Below, piece by piece: positions 1 to 64,000 of a DNA stretch of 64,000 nucleotides. The DNA comes from Amphibalanus amphitrite. Its lineage: Eukaryota; Arthropoda; Thecostraca; Balanomorpha; Balanidae. The position numbers and the translations under genes were made by a program. Where the stretch lies: NCBI RefSeq assembly GCF_019059575.1, contig NW_024881532.1, positions 868,001 through 932,000 of the forward strand, read 5' to 3'. The notes beneath the pieces were generated by a model. That model saw only the letters and a program-made list of their open reading frames with translations. It was not told the origin of the DNA and made no database searches. Within the stretch, counting starts at the first letter, position 1. Each line of letters begins with the position of its first letter.

Positions 1-1785
1 CCACAGCAGCGCCAACGGTAGTCTGAGAGAGCAGAGAGGCAGAGTCAGTTCTGACTTCTGATTTGTGGAGGGGTGCAGCAGGAGGGTTCGATTCTGAAAT
101 GGATACGGGGTAATAAGAGGGCGAATCCGGAGACAGACAGAGGAAGGAGTCAGTCCTGGGACTAGGAGAGACCTAATAAGGACACGTTCAAGTCTGAAAC
201 GAGTTGAGGGCTAAGGTCAACTCCGAGAGAGGCAGGGCCGCGGTAGGAGTTTTTAGGTCGGGAGAAGGTAGGTACAAGGGCAGGTTTGAGGCGCTCAGAG
301 AACCAGGGTTAGGCTCATGATACGGCAGGAGGAGCGGGTAAGGCGTCGGACCCAAAGTAGTTAGTGGTAGGCTGGCGAAAGTATACCTACTGAGGGAGTG
401 GATTTGGAACAGGGATAGAGATAGGCCTGGGCAATGGGCATTGACCATTGTCTTGGACGTGACGAGGATTTTAAACACTCCTACGCGGGACAAAATATGG
501 ACAGAACTGGACAATGCAAGACGTAGTCATAAATCGTCGCATTGTGCAATGAGCAAAGCTCATTAAAAATTAATCTGATTGGTGACGCATTTGGTGTTAC
601 AAATCATAACTTATGAAAGGCTTATGACATCGGCGCCAGCAGTGACTTGACTACGACAAAGCATTATCACTAACCTCATGGTGAAGCTGCCAAAAATGCC
701 GTGCAAGCCTAGCAAGTAGCTCGATGAATGATCCTCTTCTTACGCCGTTCTTTGGCTGATCTCACGCCACACTGCCACGAGAGGCCGATTCGACGGAGTG
801 GCTGATGCACTGAGACATTCGCTGATTTCAACACTTTTCTCGCATGGATATGATCGGAGCAGCTACTGATAAAAAAAAAACGAACGGCGACAGACGACTG
901 ACGACTGATGACTGACGATTGACGACAGACGTCTAACGACTGAGCACTGACGACTCAACTCCGAGGACTGACGACTGACGACTGCCGACCGACGCCACGC
1001 CACAGACACGAGGAGCCCCAGTAGCTCTCAGATTTCCAAGTGAAGTTAAACAATGGCCAATCCGATGTCTGAAGCTCGTGACTCGGCTCAGGTTAGCTGT
1101 GATAAGTGACACCAGCCTCACATTACCCGAGGCGAACCCATAAAAGGGCGCCGGGTGTAAATGGATAGCTACATAGTGCATAGTGCACCTTATTTGGGTA
1201 GGTTTCTAGACAACTTACCCAGTTCCCACTGTATGAGTATATGACCGTTGGACGGAGATGCCGTTTCCAGTTCATGGTAGTTCCACAGGTAACAACTGAA
1301 GTTAAATTGTGACTATGGTCAGGTCGGGGCCTGGCCTCCAGCTGCGAGGGGATTTATATGCACTAGGCTGGCTTTTGGCGAGGGCGCTAGGCGCGTGCTG
1401 TGAAAACAACTATAGGATGTGGAAAAGGTATGTCTACGGATCGCATAAGGCGTATCGAGTCAACAAAGTGCTTCAGAAGAGGCGTTATTATTTGCAAAAT
1501 TTCAGGTTCGAAGCCGACGCATTGTAAAAAAAAACTTGCGTTTTACATAATTGATTAGTGACCAAATTAAAATTTATGAAGGTGTTACGCCTAGCTCGAC
1601 TTTTGAAAGACGCAGTACATGATGTTTAGGCATTGGTTAAGAAAATTCATTTAAAAAGCGTGGGATAAATAGGCGCCAACGTATAAAACTCGGGAAAAGG
1701 CCCTCTTCAAATTTTTAATGAATCGCATCTAAACGTCTTCTTCTTCGTGCTTTATCTCTGTCAAATAACGCCACTGATCTTCCGT
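1..1785. other. intergenic, no supported gene
   Basis: I see no coding region here; the open frames are short and unlike any family I know. The stretch holds a short-unit tandem tract (listed separately) and purine-rich sequence in its first 330 bases. A possible polyadenylation signal for the neighbouring aldolase, ATTAAA on the minus strand, lies at 1714-1719, about 67 bases past that stop codon. Confidence 0.6.
886..985. repeat. GACTGAC-type short tandem repeat
   Basis: Degenerate tandem copies of a 7-10 base unit around GACGACTGAC run through this stretch, with point changes between copies. It is a simple-sequence tract with no sign of a function. Confidence 0.7.
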
Positions 1786-2880
1786 TCAGTACTCGTGATT
1801 CTTGATGAACTGGTCTGCCTGGGCGGCGACTCCTTTGCACGAGCCGGACTGGTAGGTGCCCAGTGCTGCCTGGCTGTTGGCTCTGGCCCGGTTCAGCAGC
1901 TGCTGCTGGGCCGCGAACACCTGTTCCTTGCGCCCGGCCCACACCCGCAGCACGGACGCCTGCAGCGCGCGGCCGAAACTGAACGTCAGCGCCCAGGGCT
2001 TCTTCCCGCGCACCTTGTTGATCTCACAGAGCATCACTGTGGCCTCCTCCTCAGTCATACCTCCGGAGAGGAACGTGATGCCGGGCACGGCGGGCGGCAC
2101 GCAGCGCATCAGACAGGCGACAGTGGCACGCGCCTGGTCCTCGGCGCGGTACACCAGCCGACTGGTCTTGCCGGCCGTCACCATGTTGGGCTTTAGCAGG
2201 GTGCCCTCCAGGTGGATGTGGTGATCGTGCAGCGCCTTGTAGACGAAGGCCAGCACGGTCTCAGTGACCTTTTGGGCTCGCTCCAGGCTGTGGTCGCCGT
2301 CAGGTAGGACCTCTGGCTCGACGATCGGCACCAGTCCGTTGGCCTGGCAGATGGAGGCGTAGCGCGCCAGGACGTTGGCGTTCTCCAACATCGCCTGGTA
2401 GCTGGGAGTGTTAGGACCAATCCTCAGAACGCAGCGCCACTTGGCGAACTGGCAGCCGTCCTTCTTGTACTGACTGCAGCGCTTGGACAGCTCGTCGAGC
2501 CCCTGAGTGGTCTTCTCCGCGTCCGTACCCATCAGCGACACCACGCCTGTGTCCACCTTGATGCCGGGGATCAGCTTCCTCCTGCGCAGCAACTCCATCA
2601 TGGACTTGCCGTCGGCCGTGGTCTGGTAGACGGTCTCGTGGAAGAGCAGCACCCCAGAGATGTAGTCGGACAGCTCCGCCGGCGCCGTGAAGAGCAACTC
2701 TCGGTAATCGCGCCGGTTCTCCTCTGTGTTCTTCACTCCGATACCGTCCAGCCGCTTCCCGATTGTGCTCGTTGATTCGTCCGCGGCCAAAATACCCTTT
2801 CCCGGAGCACACACGGCCTGAGCGATTTGCTCGAGCTCGCGCTGAAGCTCGGGAGGAGGGTAGTGGAAGTGCGTGCACAT
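1786..2880 (-). CDS. fructose-bisphosphate aldolase, class I
   Basis: Catalyses the reversible cleavage of fructose 1,6-bisphosphate to dihydroxyacetone phosphate and glyceraldehyde 3-phosphate in cytosolic glycolysis and gluconeogenesis. The 364-residue product has the usual family length and aligns from its first residues, which supports the ATG at 2880. Visible signatures are [11 protein letters not shown] with Asp34, GIKVD with Lys108, the AKWRCVLRI block with Lys147, [12 protein letters not shown] with Glu188, and EGTLLKPNM with the Schiff-base Lys230. The C-terminal tyrosine important for activity is kept, though the end reads NHEY rather than the common NHAY. The whole coding region is one exon, while GABBR1, the homeobox gene and the PDZ gene here are split, so it may be a retrocopy. 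All catalytic residues are intact, so I call it functional. A minus-strand ATTAAA about 67 bases past the stop could serve polyadenylation. Confidence 0.96.
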
Positions 2881-3519
2881 GTCGGAATTTTATGGCCCGG
2901 AACGATCGGCAAGAATTTCCCGCGTAATGTTCGGACAATGCGCATAATTTGTCTCGGGAACTACTTTCAATTTTAGCGGGCTTCGCTGAATAAACACTGC
3001 CTTTTAGCCTTGATTTTTGTCTGAGTTGATTTGTTTGAAGCTCGAGGCATACTGTAGACTACGCCTCAATCCTCATGGAAATATCCAGGCACGCTCAATA
3101 CAATGTCCCCGATGCCTACACTCATCTTAAGTTTCCCAGTTTAATGCCGAGGAGTCAACGTTTCCAGGCGAAACGATCATCACTCTTGTTTAAGCTGGTA
3201 CCGCTATGGCTCCTAATCAGCTGCTTCGTTTTGCACACCCACACGTAATTACCTTTTCAGAATCCAGACACCACGCTGAGATAATAATTCGTGATATGTT
3301 AAGCTGACGCCTTCATCTCATCTCCTTTCATTATCCCAAACAGCGCCAAGCCAAAATCAACATGTCGCGCTACGAGGGCCGGGCCGGGCCTTTGTTTTCA
3401 GTAAACGTGTCGGAAGTGAGGAGTCTAGCAAGCAGTGGCCCAGAGCCGCCTGCTTTGATGTCCCTATCTATCGTAACGCTCCTCTCGTTAGCGGAGACCC
3501 GCCAGGTCGTCCGCTGAGC

Positions 3520-3760
3520 GCTCCTCAGGGACAGCGCCCAACTCGACAGCGCCGACCGTGCCCGACCACAAAGCCTGCAACGCTCGGTTTAGCGTTCGAG
3601 GGTCTAATTAGAAAACAGTTTGAGAACGGTGCTCGAGCCCGTCTGAGCGGCCCCTCTGCCGAGCTAAAGGGGGGCGAACGGCACTTACCATTGGGAGTGC
3701 GGTGTTCGCTCCGGCCGCTCTGTTCCGAAAAATTGGACGCTCCTGTCCTAATTGGAGCCG
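3520..3760. promoter_or_regulatory. GC-rich island with homeodomain-type sites
   Basis: GC-rich sequence in AT-rich surroundings carries TCTAATTAGA at about 3603 and CCTAATTGG at about 3747, both with the TAAT core bound by many homeodomains. It lies 640 bases upstream of the aldolase start and 2.3 kb past the homeobox gene stop. Regulatory function is inferred from composition and motifs only. Confidence 0.25.
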
Positions 3761-4052
3761 CTTTTGAATTTAAACAAGTGGATGGTTTTTTAATTGGAAA
3801 ACTTATGAATGCCAGAGAGGAAGCGTTTTGGCAGACGGCACGAATAGATAATGATGTGGAGTTAAAACGAGCTGGAGTCGTGCCGACGCATCTCACTCTG
3901 ACTTTAAATTGCAGCGGAGTGGAGAGAGAAGTTATGACGGTAGAGCAGTCACGAACGATAGAGAGAGATATAAAAGGAGCTGACAGATGCGTAACTGCAG
4001 AAACATTAATTAAACAAGAAGCAAAGCAATAAAACAGCAACAATGTTTTCTG

Positions 4053-4212
<160 letters not shown>

Positions 4213-4459
4213 TATCTCTCTATTGATCTCTTCCCTCTTTCCTCCTATTTCAACGCATTCTTCCCCTTTAGCTCCTTAATTGCTCCCGCTGTTCTTTCTG
4301 TATCAAATATTCTACGATCATTATTGCAAAATAATTCATAAAAACCATTAGAGGATCACAGCATAAGCGGATTATGTATGGACTTCATACCGTCATATAT
4401 GACCTCAAACAAACGACTAATAAACTAAGACACCAAGTTATCCAATTGGTTCGTATAAA

Positions 4460-4560
4460 CGCTGTGCATGTGTTGCTGGCTGTAATAATTTAAGTTTAGG
4501 CTCATTATTTGTATCAGCATTTCCTATTGATTTAAAATGGACCAGAGCACGCTTCTGACG
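4460..4560 (+). pseudogene. possible decayed THAP-type zinc-finger fragment
   Basis: Plus-strand translation gives about 33 residues with CACVAGCNN followed by FVSAFPIDLKWTRARF and a stop. The spacing resembles the start of a THAP finger (C-x4-C, then an FP-D-KW-RA stretch), a DNA-binding domain of P-element-type transposases and cellular relatives. There is no ATG just upstream and no second half with the later Cys and His, so if genuine it is a broken remnant. Confidence 0.3.
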
Positions 4561-4779
4561 GTCCAAAGTGACCAGCAAGGTGACCAGTAAAAAAAGAGAG
4601 ACGCTGTGACAAAAGAGAGACACTGTGATAGATCTATTTAAAAAATTAAAACTTACTGAAAAAAAAACGCGTAAGTGATCACCGGGCACTGTCGGAAAGG
4701 GAAGGCACGGTTAACTCGGTCGTCGTTGTATTTTCGCGGATTTTGCACAAATAATGCCCGTGTCTGGTGCCCAGCTTTA

Positions 4780-5110
4780 TGCGTCAGTCCCTCTCCGCCA
4801 GCGGTCCCGGACAGCAGCGGTGACAGGATGAGACGACTGGGGATGGGCGTGGGGCAGCGGGGGCGGCCGGCTCGTTAGACGCGCTTTGAGCCGGCCGGCC
4901 AAATTGGCCCCTAACCGGGCCACTCGCAGGGAAAAGCGGTCCAGTTTATATCAATAGGCGCCAATTGGGCCGGCTTTGTGCCGGGGGAGCGCGGTGAATA
5001 TCGCCGCAAACACCGCTGGGAGAGACTCGGGAGCGGCTCCTCGGAGACCGAGCATAATCCGAGCCGGCAGACGAGACGGGCGCCGGGAGACACGCCGAGC
5101 TTCGAGTCAT
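4780..5110. promoter_or_regulatory. GC-rich island
   Basis: GC-rich block with GCCGGCCGGCC-like runs, two CCAAATTGG/CCAATTGGG-like sites and an embedded ATATCAATA at about 4948. Flanks are strongly AT-rich. It may be an enhancer or unmethylated island near the homeobox gene; no transcript evidence is visible. Confidence 0.25.
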
Positions 5111-6076
5111 CCTAAATATATATGTAGGTGCTCGTAATGTCAAATACCATGTACAATTTGTGAGAACCAGTAAATAGAAATAGTTATTGTAGCGAATAGG
5201 TGTGTCTAAACCGACGTTTTATTTGATGAATAATAAAAATTCATGGCTTTTACCTAAATGCACACACGTACCACTACACGTCACATTTATTAGTCCAAAC
5301 AGCTGAAGCAAACACATAACAGTAAACAATGTCTCGCTTAAATATCTACAATCTACATTCATGTAGATACTTTACAAGTTACAGACATAGACCTCTCTAT
5401 AAAGTGCATTAAGGTGTATGGTCTGTATGGTTCAAGTCACTTTAAACCACCTTTTAAAAAGCATACAACCATTTCAGTATGTACAATTCATGTAATGTAC
5501 AGAATACACAACTACACATTGTATGTCGGGCCTTAGGTACTCTTTATCAGGATGAACAAAACTGTGCTTGTTTTTAACCACTGCTCTGCTTTAGATGAAT
5601 CGGTACTTTTGGTTGTTAGACATGACTTCTGAATTCGTTACCACCAAGAAAAACTAATCGATTCTGCCTGACTCAGCTCATCTCGAGCTGCATTTCATGG
5701 AATGTGATCAAATGTCTACACCCACTCACCAACTTGTTTCACTCTCCACATCTCCACCTGCTTTTTCCATTCTCCGAGGCAACAGGCTCTTATTTAGTTT
5801 CATATAGCGAGGAATTACATCCAAATATTATGCCTTACCACTGCACACAAGGTCGAGTGAAAATGAAAATACTGTTTGGGTATTTACCTTGCTAATTTAC
5901 ACAACTGCACTTACTAATTTAGTTCACTTTACGTGTTCATGACCCATCCCTGCGCATGCATCTCTCTTTAACAACAAATCACATCACTTTTCTTTTAAAT
6001 CACCGTCTGTCTCGTACCTCGCCACATTTCAGAATTTCTTGGCACGTACATATCGCTCCATACGCTCGCCCACCCT

Positions 6077-9000
6077 CTACTGCACGTGTCCAGAGCTGGT
6101 CGGCAGAAACTGCAGGGCGGGGAAGACGGCCGGCGCTGCCGAGGTCGGCAGCAGACAGCCGCCCTGGGCAGCTGCAGCTGCCGCAGCTGCCGCCGCCGCC
6201 GACTGGATGTCCAGCAGCAGGCTGTGGTAGCTGCCGGCCGGCTTGTCTCCCTGTGACGTCATACTGGGATGATGACGTAACTGCTCCAGACGCAACTGGT
6301 TCTGCCGCTTCCATTTTGTTCTGAAGGTTTGGAAGGGACCGGGCAGGAGAAATTGTGTCAGCTGTGTGAGAGATGAGTGGCTGAGAAATAATGAAATATA
6401 TTGTCATCTACTTATTCCTGGTTCCCTTGATGTGACTCTAAGAACGCGACAGTTGACATTACATTGTGCACATTCATCAAAGCGCTGGCTGGCAAAACAA
6501 TTTTTATGTCGTAGACAATTATGGCTAGACAATTTTTATGTCGTAGTTTAAACTTTGCGTGTTATATGTCGAATGCATAGGTGCTCAAGACATTTTTTTA
6601 TTTCATAAGAAATAAGAATTCACTGTGGCGCCGATGCTCCTGTAGCTCATAAGATGCTAATTCTATGAAGCAATCTTACCGTCTGTTCTGGTACCAGGTT
6701 TTGACCTGTGTCTCGGTGAGTGTGAGCGTGTCGGCCACCTCGGCTCGGTCGGCCACGGAGAGGTACTTTTGCACGCGGAACCTCCTCTCGAGGAAGGCCA
6801 GCTGACCGTGGCTGAACGCCGTCCGACGTCTGAGGCACAGAGGGTCAGGCGTGATGGACACAAATGGACATCTTACAGCGGAGAAAATGAGGGCGGTACG
6901 GCAAAAAAGTAGTACTATGATAGCAGAGAAAAATATAAAATTTGACGAGTAAAACGATGCGCAAAGAAATCAAACATGCACTGAGGTTATGGGCAGCTAA
7001 TTTTTTGTTTATGTGTGCCTGTTCTCCCGTTTACTGACCTTCTCGGCCTCTTGGATTGGTGTTCACTGCAGGCAGGCTCGGGGCTTTGGTAGCCTCCTCG
7101 GATGCTGTCGGGTGAAGCTAGCGAGTGGCTCGAACACTTGGATGAGCCATATGCACCTGCGAGAAAGACATCAGTTAAGATGCACGAAATATTTCATAAA
7201 TAACTGCACTTTTACGAATAAATAAAAGGACAAATATGACAACGGTGAGCACTTAACAGTTGATATTGTGATATTTGACGATGCATCGAAGAGTATTAGA
7301 GAGCGTACATGAGCATTCGATGGTTTTTGTTTCATGCATCATTAAAAGTCATGGGCGGTGAATCGGGAAACCATCAATCGTCTAGTTGGGCCTCCTGCGT
7401 ATGACATCCAAGAGCGAAAGCTCAGCTCAAGAGACATTCCATTCGAAGCTAAGAGCATATTTGTGGAATGCTGGGTGTACTCCTATCGGACAAGTGTCGT
7501 CCTTATTCCAACGTATTGACTTTGCGGCATTTCCCAAAACTGCAGAGCTAATCCCAAATCAAAGCACATTCCACCCAAACAGCACTCATCGCCGTCCATC
7601 ACTCACAAACCTCTATCAGAAGTGCCACTTCGGCGCCTCCGGCCCACCCCTCTCTCCCCTCCGCTCTCCCCCTCTGCCTGGGAACGGCTCGGCGCACCGC
7701 GGCCCCCGTCGACAAACTAGTTTGCCTCTCATTGAGGTGGTAATGACGGGTTAGCTGTCACAATCGACATCAGCGCCGGCGGCCCCAATCAAAACGGGCC
7801 CCCCACCGGCCCCCTCACGACTAATTGGTGCATAAATTGAGCGGAAAAGCGCGCAGCTGAAGCGCTGCTACAGTGTCGGTGCGGTGCGACCCGACGGGAC
7901 TGGTGTCGGAGGAGCGGGGACGGGTGTCGGGACGGTGGGAGGTGGTCGGCGCGATGCCACCTTGGACGACGGATAAAGACGGCGCAGCGGGAGAAGGTGG
8001 CCTACACGGCGCACAGTACAACTGAGCAGATGTTTAACGGTGTTTAAATTTGAACGGTTGTCTAACTGGTTTTACTTCGTGGGAGGGATAGACCGGGTGG
8101 GTTGGAAAACGGCAAAGATCGCCACCTTGGTTCAGTCGGAAGGAGAGCGACACAGAAACCAGCGAACCTGCTCTTGTTTTCTGAGCGAACAGATCCATAA
8201 TTCCTACAAGCATAACATTTATTGAAGGTTCTCTAAGTGTTTTCGGATCTTATGAGCTTCAAAGCCATTAAGTGTTCGTAGAATCATACGCTTTTTCTAG
8301 CCATGGGCTGTGCTGCTTTTTGACTCTGAGCAATCTTCTCCTCCATTTGTGTCGCTGACCATACAACACCCCATCTGCCGCACTAAAGCTCAGCCCCTCT
8401 GCGTCTCTCCGGAATCCCTCCTCTCCCCCTCCCCTCCCTGTCGCTCGCAGTGGACAGGGCTGATCTTGTTGTCTGGTGACGTCCCACTAACAGACCGGAC
8501 AATCAGCACACACCAGCACCAATCGGCGCCTCGTTAGCACCAACGAGCTCCCGGACGCTCCCGGCACCTCGCGCCACCAAAAGCGAGCCGGTCGCGCGCC
8601 TAATGGCCGGGGGGAGGGGGGGGAGGGGGAGTGTCGCATCGGCTGATGAGGTGCGATCTTATGATGATAGGGACAATTACTGATGCGAAGAAATCAACAG
8701 ACTGACCGCTGATGGTAATTTGGGAGATGCGGCTTCGTGAGTGACACCGTATTCGGTAGTGTGCCGAAGAGGAATTTTTGTTATGGCCGACATGCATGGG
8801 TGTTATTACTATGTACTTGGACTAACTAGAGCTAAGAATACATATAGGAAGGCTATACCAACAAGCAAAAGCACAACTTTAACCCAAAACTGTGCAAATG
8901 TGTAAATAGAATCTGAAGCATTAGAAAAAGATTTGCCTAAAAATGTGCGTTTATCATGTCAAAATAAGACATTCGTTCATAATTTTGGTTCTTGGTTTCA

Positions 9001-10418
9001 AGGAGCGAAAGCAGGGACTATACCCTACGTTCGCTCCTTCTTATCCTCGTTGTGTCATGGGGTATCTCGTTTACTGACTACGAGTTACGGAATGCGGATC
9101 ATATTGTTCGTGTCTCAAAGTCCGTCTATAAGGCCTATCCCTAGAAGGATTTCGTGTAAACCATTGTATTGGACTAGCTTTAGCTGGAAAGCCATTGCCA
9201 TTCAAGAAAGCCATTCAAGCTACAAAGATTTGAAGTCAGGTTTGTGTGCACAGCCTGGCTTAGGCGATCCTATTGCTTATGTCCCATATCCTAAAAATAA
9301 AGCAATGGTGAAAACATTTTATAAAAACGTAAAACACGGGAACGTGGATCCGGCCCTACACATTATACGAATGTGCACGTGAGCCATTCCAGCTGAATCA
9401 TCGGAGCGAAATTAGGCAAAGGTGAAAGGAGAGTTACAGCCTACAGGCATGGCGTTTGAGATATAAAGCTACTTAAGACAAGTGTCGCGTAAAGACATAT
9501 TTTGAAATATTTGTCTTTTGCTGAAAGGCGTGAAGAATTAAAGCCATAATGTTAAATGTGCGAGACCTGGCAGGCAGAAAAAAATGGCAAGGGATGAGAT
9601 CTAAGCTGGCTAGCATGGAGGCCCTCGTTCCAAAAGCACTAATAACCTGAGAGTGCGGGTTGAATGTTTTATGCAATTCATAGCAAATATGAGGGAAGCA
9701 CGAACGCCGTTTGGTTTGAACAAAAGGACTTCTTTGTTGTATAAGTACAGTGCATATGTAGTTTTGAAAAACGAGAAATAACACCAAGACAGGAACCTTC
9801 AGGAAGTTATGTCGCGGTATGCGCAATACACATTGCTTTCATTCCATGGTTATCATGTTCTGTGAATATCAAACGAGGATTAACAGATCATAATGGCTTG
9901 CAAATGACCAGCAGAGTGGGTTTGTCAGCTTTTCTGCTTCGTTGGGAAACGATGAAATTTTGTGATGACGATGATATGCGCATACCTATGCATTATTGAA
10001 ATGAGCTGATGTGCTTCTTTATGAAGCTTATAGACGTTTGGTTAGAAATAGCTAGATTCGACTATGCTGTTGTTATGTGACATTGGGATAGTCCGGAAGC
10101 AACAGGTGAATAGCGAATTAATGAGCATTATTTAGCCGTAATAGTTAGAACGATGTCCTTGCAAAGTATGTTTATTTCACTTATTTCCTCATAAGACTGG
10201 TGTAATGGTAGGATTAACCAATTATACAGTTATAATTCCTTACATCCATTAAAACAGATCTGTAAAATTATTGTACACGTACCGAAATCCTCGTTTGCGC
10301 CATCCTCAGCGGAGGCGGCGGTCATGACGTCCTCTTCCTCCTGCTCCTCCTTCGCCTCATCTCTCCGACCCAGGATGTCTCTGATCAGGAACGACCGGTG
10401 CGGGTCGGCGCCACTCAT
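6077..10418 (-). CDS. BarH-family homeodomain transcription factor
   Basis: Four exons on the minus strand join with matching phases: 10418-10283, 7156-7039, 6829-6680 and 6320-6077 (648 bases, 215 residues). All junctions are GT-AG. Residues 8-17 read [10 protein letters not shown], an eh1-like repressor motif of the kind found in BARHL proteins. An acidic stretch and a Ser-rich linker lead to a basic SKRPRRRR and a homeodomain (about residues 84-143) with [20 protein letters not shown] and TKWKRQN. Tyr in WYQNRR and the QKYLSV block point to BarH/BARHL or the related invertebrate Bari (CG11085-like) group. The intron that splits QNRR from TKWKRQ lies inside the recognition helix. An 11-Ala run follows near residue 175. 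The protein is nuclear and likely acts in neural or sensory patterning, by family analogy. I chose ATG 10418 because the eh1 motif follows at once; an in-frame ATG at 10481 would add 21 residues. Confidence 0.9.
7157..10282. other. intron 1 of the BarH-family gene
   Basis: This 3.1-kb intron holds two GC-rich islands (7.62-7.86 and 8.43-8.62 kb) in AT-rich DNA. The first contains GACTAATTGGTGC at about 7817 and GGTAATGACGG at about 7738. The rest, including a 149-codon open frame at 8933-9382 on the plus strand, shows nothing I recognise. Confidence 0.5.
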
Positions 10419-10699
10419 CCTGGCTCCCAGCTCCTGACTCCTAGTTCCTGACACCTTATTCCAAACCCCGGCTTCTGGCACTGGTCTAATGAATAACTCC
10501 TGCTAAAGAATGTCAAGTCTGACTCGTCGAGTCTTCTGGCTTTTGCCTCCTGAATACAGCTTTGAGATTGGAACTTCCTAAGTCCAACACCCGGTTCCCG
10601 ACTCGGACGCTGACTCCTGACCTCTGACACGTCTGTCAAACACCCATCAGTCACGGTGATGAATCGCGACACATTCCGCTGCCGCCGCCACCCAGGGAC

Positions 10700-10790
10700 G
10701 GATAGGCCCCGCCCCCAGCTGTCGGCATCGCCTGCCCGGCCGCCGATTGGCTGGAGGCTCGCGGGCTGGAGCCTGATTGGCTGGCAGGGA
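10700..10790 (-). promoter_or_regulatory. candidate promoter of the BarH-family gene
   Basis: Two minus-strand CCAAT boxes at 10746-10750 and 10776-10780 are spaced exactly 30 bases apart, and a GC box (GGGGGCGGGGCC) lies near 10706-10717, all 290-360 bases upstream of the chosen ATG. The order CCAAT, CCAAT, GC box, coding start suits a minus-strand promoter. I see no clear TATA box. Confidence 0.5.
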
Positions 10791-11003
10791 ATGGGTTTAT
10801 GATGTGACGAAGGGGAAAAGGTGGAGACCACTTATCCTCCAAGGCTGATTTTGTGGAGAGAAATTGCCTTGGATGGCGCATCAGAATGCGTAAGGGCGTA
10901 TTAGATGAAAATGGATTGTCTTTTATTCATAAAGGAAAGGAATGACAGAGCAAGCGAATGTATAAGAGAGTTAAGCGTTGTGAGGAAAATCATCATGATG
11001 ATT

Positions 11004-11244
11004 ATGAGCATACCTATGTGATTGACCGAATCCTCAATATAATTTGAATAAAAATGTCAAATTAGCAAAATTCGGGTATATTCGATCACAGATCTTTGTC
11101 AACCCTGACAAACATCTTGATCTGTGATCAAGATGTTTGTCAAGATGGGTTGAAAAAGATCTGTGATCGAATATACCCGAATTTTGCTAATTTGTCATTT
11201 TTATTCAGATTATATTAAGGATTCGGTCAATCAAATATGCTCAT
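11004..11244. repeat. 241-bp foldback element
   Basis: Nearly perfect inverted repeat centred at 11124. Each arm is about 115 bases, starting ATGAGCATA on the left and ending TATGCTCAT on the right, with a three-base TGT at the centre flanked by GATC. Only scattered mismatches and small indels interrupt the pairing. There is no coding potential. It may be a foldback MITE, possibly flanked by TA, or a source of a long hairpin RNA. Confidence 0.9.
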
Positions 11245-11303
11245 AAAGAGCAAGCGAATGGTTAAATGCCCTTAACAATTATATCGGATATACTACCCAT
11301 TAA

Positions 11304-11819
11304 ACGGACTATCCCACCTTTACATTAGGTTTGAGTTGAGATAGCCAAGTTTGCGGCGAGGTCCAGAAACCACTATCTATCTTGGTTGCAACCCCCGCGG
11401 CCTCGTGGTGTTGAAGAAATTCGTTCCCTTCATTTGAAAATGGGCCTTGCGCAAGGCCCAATCTCATAACCATTAACGGTAATCTGATGACGTCATTTGC
11501 CTTTTGAACGCCTGTTCAAGTGAAGTATCACTTGATTTACGAATAAGCCAATCGGAGACACTTTTGTTATTGTATGAGCCGAGTCATATTTGAGCGCAAA
11601 TACCTATATTTGCTGCCAAATTTCCCCCACACTGACATGAAGTAAATCCTTCATTACGTCACAGATCTGATTTAAATGACGTCACGATGTAATATAAAAG
11701 TCGCAATATCTCAAAAAGTATACGATGAAAACACGTAAAAACTTGCAGAATTCGTCACAATATCATGAGTAACATTTCCGAATCCTAAACGGGACTTTTT
11801 TGAAGGTGGGATAGTCCCT
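11304..11819. mobile_element. TTAA-flanked MITE, family M1, copy 1
   Basis: Flanked by TTAA at 11300-11303 and 11820-11823. The termini are inverted (left ACGGACTATCCCACC, right GGTGGGATAGTCCCT). The left subterminal sequence through GCGGCGAGGTCCAGAAACC matches the reverse complement of the right end of copy 3 at 15044-15205, so copies 1 and 3 lie in opposite orientation. No open frame for a transposase is visible. Confidence 0.85.
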
Positions 11820-11823
11820 TTAA

Positions 11824-12965
11824 CCCGCGCGGGGCTGGGGGGGGTAAATTTTACCCCCTCTCGAATTTTTGCAATATCTCAAAAACGGCGGCGCGCAGCG
11901 CCGCCAAACTTTCAGTACCGTTTCTTACATCAATTTGACACGTTCCCTGAAAATTTGAGTAAAATCCGTCGGAAACTTTTTGAGAAATTGACGTTTTAGT
12001 GACGTCATGTTCGCCATTTTCGCCTCAAAAACGGCAAAATTTCAAACGCCGCTAACATCTTCATTTTTAAAGGAATCAAGACGTAACAAAAAAAGGTTAT
12101 AAGTAATTCTACTTTGTCTATCAAATGGCTATCTCGTTTTTTTGAAAATTTTGGATTTTGGCCTAAAGTTTTTCCAAAAACTGACTTTTTTGGGAAAATA
12201 ATTATAAAATCAAAAATTTTGAGTGTATCGAAAAAATCGGAATGTATGTCAGAGAAGTGGTCTATGTGCACCTACATACCAATTTTTAGAAGAATCGGTT
12301 TAAAAATGTGGGAGTTATTAAAAATTTTATGACGTCACGACAAACAAAAATTTTGAAAAATGATTTTTTGGGAAGTTTTAGACCTCGTGCGGAAACAAAA
12401 ATAGCACCATTCGATACGCCGTGAAAAAAAACTGCAACAGATAGACACCTTTGTAGGCCTTAACAACCAACTTCAAAATTTGACCTCACTTTGTCTTCAG
12501 AGGTGGTCCATATCACTTATTGAGTGTGCCTATTGAATTCTATGAGTAAAATGACCCATAAAACATGTGTCGCACATGCCCTTTTCTATATTTTGTTTTT
12601 TGGTGACCTGACCTGACCTGACCTGACCTTGACCTTGACCTCTGAATGATATTGTATGCAATGAATATTGTCTTGGTAGCCAAGAACACGTTTTGGGCAA
12701 TCAGTCTCAGTCCATGACTCCATTCTTCGGCAACTACGGTGCAAGGCCGATACTGTAGAAACTTGCAATTTGTACCCTTGACCTGACCTTGACCTTGACC
12801 TCAAACTGTAAATAAAGTACATGTTGTTAGTTGTTCGTGATGAGAGCTTTCGATTGGCGTTTGAATTTTCCAAATCGGACCATTAGTTCGGGAGATAACA
12901 GGGGGGTAAAATTTACCCCCCCCCCAGCCCCGCGCGTTCGGCTGGAGACCCCAGCCCCGCGCGGG
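11824..12965. mobile_element. TTAA-flanked hairpin-ended element, copy 1
   Basis: Non-autonomous element between TTAA at 11820-11823 and 12966-12969. The outer inverted repeat is 17 bases (CCCGCGCGGGGCTGGGG). Directly inside the left end is the self-pairing GGGGGTAAA-T-TTTACCCCC. The right end has a second partial terminal repeat, then GGGGGGTAAA-A-TTTACCCCCC. The interior has the CCAAACTTTCAGTACC block, a TGACGTCAT, and two TGACC-repeat arrays (12600-12645 and 12778-12802). TTAA targets and CCC/GGG termini are typical of the piggyBac superfamily; membership is inferred. It shares its left TTAA with the MITE at 11304-11819. Confidence 0.85.
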
Positions 12966-13730
12966 TTAATGCGCGCTGGTTGAGAAGATGGCTGAAGTAA
13001 ACTTAACGTAAATGTTAGTCGAAGCCTAGATGCTGCCACATATGAAAATTTTGTCACATGTTTTCGTTATGCTTAACCCTATAACTGGCGGTGGTGAGGG
13101 GGGGGGCGGCGATAGGATCTCAGCTGTAGTCTTTTTGTTTTGCTCTCGATGGAAAACCACTTGAGCAGGGATTTTGAAGTTTGGTGATTTTTTTTTTACT
13201 ATTTATTGAAAACGTTGTGTCAAAATTGTCAGTTCCTAGCTTGCACATCTAGGAGTTTCCAGGACCAGTTCCTCGGGGACAGCTTTGGTCCAGCTTTGAC
13301 TGCTCAGACATTTGCCGCTAAGCAGCGATTTACAAAGGTATCAAAGCAAATCAAATAAAGGTTTCATCAAAATCATTAGTGTTTTTGATAAGTGTCCTTA
13401 TGATTTTGATAAATTATCAAAATCATAAGTGTCCAATCCAGGTAGTTCATGTTATCTATGTTTACACATATCGGCTCCGTCTACCATTGGTCGTTTCAGG
13501 GTGGTCGAATTATCGCATCGTCAAAGCACATCATCACTAGAATCACCGGACCACGGCCGGTGCCTTTCCTCCCAGTTGGATACTGTGTCGCAGCGCACGC
13601 TGCTCTGCGGCACAGCATCATTCAGGCGCAGTAGCTTACTGCCATCTAGCGAGCGGGATCAGAAGCTTGCGAGTGAGGAAAGCGCTGTGCGCCACTCCGC
13701 GACGCGATGCAGTGGTAAGTACCTTCTCGG

Positions 13731-13873
13731 TAGCGGCGGAACACCTTCAATCAAGGGGGGTACCGCCGACTGTTGGTCCCATTCTTTCCATGTAACGCCC
13801 ATAGGACTAATGTTAAAATGTCAAAATCAAAGGGGGGCACGGTGCCCCGGTGCCCTCCCCGTTCCGCCGCCTA
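13731..13873. mobile_element. 150-bp MITE, family M2, copy 1
   Basis: Termini TAGCGGCGGAAC and GTTCCGCCGCCTA are inverted. The inside holds a G-run, ATTCTTTCCATGTAACGCC and a GGGGCACGGTGCCCC hairpin. Two further copies are at 17096-17245 and 33827-33974. There is no coding capacity. Confidence 0.85.
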
Positions 13874-14234
13874 TGGTGGTACTGACGTGATCCTTTGGCG
13901 GTTTGTTTTTTATTTAAATCATGCATGTCTCATTTCACGAAAGCATATAATTTGGTGCAATGCTCGCTATTACGGCTTGCTGTCTATTGCTAATTTAACC
14001 CAGAACATCTCGCGACTACTCAAACACGCTCAACAATGCAAATTGTAGTAGGTCATTGATACCTATAATAATCCGCTATAATAGTCCGTCCTTTATTACT
14101 ATAAGCCTTTTCTTGCATGATAGTCACACAACTGGTCTTCGCCATGAAAGGTTGTTCCTAAGTGTCGTCTTCTGATAAATGCCTGTATAGGTAAGGTCTG
14201 GTTACATATTATTGTCATGTTGCAGTCTGTTTAA

Positions 14235-14702
14235 AGGGACCCTCCCACCTTAACATTAGATTTGAGTTGAAATAGCCAAAATGGGGTCCCTGGCTCACAA
14301 TTACCGGATTCGACACTCACAACATCGAGAAATGCCTTAAATCGGAAATATTGAATTTCAAAATTGCAGCATTTTGATTCAGAGGGGCTAATGTATAGGA
14401 ATACCCCTCTGAATGTGTGACGTCAGTGCAGATATCTAACGATTTTTAAATGTTTGACTAAAACATTTTGTAGCACGCGGTGGTATACGCTGCTTTCCGC
14501 GCAACAAGTGCCGCACTTTCAAATAAAGTCGCTAGGAACAGCGGAGATCATAAAAGTAAACAAAAGTAAAAGTCTAATATCTTGAAAACCGGTGAATATT
14601 TTTTCGGTGAAATTTGGTAGATATTCGTTTTCGCTCTTTCTGAACCGAGCGACATCACTTTCATGCCAATTCATAAACTTTTTTGAAGGTGGGAGAGTCC
14701 CT
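14235..14702. mobile_element. TTAA-flanked MITE, family M1, copy 2
   Basis: 468 bases between TTAA at 14231-14234 and 14703-14706, with inverted ends AGGGACCCTCCCACCTT and AAGGTGGGAGAGTCCCT. Nearly identical along its length to the copy at 36489-36966. It is non-coding and joined directly to copy 3 through a single shared TTAA. Confidence 0.9.
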
Positions 14703-14706
14703 TTAA

Positions 14707-15205
14707 AGGAACTATCCTACCTTCTAAAATGTTGTTAAAACCAGTTAAATTGTGCCCGACTTTATAGGTTGGATGACCAGGAACACGGTTCTGGCATTTA
14801 TTTTTCATTAAACATCTTAGGCTTCCCATATTCCAAACACAAACTTTCAAATATGTGACGTCACAGCCCAAAATTACCTCCTTCCCCAGGCCACATTACT
14901 GTCATAAAGCTGATTCTTTTTACTCTGTAGGCACCACAACAAAGTTCACAGACCAAGTTTTAAGCGATTTTTCAACGAAAAAACCCATTTAAATCAGCAT
15001 GACTAAACGAGGTGACGTCACACTAACGGTCGCTCCATGTTGAAGATAGGGCCTTGCGCAAGGCCCATTTTCAAATGAAGGGAACGAATTTCTTCAACAC
15101 CAAGAGGCCGCGGGGGTTGCAACCTAGATAGATAGTGGTTTCTGAACCTCGCCGCAAACTTGGCTATCTCAACTCAAACCCCATGTTAAAGGTGGGATAG
15201 TCCCT
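14707..15205. mobile_element. TTAA-flanked MITE, family M1, copy 3
   Basis: 499 bases between TTAA at 14703-14706 (shared with copy 2) and 15206-15209. Ends are AGGAACTATCCTACCTTC and GGTGGGATAGTCCCT. The right 160 bases, from GGGCCTTGCGCAAGGCCC, are the reverse complement of the left part of the copy at 11304-11819. No coding frame. Confidence 0.85.
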
Positions 15206-15539
15206 TTAAAGAACAGTATTGTTTATTCACTGGCTATTGCTTTCAGAGCCTCATTGCTAAATATTGCATGTGTCCGTGAATTGCTGTGCAATGTGCATGT
15301 CTGTTGTATATGTAGCTTGTAGCTAAGTGCCACAGCATATCATTTGTATTCATATATATGCCCCCTTCTGTTTCAGGAAAGGTATTGTTGTCTCAGGGTG
15401 TTTTCTTACAGCGTGCGCAGCGTGCGGCACAAACACTGCGCCTTTCTTTGACATCCGGCGCTTTCATTCACACCTAGTCATACATTCTAGAAATCTCCAG
15501 ACATCAAAGAGAAAGCGTTGCATTGATGCACCTTTATTC

Positions 15540-15920
15540 GGGTCAAAGCTGCTGCGAGCGGCCGGCGCCGGCGGCGATTCGGCTGCGATTCCAGCCGCTC
15601 GGCTCTCTCTCCGGCTCTCGGTGCCCGCGGCCAACCGACGGCGCAAAACTCACAAAGCAATCTTGGCTCAATCTGGCCGGCGACAAGTGGCCCGGCCTCA
15701 CATCGCGCATTGTTTAGCGGCGCGCACCGCCGGCGGTGGTCCACGCGACAGCCGCGGATTAAACAGGCCTCCGAACGGATAGCAAACAATCGGGCCAGCT
15801 TTGAATACAGATGAGGCGCACCGCCGCCGGCGCCACCAGCTGCAAATGAGGAGGGCGGCCTCTCTCAAAAGGGTGCCGCTCGGCTTGGTCTCGTCCCGGG
15901 ACCGTGGAGCGTACAGTGGT
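15540..15920. promoter_or_regulatory. GC-rich island
   Basis: GC-rich stretch with TF-site-like cores in AT-poor spacing (CAAAGCAATC, CGGATTAAACAG, AACAATCGGG, GCAAATGAG). Open frames exist on both strands but none resembles a known protein. Possible enhancer or island between the homeobox and receptor genes. Confidence 0.2.
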
Positions 15921-17095
15921 CCCCACAGGAGTTCCGGCGGCGCCGCGGGCTATTTGGCTCAACAGACCGACTACGCTGGTCACCAGGGCCAGGGTACAAC
16001 AATGATACACTCATTGGACAATGGGCAACAGCGAGGAACCAACAACAATCAAAGCATGGCGCTACAACACAGATCGGTGGGTTGGCTGGTCTACAATTAT
16101 AGGTGCGGCTCACCAATTGTCAACGTTACCAACACATCAACATCTCATTAACAGAACACATCAGTAACTTCAACATGAGATTCAAGCTCCTTCCTTGTAC
16201 TGTGCTAATTGCAATGATTGCATTAATAAGATTATTCCTTTCTTTAACAGCAATATCGGGTAGCCACTACAAGCGCGAAGCATTGCGTAATGTAAGTATT
16301 TTTGTTTGATCTGTTGATCTCTTACTCTCGCAACAGAACAGTTAGCACAGGAAATGGGTGCATGTGTATATGGGTATAGCATGTGATGCAATGCATACAC
16401 TTAGGTACACACCAATTACACCAATAAGAACATTGATTAGCCATAAGTTAAAAAGCGTTTAAGCAAAAACGCTTAAATATTTGTGCAAAATAGCTGGTGC
16501 CGAACACGGTAACACAAACAGCATTGGAAACTCGACTAATCAGACCACTATCATTATGTAATGTTGCCCTCACACTGGTGGGATTTAGCTATTAATTAAA
16601 AATAACTATTCAGCATTAGATTCAAAAGAAAGTGTCAGCCATCATTAAAATACGAGTAAGTTCAACGCTACGAGCATTACGAGCATGAAACACTGATTAT
16701 TTATGCTTTGCAGCAATATCAATGGTGCTTCTCAGCTCTACTTATAGTCGTAATATGCGACCAATTGGCATGTGTTAGATCGCAAAATTAATACAATCAA
16801 CGTTTGATTGGTTGTTTCCGACGAACATGATAGTCATCAAATTGCCGACCGGGGATAATATAATCTGCATTACGTTGATTGACTCATCACACGGACTTCC
16901 TGATACGACATAGTCATTTTTACTGTGTCCCCACATTGCACACGAAAACACGTCAATACACTGCACATGTTTGTGCGTTCACACCAGGTACCGCCCTACG
17001 ACATTTTAAATGCTCATTATCTAGCGGCATCGCTATCTTTCAAACGACCGTATATGGATATTCAATCATGGTTCGGTGCATGAATGTGCGCTCAG
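15921..17095. other. intergenic, no supported gene
   Basis: AT-rich sequence with only short open frames. I see no repeat or motif that stands out. Confidence 0.5.
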
Positions 17096-17245
17096 TAGCG
17101 GCGGAACACCTTCAATTAAGAGGGGGGGGGGGGCACTGCCGACTTGTTGTCCCGTTCTTTCCATGCAACGTTCATAGGGTTAATGTTAAAATGCCAAAAT
17201 CAAAGGGGGCACGGTGCCCCGATGCCCTCCCCGTTCCGCCGCCTA
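17096..17245. mobile_element. 150-bp MITE, family M2, copy 2
   Basis: Same termini (TAGCGGCGGAAC, GTTCCGCCGCCTA) and interior as the element at 13731-13873, with a longer G-run. It lies about 200 bases past the 3' end of the GABA-B receptor coding region and may lie in its 3' UTR. Confidence 0.85.
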
Positions 17246-17449
17246 TGTGTGCGTTGTCTGCATGGAAGTGGAATGGAGGGTGAAAGGTCCCGAAAACGTG
17301 TACTCATGTGTTCATCATGACGTCAGCTAACAATTTAAATGCATGTATGCATCCCATTCTCCCCATCCAGCCAATCCTACGTATGCTCACATGCCCTGTA
17401 AAACGTCACACCACCTGATTCCAGCAGGACACGCCCTCGCCTGAAATCC

Positions 17450-20400
17450 CTACAGATAGCTCTCGCTGGGGTCGAAGTCGCCCGTGGCCGGGTTGCGCGG
17501 CCCCTTCGTGTAGGCGATGATGCCCAGGACACTGATCCCCGGTGGCACGGGACTGGCGTTTGGAGTGGTGGCTGGTTTTGCGTCCAGGCCATCCTGCTGA
17601 CTGGGTACGGAGCTCTGCACCAGTGGTGCAGTACTGGGCACCAGTGGTGCCGGGCTCTGAACCAGTGGTACAGGACTGGACACCAGTGGTGTCGGACTCT
17701 GCACCACTGGTACGGGACTCTGCACCAATGGAACTGGACTAGGCTGGTTAGACACAGAATTGGCCGGCTTAGAAACCTGACTCGGCTGATTGCTCACAGG
17801 GCTGCACGGAGTTGTGGTTGGGAGCGACTGATTAGACAGCTGGCTGTTGACATTGGTCAGACTGGACTGATTGGTCAGCGGACTGGATTGGTTGGGCGCC
17901 GGGCTCGGCTGAAGGGGCTCCCGTTCGGATTCCGCTGCCGCCGACACTGGCTCGGGGCTCGGCGAGCTGCCCTTGCTGCCCTCGCCGCGACGAGGGACGA
18001 CGATACTGAAACACGGTCCGTCCGGGGTCTCCGGCCGGGGCGAGGGGGACCGAGGTGTTGGACTGTATCGGCCACCGCCCTCCCCCGGTGGCGGAGTGGC
18101 GCAGACGACCGTCACCCTCGGTCGGCGGTCGGCGCTCGGACGGCGGTCGGCGCTCGGTCTTCGGTCGGCGCTCGGGCGGCGCGACGCGGACGGGCCGGCG
18201 CCCGAGCCACCCAGCGGCTGACCGGGGTCCAACATGCGAGTGGCGGCCACCAGGCCCAGGGCGGGGGCTGCTACCACAGCTCCGCCGGTGGTGCGAGCGG
18301 CGGCCCGCTCCTGCAGCTTCTGACGGAGCAGGCGGACCTTTTCCTCCTTCTGCCGAACGGAAAGTTAGATGAGTTAGATGTCGCTCGAGAGCTGAATGAA
18401 AGAGACTCCGATCGAAATTGGCATTGAATGCACACGGGGGAGAAGTGCGCAAGCTTAGATGATGAGGTATAATTAATATTACAACTTTTTGTTATTTTCA
18501 AGGCAAATATTGGAATCGACGGAGCATCTCTACTCACCTCGGCGATGAGTCTCTGCAGCTCGTCGTTTTCGGAGAGCAGTTTTCTGTAGCGTTCCTCCTC
18601 CTCTCGACTAGGCATCTCCTCAGCCGGGTCCACCCGCTCACGGGGATTACGGATCACGTCCATGATCTGCGAGCGCGCAGTGTAGCAGGTTAATGGCTGG
18701 GTTCCGAAATGACGTTCCCGCTATACCAAGCATAACATTTATAAAATGTGAGGATCCATTTACGGATTAGACGTTTCCGGCTTTTCATTTTGATAAGATA
18801 TGGGCAGCTATAAATGTTCTAATGATTTCCAATAGGAGGTAAACAAATATTGATAAATTAGAAAAAAAATCAATCACATCCCTAATCGCTTGCGGCATGC
18901 GTCAGTTCGTACTTTTGGGAAGAAGATGAGCCCCATGGAGATGTAGCAACAGAAGACGATGGCCAGTGCGACGAAGGCGAAGCTGGCGTCCTGCTGGCTG
19001 CCGATAACCATGGAGACGGGTGCCGTGATCAGACACAGCACCACCACGTTGTAGATGCTCATGCCGACCAGTCGCGAGTCGTTGATCTCCTTCAGTTTGA
19101 TACTGCGCGTCTCGTAGGCCAGGAAGAGACCGAAGATGAGCAGAAGACCCTTGAAGCCGTACAATATTCCTGCCGGAAGCGGGTTGGGAAGTTGAGGCAT
19201 AGGTTTGAGTGACACATTCATGTGTTCATGTATGTCATCACGTGTTTTTATGCTTATCGATTCGGTTGGTGAGGCTAAGAATGCGAGACACGCTTCCCTC
19301 TTTACTGAACCAGTTGGTGGGATGACAGTTAAGAACTGCCGTTCACATTGCCCCTCTTACCGAGCCAGGTGGTGAGGTTGCGGCAGTAGCAATGCTCCAG
19401 CAGCGGCTTGAACTTGATGTCCTCCTGCGTGTTGTGCGGGTCCTCCAGCGGGAAGCTCTCGATGTCCCTGTACAGCGGGTCCATGATGTGCCAGGTGAGT
19501 AGGAAGGCCACGTCCACTAGCAGCAGGCAGCCCACCAGGATGTACAGACGCCGCGGCTGCACCTTTATCTGAGGGGAAAATCGCTTGATATGTGAACCTG
19601 ACTGGAAAATATACGGACATAACAACGAGGAAGCACACCTAACCTTCTTGTAGAGACGAACCAAGGCAATACTTGTACATTTTGTGTTCCTTCACTATGG
19701 TGTTTGCTGAAGCAGCTAGATCGAGTCTTGACAGAAGCAAATAGACAATTAAGGAGAAATTAAGCACGTCGTTATTGTTCAAAGTGAATAGCATTGTTCG
19801 GCAACGTTCTGCACTGTAACATCACCACTAATATACCTGTGTTCTTACTGCCATGCGTGATCCACAACTCTTCTGCATTTCTCGGGATGTTTTTCTCACC
19901 TTCTCCTCGGCCTTAGTGGCGAACCGGTGCACGCGCCAGATCTTGGTGAACATGGCGCCGAAGCTGAGTGTGAAGCCGACGCTGAGCGTCCAGGTGCGCG
20001 CCTGACACACCACGTGGTAGTGGTGTTCGGGCACGAAGCGTCCGTCCAGGCCGAGCAGCACCACCGACAGCAGACAGAGGCAGATGCCGACCAGCGTCAT
20101 GTCGTTACCCACCGGGTGAGAGTGGCGGATCAGCCTGCCGTCGGACAGGGGTATCGTGAAGCAGGTGAATAAGGTGCCCGATGTGCCGCTTTGGATGGTG
20201 ACAGCAAAGACGAGTGGGCGAGGGAGGATTATTGCTTTGTCTCGATTGTCTGCTTTAGGCCGTCCTATATGTGGTCGCCGGTCCTGTTTATTTCTCGGTG
20301 ACAGGCCGAATGGTCAGCAAATTACTGTCGGAGAATTTCATTACTTATTTGAGCTCTGCATAAATACGAAAGCAAAGAGTTGAACCTCACTAAGATGTGA

Positions 20401-23400
20401 ACTGTCAGAAGCTACGTGTATTTTGCAAGAGGCTTTGAGGGCACCAAATCATTACCATGCAGCGACAATTAATAGGTACTCAGAGGCTGACACGCTCCGG
20501 GGTGAAATGGAGGATGGACTTCAACCTTCTCAGGAAAGCTTTCTTTCTCCAATACCTGTCTGCCGCACACGTAACCCCTAATCCCCTGACCTTCGTTCTC
20601 GGTAGATATAGTTGAAGCAGAGCAGACCGACTGCTACCGCCAGCCCGAGGAAGCTGAGGCAGCACATCAGGACGAACAGCGTCAGCGAGACGGTCCTCAG
20701 CGTCACCATCACGATCGTACGGTCCTGCGGCACCTTGTTACCTGTTGGCACACACGGATCACTATGACGACTGGCGGATGACGTATTGTGAACGAATCAT
20801 ACTGTAAGACAGCAAGGAAAAAGTAACACAAAAACAGAAAAAAGTGATGATTTGCGGTTGAATTTTGAGGGCCCGTGGGTGCGGTATCGGGCTCCAGTGC
20901 AGACTTGATAGAGTGGTGGTATATGCTATGTGCTACTGCTATCGGAGATTCGATAAGCACACTTACAGTTGAAATAATGGAAGCTACTTTTTTATCCCTC
21001 CATTACAGTTATTATCCGATCATAAAATCCCGTGATCTGAGCTAGTCCCATGCTCATGCATTAACTCAAATTCCCCCTATAAGACGATCCGTCCCGGATA
21101 ATTTATTTGCTCACCGATCCAGCGGGCGTTGGCGATCTGGGTGAAGTTGTCCGTGTTGGTGTCGTAGAACCCGAGCCTGACGTAGTTGCCGTCCTGAAGC
21201 TGCTCAAACTGAGTGCGGGCCAGTCGGTCACCCTTCGTGCTGAACTTCACCAGACCCTGGGAGATGACGGCAGGGGTGGAGACGTCAAATGGGTTGGGGC
21301 TGGATAAGTTTATGGGTACAAATTTAAGATGACTACTGCAATTACTTTACGCAGTAAACAGTTTCTGCACGTAGAAACATTGCTAAAAAACGGAAATGCG
21401 AAAGCCCGTTACACTTCTCTTTCAACATTGAGCAAATAATTACAATTATTTATTTTAAAATCTTTTCATTTCTTTAAAAGTTATAATGATATAAGAATAC
21501 TTTTCTCCATTTTTTAAACGTTCAATATAGGCGAAGCCAAAAGTACAGCATGCAGAAGAAGAAAATGTCGCTGTTACCGAAATTCCTTGGAATGAAGTTT
21601 GCTCCATTGCGGTTTTTATGGCGTCAGCGATTTCCGTGTGGGTGTAAGTGAAGTTCTCCAGATAAAGGCCTCGCGTTTGCAAGTTTGCCGCTGTCTTGTT
21701 TAGTGCTGCAAGAAAAGGCAGAAGAGGTTAAACCGAGCTCAATGGCCCCGGGAAAACGCTTATCTCCTGTCATACCGAGCCAAATGACCCAGAGGGCGTC
21801 CCTGTCTTACCGATCACAATGGCCCAGAGGGCATCTGTCTGTCTCTTACCGAGCGCGATGGCCCAGATGGCGTCGTAGGCCAGCGGCGCCTCCTGGTAGC
21901 CGTCCGGGATTCGGTCAGGACTTTTCAGCTTTGCGTTCAAACGCTGCTCGAACTGGCCAGCAGTCTGAGGGTGGGGAAGGTTATTGTGGCTCATACAGGC
22001 CTGCATTTGGAAAGCGAGGGAGCATTAGAGCAGCCGTTATGATCCAGTATTTTTCCTCTTATCGAACAAGACATTAAAGTGATATTTCTTGTTCGGAAGC
22101 AAGTCCATTGTCGATTTGGGAACGTTTCTGTTGATAGTGATCTGAAAACAACGAAATTATTGTAAACAATAAGTGTCCGGAAAAAGTGGGACCGATGTGT
22201 ATTTACCGTTTTAAAAATGGTATAAACACATATGCCACTTTCATATGCGGTATTTTTTTTTATAGAAACAGTAGTGCTGTTGGACGTCTCGTATTTACCA
22301 TTCCGGAGACGGTGGTGCTGTTGTATTTACCATTCCGGAGATGGTGGTGCTGTTGTATTTACCATTCCGGAGATGGTGGTGCTGTTGTATTTACCATTCC
22401 GGAGATGGTGGTGCTGTTGTATTTACCATTCCGGAGACGGTGGTGCTGTTGTCCTGGTCCCACATGAGCGCCTCGGTGGTGATGTGACCCTCAGCAGCCT
22501 CAGCCATCTGCTCGCGCGTGCAGTTGACGCCCTCTTCCTTCAGATTCACCTCGAACCAGTTGTCCTCGTACCAGCCTGGGGCGAGAAACGAGCCGATTAG
22601 CTGTGGACTGTGTGAAGCCATTGTGTTGTCATCGGTTGCGAGGCGTCATGAAATCGTCATAATTTTATCGCAGCTTATCATTAGGATCCCCTTTTAAAAT
22701 TTAAACCACTTTTTATCGGTGTGCAGCTGGAATAATAATAAAACAGTTAGGTAAAGCTATTTACAGCTATTTACTCATAATTTAAAATCACCTATCAATC
22801 ACCACCTTAAAAACACCTATTAGCAATGTTTCGTCGCGCTATCACAAGCTCAGTCTTCAGCTTTCTTGATACGGAAGTCCACCGTGAATCATTACGTCCC
22901 GTATAGACGCCACCATGGCCACGCTTAGTTAGCGTCTCTTACCAATGAAGAGCCAAACGTAGCTTTTGCCGTACATTTTCTGCTTGTAGATCTCACATAA
23001 AACGCGCCTCGCAGCTGCTACGTAGAAAAGCCCGACCACAATTCTGAAATTGATAGGGTTCCAATGTTGAATACCATAATAGGTGGCTTATTTTGTTGCC
23101 CCTACGAACGAATCGCCATCAAACCACTATCATTTGCGAGACTCCTGTTTTTCGGGGGTAATTCATCGGTGTCAGATTAGGTATTCAGATACATATTTGA
23201 CATGATGTTATTTGTATGTAACAATTGTAGGAATGAAGCTGTGGATTCTGCTTGATTGATGCGTGCAATAAACAAAAATTGATAACGTAAATTATTTTAC
23301 ATTGATTGAATCTTAGTAAATAGAATGTGCATTTACTCAACTGTGTCTGTAATTACCTGGCATCCGGCCGACGAAGGTTTTTTACCGACTCAGAAGGGTC

Positions 23401-25223
23401 GGTGAGGAAACTTTGCCGCGTCAGGATTTCGATGCCGGCCTGTTTGCACCGTTCCTCCATGTCTTTAACCGTCTGAAAGGCAATACAATGGGTGAATCGT
23501 AAGTCATTGAGCTCTAATACAAAAGTTCGAAGTAAACACGATTAGAGCATTTCATACTCTGAAGGTAGATGCATCAACTCTTAAGCACTTTGATTTTTTT
23601 ACTCATTTCACATACCATCAACAGATAATTTTAGATCTCTTATAAGTGTTTTTTTCTTGCCAGGTCTATCGTCCCATACCGATATGAAGACTTCCTCTGC
23701 CTGCTGGAGGATGGCGATCCGCGTCCAGCCGTACAGCTGGAACAGCTTGATGCGCGTCGGGTTGTGCACCGTGGCAGAGGGGTGGGTGCGGAAGAAGGTC
23801 GGGAACCGCTTCCGGTCCGACAGAGCCGGAGAGCTGCTCCCGTACGACAGCTGAAAACGTAACAAGCATGGTTTACCAACCGAGAAGATGACCCGACGTA
23901 AGATGGAAAACGTTTATTGGATGAGCTTGTAAACTGTGCATGGCTGAGCAGGGAGAAATGGAAAACGTTGCCACCAAACTTTGAAGATATTTGATAAAAA
24001 AAGACAATATGAACAGCTCCACGAACTTAGTACAGTGTTAATTCGAAGCGTTAGAAGTAGACAGAGACAAGACCTCGTAAACAAGACGGGCAAAATGCGA
24101 GCCTTGAACTGACCACCATGAGGTTCCACATGCGCGCCGCCTCGGCGATGGTGGTGCAGACGGTCGAGCAGCCGCCGATCAGCATTAACTTCTGCGGCTT
24201 GTTGTACAGCAGGTCGTACATCACGCGGGCACCCAGGCCCGGCTCACACTGACGGTGAACGACAGACGATCATGGGACTGAGCAGTGATACAATTGCTGC
24301 TTTGAATGGAAAGATAAAGTGCGTACTTTGAACGTTTATTGGCCCGAGCATGAGCTTAGAATAACGTATGACGTGTCTTATGAAGGAATAATTAGGATAG
24401 TTTGACCTGGCTCCATTAATATCGCCGATAACTTTCTCTCACCAAGTAAACAACGTTCTAACGCTAGATTTCTACTTTGAGATTTTTAGCGTCCCTCGGC
24501 TTATGAAACACCCCTGTGTGTCTCCAGTACACTGTCCGCTTACCTTGCTGTCGTTCCAGGTCATGTGTAAAATGTACCCCGACAGGAGGTCCTCCCGGGC
24601 GTTGACATCCTCCTCGGCCATCTGAGCCGCCGGCAGACATGCCTGTCGAGCGAGCACACAGGCATGATTGATGTTAGATATCTGTTGCATTACTGGTTGT
24701 CTGATGAAGTAGTCAGTTAAAAGTAACGCCATGCCCATTGCCCAAGACTAAAACGTTAAACGTTTCTTATTTATCGAGCATCATGTTTTAGATACTTGTC
24801 CACGCCTGACAAGATAACAGTTGCACGCACAAGGGTTCATCCCCGCGGGGCGCTGGGTCCAAAACTTTTGTGAAAATAAAACCAGAAATCATTTGAAGAA
24901 TTGAGGCTTGAGAGCGGGTGGCTCAGACTCACGACAACAAGGCATGAAATGAAAAAAGGGCCAAGTCTGAGCTCGTTGGCGAGTGGGTTGATCTTGTGAA
25001 AGTTGAAACACACGAGTCATGAGCTCACCTGTCCCCCCTGCCATCCCTCCGTTCCGGAGATGGGAAATATTCCGGCCAGGTTCAGGGTTTTCTTCTCCGG
25101 GACGAGCTGCTGGGAGCTGACCCCTCCCCGGCTGATCTCGGCTGACACGGTGTTCAGTAGCAGCGTGATTACGGTCACGGTGAGGCCCACGAGCACGGCG
25201 AGACGCACCGCGCACCGGCGCAT
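17450..25223 (-). CDS. GABA-B receptor subunit 1 (class C GPCR)
   Basis: Ligand-binding subunit of the metabotropic GABA receptor, an obligate heterodimer coupling to Gi/o at the plasma membrane. Sixteen exons join in phase (3,231 bases, 1,076 residues): 25223-25029, 24642-24544, 24248-24114, 23850-23680, 23472-23357, 23043-22943, 22575-22427, 21964-21850, 21705-21578, 21256-21115, 20741-20591, 20134-19900, 19568-19361, 19169-18913, 18666-18538, 18349-17450. A signal peptide spans about residues 1-28. The Venus-flytrap domain keeps GGCS, YGSSSP, RTHPSA, GLFY, GWY and [12 protein letters not shown], matching the known GABA-contacting residues. Seven membrane segments run from about residue 455 to 733, with ITAPVSMV and SQQDASFAF. 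Then comes a coiled coil (about 745-790), the subunit dimerisation helix. No sushi domains precede the Venus flytrap. The last exon adds a long Ser/Pro-rich tail. Exon 1 begins at the ATG directly after an acceptor (TTTCAG), implying an upstream 5' UTR exon. Confidence 0.97.
17620..17745 (-). repeat. in-frame Pro/Ser/Val repeats in the receptor tail
   Basis: Inside the last GABA-B receptor exon, near-tandem units encode variants of SPVPLVQ ([27 protein letters not shown]). DNA units of about 24-27 bases carry CCAGTGGT cores. A second in-frame array at 18125-18180 encodes four copies of a RRPSAD-type unit. Both lie in the cytoplasmic tail. Confidence 0.85.
22291..22450 (-). repeat. five 32-bp tandem copies spanning the exon 7 splice donor
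   Basis: Five 32-bp units tile exactly (22291, 22323, 22355, 22387, 22419). On the minus strand each carries the last exon bases of GABA-B receptor exon 7 (ending GGAATG) plus the donor GTAAATAC. The coding join needs the most upstream donor, with exon end at 22427. Units 1 and 5 have CGTCTCC and the middle three CATCTCC. Reading past the first donor gives 11 codons and a TAA that overlaps the next donor. Confidence 0.95.
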
Positions 25224-26110
25224 CTGAAACCGACAATAAACGTCAACGTGCTGTCACGAAGAGCTTCAATCACATAGCAAGGGAGAGTGACTGCAGATAG
25301 GTGACAATAGCCATGCCTGCCTCGTTAAACCTTCTGGAGTGAAGTCAATCTTTTCATTATTCTAATCTAATGTAATTATTACCTATAAGTAAACCAGCCT
25401 TCACTTTCGACCATCACATCTCTTCAGACTTCAATGCAGCATTGCAGTATCATTTTGCACTCACATGACACTTCCCATCTCATCTATAGACACAAGCAAC
25501 GAGCGACACACGACACTTCCTGGTCATCGCGCCTCTCGGCGTCGCCTCGTACCCCCTGTTCCTCCCCTCCCCCACCGCCGCCGCCGCCGCCGAGGCATCG
25601 CCCGAGGCGAGTTACCATCTCATGTTCTCCACCAATCAGCGTTGAGTATCAGCTGGCTCCAGACGACCGCATCTCATGATCGTGCGTAGACGAGTGACAG
25701 CAGTCGCAATCACTCGATTGCTGAGCAGTGGTGACTGGTCAGTGGACGCTCCCTATTGGACTAGTGCAGTGCTTTGGTGAGTGGTGGGTGTGGATCTTAT
25801 CTTAGTGAATTGTGAAGGTTGGTGACAGTGTGATGAATATATAGTGATAATCTTCCGCTCGGGATTTTCACGAACATCATGTTTTGAATTCGGTGATGAT
25901 GCGACGGCAACAGCCAACAAGCAATCACTCTGGACCATCTCTGAACCCTTGGCCGAGTTCCGAGACGAGCCACGGGTCGACAATTGGATTCTTCACTTCA
26001 GCGTCTTCATCTTGGTAACGTACCGAAAGGCGTCAGCCTTCCTGCATGCTACATTGACATCCTGCCTGCATGGTAACTATGTTCTCAGTGTTTCGGTTTG
26101 GGTTAGATTG

Positions 26111-26125
26111 AAAGAGAAAGAGAGA

Positions 26126-26188
<63 letters not shown>

Positions 26189-26240
26189 GGAGAGAGGGAC
26201 AGGGAGAGAGAGAGAGAGGGAGAGGAAGACAGAGAGAGGA
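26111..26240. repeat. (GA)n microsatellite
   Basis: About 130 bases dominated by GA dinucleotides, with GGGAGA variants near the right end. It lies roughly 900 bases upstream of the first coding exon of the GABA-B receptor. Open frames across it are compositional. Confidence 0.95.
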
Positions 26241-26334
26241 GTGAGGACTGAAAGACATTCACAGAGACAAAGGAAGAAGGCCAAGGAGAGATAGAGGGAC
26301 TGGGGAGAGCTCTTCCTAGTCCATCTCCCTTTCC

Positions 26335-26450
26335 GAGGAGAGGAGAGGAGAGGAGAGGAGAGGAGAGGAGAGGAGAGGAGAGGAGAGGAGAGGAGAGGAG
26401 AGGAGAGGAGAGGAGAGGAGAGGAGAGGAGAGGAGAGGAGAGGAGAGGAG
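26335..26450. repeat. (AGGAG)n pentanucleotide repeat
   Basis: About 23 uninterrupted copies of a 5-base purine unit, strand-pure A/G for 116 bases. Its uniformity suggests recent expansion. Confidence 0.97.
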
Positions 26451-26823
26451 ATTAATTCCCATGTGTGAGAGCAACAATCAATTTGAAATAAATACCAAAT
26501 TCGTGATCGAGTGTCGAGGCTTTTGATATTTTCATAACGTTGGCAAATTCCAGAATGGTTTTCACACACATAACATGAAATAAAGCAAAATATCTGACCC
26601 AGTTTTGACAGTTGACACTGAGATCCATGGTCAATTGACGTTGGACAGGAAAAACTGGCATCTCGGTACTTTCTAACCATCAGTACGTATTCAAATAATG
26701 TCTTTCTTGTCGATATTGCGGATCCGTTATTTGTTAAAAATATGGTGGACTTGAAGTTATTTCTGTTTAGATGTCGTAACCATCATGACATGTCATGACC
26801 CGAGCAATTTGCTTTCACCTTAA

Positions 26824-27552
26824 CCCTCGCCCGTATAGAAGGGGGTCGAACGGACCCCCTCCCCTCGGTTTTTCACGAATAACTCGCGTAAAAAGCGGCC
26901 GATCTTGACGAAACTTTCAGTACCCTCGCGTTAATCAATTCTACACCTCTCCTAAAAGTAATGACCCTGATCCAAATGACCTTTGACCTGTGACCTACTG
27001 TTCGAGACCATGTTCGGCCGGAATCGCGATTCGGTGTGCACGTGTCGTGTCGGCTCGCATTAGCCGCGCGTTTGCAGTCTTTTCGTGGTTTCAAGCGTTC
27101 AAACATAAGCAGTTTTGGTACCTTCGTAATATGTTACGAAGCTGTCAGAGGCGGTTGACACCTACTACGAATACCCGACAGGACCCCTACTGGTTGACCT
27201 GACCTGACCCGACCTCGCCTAAATGCATGAAGACATCATCTGTGATCAAAACTAACATGATATTCGTGATCAGTACCTGCAGGAAACCTCCATAGCAGCA
27301 ACGCCTTACGACGTTCTAACAGGTCCCGATTTTTCCGACTTTTGAGTCATTGACCTGACCTTGAAGGTCAATCGATGACCTAGGACCTTAAAAGTGGGTG
27401 TTGTCGGCTTTCTCTCGTCACGGGCAACACGCTCGTTTTTTCCGCGAAGCTCTATGCTCGATCAGGGGCGAAACGGCAGGGGGGGGGGGTTCCAACGGCC
27501 CCCCCCCGCCCTTTTACGTTCACGGCTGGCAAAACACCAATACGGGCGAGGG
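26824..27552. mobile_element. TTAA-flanked hairpin-ended element, copy 2
   Basis: 729 bases between TTAA at 26820-26823 and 27553-27556. The termini are CCCTCGCCCGTAT and its complement. The left end carries GGGGGTC-GAACG-GACCCCC; the right end has a spacer, then a G-run/C-run block. The interior has GACGAAACTTTCAGTACC and several TGACCT repeats (26977-26997, 27195-27215, 27350-27372). It belongs to the CCCTCGCC subfamily with the copy at 51287. No transposase frame. Confidence 0.8.
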
Positions 27553-30124
27553 TTAAGATAGGCAAGCGATGCCTCAGCCCTTAAAATGTTGGCTTAATCA
27601 TTTCAGCATGATCTGTCAAACTGTATGAGATGCATTGCCTTCTACGTAAAAAAAAACAAAGTTGTAGGCTGGACCAACCTTTCTGCACGAGTGAGGGCTA
27701 TGCTTTTACTGCAAAGTGAAACTCCTCGGTATTTTTCTAGAAGATAAAACGAGTTCATAATGGGTCAGCGACTTTGTGTAACATGCACAAGAACACTGTT
27801 GCAGTGTGGCCAGAAAAGAAGCACCAGTTGCTATGCGATGAGTTGTGTCAAATCGCAAACTCAAATCGCAAAAGAAAAGAATGCAAGGTGAAAGCTTCCT
27901 TATCCTGTCATAAACGGTCGAGACGTAACGTGCTGTTGGTTCTCACCGAGATCTATGGAAACATATCTCTTTGTAGCCATCTGTTGAATTTGTCTTCTCC
28001 AATAAAATGTTAGTTGAATTAGGCGTTATGAGAAGCCACGGAACTTACAGCATTGATTGGGCCTTCCTCGTAATACCACGAAATGAACAGCGGATAAAGG
28101 ATACCAATTTGATAGTAATTAACCTACAAAACACCTGGGAGTCGATACTACTTTACGTAGTCGTGACGTCATGGTAAGGTCGAGCAAGCGGATTGCAGAA
28201 GGACGAATGAAAAGGCAGAGCAGTTGTGGGTCGGCTATCGGATTTGGGAAAATGTGAAGCGAAGGGACTGCTAGAAACAAAACCAATAAACATGAACCGG
28301 TTCTCTTACCTTGTGTGCAGAGGGCCGGTCGCCCCCGGTCGCACTCGGCGCAGACCAGACCGCGAGACTCGACGTCGACCTCCCAATGTGCGACCATCGA
28401 TTTGCTAGTTCCAGCTGTGGCCGCTAGGTGCCGGCGCCCCCTGGCGGTGTACCGTTTGCTCAGGAGCAATCGCAACCAGAAACAATAACATTGGTGTTTC
28501 ATCGTTTAACGATCGATGATTTCCTTCTGGTCAGTCTTTCTGACAGACTTTACCCTCACCTGACCGATCGGTTTTCTCCAAGCCATATGCGTTGGGGGGA
28601 GGGGGAGAGGGGATACCGTACCGGTTCGCCGTGTCGCTCCTAGTTCACTTGGGAGGTCGCGGAAACAACGAGCGAGTGTCCGAATACGAGACGCAGCAAG
28701 TTGTGCCCCGTTCCAGGGTGACATTTGAGGTCAGCTCAACGGCCTGTAGGGTCGGAGTATGGTGTTAGATAAAATGAAGTCATTTTGCAGACACTTGATT
28801 CGACAGCTTTTCTGGGTTCCTCGATAGATTTCCCGACTCAATTGCTCAATGTGACCAGGAGCTCATGACGAAAAGTGTGTTGACCTCAAAGGACCTTGGC
28901 AACTTGGTGTATGACGTCACGCAAGGTGTAAAACTGTAAATTTCAAAAAGTAATTTAACGTCGAACCTTGAAAGCATGATACGAAATTGAGGTAGGTTCC
29001 AAATGCTTGAGATAGCTTGTGATTATTCCGGCTACGCTGAATAAGCAGTTTCAATATCTCCCCATGGAGTCATAGACTTCAATAGTGAGTTGACGTTGTG
29101 GCCTGATTTTAAGTGACCTTTATGACAAATCCGAGATATACACAAGCTGTAACGGCCCAGGAGTTTGTTCCAGAATTTTGAGCATCGTATTTGGTTACAT
29201 CTGATTTTCTTATAAAAAAAAACTAAGAGAGCTAGAAGACACATAAAAAGCATTTGCTAGCTTGCTTTAAGATTTTTCATAGCTACATATATGGGTACTT
29301 TTTATCAGGTCTTCGCTGAGGACACTGAAGGCGACCAATGATATAATTATCTCGTAAATTTTCCCGATTTTGCATTTATAAACGTTCAAATATTTCAAGT
29401 TCGCACACCAAAAGAGCTACAGCGTCGAGGGAAATCGCATTCGATAGCTCTTTCGAAGCTCTTTCGTCAGTATGCCCTATTATTTAACCTCAGGTCACCG
29501 GTTTGACCTACATACGGAGAGTACGGCAGAGTACACAGAGCGATTGTACTTGCTGGCGTCCCGAGTTGTACTTGCTATTGTACTGGCGTCCCGAGTTAAG
29601 TGCTCCGGTTTCTCTTACGTCAGTCAAGGTGACATTGATTGAACTGATTGTAATGAATGTGTACAATATTTGGAATGAGCTGAGAGTCTGAGATTAAAGC
29701 GAAAACTATCCATTTACCAAAATAAAGGGATGTTGTCGGAATAACTTTTCCGCAACAGTTTTGGTGTGAATCATTGTGTACTATTTAATTAAACATCATC
29801 GTATTGTTCTCGTCGATTCGCTTCGAAAGAACTAGCCTAAGTTAACCTAAAAAGTTCAGCTTAAAAAAATATACCAGTTCAAAGTCATGGCCTGACCTAA
29901 AAAAATATATGATGTTGCTTATCAATTTATTTTTCTATTTATTTGTTGCACATCCTTCCATGCAGGCATAGCTATTTCAGGATGGCACATGATCAGGGAA
30001 CCACTATGTACATTGTACAATAATGCACATGCTTTTTCCTCGAGCCGCGTTCAAGTTCACTAAAGAGGAGAAAAGAAAAACAGGACCAAGGCAACGCAAC
30101 ACCTTAGGCCACTTCAACATCAAA

Positions 30125-30800
30125 CTATACATTTCGTGGTGGCCTGATCGCCCGCTTAAAAGCAAATATGCTGGACATGCTTAGGATCTCTCGGGGCAGC
30201 CGGTTCCATGCCGAGCCAGCCCTGTACAAGAAGTGTTTTTGAGTGGCAATAAGCTGCACTTTCGGAAGGTGCACCTGCTCTGTATCTGCCAGGCGCGTGT
30301 CACGAGTCGCCACATCACATCGACGTATGGACAATAATTTGGACATGTCTTGCACCACGACTGGTGCATGGGGATCGTAGATAGCGCGGTGCACCTTCAG
30401 TTAATCACGCTCCTCCACTCCAGCTCGCCAATCCGTGACTGTGGACCGACTTAAGAACTGGTGTGATGTGATCACGGCGCTTCGAACCGGTCACGAAACG
30501 AGCCGCAAAGTTAATCATTTTTTTTTTTTGCAATCGCTTTAGTTATTTGTCGGCAGCTCCGCCCCAAACTGGTAAGCAGTAGATGATTCGAGAGAAGATA
30601 TGAGCTTTGATAATGGTAAGCAGGGCCCCGGTAGTGAAGCTGCGCCTGAATCTGTAAAGCGAAATCAGTATGCTGTAGCAACGGCGCACAACTGATGAGA
30701 TGTGTTGATTAGAGAAGTCTGTGGTTGATTCCATATTGATTCCAATTGTTCCGTATTGATGACCTTCACACATTTCAGATGTTTTCATCGCTCTACCATA
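30125..30800 (-). pseudogene. decayed non-LTR retrotransposon, 3' end of reverse transcriptase
   Basis: Minus-strand frames give ISSVVRRCYSILISLYRFRR, IFSRIIYCLPVWGGAADK and then AGSAWNRLPREIL, the usual C-terminal landmarks of LINE-type (Jockey/CR1-like) ORF2. The two parts sit in different frames with stops between, so the copy is dead. The left edge of an 8.2-kb hAT-like element abuts it at 30809, so the LINE predates that insertion. Confidence 0.75.
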
Positions 30801-32689
30801 TCTCCATCCAGTGTTCGCCACGGGCCCCAAAATCCCCAGCCCAGCCCGGCCCGGGCCCATGGGTTCAGAGCCCGGCCCAGCCCGTAGCCCGCTCTTGGCA
30901 AATATGTCCAAGCCCAGCCCGGCCCGGCCCGTCAAAAATAGCAATCTAGTTATTGTCTTAGTCCATTGCTATAATAAGCATGATTGATTACACTATTTTG
31001 AGAACAATTCAAATTGCATGAATATTAACATGGCAATCATGACTCCCTTCTTTTCAATAAATATACTCATTTCAAGTACCTATGGCACAAATTTTAACAG
31101 TAACAGCAAGCACCTCAGTCAATTAGGTCATGATTACACACCTATAAAAAGTGTACATGATTATATTAACTACATTATATGAGTAAAGTTATCTTGCAAG
31201 CTGATGTGTGTGAACATTATCATGCATAATTGGTGACTCTAATGCATACTTGAAGGAAGTATTTGCAACTTACTCTATACTTCCCAGCACTTACCAGCAG
31301 AAAAAAGCTTGACTTATGGGAATTGATGAATCTGTCTGGGATTGACCTTGCTGTTAAATTCACTCCATTGATGCTGCAATATCAAAAGCCTGAGAAAGCA
31401 TACAAAATAGGTGACACTAGCTTTAGCACTGTCTTCCAAAAAAGAAGAAGAGAAAATCCATCCATTTATCAGTAAAACTGATTTAATCTATTTTCAATTC
31501 ATGCCCACGTGTCAACCGAATCTCTGTGGACCAGTGATGCCATCCACATTTTTGCTCCATCCCAAGATCTCGACCAGAATTTCCCAAGATTCTCGTCTCG
31601 AATCCCAAGAATACCCATCGCATATCCTTAGGAGTACCCCAAGTAAATCCATAGCTTATTTTGGACATATTAGTGTGTTAAGTATTCAACTTTCTCTTCT
31701 TCGGGTCCACCCTTGTCCTTATTGGCGTCTTTACAGCAGCTAATGTACAGGTCTCGCGGGTTTTAGCGGTAGGTTTTGCACCTAGAAAATTTAGTGTACT
31801 TCAGGCTATATCTTCGTCGTCTTAAGCTTTTAAGTGTTGAAGATGCGATCGACTTGTTGGGTAACAAGCCGGCCATGATCGTGTAAAATGGCTTCATCGT
31901 AGATCGATTAGTTTCTGAGATATAACCGGAAATGTAAAAGTGCAAAACCTACCGCTTAATCTCGCGAGACCTGTACCTAGAGGCCGGGGGGAGGGGAGGG
32001 GGAGGGGGTCGATCGGACTCCTACAGCTGATCGGTTCCTGACCGAGTATAAGAGCTTCACGAAAAATGAAGATGCTGGCCTAGACAACATGAAGCCGGTT
32101 GTATCTGCTGACTGCTATTATGGTCAGGTCATTCGTCGACCGTCAATGGTGGGTCAAGGACCCAAAACACAAAGTTCGAATCTGTTTAGAACTTCTTGGA
32201 AACGAAGTCTGTGGCATTTTGGATTTATTTCGAAATTTGTCTCGTGACACATTTGGAGAAGCTAGGGTCAGGTGAGGTCAGGCTGATTTTTAGTGTTTTC
32301 CACCACTGAGTTTTGAAATACCTATGGGCTCCAAAACAAGCTCTTAAAAGCTTATGTGAATCCCGAAATCGAAAAGCCTATGCTGTAAATCTGCACGTAA
32401 GCCAGTGCCCGCTGGGGCCCATGAATTTTCAAGCCGACGATGGCGAGGGGGTCTAAACGAGGACCTAACTCGTCCCCTGGCAGTGGCGCAGCCAGGGGGG
32501 GTGAAAGGGGTGAGATCTCACCCCCGTCTCTTATCCTAGGGGCCCACCGTCGATTCGAACTGTAACGTTATGCAGCCTGACATTTTTTTATCATAATGTC
32601 AAGGTCCGTCATAGGACTGAAAAATAGTTTTCAGGCCTGATAGCCCCCCCCCCCTTAGGATTTATAGTCCCATTTTATGATTTAAGAGG

Positions 32690-33560
32690 GTACATCCAAC
32701 CGATTGAACTAATCCAAGGCCTAGGAGGGCCCGTTCCATGGCATGAGAGGGCCATTTCAGGCCTGAGAGGGCCCATGTCAGGTCTGTGAGGGCCCATTTC
32801 AGGCCTGAAGGGGCCCATTTGAACCTTGAGAGGGCCCATTTCAGGCCCTAGAGGGCCTGTTTGAGGCCTGAGAGGGGCCATTTCAGGCCTGAGAGGGCCC
32901 ATTTGATGCCTGTGAGGGCCCATTTCAGGCCTGAAGGGGTCCATTTCAGGACCTAGAGGGCCCATTTCAGGCCCTAGAGGACCTATTTGAGGCCTGAGAG
33001 GGGCCCATTTCAGGCCTGAGAGGGCCCATTTGATGCTGTGAGGGCCCATTTTAGGCCTGAAGGGATCCTTTTCAGGCCCTAAAGGGCATGTTTGAGGCCT
33101 GATAGGGGCCCATTTCAGGCCTGAGGGGGCCATTTCAAGCTTGAGAGGGCCCATTTCATGCCCTAGAGGGCCTGTTTGAGGCTAGAGAGGGCCCGTTTGA
33201 GGCCAGAGAGGGCCCGTTTGAGGGCTGAGAGGGGCCCATTTCAGGCATAAGAGGCAACATTTCAGACCTGAGAGGGCCCAGTTACGGTATGAGGGGGGCC
33301 TTTTTCGACATGATAGGGACCATTTCCGGGCTGAGGGGGCCCATTTCAGGTCTGAGAGGGCTAATGTCAGGCCTGAGAGGGCCCATTTCAGGCCCTAGAT
33401 GACCTAGCTGAGGCCTGAGAGGGGCCCATTTGAGGTCTGAAAGGGCAAATGTCAGGCCTGAGAGGGCCAATTTCAGGCCCTAGATGACCTATTTGAGGCC
33501 TGAGAGTTTACTTCAGGCCTGAGAAGGGTCCATTTCAGGTCTGAGAGGGCCCAGTTCAGG
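32690..33560. repeat. 21-25 bp minisatellite of AGGCCTGA and GGGCCCATTT
   Basis: About 35-40 imperfect copies of a unit built on GGGCCCATTTCAGGCCTGAGA. Each unit contains two restriction-like palindromes, GGGCCC and AGGCCT. A long open minus-strand frame (GPLRPEM repeats) results from the periodicity and I do not call it a gene. Confidence 0.9.
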
Positions 33561-33826
33561 CCTGAGGAGACATCCCAGGAATGAAAGGATCATCCTATGT
33601 GTGGGAGAGTCCGTACTCCGTGCCTGGTCTGGGTCTGAGAGGGCCTACCCCAATCCTGATTGAGCCGATATCATGTTTGATATAGGTCAACTCACCACAT
33701 GTATATTGATGGTCCAGTTCATGTCTAATGGGCCCATCTCAAGACTCAGAGATTTTATGCTTCAGGAAGCCTACCCCAAGCGTGAGGGGGCCCATAGAGG
33801 TTTTTGTTGAGGCTCATGGAGGTCAG

Positions 33827-33974
33827 AAGCGGCGGAACACCTTCAATTAAGGGGGGGGGGGGCACTGCCGACTTTCGGTCCCATTCTTTCCATGCAACGC
33901 CCATAGGGCTAATGTTAAAATGCCAAAATCAAAGGGGGCACGGTGCCCCGGTGCCCTCCCCGTTCCGCCGCCTA
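33827..33974. mobile_element. 150-bp MITE, family M2, copy 3
   Basis: Third copy of the element at 13731 and 17096, very close to the 17096 copy in sequence, with ends AGCGGCGGAAC and GTTCCGCCGCCTA. It sits at the edge of the minisatellite inside the nested hAT-like element. Confidence 0.85.
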
Positions 33975-34598
33975 TGATGGAGGTCCCGCAGTACGATATG
34001 TCAGCCTCTGAGAAAGCCATGCAGGGCCCTGCCAAGCCGACATCTGAAAATCTTCTCAGGCCTGTGCCTGCCTCACCGCCCGGCCCCACCCCGACGTCTA
34101 GGGGTTTGACGCCTAGGTATTTATCAGGACCCCACACCGGTCCATGATGGCTCCAAACTGACACCTGAGGCTCCTGCACCGGCTTTTGAGGGGCCCACCG
34201 ACCTCTGATAGCCACCACGCATGACGCAGGCCTCAAAAGACCATGTCGATTGTCGATATCTAAACCCCGAAGTCTTGGAAGGCCTGTGCTCTATGCTTGA
34301 GGGCTTTACGTGGGCTTGTAAATATCCCAAACTGGCTCTAGCCTAGCTCGACCGCGCCCGCAGAGCAGGGCCCCAGGCTTTCCAGTTTAACGCCCCTGAG
34401 GGGTGTTTGAATATCCCCTTCTAACCTGACTCCAGGGTCACGTAGCGACAAGTGCGGCGGTAGGCGGCTTTCTAAAGAGCGTCGAAAATCATGGAGAAAT
34501 TGCTTCAGTCATATTGCAGTTCAGACCAAAGCACACGTCATCATGTTCATCGAAGGAAAAGTTTCGCCTATTTCGACACTCGAGGACATAAAAAGCTA

Positions 34599-35748
34599 CA
34601 GGGTGGGGCAGCATAATCGGGAATAAATATCAAACGGGATTATTTGGTCATGAATTTAAAAATATAGCTCCAAGCACTATTTTAACAACATCCCATCAAT
34701 CGGTCACCTTTTACCTATCCCTCATCCTATTTGACCGCCCTTCGCGTCGATGACCTTCTCAAGGCGGGTCCAAAAGCACGCGCATGCACGTGCAGCCTCC
34801 TGCTTGTCCATGATCGCCCATCAGCTTCGTACCTTGCACTGAAGACCGTTTTTACTGATGATAAGTTGTTCATTAAACTTCTACCAAAAAACGCTCCATA
34901 TAAAGAATTTGTTCGGATTTAAATCGGCGGAGTTGAAGGACCAGAAGTTTTTGGTTCATCTCAGGTGGAGGTGCCCTACACAATAACATGTCGTCCTCAC
35001 TGCAGTACCAGCACGGACAGAGTCCTCGTAAGACGTGATCTGGACCGTCAGTGATCCTCTCTTCCGACGACTCCACGTGAGTCTGCCAGAGTGTGGATGT
35101 ATTTACCAGAGGTGCTCGTTTTATCCGGGCTCGATGAAGTAGGGTGCACCACGTGCACCTCCCTTGAAGACCACCCATAGGTCCATCACCTCAACAGGAT
35201 GTTTACTTTGCATGACCGCTGCAATATTCTCGATACAATCCCCTATATGGCATGCCATTCTTTTTTATCGTATTCCAGTCGGTGATAAGATTTTTGGTCG
35301 CTGAAGTTTTGAACATTGTTTCTTTTTAATATGCTCAAGAGCTTCTTCCTTATATTCAAGTGAGTCATCTTGTATGTCCTCTGCTAAGAGTTATTTTACG
35401 ACGATTACGTTAACTTTTTGTCCTAAGTATCCCCACACAATCCTTATCGTCCGTGATAACACGTTGACCTGTCCAGCAACCTTTACGTGGAATGGCATTG
35501 TTTTAAACAAAATGTTCTTGTTTTACTCGTTTAACATTAGTGTCTATGGGCGCGCGCAAAGCACTTGGAGCACCGTCGAACTATTTTGCTGCTCTTTTCC
35601 AGGAAGTTGCATGCTCATGGATGTAGTCATGTCAGATGATGCACAACTTTTGGGCGTTTCATTGCCATGATATAATTTATCAAAATAATGCCATGCCTAC
35701 TCATGACCAGAGCCCAAAAAGCATTCCCGATTATGCTGCCCCACCCTG
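34599..35748 (-). mobile_element. mariner-like element (decayed)
   Basis: 1,150 bases between TA dinucleotides (34597-34598 and 35749-35750), with perfect inverted termini of about 26 bases that begin CAGGGTGGGGCAGCATAATC. TA target, length and termini fit the Tc1/mariner superfamily. The transposase reads on the minus strand but is broken (next entry). Confidence 0.88.
34720..35660 (-). pseudogene. broken mariner-type transposase
   Basis: Fragments in shifting minus-strand frames resemble mariner transposase, for example GKYIHTLAD and, near the C-terminal end, SADLNPNKFFIWSVFW, which resembles the catalytic PDLNP-D/N-x-WS motif. Frameshifts and stops separate the pieces, so no active enzyme is encoded. 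Confidence 0.65.
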
Positions 35749-36488
35749 TATAGCGCGCTGAAAGTGGGTTCGATAGCTCTCTAACTCGTGCAATCAGCCA
35801 TGGGGGGGGGGGGGCGTATCGGCCAAACCCGATCATAATTTAAGACGGCTAGAAAGACGAGAAAAGCAACGGATAGCTATAGGATGCTTCAGAATCGTAT
35901 TGGTCATTTTTCGATTAGGTCATCGCTGAGGTCATTGAAGATGAAATTATGATAAAATTATGATAAACACAAAGACAAGATAACGACGAAAAAATTCTTG
36001 TTTTTATATTTTTCACAAATAACCGTATAACTCGTGAACCAAAGAGCTAGAGCTTTGCGGAACAACTCATTCGATAGGCCTTTCAAAACGCTTTCGCTTT
36101 TAAGATTTGACCTCAATGCCTCATGTCAATGGTTTGGCAACAGAGCAGAGGGTAAAACCGGCAAAACCATCTAAATAGTCGCATTTTACCAAAACAGTTT
36201 TGCTAAGAATTTTTGCAAGGACTTTGGTGATAAAAACTATGAGACATTTACTTTGTCATCATTCTCTTCTTAACATGCATCGAATGAGCTACCTATAATT
36301 CACATAAAAAGCTCAACTTCAAAAGGTGACCGCAGATCAAGGTCATGCCCTTACTTGAGAAGTTCATGATGGTCATCAACCGATCCGTATGGATGATTAA
36401 CACCTTCAAGACAATGTCATAACGATAATTCTACCTCCTCTCCTATATCAAAAGTAACAGTCGAAAAACTGATGTTGAGCTTTTTTAA

Positions 36489-36966
36489 AGGGACCCTCCC
36501 ACCTTAACATTAGATTTGAGTTGAGATAGCCAAAATGGGGTCCCTGGCTCACAATTACCGGTTTCGGCACTCACAACATCGAGAAATGCCTTAAATCGGA
36601 AATATTGAATTTCAAAATTGCAGCATTTTGATTCAGAGGGGCTAATGCTTAGGAATACCCCTCTGAATGTGTGACGTCAGCGCAAATATCTAACGATTTT
36701 TAAATGTTTGACTAAAACGTTTTGTAGCACGCGGTGGTATATGCTATTTGCGCGCAACATCTGCCGCAAACGCCGCACTTCTAAAATAAAGTCGCTAGAA
36801 ACAGCGGAGATCCCAAAAAAGTAAACAAAAGTAAAAGTCTAATATCTTGAAAACCGGTGAATATTTTTCGATGAAATTTGGTAGATATTGGTTTTCGCTC
36901 TTTCTGAACCGAGCGACATCACTTTCATGCCAATTCATTGACTTTTTTGAAGGTGGGAGGGTCCCT
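36489..36966. mobile_element. TTAA-flanked MITE, family M1, copy 4
   Basis: 478 bases between TTAA at 36485-36488 and 36967-36970. Nearly identical to the copy at 14235-14702, including AGGGACCCTCCCACC, ATCGAGAAATGCC and the GACGTCAG site. The high identity of the two copies suggests recent activity of this family. Confidence 0.9.
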
Positions 36967-36971
36967 TTAAA

Positions 36972-37130
36972 AGCCTTTTGACCTAGCCCGACCCTTTGAG
37001 TGGCCGCTGGCCATCAATTGCACGCTGTACATCAAATATGGGCAGAATGGTCGTGTTTCTGTAAATATGCTGTTGTTTTTTACGTGCCTCTTCAGATCAA
37101 GAGATATTTGTCCTTTTCTCCGATTTGACT
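36972..37130. repeat. dispersed GACCT-type repeat, pair with 39045-39200
   Basis: TTTTGACCTAGCCCGACC followed by GAGTGGCCGCTGGCC and GTGTTTCTGTAAA matches, with changes, the stretch at 39045-39200 just outside the large hAT-like element. It is an unclassified dispersed repeat. Confidence 0.6.
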
Positions 37131-39002
37131 GGTAATGATGACAATGATCTGAACTTTCGTTGTTGGTAAGGGGCCCCCATTTGGTTGAGGGGGCCCACTT
37201 TGCTGGGGGGCCCATCACGAACGTCTCTCACCCCCGTCGCCAGAGTTCTGGCTGCGCCACTGTCCCCTGGACTATATAGTTACAAGACGTCAGCAGTGCT
37301 GTGAAGGTCGCAAGGTTACGCTTTGATTATTTTTGGTCCAGCAGAGCCCAGAGGTCAGGTGACCAGACACTTTTCCGAGGTCAAAGACAAATTGCCCTTA
37401 TTTTGGTTCGCGGTCAACGGATAAGCCTCCATAGAGCAAAACCGTAAAATGAAACGCTTTGTGCGAGAGTCGCTTTCTGAAATATTTTTTAGGCATAATA
37501 TTTGTAAAAGCTTTTCATAGCCATCCAACATCATGCCGCCAAACCACCCATCCCCGTTGATCGGTAGTTGGAAATTAAACAAATGAGCGCCAGTTGCGAA
37601 CAGCGACTGAAAGCTGCTACTATACCCATAACAAGTAATGGTACAAAAATAATCCTGCGACCTCGGGAAGATAATGCCTGCAAGAAACATCGCAGGCTTC
37701 GTCCGTTACTTCAATATGTTTGAATGCTATTAACCGTCCGTGAGACAAATCCATCCTAAATTTATTATCGACCAAGGAAAAAAGCATTCGACAGCATGAG
37801 AAGACAAAGTGAAATCAGCTTCTGCCAGATCCCAAGATATGCAGCGCAAATCACAAGATCCCAATGTTAATGTTCAAATCCCAAGATCTTGGGACAAATC
37901 CCAAGGAATGGCATCGCTGCTGTGGACAACTATCTGCTGCTTTCCTTGCTATTTCATGTAAGGCGTTTTTCAAGATATGGATATCGCTAGCAGCAGAAGC
38001 AGAAAACATGGAAAGCTTGAAATGTCATTGGGTACTTTTGCGACTTTTACGCATCATCATCATCAATTGAAAATGAGCGAACACTTCTTGGTTGTCGCAG
38101 CTGCGGCAGGTAGCGATTCTGACCAATTGTATAATAAAACATATATGATCAAGTTTTTATTTTGTTTTTCGTTCGAATTTTCAGATTTCGTGATTTAAGT
38201 TTTATTTTTTATTTGTTTCATTTTGTTTTTCACCTTTATACTTACTTAAAAACGTATTTATTTGATATACTGTTGTGTATACTACCTAGATGCCGCCACA
38301 TAATCATAGCACCATGATCGCAAATTTTGTTGAGAAGGGGCTGGTTTGTTGTGATTTATTTTGACAAATTTATGGACATTTAAAGAAGCTTTCATCGCGA
38401 AATACTCTGTAGAATTCCTCGTTACTTACAGTGTGTTCGTGAGTATCCTTTTAAGGTTCTGTTCGTTAAAAAGCCGTCGGTGAAGGAAAAAAGACTGTTG
38501 GAATTGTCTCACTATCGCCATATATAAGTGTTAAACTTAATGTAGCCCTGTAGCCCATCATTGTTGAGTGGCTTCTTAGTTTTTGGAGTTGTAGTGCTAA
38601 GTAAGTTATTCTGATAACTACATTTTAACTTTTATTAACAAACTAATGATGCTAGAGATTCTCTGATCTTTTTGGTTGCGGAATTTTTATGAAAACCCTC
38701 ATGTGTGACATGATGTGATATTGGATAATTCTCAACATTCCCAAAATTCAATATCAAGTAGGTTTTCTTTCACATTGCTTAAATTTGGTTTAGTTTTAGT
38801 ATTTTCCCAGTGGGTTTTGCTTGCATCAGTTTCCAAATTTTCTTAAATTGACAGTCGCAAAACCCATAGTCCACAAAGCTCTTGGCCCGGCCCGTCCACA
38901 GCCCGTTAACTAATGATATTTGGGGGCCCGGCCCAGCCCGTAGCCCAGCCCGGCCCATGGCCCGTTGGGCTGGCCCGGCCCGTGGCGAACACTGTCTCCA
39001 TC

Positions 39003-39598
39003 AAAAGTTACTGTGGATAAACTACTGGTGACATCTTATGACCTAGCATGACCTTTTGAGTGACCGCCTGCCGTCAACTGCACCCTGCCTATTGAAGAGG
39101 TACAGAATTGTCATGTTTCTGTAAAGATCTAATGGTTTAATGGTTTGACATGTTTGTTCAATGCAGGAGGCATTTATACTTCTCTCCTATTGCCTTATAA
39201 TGATGAGTTCACAAATCTGAGCTGTCAAATCAAAATCAAATCAAATCAAAATCAAAGAGTGAGGTGACCTCTGGTCTCATATCTTGAAAATCCGATATGT
39301 AAAGATTATTGATGCTGATACCTTAATGCAATACACCGGGTCAATAAGCTGTAGGAATGACAGGATCATAAGCTCTGTGACATGGTTACTTAACTTGACC
39401 TGGTGCCATGACCTTAGGTGACCTCGAGTCAAAACTTTTACTGACGACGCAAATTTAAGGGATGATGAGCTATACAGAATTTCGTGGCACTACACCTCGC
39501 AGTTTTTATACTATACACACAAAATAATAACTAAAAAATGTGGCCAAAACTCCCCCCCCCCCCGGGGGTGAAGGATAAGCGATGAGTTTGCCCCCACC
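39003..39598. other. intergenic, GACCT-type repeat and ATCAA tract
   Basis: Contains the partner copy (39045-39200) of the repeat at 36972-37130, a short ATCAA-type tract at 39228-39256, further GACCT words at 39395-39425 and a C-run at 39552-39564. No gene is seen. Confidence 0.5.
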
Positions 39599-41191
39599 AT
39601 GACTAATCACCTATATCACACTGACTGGCTAGATCTCGGCGTCCATCTGTCAGCGCGCCCGACCGGGTCTATCGACGGTGACCATCGACCCAGCGTTGCC
39701 GGAGGAGCTGGCGCGCTGCCGCCGCCGCCGGCGGCGACACTAACGGCCGGCCGCCGATCGATGGCCCCGGGCGCCGCGCCGCGCCCCGCCGCCGGACCCA
39801 GTGGCGGCGCTGCGGCCATGGCCGCCGCCGGCCGACGCCGGCTCCTCCCGCTGCTCGTCCTCTCTGTGCTGCTGGTCGGCGTGGCCCTGCTGCTGCTGGA
39901 GCTGCTGCTGCTGAGCTCCTCCGGGCCGGCGCCCTCGCGACTGCCGCCCCCGCCCCCGCCGCCGCCCCCGCCCGCGGTGACCACGCCGCAGGGCACGGAC
40001 GCTCAGTGGGTGGCGGTCACGGGCGCCCCGCACAAGCTGCTCGTGTACTCCGCGTTCCTGGACCGTCGCCGGCCGGGCGGGCCGACCGTGGTGGTCGTGG
40101 GGGCGACCGTCACCTCTCGACCCGCCCCGCTGTGGTGTCGCGTCCACCTGGAGGGCGGCCGACCGCCGCTCCTGGTCGACGCTGAGGTGAAGAACATTCG
40201 TGAGAACTGGAACCTGAAGTACTCGGCTGTGTTTGTCCTGTGTCCAATGTCCGGAGGTGGCACGGGTGACGAGCGTCCCGTCTCCGTCACGGTAACCGCT
40301 GCGCCGAGAGAAGACGCGCACAACCGTTTACTCGTACAGAATAGGGAGCCAGTTGAGGCGCCCTCGCGCAGTATTGGTGTGTGCGTGAAACCCCTTCATT
40401 TCCGCTACGACGCTGTGGCACAACTAGTGGAATTTATCGAGCTTCAGAAGCTGTTGGGCGTGGACCGGTTTATGTTCTACAACAGCTCGGTGGGGCCGCG
40501 GGTGGATTGTGCTCTGCGTTGGTACGGTGCTCGCGGAGGGGTCACCGTGCTCCCCTGGCGGCTGGATCTGCGCTCACAGCGCGACATACGCACCGAGGGC
40601 ATGTTCGCGGCGCTGAACGACTGTCTGCTGCGCTCGCTGCCAGTCAGCAGTCACCTAGCGATGCTGGATCTGGACGAGGCGATCGTGCCCCGTATGAACG
40701 CCTCTCTCCACGGTCTGTTGGACGCACTGGAGAACGGCGTGGGGAGCCAGCTTCCCGCTGCCTCCTACAGTTTCCAGAACACCTTCTTCTACCTTGGCTG
40801 GCCGGACGACGCGTCGGCGGGCAGCGCTCTGACGTCGCTGGCCAAGACGCGCCGCCGGACGTACCGCCACCCGCACGGTCAGCGCAGCAAGTACCTGGCC
40901 GTGCCCCAGTACGTCCTGGAGGCGGGCAACCACTTCGTGTGGCAGACGGTGCCCGGCCATGGCACCGTGCACGTGGCACCCGCCATGGCCACGCTCCATC
41001 ACTACCGACAGTGCGAGTTTGGCGGCCAGGCATGCCTGCTGTCCCCGAATGTGCGAGACACGGGTACACACTGGCTCGGTGCGAAGTTGAAGAAGGCGGT
41101 GGCGGCATCCCTAGTGAGAATTAGCGACAGTTGTCCGAAGACAATGGCGGTGAACGAGCAGGACTGGAGGTCACTGATTGAAGCCACGTGA
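39599..41191 (+). CDS. GT92 family (DUF23) glycosyltransferase, type II membrane protein
   Basis: Single-exon 530-residue ORF. After a Pro/Ala-rich N-terminus, residues about 79-105 (RRRLLPLLVLSVLLVGVALL onward) form a signal anchor typical of Golgi glycosyltransferases. A Pro-rich stem leads to the GT92 core from about residue 262: CVKPLHFRYD, LVEFIELQKLLGVDRFMFYN, and the metal-binding MLDLDEAIVP (DLD at 357-359). SYSFQNTFFYLGWPDD and MATLHHYRQCEF follow. GT92 members such as nematode GALT-1 add galactose to N-glycan core fucose; the acceptor here is unknown. Start choice is uncertain: ATGs at codon 1, about 54 and about 74 all precede the anchor, and the last two would give a cytoplasmic tail of more usual length. 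AATAAA at 41640-41645 may end the transcript. It begins 600 bases from the edge of an 8.2-kb transposon. Confidence 0.92.
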   Translation: MTNHLYHTDWLDLGVHLSARPTGSIDGDHRPSVAGGAGALPPPPAATLTAGRRSMAPGAAPRPAAGPSGGAAAMAAAGRRRLLPLLVLSVLLVGVALLLLELLLLSSSGPAPSRLPPPPPPPPPPAVTTPQGTDAQWVAVTGAPHKLLVYSAFLDRRRPGGPTVVVVGATVTSRPAPLWCRVHLEGGRPPLLVDAEVKNIRENWNLKYSAVFVLCPMSGGGTGDERPVSVTVTAAPREDAHNRLLVQNREPVEAPSRSIGVCVKPLHFRYDAVAQLVEFIELQKLLGVDRFMFYNSSVGPRVDCALRWYGARGGVTVLPWRLDLRSQRDIRTEGMFAALNDCLLRSLPVSSHLAMLDLDEAIVPRMNASLHGLLDALENGVGSQLPAASYSFQNTFFYLGWPDDASAGSALTSLAKTRRRTYRHPHGQRSKYLAVPQYVLEAGNHFVWQTVPGHGTVHVAPAMATLHHYRQCEFGGQACLLSPNVRDTGTHWLGAKLKKAVAASLVRISDSCPKTMAVNEQDWRSLIEAT

Positions 41192-41774
41192 GGTGAGCTT
41201 GTGGTGGTGAGGGAAGATGAAAAGCGCCTTCTGTATTAATGTGGGACTAGTGACTGAGAAGATTGAAGACTAATGATCTCGGGGAATAATGCAATGACAG
41301 ATTTACAAATGCCTGCTTCGTTTGGAAGAGTCGTACACGTATTTAAGAACCGCCAGTTGACAGAGGCATTGTTATCCAATGCCTTAATGTTGTTAGATGC
41401 AAAGCTGGTGCAGTGCAATTTCGGTTCCTATGCAACCAGGGAACATTCCCGCTGATGGCCGTGTTTTTGCATTTGCTAATTCTGTTATCTTCTATCTCGA
41501 TATTTTGTATAGGTTTAAGGCTTGCTTGATTGTGGTTATAGATCTGTCTCAACTAATTTCTGACGAGCTGATTGTAGCTATAATATACCTGTCCAAACTT
41601 CTTTCTGACGAGCTACTAAGTGGACGTTGAACAGGATGGAATAAATAACACGTCAAGCGACGCATGTCAGTCCAGAACTGTAAGCATTGGCAGCAGGAGA
41701 ACAGCTACTTCGTCGATGTTTTAAAACAACGTTTCTATTCTTCTTTCGTCAATTATCTCCCTACCTTCCATTAA
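41192..41774. other. 3' flank of the GT92 gene
   Basis: AT-rich, no coding signal. A plus-strand AATAAA at 41640-41645, about 450 bases past the stop, is the best candidate polyadenylation signal, so much of this is probably 3' UTR. Confidence 0.5.
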
Positions 41775-43374
41775 CCCGCGACCTGGTGGGGGGGGGCTAT
41801 TTTTTGCACCCCCCCTCCAGACTTTTCGATATATCTCCAGAACCGCTGCGCCGATCGTCACCAAACTTTCAGTACCCTCCCGGACATCAATTTTACACAT
41901 TGTGACCAAAATTTTTTTCCAAAAGCTATGATAGGTTGGCCGGAAATGACGTCAGAGTGACGTCATGTTCTGCCGTTTTCGACCCAAAAAGGTTTCGCGG
42001 GAAGAGCTGTCAGGCCTATAGCATTGCAAATACAGCAAAATGATAAAGACATAAAAGCTGTAGATTTTACAGGGCTACAAAACTGCTATCTCGGATTTTG
42101 AAATTTTTGGATTTTGACCCCCAAAAATCAAAAAATAGATTTTTTGGATATAATAATCGAAAAATCCAAGAAGTTTTTTGAACTTCGCAAAAACCGGAAT
42201 ATATGTGATAGTCCTTACCGTCTTCCATCCACATACGAAATTTGAGATTGATACCTCTTTTTTGGCGAAGTTATAGCGAAAAAACTGTTCAAAATTGATG
42301 ACGTCAAATTTTCAAACTCAATTTTTAGCAATTCTAGACCCCGTAGCGCAAAACGAAGACCACCATTAGACTCCCCGTGACGAGCTGCATCGAATCAATA
42401 CCCATTTTATGCAAAACTATCAACTTAAAAATTTGACCTTTTTTGGCCTGACCTTGACCTGACCTTGACCTGAACTTCACCAGAACGTGACCTAAGCCGT
42501 ACCTGATAGTCTTATAACCAACACCATTTAGTTGGAAATGAAAAATTGGCCATAAAACATGTATCACACAACCTTTGTAAAGTTGGGCTCATGTGACCTG
42601 ACCTGTGACCCTTGATGACCTGACCTGTGACCTGACCTGGTATTGCCAGCCCAGCAAACATGCCCACATGGGTCCCATATGGGGTGAACATGGGCCAGAT
42701 GGGCCCACGTGGGACATGGGCTACAGATGGGCTACCCATATGGGCCCCATATGGGATAAAAATGGGCCAGATGGGCCAAACGCATGCATGGGCTGGAGAT
42801 GGGCATCCCATGTGGGTCCCATATGGGGTGAACATGGGCCAGATGGGCCCACGTGGGACATGGGCTACAGATGGGCTACCCATATGGGTCCCATGTGGGC
42901 GCCGCGTGGGTCCCATATGGGGCCTACGTGGGCTGACCCATATGGGTCCCACGTGTCACCCACTGCCATTCCCATGTGGGACCCATATGGAAGAGGTGGG
43001 GGGCCCATGTGGGCCCCATATGGGAACCATGTGGGCATGTTTGCTGGGAGTGACCTCTAATAGCAACATATCTACTAGGCAACTGACGCCCTACCGCTGA
43101 TTCTCGACAAAATGCGTTTTCCTCGGTGTTATAGCGCATTCCCTAGAAGACCCGTGAACGGTGAAACATTTCATCTTTGACCTGACCTGTGACGCCATCG
43201 GTGACCCCGAGGTCAATGAAATTTGATTTCCTTCGACAAATTTGACAGGCCTTTCGAACGCCGTTTGAATTTTGCGGATCCGTCCAGTAGTTTCGGAGAT
43301 ACGAGGGGGGGGGGCAAAAAATAGCCCCCCCCCCCGCCAGGTCGTGTTATAAACAGACCCCACCAGGGCGCGGG
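41775..43374. mobile_element. TTAA-flanked hairpin-ended element, copy 3
   Basis: 1,600 bases between TTAA at 41771-41774 and 43375-43378. The left end CCCGCGACCTGGTGG abuts GGGGGGGGCTATTTTTTGCA; the right end has CCCGCGCCCTGGTGGGGTCT, a TATAACACG spacer, a second terminal-repeat copy, then the G/C block (as read from the right edge). The interior shares ACCAAACTTTCAGTACCC, TGACGTCATGTTC, AAACCGGAATATATGTGATAG and CATAAAACATGTRTCAC with the copies at 11824 and 60409. Extra length comes from the embedded minisatellite at 42652-43045. TGACC arrays lie at 42452-42475 and 42594-42640. Confidence 0.85.
42652..43045. repeat. minisatellite of CCCATATGGG / CCCACGTGGG palindromes
   Basis: About 390 bases of irregular units in which 10-base palindromes (CCCATATGGG, CCCACGTGGG, CCCATGTGGG) recur every 15-25 bases, joined by GGGCCAGATGGGC spacers. 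A larger duplication is visible: about 80 bases from GGTCCCATATGGGGTGAACA are repeated at 42672 and 42817. The strand symmetry keeps both strands open for about 150 codons; I do not call a gene. Confidence 0.9.
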
Positions 43375-43378
43375 TTAA

Positions 43379-46181
43379 CATGTATTTCTTGTGGGAGGGG
43401 AGAAGGGGGAATGCTTTGTTCGGTAATGTGATCAGTCCCTTCCTGTCCCTTCCTCAGCCGGCAGCCCCCTTCCTTGGTTGATAAACCTTGCCATAGATAG
43501 AGATCTTTGTGCATTATCAAAACTGATAGCAAGGTCCCCTGCCGCAGATATCACGTAGGATGGCGTGGGTGACAGGTAACGCTGTCGTCTAAATGCAATG
43601 AATAATTCCGACTTTGATTGGTGAACTCACTGACACGATTCGCAACTCTGATTTTATATATTCGATTGCTGGTGATACATGGGTTATGCTACATTGTGCG
43701 AGACTGGAAAATAGATGATCATACACATCACCACATCATACAAGACGTCCCGCAAGGGCGCACTCAACACTCAAAAGATTCTCAGCTCAATCACTCAACG
43801 CTCAGAGGACTCTCATCGCAACATACCATCCCAAATAATAAATAATGCTTATGTAAGTAACTTAGCATAGCTGAGTACAAAACCCTTGCATAGTCACCGA
43901 AACGTAACAACTATTATAAGCATTTTGCAGTGCAAAACCGTTCAAATCTCCCTCATTCGGAAGCTTCATTCACTGTCGAGAGTCCTCTTCACATGCTTTG
44001 CTTTCGAGAACTGGGTCGTATAGTCGTGAAGGCACCAGCACCGTAAAGTTCAAAACTCCGTGCTTATTTGGCAAATCGTCAGACACTTGGACATTTGCTC
44101 AAGCCAATTCGGGTTCAAACCAGGTAAGACACTTTTATCGTGAAATCGCAAGGGACCAAGAGTATACATGAGTCTCATACATAGCAAAACTTTTGCGTAC
44201 CAAGTAACCGATAACAAACTTTGAAGCCGCAAAGCTGTGCACACGGAGCAGCGTTTTAACACGTGAGTTTCGTCCTGTCTTATAGCCCACCTCAATCTGT
44301 CCTCGGCCGTTTGTGGTCAATTATCACACTCTTTTCGCCACTGAATCACACCCATTGTCTCTCGGTTAGCACTATTTTAGCCGGTCTGAAGCGATGTCGT
44401 CACTCGTTTTCAATTGTTCCGGATAGTGTCACTCGTCGCTCGGGTCGGCTTCGCATCAACTCCTTTCAGTCGACATTCAACGATTGGAGGGTCATATCAG
44501 GCTGATATGCGGATCATTTTGCTTTTCAAAGAGGACATCTTGCAACAGCATGGAATATTCATCGGGAATAATCAACCTGCTTCAGAGAGGCTAGACCTCA
44601 GAGACTGAGGTCAAACCACACTGGGCCGTTATGGAATGTTTAAGAGCTTACATTAGCAAAATATTACGTCTGCTTTCGAGACTTCAACGCCATCGTGCTG
44701 CCTCCCCATAGATCGAGCGCCGTCGTCCGTCAAGTAAAAGCACCAATGTCGGCAGGGCCGAGTCTTCGTAGGAGCTGTCGAAGATGTCCGGGTCCACAAG
44801 TCTAGAGTCTCGGGGTACGCCATCGGAGCTGGCCCGTTGCTTCTGGAGCCAGCATCGGAGCGGGCCCGGAGCCTCAGGAACCATCACTGAAGCAGATCTG
44901 GAGACCCTGGAGCCAGCAACGGAGCAGGTCTGGAGCGGGTCCGGAGCTTCCGTATCCAGCGATGAAGCAGGTCGAGAGCCTCTGGATCCAGCGGTGAAGC
45001 AGGTCTGGATGTCCTCAAGCAGGCGTCTGCGGCAGCGTCTCCAGATGGTCGCACGACTGGGCCCTGCCACCGCTCACTCGACTGCTGGAGGAAGAACACA
45101 ACTCGGTGAGAGAGGTGCGGTAGATCGTCCCCCGGATCTGTCGGAGGGGCTACGTATGTCAGATTTCGTGTACGCAGCTCATGAGTCATGCCACCGTGCA
45201 TGCCTTGCTTATGGTGAAGACTAAAACGAAAGATTACGTCTGATTCAATTGTGCTCACAAGTTCAAGTGGTTGTGAACTCAGCCATACTGTTTTCCTCTA
45301 TATAGCTTTAGCAACCTCGTGTCAATCATTTTCATAGAATCACGAAACTCCCAAGTACGAGTGAAAATGAAGAAAGACTCCACCGCCATACGGCACCCAG
45401 TCCACCCGTCAGCGACAGACCCGTCTCCGTTCATGTAGCCCGTCTTATTACCCTGGGCTAGAGCCGGGTGGTGGTGGTGCATGCGAAGACAGCGTGCGGA
45501 GGAGCGGAGGTCATGCACTCGTGTAAGGTCATGCGGCGGCGGCGGCGACGAGCCATGATCTTCTTCGGACATCCGGCCCTCAGCGAACCGCGCCTGGCGT
45601 TACACAAACATTTTATGTCAGATATGGGTGGCAAACTGACAAACCGCCATCCTATAGAAAGTCCAGACAAAATAATTGCTGTGCTCATCCGACCCTTTTG
45701 CGGGTGTGGTAGTGAATGTCTAAGTTTACATGCTTGACACATCTGTGTTTGGTAGAAGCCGGAGGCCGGCCTAAACACACACTCACAAAATAGGAGGCAC
45801 ATGACTACGAGCAAAGAAAAGGCAATGAACAGAGCCAATTTTTGCGTTGCATTCAATCATGTCTCCTTAGGACGTCACTAGCTATTCAAAACATTTGCTG
45901 AGCCCCTGTTGGTCCAAGCACACTTCGTGCTTCAGACCCTGACTATATTAACGCCTTTAACGCCTTTGCTTTTCAATAATGCTTAGGGTCAACTTGGGAC
46001 TGGTTTGCTCAAGTGGCGCACTGTCAACATTTTTATCACATTCTATTTATGGATAGTAGGGTATAATCGATTAAATTTCATGCTTCCCACGCCTCCATCA
46101 CCATTTGCACAAAGATCCCGAAAGACCAGTGACCTCAAAAACAGTTCAGAGGAAGACTAGAGCCGGTAGCAGTCAACAGCA
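43379..46181. other. intergenic, no supported gene
   Basis: Between a TTAA element and the 3' end of the PDZ gene. It holds a diverged tandem repeat at 44800-45020. An ORF at 45458-45856 (minus) starts with a hydrophobic signal-like stretch, but nothing after it is recognisable. Confidence 0.5.
44800..45020. repeat. diverged 36-39 bp tandem repeat
   Basis: About five or six imperfect units with the core GGAGCCAGC...GAAGCAGGTCTGGAG. Both strands stay open (146 codons plus, 128 codons minus) because of the repeat, and neither product is familiar. A small coding repeat cannot be excluded. Confidence 0.6.
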
Positions 46182-46260
46182 ACGTCACGTCAACGATACG
46201 TCAACGCTACGTCAACATCACGTTAACATCACGTCAACGTCACGTCAATGTCAATGTCAT
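46182..46260. repeat. 11-bp tandem repeat with ACGTCA cores
   Basis: Six in-register 11-base units of ACGTCAACRTC type (46187-46252), plus partial copies on both sides. Nearly every unit has the CREB/ATF half-site CGTCA. It lies 80-150 bases past the PDZ gene stop, probably in its 3' UTR or next intron. Confidence 0.85.
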
Positions 46261-46339
46261 TGCTATCATCGGCTGGCCGGAGAAGAGCCGGCCCGGATGA
46301 ATGAGGAAGTGTGGGATAGACAATGCTCCAAGACGGCGC

Positions 46340-49300
46340 TTACCGCTTCTGACGACCTTCGCGGCGCGCAATGTGCAGGGTGATCTCCTGTGAGCGGTAC
46401 TGTCGGAAGATGTGGATCGTCTCCGGGTGGGAGAGCCCGAACAGCGGAATCCCGTTCACCGCCATGATCTCATCACCTGCAAGTGGAGAGGTACGGTCAG
46501 AAGTCTGCTTTCTGAGATCTGTGATTACAGCAAATGCTAGAGGCTCGCCTAAGCAGAGTGGACCGATGTGACGTTTGTTGGGGCCATGAATTTTGTATAA
46601 CCTACAGAAGTTGGCCGTACCTTCTTTGAGTTCGCCGCTCTCGGCTGCCTGTCCGCCCTCGAATATGGTCTTCACGAAGATGCCCATGTTGCCGCGGGCC
46701 GAGTCGCGACCTCCGACGATGCTGAAGCCGAGACTCTTCTTGCCGGTGCCCTTTCCGAGCGCCACGGTGAGGATGGCGGCCTGGGAGAGGCGCGCGCGGC
46801 GGCCCACGGCGGCCGGGTCGTAGAGCGAGTGTCGCCGACTGCGGCCGGGCGCCGGCAGGCTGTACGCCGAGGTGACGCTCGAGCAGGTGGAGGCCAGGCT
46901 GACGGACGACTCGGGCCGCTCGGCCAGCTCCGGCACGTCGCTCATCGTGTCGTCGCAGTCGGTGTCGGCGGCCACGCAGCCCGAGTCGAGCGAGTCCTGC
47001 AGCTGCGCCTCGTCGCCGTGCTCGTAGATGGCGCTGTCCGGGTCGCGGGCGATGACAATGTCCACCTCGTTGGGGGCCTGGCTGAGGCAGGCGCGCGCCT
47101 GCTCCAGAGACACCCCGCGCAGACGCGTGCCGTTCACGTTGATGAGCTCGTCACCAATCCGGAAGCGTCCATCTCTGGAAAGGAACAATGAGAGTCAAAT
47201 CAACGGTGACTGAAACATCTCTGCATTTGCGAATCGACTTTCGTAACCCTAAAGTAAAAACACAGCCTTATTGCGAACCGCTGACTCAACCGCCATCTTC
47301 TTATTTGTCCTGCAGAGGACACGACCTGCGTACATCTTGCTTCCGCTTCGGGCACCTGACGACAGAGGGCAGCGAACCTAGCGTTCCGTGTTGCATCACC
47401 ACCAGCGTCGGCGCGTTTATCACACACACACGCGCGCGCGCTCGAGTCGCGGCGGGCCGGCCGGCCGGACCGGTGTTGTCGGCGGCGGCGGCCACTCACC
47501 TGTGGGTCACGCTGCCGGGCACTACATGCACGATCACGTAGCCCGAGGTGCGCCCATCGGCCGTCTGCTTGTTGCCGATGTACATGCCGAGCTCTCCCGT
47601 GTTGTCGCGCCGCAGCCGCATCAGCTTGAACTGCTTGTGCGCGAGACTGGCGGCCGCGTGCGGCGCGCTCTGATGTTTCCGCAGCAGCAGGCGCCGGTCG
47701 AGCGAGGTGGCTCGCCGGCTGTGCCGTTTCCGATAGCGGGGGAGGGGTGACGATGCGACCATTAGCCGTGACGAGGCCTCTTCGCAGCCTGAGTCGGCGG
47801 CGTCGCCGGACGGGGACAGCTTCTCCTCGTCGGTGAGGTTGTCGCCGGCGGCGGCGTCGCTGCTGTCCGAGTCCAGCGAGTCCTTGCCGCTGTCGCTGGC
47901 GGCCGGCCGGTGTCCGCCGGCTTCGCTGGTCGCCTCGCCCGCCTCGCTGACCGCCTCGCTGGCGTCGCTGGCCGTCTGGCGGTGGATAACCGTCACTGGC
48001 GGCTCGTCGTCGCTGTCCTGGAAGCCGGACGGCGCCGGCAGCAGCGGCACCGGCGACCCGGAAGGCGAGCCCACCGGCGACGAGGTGGCCTCCGGAAGGT
48101 CCCACGGCTCGGCCAGCTCGCTGATCGAGTCCACCGGTCGCTCGTCTCTGAAAACGGAAACAGGGAGCAGCCAGTCAGAAAAAGGCAACGGACAGACCCA
48201 GACGCGACCAGGAACAAGGAATGAGGAAACGGGAAGTTGCGATGCTGGTCTTGAATACATGGGGAAGAAGCAAGGAACCGGGAAATTTGATCGCTTTGCT
48301 ATTGTAGATTTGTTGATATTTGTCTGGAGTACACAGACATAAAACAATAACAATGTAATACTGGGCGATTTTTCTTTCTTGCGGATCAAATCAATCGACA
48401 TACGGGTCGCGACTTGGTGATTCGTCTGGAAGATAGCGAGCCACCAGGACTGGCTCGGCGCGGACCGGTCTCGGACGGAATTGGGGCTAGCTGTACCCGT
48501 GGAACCAGTGCCACCGCTCAGATTGGGACCACCGGTGAACGGCCCTGCAGCAACCTTCCACCGCTCAGTGCTACTCGGCGTGAAGGGGACGGCTGCGGGA
48601 GGTCACTGCTTTCAGCCAAACCAGAATGGCCGGGTCGTGGTTAAAAATACGGACTCAGCGGGCTACGGGGCTTAACAATTCAAGTTGGCCCTGACAGGTG
48701 ACATAAAATATTTTCCTCTTACATCGAAAGGTTCCAGGTATTCGTCCTGATCAAGATGGGCCAAAAGTATAATCTTTATCAATTTTACAATGCGGAACAC
48801 CCAATTCAGGTTATTGATGATCACGTCTGCACCCATATCGTGCGACCCTTCAGAATGTCTCTCCACCGACGCGTCACACCCCGTCTCGCGACTCACCTCC
48901 TGGATGACTTGATGAACGCGTACGGGAACCGGTGCGCGGGCGGCGGCGAGCTGGCCGTGCCCGTGGTGGTCACCGTCACCCCGGCGCCTCCGTCGATGGT
49001 GACTGACGAGCACGGCTCGCGACAGGCCAGGTACAGCACCGACGAGCTCTTGCAGACGGAGCGCATCTCCAGCGAGGCCGGTCCGCCGCCCGAAACGTCC
49101 GCGGGCGGGCTGTCATCCTGAGAGAGAGGGGGAATGACGGTCATCAGTTATCACTCAGTCGTAGGTATGGTGATTAGAGAGGGTGTGAAAAACGTCTATC
49201 AAGCTGTAGTTTATTTTTATGATAGTTATTTGTTTAAGCGTTGAGATTGAAGCTGTTTTAATAGTTATTTTTGAAGTTCAAATGCTTACTAGGTCAAATG

Positions 49301-50990
49301 CTCGTATATAAACTAATAAGCAACTATAAGTAAATTTGGCTTCGTGAGTGATGAAGAATGGCCTGACTTCCTGTCGAATGTCAGAGGGATGAGACAGTCA
49401 GAGCTGTCGGAAAACGGCTGCGGAAAATACCGCCTCGCATTCCACACAGGGAGAAAACGCGATCCCAGACGGGAGAGATTTAATGATGATGCTAGTCCGG
49501 GGAAACGGACCTTTAGTTGTCATCGAGAAGTGTCTGGGAATTCTCACATTTGTACCTCGCATGCACGATAAAACCGTTAACGTCCACATGATCGGTCATC
49601 AGCCTTTGACGCGACACCGGAAAAATGCAGCGATTGTGTAGCTATTGCATGCTGGAAGCCTGTAACAAATATTTGTTCTCTGAACCAATGATTTTCATTA
49701 CGGAAAACCACGTTGCCGACTGTCCCATGTTATTAGATAAAATCGATGCTTGTATCATTATCCATATTTATTGCCAAGCCTGTATACCTTCTGGAACGTG
49801 CTACCGCTGGTCTGGCTCAGAAGAAGTGAAAGTTGGCGGCACTGCCCTGCATTCAGCAGAAGTGGCATTCGGTGGATGGCGGTGTTCCAGGCAGCGCTGC
49901 TAATCGGTGGGTGAGCGGCCGACCATCTCTGGGGCCCGGCGCGCCGCGCGCGAGGTGACGACTCTCTCGCCACCCCGGCCCCCAGCGGCCAAGGTTGTGG
50001 TCGGATTGGGTTGGCCTTCGCAGGGTATATGATGCGGGGCCCATCCCGGCACGACACGCGATGTCATTCACCCCCGACGTCCGGCAATCGGTGCCAATCG
50101 GTCATCGTCCGTCCACACTTGACAGCGCTTGGCGCGAGAGACCACCGCGACGGCTCGAACAGGGCACCTGAGTCTCAATTTAGACTGCGGCTATGCGCGA
50201 ACCTGGCCGTGATATTTCTGTAACCAGCAATGGCCTTATATGTAAGTGGGAATGATAAGCTCTGCAAACTGACGGCGTCTATGTGTATGCCTACTTTCAC
50301 GTCGTTGTCCGAGTTCATTCAAGGCGTGCAAAACTGGTAGCGCTTGTTATAGATGCCTACAATCTGCCGTATCATCACCAGACGCGATAGGTCAGTTCTG
50401 TAGTCATTTCGCTGAATGTCTAATTACCAGAGGTGGCCGCTGCAGCGCATGAGAGAGCTCGACAAGTGTAAGCTTTGCACCCTTCACGTGTGTTTTACGG
50501 CTCAGCTACCGGACTTCATCCTGCATCCATTCAAACAGCCCACACATTCGGCGAACACAGGGCGAAAGTACAAATACCATACCAAGGATAAGTGTCATCT
50601 CGGCGGGACGGCTGTGCAGTGGCATTGTTTCAGTTGAGCCGGCCCGGATGCGATGATAGCGAGACCTCAGCGTCCTTGCACAATCCCCTCTAGGACTGCG
50701 GACGGCGCGCGCGCTGACGTCTCTCCTCACCTTGGCTTCGTCGCTGTCGGCGGGTTTTCCGCCGCGGAAGAAGTCTCGGATGGACTGCACGCGGATGACG
50801 GGCCCGCGGTGGCCGCGGTTGGCGCGACAGCGGGCCTCCGCCGGGCCCGGGCTGGCCGCGGGTCCGGAGGCCGGGCCCGGAGTCGAGCTCTGACCCGGCC
50901 TCTCCGGGCCGGAATCGTCTCCGGTGCCGGCCGCTGAGCGCTCCTCCTGACGTCGACGGTTCCGCTTCTTGCTCCAAGTTTTTGCAAAAC
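46340..50990 (-). CDS. PDZ-domain scaffold protein, PDZD2/IL-16-like (5' incomplete)
   Basis: Five minus-strand exons join in phase: 50990-50731, 49117-48897, 48147-47500, 47174-46621 and 46476-46340, encoding the last 605 residues. The 50990 edge is an acceptor (GGCAG) needing one base from an upstream exon I could not identify. Order: basic [11 protein letters not shown] near the start, a low-complexity Pro/Gly region, then a long Ser/Asp/Glu-rich disordered segment. PDZ1 (about 330-419) has GELGMYIG as its binding loop, [13 protein letters not shown] across an intron, and [14 protein letters not shown]2 (about 506-600) has [32 protein letters not shown] and [14 protein letters not shown]2 most resembles IL-16 and PDZD2 domains. 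Such proteins bind C-terminal peptides of membrane partners. The stop TAA at 46340-46342 overlaps a good donor (GTAAGC), so a longer splice form is possible. Confidence 0.88.
49118..50730. other. PDZ gene intron
   Basis: 1.6-kb intron. Apart from a GC-rich patch at 49.91-50.05 kb I see no repeat or coding signal. The smaller intron 48148-48896 likewise shows nothing. Confidence 0.5.
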
Positions 50991-51286
50991 CTGCCGATCA
51001 AAAGCAGAGGTCGCCCATTAAGCTTTTTATCGAGACACCTCATTCATTTTACCTAAATAGACATTACCTGAATGACGTTTTTTTCCACCAACGATATCCA
51101 ATATGTTTCGTTGTACGCGACTTGCAGCATCAAGCTGACTTTGTGACATTATGGGTCACCAGTATGGCAACATACAGTGTAGCCATTACACCCCTGTAAT
51201 GTGTTTAGTGTAAATGGCTCACTATTATTTGTAAAAACACTTACGCCGTTACCGTGGCTCAGCATTCACAGATCACAATATCTTAA

Positions 51287-52223
51287 CCCTCGCCCATGTA
51301 GGGGGGGGGGTTGGTGCAACCCCCCCTGAGGTTTTTCGGAAATAGTGCAAAAACGGCGGCGCGCAACGCCGCCAAATTTTGGGTACCTTATGGGGCAAAC
51401 GTTGCGCATCTTTTGATAAAAAAAAAATTGACCGGGTCATGTCAGGTCACGGAGTTATGACGTCACAAAGGGAACAGCCTCCGGCCGGATTTTCACAAAC
51501 TGAGTGCCAACGCCCGAGGTTTCCTGCCGGTGGTACGGACATCGGTTGATGGATCGTGATGAAACTTCCCATGCATGTTGGGGCAAGTATTGGCTATCAT
51601 ATGGTATAAAAAACTTGACCGGGTCAGGTCAGGTCACGGAGCTATGACGTCACAAGAGGAACAGCGTCCGGTACTATTTTTGAAAAGCGCCCGAACCACT
51701 ATTTTGCTAATTCTTGTCACCTCAATGGGAATATGCAGCAATATTAGCTTCTATAGGGAGCAAATGGACCTTCCAAATCCAAAAATACACTCAGATTTCA
51801 AAAATTTAAATTTTGATTTTTCGAATTTCTGCCGCCGACTGTGACCTTGCCGACTTCCGGCGCTCCCAACGCGCCATTTTTAGAGCTAGGGAAACGAAAT
51901 ACATACCAAACGATAGAGAATTGATCAAGGAACACGATAGTGAAGGTTTCAAGTCGATATCTCCCACCGTTTTGCCGCAATCGCCGCGGAAAGTTGAAAA
52001 AAGTATATTTTTCCGAAAATTTGACCTTTGACCGGTCAAAAGTAGGTCAAATGTTGACCTAGGACCAAAAAATATACCACCAATCGCGAGATCTCGGCGA
52101 GAGCAATCCGTTGGTCTTTTCCGCTAAGCTCTACGACGCTCCGTTTTCAAACGCCAAGGGGGGTCGCACCAACCCCCCCCCCTGCATGGGCGAAGGTGGC
52201 AGATCGCTGTTTACGGGCGAGGG
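51287..52223. mobile_element. TTAA-flanked hairpin-ended element, copy 4
   Basis: 937 bases between TTAA at 51283-51286 and 52224-52227. The left end CCCTCGCCCATGTAG abuts GGGGGGTTG-GTG-CAACCCCCC. Read inward, the right end is CCCTCGCCCGTAAAC, a spacer of about 18 bases, a second copy TTCGCCCATGCA, then a G-run/C-run block with GGGTTGGTGCGACCC. The interior repeats a ~165-base unit (GACCGGGTCAGGTCAGGTCACGGAG at about 51430 and 51615). Subfamily of the 26824 copy. It lies about 300 bases upstream of the known PDZ exons, probably in an intron. Confidence 0.82.
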
Positions 52224-52227
52224 TTAA

Positions 52228-55200
52228 TCCACATGGCCCATATCTACGAATAATAACAACGAGGACTGGTTGTGGTAATTGTCTGGTTCTTACCCCTGGG
52301 GAAGCACAGCCAATGGTAATTCCCACTCTCACCTGCCTCCAACATTAGAATGACATCACATTAAATCACGAGAGAACGCTCGCACCTGGCTTTCAGAGTA
52401 TCACTCCCACCTACGCCGTTTTTTATGCTTATAAAGCATGAATAGTCGGATAGTTTTCGCCGACATAACGGAGAAGTCGCGTGCTCTTTGATCCGCTAGA
52501 TGTGATTCAGAATGTAATTTCCTTTTTGATCTTATTCTCTTGGAAGAAGTAACGGGGAATAAAACGCAGATTTGTCCAAAACCCATCCGAATAGTGCTCA
52601 GATGTCCCGTAAATGCATGTCTTTATGTGGTCAAGAACTGCCACAATTCGACTTAATGCATTTGGTGTACAAGATAAACGGATCGAAGCCAGTTTTGTGA
52701 ATGCGCTGCAATTGCAGTATTGTATAAGAAGGCAATTGGGAAAACATGGATTGAGCGGCCTTGTGTCATTTGAAATGCTGAGAATAAGGACCGTGTGTTA
52801 TGTCGTGCATGAAAAAAGATGAAGGTTATATCGTATGCGAGCTAGCGTAAGATTAGAAAGCACAGTGCACAGCCTATGTCAAAATCCCAACTGTGAAAAC
52901 TTTGTAGCTGCATATCGGTCAGGTATCAGATAAAGAAATTTAATGGCTGTGGCCGTTAATTTCATTAAGCTTTTTCTAAACGTTTGATAAATACTCCGTC
53001 TTCTTGGACGATTTTCGTAATCAAACGATCTGCCGTTGCCTTACCACAGCATTATATAAAGGCATGACGGGCATGACGTTATGCCCTGCTTATGGCGAAT
53101 GGTTTCGAATCAGGTTGATCAGAATGAAACACTTGTGCAATGTGCAGCACTTTGCAGTGCCAGTGACTGTCTTCTTTATTAGGTTTCAGACGACTATTGC
53201 GCTAAGGTAAGTCGCTAAGTCTTGGCGCTAATCCGGTGGCATTTTTGACAGTAGAGCTCATAAATATGTTGCCAAGTCAAAAAATATGAGTCATGATTTA
53301 AATGGTTAACTTTAATGATAACGAACAGCTTTTATGTAGACCAACTGTCCCTGCAAAATGATAAGTTCTTTGCATGGCTCAGTATAAACATAACCTACCC
53401 TTCCTCATGAATTTTACCTAACTAATGTGGTGCATATTCACACGCAAATACTTATATTTATTTAATTAGCAGCCGTCCTTTTGGAACATTCTTTTCCATG
53501 TGTGCATAAACAACACGCACACATGCAATTAGTTTTTTTTCTCCTGCCGTGTTGTTTTCCTTTCCGGTCAGTGGGTCAGCTGATCTCATCTCATCTTCCG
53601 TCGGCACCGTGTCGAGCTTTCCAGCTGATTTGTTTCTGGTCACGATCCCACTGGGCTCCCTGCGCGCACTTTCCACTCTGAGGTAGCGCGGCTCGCGTGG
53701 AGTGTGTGTCCGCTTCATCTTTCTGTGACAGAACGGGCGCACACACCCGGAGGCCTGTGCTACTTTGGGCCAGCAAGTGCGTGCAAATTACTCTCGAGAT
53801 AAGTAGCTTTCGCAGCGGCAGGTGCGAGCAAGTGTGCCGCGTGATTTGATATCCCATCCGTCTCTGCTCCGCCGCGGGCTCCGACAGTGGAGGAAGGAGC
53901 TCAGCTCGCGGTGTGGAACCTCTCCCAGTGACCCGGCTGTTAGATGAAGCGATTACGCCGCGGACGGAGCGTAAGCAAACAGCCCGTACATACAGCACGC
54001 CAACTGCTTGTAAACAGTGCCGGAATTCCAGTGCTGGATCTTTTTTTCTAGATCTTTTAGTTTCCCGGTGGTTATACCCGGTGCACCGCAGCTGTTATTT
54101 TTAACGGCGCCGTTTTTGGTGTGGCATGTTTACTCGAGGGTGGACGATTCGATTTGTATGGCCGGCTGTGCTCAGTGACTGCAGTTACTCCTCGCCTCTC
54201 CGTCTGGTGTATTGGGCCGTATTGTAGTCGGAAACTACCTTGTGGAACGGTCCAGTCCACAGATCCCGCCTCGTTTGTGGCACACGGCCCTTCGTAGCGC
54301 GCCGCTCGGGCGACACATTTGTTCTCGGTCCAAAAAACTCTCTTCTTTCCAGATAAACAGAGCCAAGCAATAAACTGCGAGGGAATTCCGGCCGAGATTG
54401 TCGGAGCCGCGTGGCCGGCGGTGAGCGCCGAGCCTGTCCTCGATTTGGCCTCTGCCAGGATCCGCCTCCATAGCCGGCTTGGCGGGCGTCCCACCTACTT
54501 AGCGGGCGGGCGTCGGCCCCATCCCCCGGCCGGTCCGGCCCCCGCCCGCGGCGGGCCGCCCACTGACCGCAGTCGCCGTCCCCCGCCCTCCTCAGAGCGC
54601 ACACTGCCCTCATTGACGTCATGTCATCCGCTGTCCACTGGTGACTGGTTAGCCCTCAGTTATCTCGGCCATCCCGGCCATTTGCATCAGGTACCGGCCT
54701 CTCCCCACCCCTTTCAGCGTCGAATACCGCGTTCCTTCCGCGGCCCCTCCCTCTGCTCCCTCCTAGCGGTCTGGACCTCATACCGGTAGGGTAATGCTAC
54801 CCGGAAGATGGGGACTGAGAAGGTATGATAGGATGAAGCAACAGCGGCGAGGCAAAGGGATGAAAACGGGACGGTGACTCAGAATAGCTGTAAATGTCAT
54901 GAATATACCGGAAATAGGTAAGATGTAAGTCATGGTGAACTTTTCTTTTGATGTAGATAAGGATACATGTAAAATGATCTACTTATGAGTGATGCTATAT
55001 ATAATAGAGGATATGTATCGGATTATGATGTAATTGGAAGAGGAGTAGAAAACAAACAGGCAAATCCTGTATTGTTCAATGCGGCAGCTGTTCTATTACA
55101 GACTGTCGCTGGGTGGTTTGGAGACTACAACACAGGAAAAGAACGTACCTAACCAGGAACTACAACGCGACAACAAGATCATAACAGGAACTTCGCCAGC

Positions 55201-56424
55201 GCCAAAAATGTCACAGAAACAGCATTGTGTAAAAAGTATCGAAGGTTATGGGACTTAGTAGATGGATTGGCCTGTAAATCATTCCCAGTGTCGCTATCAC
55301 TGAGCATTTTACGGACGCGCTGCTGACGCGCTGAGCGGCTCGCTGCTCTAACTGGAGGCGGCACGTTCCTCCGAGCGGCTCTGGGATGACCACCCTGACG
55401 GGCCTCCCATTCGAGCCACAACACACACGACAGCGAAAGTTGCCCAATTGGACGGCATGAATGCGGTCGGCCGGCCACTGACCAGGTGGCCTCGTCGGGA
55501 AAAAATGAACGAAACTTGGCGCATGTCTGCTGCGATTTTCTGAATTGCTGCGCATGAAGGACATGTTACGCCCTTGTGTTTGGCTATTTTTAAGTTAACC
55601 ATGTATTCCTAAAAAATATGTAAGAATCATACGATGTGTCCGGCTTTCATAAAGCTCATCGGACATGGAATGGTCACAGCTTCAGCGAGAAAGTTGTTAT
55701 CGATTTTTCCACTGAAAGCTCCTGGCCGGGAGCTGCCGTGGAGAGCTGGCTCGCGTCCGGCTTCCGCCGTCGCCGCGGGGCCGTCCAGCGGCGATGGGGC
55801 CTCGATAGGCGAGCGGATGCTACTCTCCGTATCTTCAGCCGACCAGACGTCTGTCGATCTCAGAAATCCACCCAAAGATGAGCACCACCCCACACACGCC
55901 ACCCCGTCGCCGCGTGCCGCACGGGCGGGTCTCGAGCTGCGGCCAGCTCACTTGGAATGAATTGCGGCGCAGTGGCTGCTCCTCTTCCGGCAACAGAGAC
56001 GACCGCGCCAGACCCGACCCGCCGGTCGCACGTGCAAACAGCTACGAGATCGACCGGTCCCCGGCGCCTCCGGGCGCAACGGTGGCGCAGTGGCCGCGTG
56101 CAGGGTCTGAACGGCGCGCAGGACGGTGCAGGCCTCACTGCAATGTTGTGAAGGATGCCCTGGAGCTGGTCGGAGGAGAGCGCATAACAAGGCTGGCTGA
56201 ATGAGAGATCATAACAAGGCAGGCGAGGATGGGAGGAGCGGCTTTAGCCTCGACCAAATGTGGCCCATTGAACTTCGTAGCCATCGTATCATTGAACTTC
56301 GCAGCCATCGTGTTCTAGACTGGATTTTACAGAGTTTTGATATCGTGACAGAGTTTTGGTATTTTCTGAGATTAGGCTCTTTATTCCTGTTGGGGCAATG
56401 GTCGGGCTGCTCATATTCGCTTCA
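52228..56424. other. no supported gene; GC-rich islands
   Basis: AT-rich to 53.5 kb, then GC-rich islands at about 54.27-54.79 kb (with a TGACGTCA at 54614-54621) and 55.70-56.18 kb. Long overlapping frames in these islands follow from GC content and match nothing I know. They may include 5' exons or promoters of the PDZ gene. Confidence 0.4.
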
Positions 56425-56645
56425 GCGGTGGCGGTGGTGGTGACTATGGCTGTGGTGGTGGCGGTGGCGGTGGTGGCGGTGGTGGTGGCGGTGGTGGTGG
56501 CGGTGGCGGTGGCGATGACTTTGACGGTGGCGGTGGCGGTGGCGGTGGCGGTGGCGGTGGCGGTGGCGGCGGTGGCGGTGGCGGCGGTGGCGGTGGCGGC
56601 GGCGGTGGCGGTGGCGGTGGCGGTGGCGGCGGTGGCGATGGCGGA
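56425..56645. repeat. (GGTGGC)n hexanucleotide repeat
   Basis: About 220 bases of GGTGGC units with GGTGGT, GGCGGC and GATGAC interruptions. Open frames across it encode Val-Ala, His-Arg or poly-Pro runs and are not genes. Confidence 0.95.
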
Positions 56646-57099
56646 AGCCGGTCGGGATCTGGGTCAAATCTCACGGTAACAGCGAGCCGGGTCGCCCGGC
56701 GGCGGTGGCGGTCTCGCACGCAGCGAGGGATCGGACCGTCCAGAGCCGGGGACCCGGTCCGGTCCGGTCGGTTCGGTCCGGTTCGTCCGGTCCGGTCCGG
56801 GTGGTGGTGAGCTGAACCCCGGGATCGGACGGCCCGGAACACCCCGGAACACTGGGGAACTGTGTCGATACGGAGGCTCAGCCAGCAGCCGGAACGGAGT
56901 CCGACATCCGGGAGGGGCTCGGACCGCGAGAGGCGCGTCAAGCCGATCAGTCACACCCGTCCGTTCCGCCGAAATGGGACAGAGGAGCCGATAGACCCGT
57001 CACGTCGGCAGATTGAGACGGATCGGCGCCCGGCGATCCGCTGGTATCCCGAAGATGACGTATTTCTGTGTGTTGACCAGCAAACTGGTCAGATCGTGA

Positions 57100-58050
57100 C
57101 GACCGAGCGTGAGATGCATAAACCATGAGCGGCCGCCGAGGTTATGGGAGTCTACTGGCCCGGTGTTCGAGTGAACTCTGGGCCTCCGCCGGTGAAGGCC
57201 GTGGGGCCGGCGGACAGCCGCTCTGCCCCGAGCGGCATCCCCGCCCCTCCCCTCGTGACCCGATCGGGCGGTCTACCCCAGTTGGCCGCGGCACCGCTAG
57301 CCGGCGCCGTGGCCGCCCCGCTGCGCTGCCCCCGTCGGCGCTCCCCGGCCGGCCGGCTCGTGCAGGCCAGGCCGGCTGACCGGTGCAGTCGGTATGCGGA
57401 ACTCAGCCGACCACCCCCGCCTGCACGCTGCCTCTGCCCCGCTCCTCCAAGCCAGCTGCGCCTCGGCGGAGACTTTCGGTCCATTGGGGCCAACTACGAG
57501 TGACGCGGAACGGAACGCTCTACCTTGGGACAAGACAGGGCAGAACATCTTCGAATAAAAAAGACAGGATGGAAGGGAAGAGAGGAGAGACGCCCGCGCC
57601 GATCGAGGCTGGAGGCTATGCCGCCGGGGGCGCACCACGCCGTTCGCAGACAACGGTCCATTCCTCACCGTGCGCGCGTGGCAACCGGCCGGCCGACCCA
57701 CTCGGACCCAGACGCCTTTCCGCGAACTGGGAGCGTGCGGCGCCGCCTCGCGCCGGCGGCCATCGACATGTCCGGTCACGTGACCTGACGCAGTGGGTCC
57801 GCGCCGTGCGTCTCCGTCTCCGTCTCCGTCTCCGTCTCCGTCTCCGTCTCCGTCTCCGTCTCCGTCTCCGTCTCCGTCTCCGTCTTCGTCTCCGTCGTCT
57901 CCACGTGGGAGTGCGGACGGTGCCCCGAGGACAGTGTGTGTTCCAGATCCGCTGGGCATCACGATCCGCGCGGCAACGAACACTGTCACGTGATTGCCGG
58001 CGGCGGTCGTGATGTGGGTCACGTGACGCGTCACCGGGCTATCGGCCGCT
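57100..58050. promoter_or_regulatory. GC-rich island with GTCACGTGAC sites
   Basis: CpG-rich stretch containing the 10-base palindrome GTCACGTGAC at 57775-57784 and 58018-58027 and a one-base variant at 57985-57994. This sequence is the CLEAR/E-box type bound by MiT/TFE and USF bHLH-zip factors. No TATA or known exon is seen; likely promoter or enhancer of an unidentified transcript. Confidence 0.35.
57809..57901. repeat. (CGTCTC)n hexanucleotide repeat
   Basis: About fifteen copies of CGTCTC, nearly uninterrupted, with a T change near the right end. It lies between two GTCACGTGAC sites. Confidence 0.95.
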
Positions 58051-58649
58051 GGACGGGCGGACCCTCTGTGTTTGTGCTTATATGGCGGTGATACATAGTA
58101 AGACTGGTTGTGACTTGGAGAGTGTCCTTCCGATAGTGTTGACATTTGTTTTTGCAGTTGGACTCGGTGTGACATCTGCCGCTGTCGTCGCTGTCGTTTT
58201 TGTGTAGAATATGTCTGATTGTTTGCCAACACCTTCAGTTTATATGCACGTTTATGTAAATAGCAGCACCTTGTTTGTGTTTCGGGGCCATGGTGTAGCG
58301 ACAACTGAGTGATTGTATTGTAGCTACATGGTGTTTAACATTCTATCTAGTTTGCACCGGGATTAACCCGTCCTTCAGAAACGTTACATAAAGCATTCAC
58401 AACCCACAGGTCCAAGGAAATAATGATGACACCTCTTGTTTCGTTCTTTGGGACATCCCCGATCACAACGGATCAGCACCGGCCCCAAATGGACCCCGGT
58501 TCGCTGATCCTCCGCGGGGTGTTAGCATAATGTGACAGGCTCGGAGTGTGGCACTGGCGTGGGTCGTGTTGTGGGAACAGGCCGGCCTCTGGTGGTATTC
58601 TGCCCAGAGGTCGCCAGATGAAGATCGCCGGGCGAGCAGCCACCCGCGC

Positions 58650-58735
58650 CGGGAGCGTCTCCAGCCGCGCCGAGAGCGTCTCCAGCCGCGCCGAGAGCGT
58701 CTCCAGCCGCGCCGAGAACGTCTCCAGCCGCGCGC
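58650..58735. repeat. 21-bp tandem repeat, four copies
   Basis: Four near-identical units of GAGAGCGTCTCCAGCCGCGCC. The 21-base period keeps several frames open. No spacers, so not a CRISPR array. Confidence 0.9.
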
Positions 58736-59637
58736 CGAATATTCATTGGACATCGAGCGGCACTGCCGAGCTCATTTGGTGTCAATGCTATGCCGATGGC
58801 TTGGTGGGCCACTTTCGGTGGATCCTGAGGCCCGTTAAGGGCCTCCAAAAGAATGCGAACATGAAAAGCCACTAACAATGGATGGTGCAATGAAATGTAG
58901 TTGTTTATCCTGTGAAGAAAGGAAACAAGTTTGATGCTGTTGTTCGCATTCAAATATTATGCAAATGCGTTTGGTAAAATGTTGATCTTCAAACTTGAAT
59001 GCTTTCACAATATCAGTTGACTGAATTATTATATAACACTCGTCCCGCCCATCAGCTTTTGAAGAAAATCCACTCAAGGGGAATATTCTATTGCGTGCGG
59101 TTTCTAAGAACCTGCAGATACCCCATACCTGTTCCTCTTCGCTGCAGGAATCTGACCGCCGCCTACCGCTCCCCGCGGGAACGCCTGCCGCTCCCTGCGG
59201 GAGTCTGACCGCCATGCTCCGGTGCCATTGTGGGCCGACCACCGATGGCCGCTCCTTCCGCAGCGCGGCCACATCGCTCGTGCGCTATCAAAGCGGCCAG
59301 CGACAGCGCACGCGGGCGACCGCGCCGGCGCGGGGGTCGGGAAGTAGCGCAGGTGCGGCTGCGTGCCGTGCCGCGCGCCGATCGTCGAGTCGGCCCTCTC
59401 CGCTCCTCGCCGGCCGGCGCGCCCGGTTTCTCCCTGCTCGGCGGCACCGGCGGGCCGTCCATGCCGGCAGCCATGGGCGCCGGGTAAACGGACCTTTTAA
59501 AGGTCAGCCGATCGGGAATAGGTCAAGCAGATGCCGGACCGGACTGGCGGCGGCCGGTGAAAGGCGATGGACCACCACCGGCATGCGGCCGGCGCGGCGG
59601 GCACGGCGCAGCGCGTGCGCACGATGCGTCACGGTCC

Positions 59638-59710
59638 GTCACGTGACGTCACGACTCGTCAGCTGACGTCACGCCGTGTCGCTTAACGGAGGCATCCACC
59701 GCGTCACGTG
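59638..59710. promoter_or_regulatory. dense CRE and E-box cluster
   Basis: Within 73 bases: GTCACGTGAC at 59638-59647, TGACGTCA at 59644-59651 (overlapping it), CAGCTG at about 59661, TGACGTCA at 59664-59671, and GTCACGTG at 59703-59710. It lies about 165 bases upstream of the minus-strand ATG at 59474. A promoter for that frame is an inference. Confidence 0.5.
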
Positions 59711-60408
59711 GTAAAGGCAGCTGAAGGGACCTCGAGAAATGTGACTTTTTTGTCCTACGAATGCCGTCGTGGTGTACGAGACGTGTGGCGTCGAAATTAG
59801 ATGGAGCCTGTTCTGTTAGCTTTACCGAGAACTGCGGATAGCTCGGTTACCTTGATCGAAGCTATTTATATTATTAAGATTCCAAATGATGACAAATGAG
59901 GCTACAGTCTTGACAAGTCAAACATACCCTGATGTAGCACGAGGCATCCCATCGGTCAGTTATGGCTAAACAGCTGGCATTCACGTTTTAGGAGCGCCTA
60001 ACCAGGTCAATAGATATCTTACTTGTCAGACTCGAAGGCTTCCTCTCATATCAGACACAGTTGAATCACGTGGTGATAAATCAAGCATTTACTGTAAAAA
60101 TAGAAATTCGGCATTTGTTGACTCATCCCGAGAAGATGGAAAAACTTCCGTCGGGTAATGCGAAGAAACTCCAGCCAGCCTCGCGTGAGAAGTGATTTGT
60201 CTCTCGGTCGCGGGAGAAAGCTGCTTCCATGGAAGTTCGTCGACCTTCAAGTCATTCGACGCCGGCAATCGCTGTTTTATGAGGCGATTAGTCCCTCAGC
60301 GCTGGGTCATGTTCAGTGGAAACAGTACGCAGTCTTGGGTCGGCTTTTCTTTTAATTGATGGCACATGGCATTAACAGATATGTGATGACAGGCTGTGCT
60401 GCTCTTAA

Positions 60409-61582
60409 CCCGCGCCCCACTGGGGGGGGCTATTTATAGCCCCCCCTCCCGTTTTTCTGCAATAACTTCCAAACCGCTTAACGTATCAACGCCAAACTTT
60501 CAGTACCTTTGGCTGCATCAATTTGACACCTTGTGTCAAAATTTGAACTTCGTACCTACCATAGGTCGGCCGGAAATGACGTCAGAGTGACGTCATGTTC
60601 GGCCGATTTCGACGCAAAACATTGAACCACGGCAATCGCTCCCAAGAGCTCAGTTTTTAAGCTAGATCCAATTTCTTTGCATGAGAGGACTCATAATAGA
60701 CTGCGCTATGAAACTGCTATCTCGGATTTTCGAAATTTTGAAAATTTCGAATATTTTATATAATAAAATTCAAAATTTATATTTTTACATTTTTTTCAGT
60801 TTTTTTTTTACTTTTCGAAAAAACCGGAATATATGTGATAGAACGCATTATTATGACTAACTCTAGCAAGTTTTAGCTAAATATCTTCAAAAATGGCCAA
60901 GTTATACGCATTATTGCAAAAAATTAACAATCATTATTTTTTCAAATCAATTTTTCAGCACGAATTTGACACCGTACGCCAATATAAATAGCACCATCGT
61001 GTTCCTGAGCCCAAACTGCATCCAATAGACACCTTTTTTGTTGAAAAATTTTAACTTCAAAATTTGACCTTTTTTGACCTGAAAGTGACCTGACCCAAGC
61101 TAAATTTGACTCAAAATGACCTTGAATGACACAGACGACATCAAATTCGGAATGTTTGGCCAAAATGGACCATAAAACATGTGTCACGTGACCGACGGAT
61201 GAAATAATATTTTCGTGACCTGTGATGACCTGACCTTGACCTGAAAATCAAAGTACAAGTTTGGTACCCTCAAAATACCTAGAGCATCTGTTCACGAGTG
61301 TGTGAACCAAAAATGAGCCTGATCTGACTTGTAGGACGGCGGCCAGAGCCCAAAACGAGAAGAAGCCAAAATGCTAATAATTTTTACTTTGACCTGACCT
61401 GTGACGTCATCGGTGACCTCGAGGTCAATGAAATTAGGTTTCGCTCGACAGTTTTTCCGGGGCTATCAGACGCCGTTTGAATTTTGACGATCGGCCCAGT
61501 AGTTTCGGAGTTAGGAGGGGGGCTATGAATAGCCCCCCCCCCCAGTAGGGCGTGTTATACGCAGACCCCAGTGGGGCGCGGG
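60409..61582. mobile_element. TTAA-flanked hairpin-ended element, copy 5
   Basis: 1,174 bases between TTAA at 60405-60408 and 61583-61586. The left end CCCGCGCCCCACT abuts GGGGGGCTAT-TT-ATAGCCCCCC. The right end, read inward, is CCCGCGCCCCACTGGGGTCT, TATAACACG, a second terminal copy, then GGGGGGCTAT-TC-ATAGCCCCCC. Interior blocks match the 41775 copy closely (AAACCGGAATATATGTGATAG, GGCCGGAAATGACGTCAGAG). TGACC arrays occur at 61063-61120, 61216-61245 and 61390-61432. No transposase frame. Confidence 0.86.
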
Positions 61583-61586
61583 TTAA

Positions 61587-64000
61587 GTCGCGATCACGAT
61601 GGTCCCTTCGGCTGAAGGTAGCTGCCGTTCAGAAGCCGCTGGTGGGTGCATCGATGCGCACTAATTTCTTGGAATAAGTAAAGACACCAAAAGGGTCGCC
61701 CGAATAAATAGTTACCTTTTCGAAATAAGCCTGTACCAAATCGTGGCTGGTCACTGACCGTTTGGAAATAAACATCGTGTAGTCTTTCGGCTGCCGCCTG
61801 TGGCCGTAGGATGAATGCGACTAACCAACGCGCGGCCCCGAGAACGCGACTGCCGCCCGTTGCCTGCGACTACCCAGGTCGCCATCCTCCCATCCCCCAC
61901 AGCACATACCATGAGCCCAGACAGGGACGCTGCGTCCCATGGCGGCCACATCCGGTGAGCGGTGCAGCTAATGCAGAGCTCAGCCGCGGCGACTATGCGG
62001 CAATCGCGTCACCGGTGGCGCAAACATTTTTGCGTCAGGCGGCGGCGGCGGCGCGGCGGCGGAGGGCGCGCAGCTGCCCCAGGAGCCGCGTAAAGCCGGG
62101 ACGCGTCTGTGAGGATGGCCCGCCGCGCCCGGTTCGCAGTCACGCCCCGTTGCGTTTGACGTCTGGTCGTGACGCAAGTCGGACCGGGCTCCGGTATTCG
62201 GCGGCGTCAGTGTCGGCGAGGTGGGCCAATTAGTTCACGGCGCGTTAGACAGGCGGAGAAGTGAGTCCGCCCACACCGCGAGATTGGGCCGAGCCTGATT
62301 TGTTCGCCGGCGGTGGTGAAGGGATACTGCGGCTTGTTACATGGTGTTGTACCGTTTCAGCTTCAATGTGGTTAGGTCGGCGGTTGATTGCAAATGGGTC
62401 TTAAAAATGTAGATCTGTAACAGTAACCAGTTCGTGACGAACGAACACCCAAGGTGTAAAATGAAGTCTGTAATCTAGAATGTTGTGGATGGACAGCTTC
62501 AAATCCTCTAACAATCCTCAGTGGGCCTAGCAACAACCATCAACCATGTTCCACAGCTCTAAGAAAATCTTTCTTGGTAAATAATACCCTGAACGCCTTC
62601 TGACTGGGTACGAGATAGCTGCTTCCCTCGTTTGACAAAAGTAAAACAGAGAAACGCTACGGTTGCCTGTCAGTGCGCCATTAGGCGACGTGGAATGACG
62701 TGAAGACGAGAGCTCATTTTCATAGTGTCGAACGAACCATTGTTTGAGATGGAAACAGGGCTTCGCCGGGTTCAGGGGCCTTGTCTTCATGACCCACAAG
62801 TTGCGGCGTAAAATGAAGCGATTAGAAAGCCCAATGACCACAAACTGGCGGCTGAACGGAGCAAGACTGCGCCCAAGGTAATGACTAATGTCTAGCCCAC
62901 CGAGGGAGAGGCCAGCTGTTCCTCGAGCGAGTTCCACCAGAGGTGCCACTCCAGTCAACAGAAAGCTGGCCGTCGATTCAGCGGGGCTGTTTGACGGTTG
63001 GCCACTTCTTCAGACATATGCCACACAACCTGGCGGGCAGCCGACTTATCAGACCATATAAACCCCGGTCCAAGCCTGACCGATCTAGATCAGAGTCTGA
63101 CCAGGCTATCACCCTGACCAGCTCGCTGGCGGCTAGCCCACCTGCTCGACACCCCAAAACGGCGGCGCTCCGCCTTCTGATACAGTGCGTGAAGCGGACC
63201 GGGACCTGTCGGCCAGCGACGAGCCAGCTGTGGGCCCGTCCAGCCCTCGTGGCCTGGTTCCGGGACAAGGGTGGCAGCAGCCGGCGCCCGCGGTCTGACT
63301 GTGGGCGGCCCACGCCGACCGGTCGGCCCGCTCTGGGCGGGGGCGGGGGCGGCCACGATTGAACCACTTCTGCCGGCGGCCGGGCACCAGCGGCGCGGCG
63401 GTGTCGGTGGTGACGGTGGCGACAATGGCGGCGGTGTCCGCGGCGGCGGCGTCACGCAGGGCGTCACAGCGGCACGTGACGGCCGCGCCCGCCGACCGCC
63501 GGGTCAGTGACCCCGTTGGCACGTGCTCGGGGCTGTGGCCGCCCGCTCAGGAGCAGTCACAGTTGATCGGCTCGGCCGATGAACGGAGAGTCGTTCAGAC
63601 CGGCCGCACGGCTCTGCCGGCCGATATTTAGTAGACCGCGCACACCAAGGCTGCTGTCGGTGCACGCGTGTGCGAAGACTCGGAACCAGTTGCTGTCATA
63701 CAGGGCGCTGGTTCACAGGAAGGCGCAGTGCTCAGGAACAGGATGAGCCAGGGTGCGAGCCGTGACCGTAATAGGCAGTGGCACTTGACGTCGCAGGGAA
63801 TTCTCCGGCGGACGGCAAAAGCAGCTATCTCGGCTCCAGCGTTGGCTATCGCGGCATCAACTATGTTCGGTGCTGGCACTCCTCGCAGCAATCCGTTTGT
63901 GATCCAACAAAAAACGCAAATCCCGTGTACAATTGATATGATCAAATAGAGCGGGTCTGGTAATAGAACTGTAAAAGGCAGAAAAAAAATCACGGACGGA
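61587..64000. other. no supported gene; two GC-rich islands
   Basis: GC-rich islands at about 61.80-62.28 kb (with GGCCAATTAGTTC near its right end) and 63.13-63.63 kb. A 143-codon minus-strand frame at 62527-62958 is not recognisable. I see no repeat family here. Confidence 0.4.

Follow-up and report, generated by a model that had tools for sequence, protein, structure and literature searches.

The piggyBac transposon of T. ni is described, in the passages available to us, with TTAA at its flanks, CCC tips and two unequal ends (PMC7351741). Its left end is a box followed by a palindrome and its right end a box, a 17-bp insertion (the T. ni figure), the repeated box and the palindrome, right-end bp 34-63 repeating left-end bp 7-35 at an offset of 27 in the LE35/RE63 pair, an arrangement that Chen et al. 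(2020) termed puzzling (PMC7351741). In the tests reported there, transposition fell by about half when five bases were added or when the inner box was randomised; the inner box contributed to activity, and placing left ends in tandem raised it about two-fold (PMC7351741). The piggyBat element of Myotis lucifugus is also a TTAA transposon with asymmetric ends made of box and palindrome units, which are synapsed by two dimers; according to the parts of these sources that we had, it has repeated palindromes on its left end and none on its right, unlike the elements presented here (PMC11707139, PMC13405395), and its subterminal sequences are inhibitory (PMC11707139). The CMITE piggyBac MITEs of Acropora share the TTAA target, the piggyBac-type tips and the absence of a gene, and one CMITE family seemingly derives from a full-length piggyBac-like element; in contrast to the elements presented here, they are about 100 bp long with interiors conserved between families, and the passages available describe no doubled right end for them (PMC2872659).

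The stretch analysed here, called the window, comprises 64,000 nucleotides of one contig (C35) of Amphibalanus amphitrite. It carries five elements that we interpret with high confidence as piggyBac-type MITEs with T. ni-like ends, presumably moved in trans by the transposases of full-length relatives through cut-and-paste at TTAA. Their features, in window positions, are as follows.

11824..12965, plus strand: E1, 1142-bp non-autonomous element of piggyBac type, flanked by TTAA
11824..11858, plus strand: single left end of E1, its terminal box directly adjoining the block at 11837-11858
12901..12965, minus strand: doubled right end of E1, with outer box at 12950-12965, inner box at 12923-12938 and block at 12901-12925
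26824..27552, plus strand: E2, 729-bp non-autonomous element of piggyBac type, an old copy, flanked by TTAA
27479..27552, minus strand: right end of E2, with outer box, a decayed inner box around 27510-27525 and block at 27479-27507
41775..43374, plus strand: E3, 1600-bp non-autonomous element of piggyBac type with a nested insert of about 400 bp, flanked by TTAA
42650..43048, no strand assigned: insert nested within E3, its inverted ends reading CCCAGCAAACATG/CATGTTTGCTGGG, absent from locus L057
43305..43374, minus strand: doubled right end of E3, with outer box, inner box at 43332-43348 and block at 43305-43335
51287..52223, plus strand: E4, 937-bp non-autonomous element of piggyBac type, flanked by TTAA
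51287..51687, plus strand: E4 left end and subterminal part, 80-82% identical to full-length L039/L041 from base 15 on
51917..52223, minus strand: right subterminal part of E4 with the doubled end, whose inner box is at 52181-52196 (offset 27) and block at 52158-52182
60409..61582, plus strand: E5, 1174-bp non-autonomous element of piggyBac type, flanked by TTAA
60409..60446, plus strand: single left end of E5, with block at 60422-60446 (GGGGGGGCTATTTATAGCCCCCCC)
61517..61582, minus strand: doubled right end of E5, with outer box at 61566-61582, inner box at 61540-61556 and block at 61517-61543

An exact TTAA stands on both sides of all five elements, as a sequence-only reading of the window had claimed, and both tips carry CCC. 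Within the 64 kb, the words TTAACCCGCG/TTAACCCTCG occur only at the five element starts and their mirror words only at the five element ends. All five left ends are a single box of 13-17 bases running directly into a G(n)-core-C(n) block, and the right ends run from the tip box through a spacer and a second box to a block like that on the left. The doubling that the same reading saw in its clearest four copies is borne out by inner boxes in E1 (offset 27, 12 of 12 letters), E3 and E5 (offset 26, 11 of 12 letters each) and E4. In the window copy of E2 the inner box is decayed and does not exceed chance (shuffle test at offset 26-27: 0.089), the best match lying at offset 17; at two other places, on contig C1, the E2 tip has a clear inner box. 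The inner box is a copy of the left tip and sometimes resembles it more closely than its own outer tip, as in E4 (11/12 letters versus 6/11). The block palindrome is near-perfect in E1, E4 and E5, whereas the blocks of E2 and E3 did not score as palindromes.

The five had been read as one family, which comparison among the elements rules out; it points instead to several related families, E1, E3 and E5 (starting at 11824, 41775 and 60409) being about 70-82% alike in parts. A relative of E1 in L041 begins at TTAA and is 91% identical over 1,082 aligned bases, where the locus edge ends the alignment, and L057 holds an uninterrupted relative of E3 (92-94% identical). E2 is regarded as an old copy because its longer matches elsewhere are only 80-90% alike, and it lacks an internal stretch of about 167 bp present in its relatives. 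E4 and E5 each have at least 40 full-length copies, the window copy included (98-100% and 96-100%, respectively); within each family these copies are young. Most copies seen are gene-less. Copies are scattered across numerous contigs and every copy has tips of its own, so that for the copies sampled a satellite or segmental-repeat origin is rejected.

Across the 807-Mb genome, strict patterns on one strand retrieved 4,929 single tips, 7,924 doubled tips and 106 of an intermediate class (gap 16-24), and reversed-pattern controls retrieved none in the same 807 Mb; the tip patterns are therefore more than chance. A further pattern with a gap of 35-64 gave 7,585 forward matches, among which long G-runs make it find doubled ends again. 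When the doubled-tip and gap 35-64 lists are joined, a doubled tip at TTAA lies opposite 29 of the 36 single tips that could be tested on one contig, and the other 7 have no doubled partner under the strict patterns; most members on this contig thus combine TTAA with a doubled end, as the sequence-only reading required of a real family. With the doubled-tip list alone the pairing is 21/24 below 1.842 Mb and 27/44 over all tips. A single tip lies opposite another in 0/44 cases, and 4 of 64 doubled tips lie opposite another doubled tip, both pairs overlapping an ordinary single-doubled element.

The spacing was scored in 19 elements assembled with both ends in hand, eight more E5 copies (L002-L008, L063) being omitted as repeats of E5. 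The offset from outer to inner box is 26-27 in 17 of them, 28 in one and unrecognisable in one (E2); shuffle tests at offset 26-27 give values below 0.001 in 15/19, the other four being L028 (0.002), the MITE nested in L043 (0.0055), E2 (value above) and the L005 element with offset 28 (0.677). All 40 scored copies of the E4 family have an offset of 27. About fifteen families with differing end letters share this one arrangement. At single ends the block begins at base 14-18 in 32/32 cases, 18 being the cut that defines a single end. G-run length varies among nine E5 copies (8-14 left, 9-17 right), so the palindrome centre shifts relative to the tip, which a strict geometry would not predict.

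No window copy carries a transposase: the PF13843 profile matches 116 places in the genome, none of them on the window's contig. DNA was read for 47 of the 116 (30 in L009-L038 and 17 more in L039-L056, L056 being the same place as L035). Full-length relatives with the same two ends occur among them, and L046, L049 and L043 provide the kind of transposase-bearing relative with the same right end that the sequence-only reading had proposed to look for, with open frames of 674, 666 and 683 residues from stop to stop; PF13843 was also hit in an hmmscan of three frames. Both ends are seen in L039 (3967 bp between TTAAs), L046 (3963 bp), L049 (4715 bp; its single tip begins CCT instead of CCC), L043 (5965 bp, with a nested MITE inside) and L041, a second copy of the L039 family (99% over 3985 bp); the frame of L039 and L041 is broken relative to that of L046. 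In all five the doubled end lies downstream of the gene, as it does in T. ni piggyBac. In L058, a relative lacking the interruption, a single TTAA stands at the point occupied by two elements in L041, which gives an empty site for related elements.

A close link to a full-length transposase-bearing family was seen for E4 only, whose bases 631-896 are 85-86% identical to L039/L041; with a similarity of 80-86% that is confined to the ends, E4 is no simple deletion derivative of the L046 family. Close full-length relatives of E1, E2, E3 and E5 were not found among the 47 places read. As possible partners, the CCCATTAGTGCCC-type full-length elements (L022-L032) were rejected, their tips not running into a block in the 30 bases shown, and the transposase of one of them, L026, is closer to piggyBat's. 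At L028, a CCCATTAGTGCCC-type element sits within a CCCGCGCCC element. A transposase frame resembling that of T. ni is present in L036.

DDD-type motifs and a C-terminal CxxC..CxxC..CxxH..CxxC pattern are present in L043, L046, L048 and L049. In a tree of 23 of the 48 loci read, the Cys/His pattern occurs in 5/5 members of the clade and 0/18 others, some of which possibly lack their C-terminus; a narrower form occurs in 2/5 of the clade. Among PDB entries, two piggyBac transposases were matched, and the relatives' frames are closer to that of T. ni (6x67; 2e-66, 2.2e-78 and 1.3e-56), which has a similar C-terminal Cys/His pattern, than to the weaker piggyBat match.

These frames bear on the notion that another TTAA-targeting superfamily, such as Kolobok, is involved and that the elements resemble piggyBac at their tips only. 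A TTAA target is not exclusive to piggyBac and occurs outside it as well, but the same two ends flank the PF13843 frames matching 6x67, and L046 and L049 have no other TTAACCC tip between frame and ends, making this notion extremely improbable. Our results support the piggyBac-type mobilisation proposed earlier from TTAA and the CCC tips, adding the same-ended transposase relatives and the empty site. The sequence-only reading knew of no described family with this layout, and here it was mistaken: the doubled-end arrangement is already known from T. ni piggyBac, as far as the passages available describe it, although here the box and palindrome letters differ, the palindrome is a G-run/C-run of variable length, tips number in the thousands, most copies seen being gene-less, and the left tip need not match the outer right one (PMC7351741).

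By analogy with the published T. ni work, the tip-adjacent box would be the putative site of the transposase DNA-binding domain and the G-run/C-run palindrome that of a dimer of C-terminal cysteine-rich domains. The left end would then offer one box and palindrome unit at the tip, and the right end an extra terminal box with a complete left-type unit 26-27 bp further in, which would let two dimers, a catalytic one outside and a structural one inside, bind in phase. Unequal binding sites at the two ends, already suspected from the asymmetry, would fit published T. ni piggyBac.

The doubled right end could instead be a neutral relic of one ancestral element, its spacing kept by descent and not by function. 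The mutual relatedness of the families and the youth of the E4 and E5 copies would agree with this, but the offset stays at 26-28 in 18/19 elements while the box letters vary widely, T. ni keeps 27 with unrelated letters, and altering its spacing or inner box about halves its transposition (PMC7351741, in the parts available); we consider a relic quite unlikely. Restraint of activity by the two-box end, as by the subterminal sequences of piggyBat (PMC11707139), rather than help in synapsis, we consider unlikely too, since the inner box of T. ni raises activity, a tandem left end does so about two-fold (PMC7351741), and the transposases here are nearer to that of T. ni.

For piggyBac-type MITEs with T. 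ni-like ends, the constant arrangement of many families and their 26-27 bp register provide evidence from natural variation that asymmetry and phase are functional. Whether the 27-bp register, on one end only and from an extra box to a left-type unit, is a rule of the T. ni-type clade, tied to one type of C-terminal domain and kept despite changing letters, is a proposal on which we are evenly divided. The elements make available many natural end pairs with candidate enzymes, and the pairing of a one-unit end with a doubled end whose offset is 27 bp offers an annotation signature for T. ni-type piggyBac MITEs and their matching transposases. If the proposal is true, the 27-bp register would be an asymmetric-synapsis rule akin to the 12/23 rule, legible in genome sequence alone.

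The five elements of the window (E1, 11824-12965; E2, 26824-27552; E3, 41775-43374; E4, 51287-52223; E5, 60409-61582) that the sequence-only reading had taken as TTAA-flanked are real, and the TTAA is exact at both sides of all five. In a word search of the window, TTAACCCGCG/TTAACCCTCG words were found five times in the 64 kb and their mirror images five times, all of them as ends of E1-E5. From the tip inward, the left (single) end opens with a 13- to 17-base box, followed by a block made of G-run, short core and C-run; this block is a near-perfect palindrome in E1, E4 and E5, while the same test scored none in the left blocks of E2 and E3. At the right (doubled) end, a spacer separates the tip box from a second box, and a block of the left-end kind follows. 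The reading's further point, that the window copies carry no transposase, agrees with a profile search in which none of the genome's 116 PF13843 places fell on their contig, C35. E3 also hosts a nested 399-bp insert (window 42650-43048) with inverted ends CCCAGCAAACATG/CATGTTTGCTGGG, rich in ATGGGCC/CCCATATGGG words, missing from the uninterrupted relative L057 (another locus of the genome) and with a target duplication of at most 2 bp (AG). Runs of TGACCTGACCT(T) words, common to families otherwise different, occur in element interiors (window 12600-12640, 12780-12805, 42430-42640 and 61060-61250).

The spacing of the inner box was examined in 19 elements for which both ends were available, by sliding the left tip along the right end through every offset from 12 to 45. 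Thirteen elements matched best at 27, four at 26, one at 28 and one at 17; the last is E2, whose match is no better than chance. The inner box is not above chance in the window copy of E2. The inner box is clear in two other places, on contig C1, bearing the tip of E2. The difference in block start was 26-28 in 19/19. Given their kinship (L039/L046 form one family, E3/L057 another, and L028, L041b and L043 are close), these 19 amount to about 15 independent in letters. Across all doubled ends of the window and loci, the best self-match was 26 or 27 in 33 of 37, 28 in two, 19 in one and 17 in one, and 40/40 scored copies of E4 carry an inverted match of the left unit set exactly 27 bp in from the right tip.

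Throughout the assembly (807.6 Mb, 2,644 contigs), the strict single-end pattern (box, five free bases, G-run, core, C-run) gave 4,929 matches and the doubled-end pattern (block 20-34 bases past the box) 7,924, both on one strand, other-strand counts being left out as inflated by variable run length; these strict patterns miss some true ends, such as the box of E1 and the left tip of E3. Reversed control patterns gave no match in the assembly. Against these two large peaks, only 106 matches had the block at an intermediate distance (16-24 bases from the box), so the box-to-block distances are bimodal. On a C1 stretch with both strands listed, 22 of 24 single tips had an inward-facing doubled tip at 0.5-2.5 kb (21/24 in an earlier pairing with fewer doubled tips); among all testable single tips of C1, 29/36 face a doubled tip, and a single tip opposite a single tip was seen in 0/44. 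For the earlier pairing, random placement of tips yielded a mean of 0.97 pairs and a maximum of 7, of 44. The end layout is neither chance nor local to the window.

E1-E5 represent several families, not one. Full-length copies, the window copy included, number at least 40 for E4 (98-100% identity; 40 scored of 2,243 candidates) and at least 40 for E5 (96-100%; 40 scored of 3,828 candidates). Longer matches to E2 elsewhere are only 80-90% alike, and relatives matching it in two pieces hold ~167 bp extra between the pieces; E2 is an old copy. E1, E3 and E5 are mutually related, at about 70-82% in parts.

Insertion at TTAA can be followed from L058, where the host element is intact and shows one TTAA, at bases 261-264: its relative in L041 is broken exactly at that TTAA and then continues. 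Inserted there are a full-length element and a MITE with one TTAA in common. A third element, of E1 type and with its far end past the locus limit, has its start at a different TTAA within this host element, with one base differing beside the site.

Full-length relatives with a transposase frame are present in the same genome.

Full-length elements and a nested MITE (locus-internal coordinates)
L039, 2443-6417: broken piggyBac transposase frame, single end upstream of it, doubled end downstream
L041, 1555-5531: broken piggyBac transposase frame, single end upstream of it, doubled end downstream
L046, 115-4085: family of L039/L041; open frame of 674 residues
L049, 633-5355: 666-residue frame; single tip starts CCT
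L043, 710-6682: 683-residue frame (673 from ATG)
L043, 1176-2170: nested MITE, between the frame and the doubled end

L039 and L041 share 99% identity over 3,985 bp, and their frames were judged broken by comparison with L046. In each of the five elements whose two ends were seen, the doubled end lies downstream of the gene. L048 has a comparable frame, but of its ends the doubled one alone was found, where the TTAA reads differently; L047 shows a single end alone. E4 is 80-82% alike to L039/L041 over its left ~370-390 bases and 85-86% over its right ~270. The frames match PF13843 by hmmscan (L039, L041, L043) or in the genome profile search (L046, L049), and those of L043, L046, L048 and L049 contain DDD-type motifs and a C-terminal CxxC..CxxC..CxxH..CxxC. 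At L046 111-118, two left ends of its full-length family stand tip to tip with one TTAA between them. Near other transposase loci, a G-run/C-run stretch is preceded by GCGGATCCAGG (L040 5681-5715, L042 5759-5794, L055 1063-1099); no TTAACCC tip was seen beside these stretches, which look like a different repeat.

The sole PDB relatives found were the transposases of Trichoplusia ni piggyBac (6x67) and piggyBat (9c0f). L043 (2e-66), L046 (2.2e-78), L036 (1e-74) and L049 (1.3e-56) match 6x67 far better than 9c0f, while piggyBat is the better match for L026, L015, L035, L044 and L019, whose neighbouring tips lead into no G/C block within the 30-60 bases examined. A midpoint-rooted tree of 23 frames unites L036 (placed by its frame), L043, L046, L048 and L049 in one group, at 100/100 support. 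The Cys/His pattern was found in 5/5 of this group, three of which a narrower first pattern had failed to find, and in 0/18 of the others, some possibly cut short C-terminally. In L028 (7-3825), a CCCGCGCCC-type MITE has received an insertion of a full-length piggyBac element of CCCATTAGTGCCC type (667-3347, open frame of 604 aa); elements likewise spanning 2,681 bp occur in 8/10 other loci among L022-L032, and this shared length suggests a recent burst.

T. ni piggyBac has its ends in the same order and register as the A. amphitrite elements and presumably, given the direction of the T. ni gene, in the same orientation. piggyBat differs in having repeated palindromes on its left end. The T. 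ni study (Chen et al. 2020) gives minimal ends of 35 and 63 bp, with left-end bp 7-35 recurring as bp 34-63 of the right end (offset 27), a drop in transposition by about half upon adding 5 bases or randomising the inner box, and about two-fold more transposition with a tandem left end; it describes a dimer of C-terminal domains bound to the palindrome and proposes a second, inner dimer at the right end (PMC7351741). By analogy, box and palindrome binding, an inner dimer and trans-mobilisation would also operate in A. amphitrite. One point does not fit this scheme simply: among nine near-identical E5 copies (L001-L008 and L063, E5 ends), the G-run beside the terminal box counts between 8 and 14 bases on the left and between 9 and 17 on the right, and the C-run across the core is steady at 6-8. 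This variation may reflect homopolymer slippage, assembly error, or tolerance in the palindrome-to-tip distance.

Among the open-access papers listed in literature searches, no title or abstract start gave an account of this layout in MITEs, nor of the register across families. The elements, T. ni-type piggyBac MITEs in a genome that also carries full-length relatives, are ordinary in kind; their mild interest comes from the end asymmetry and from a 27-bp register that recurs with quite different letters.
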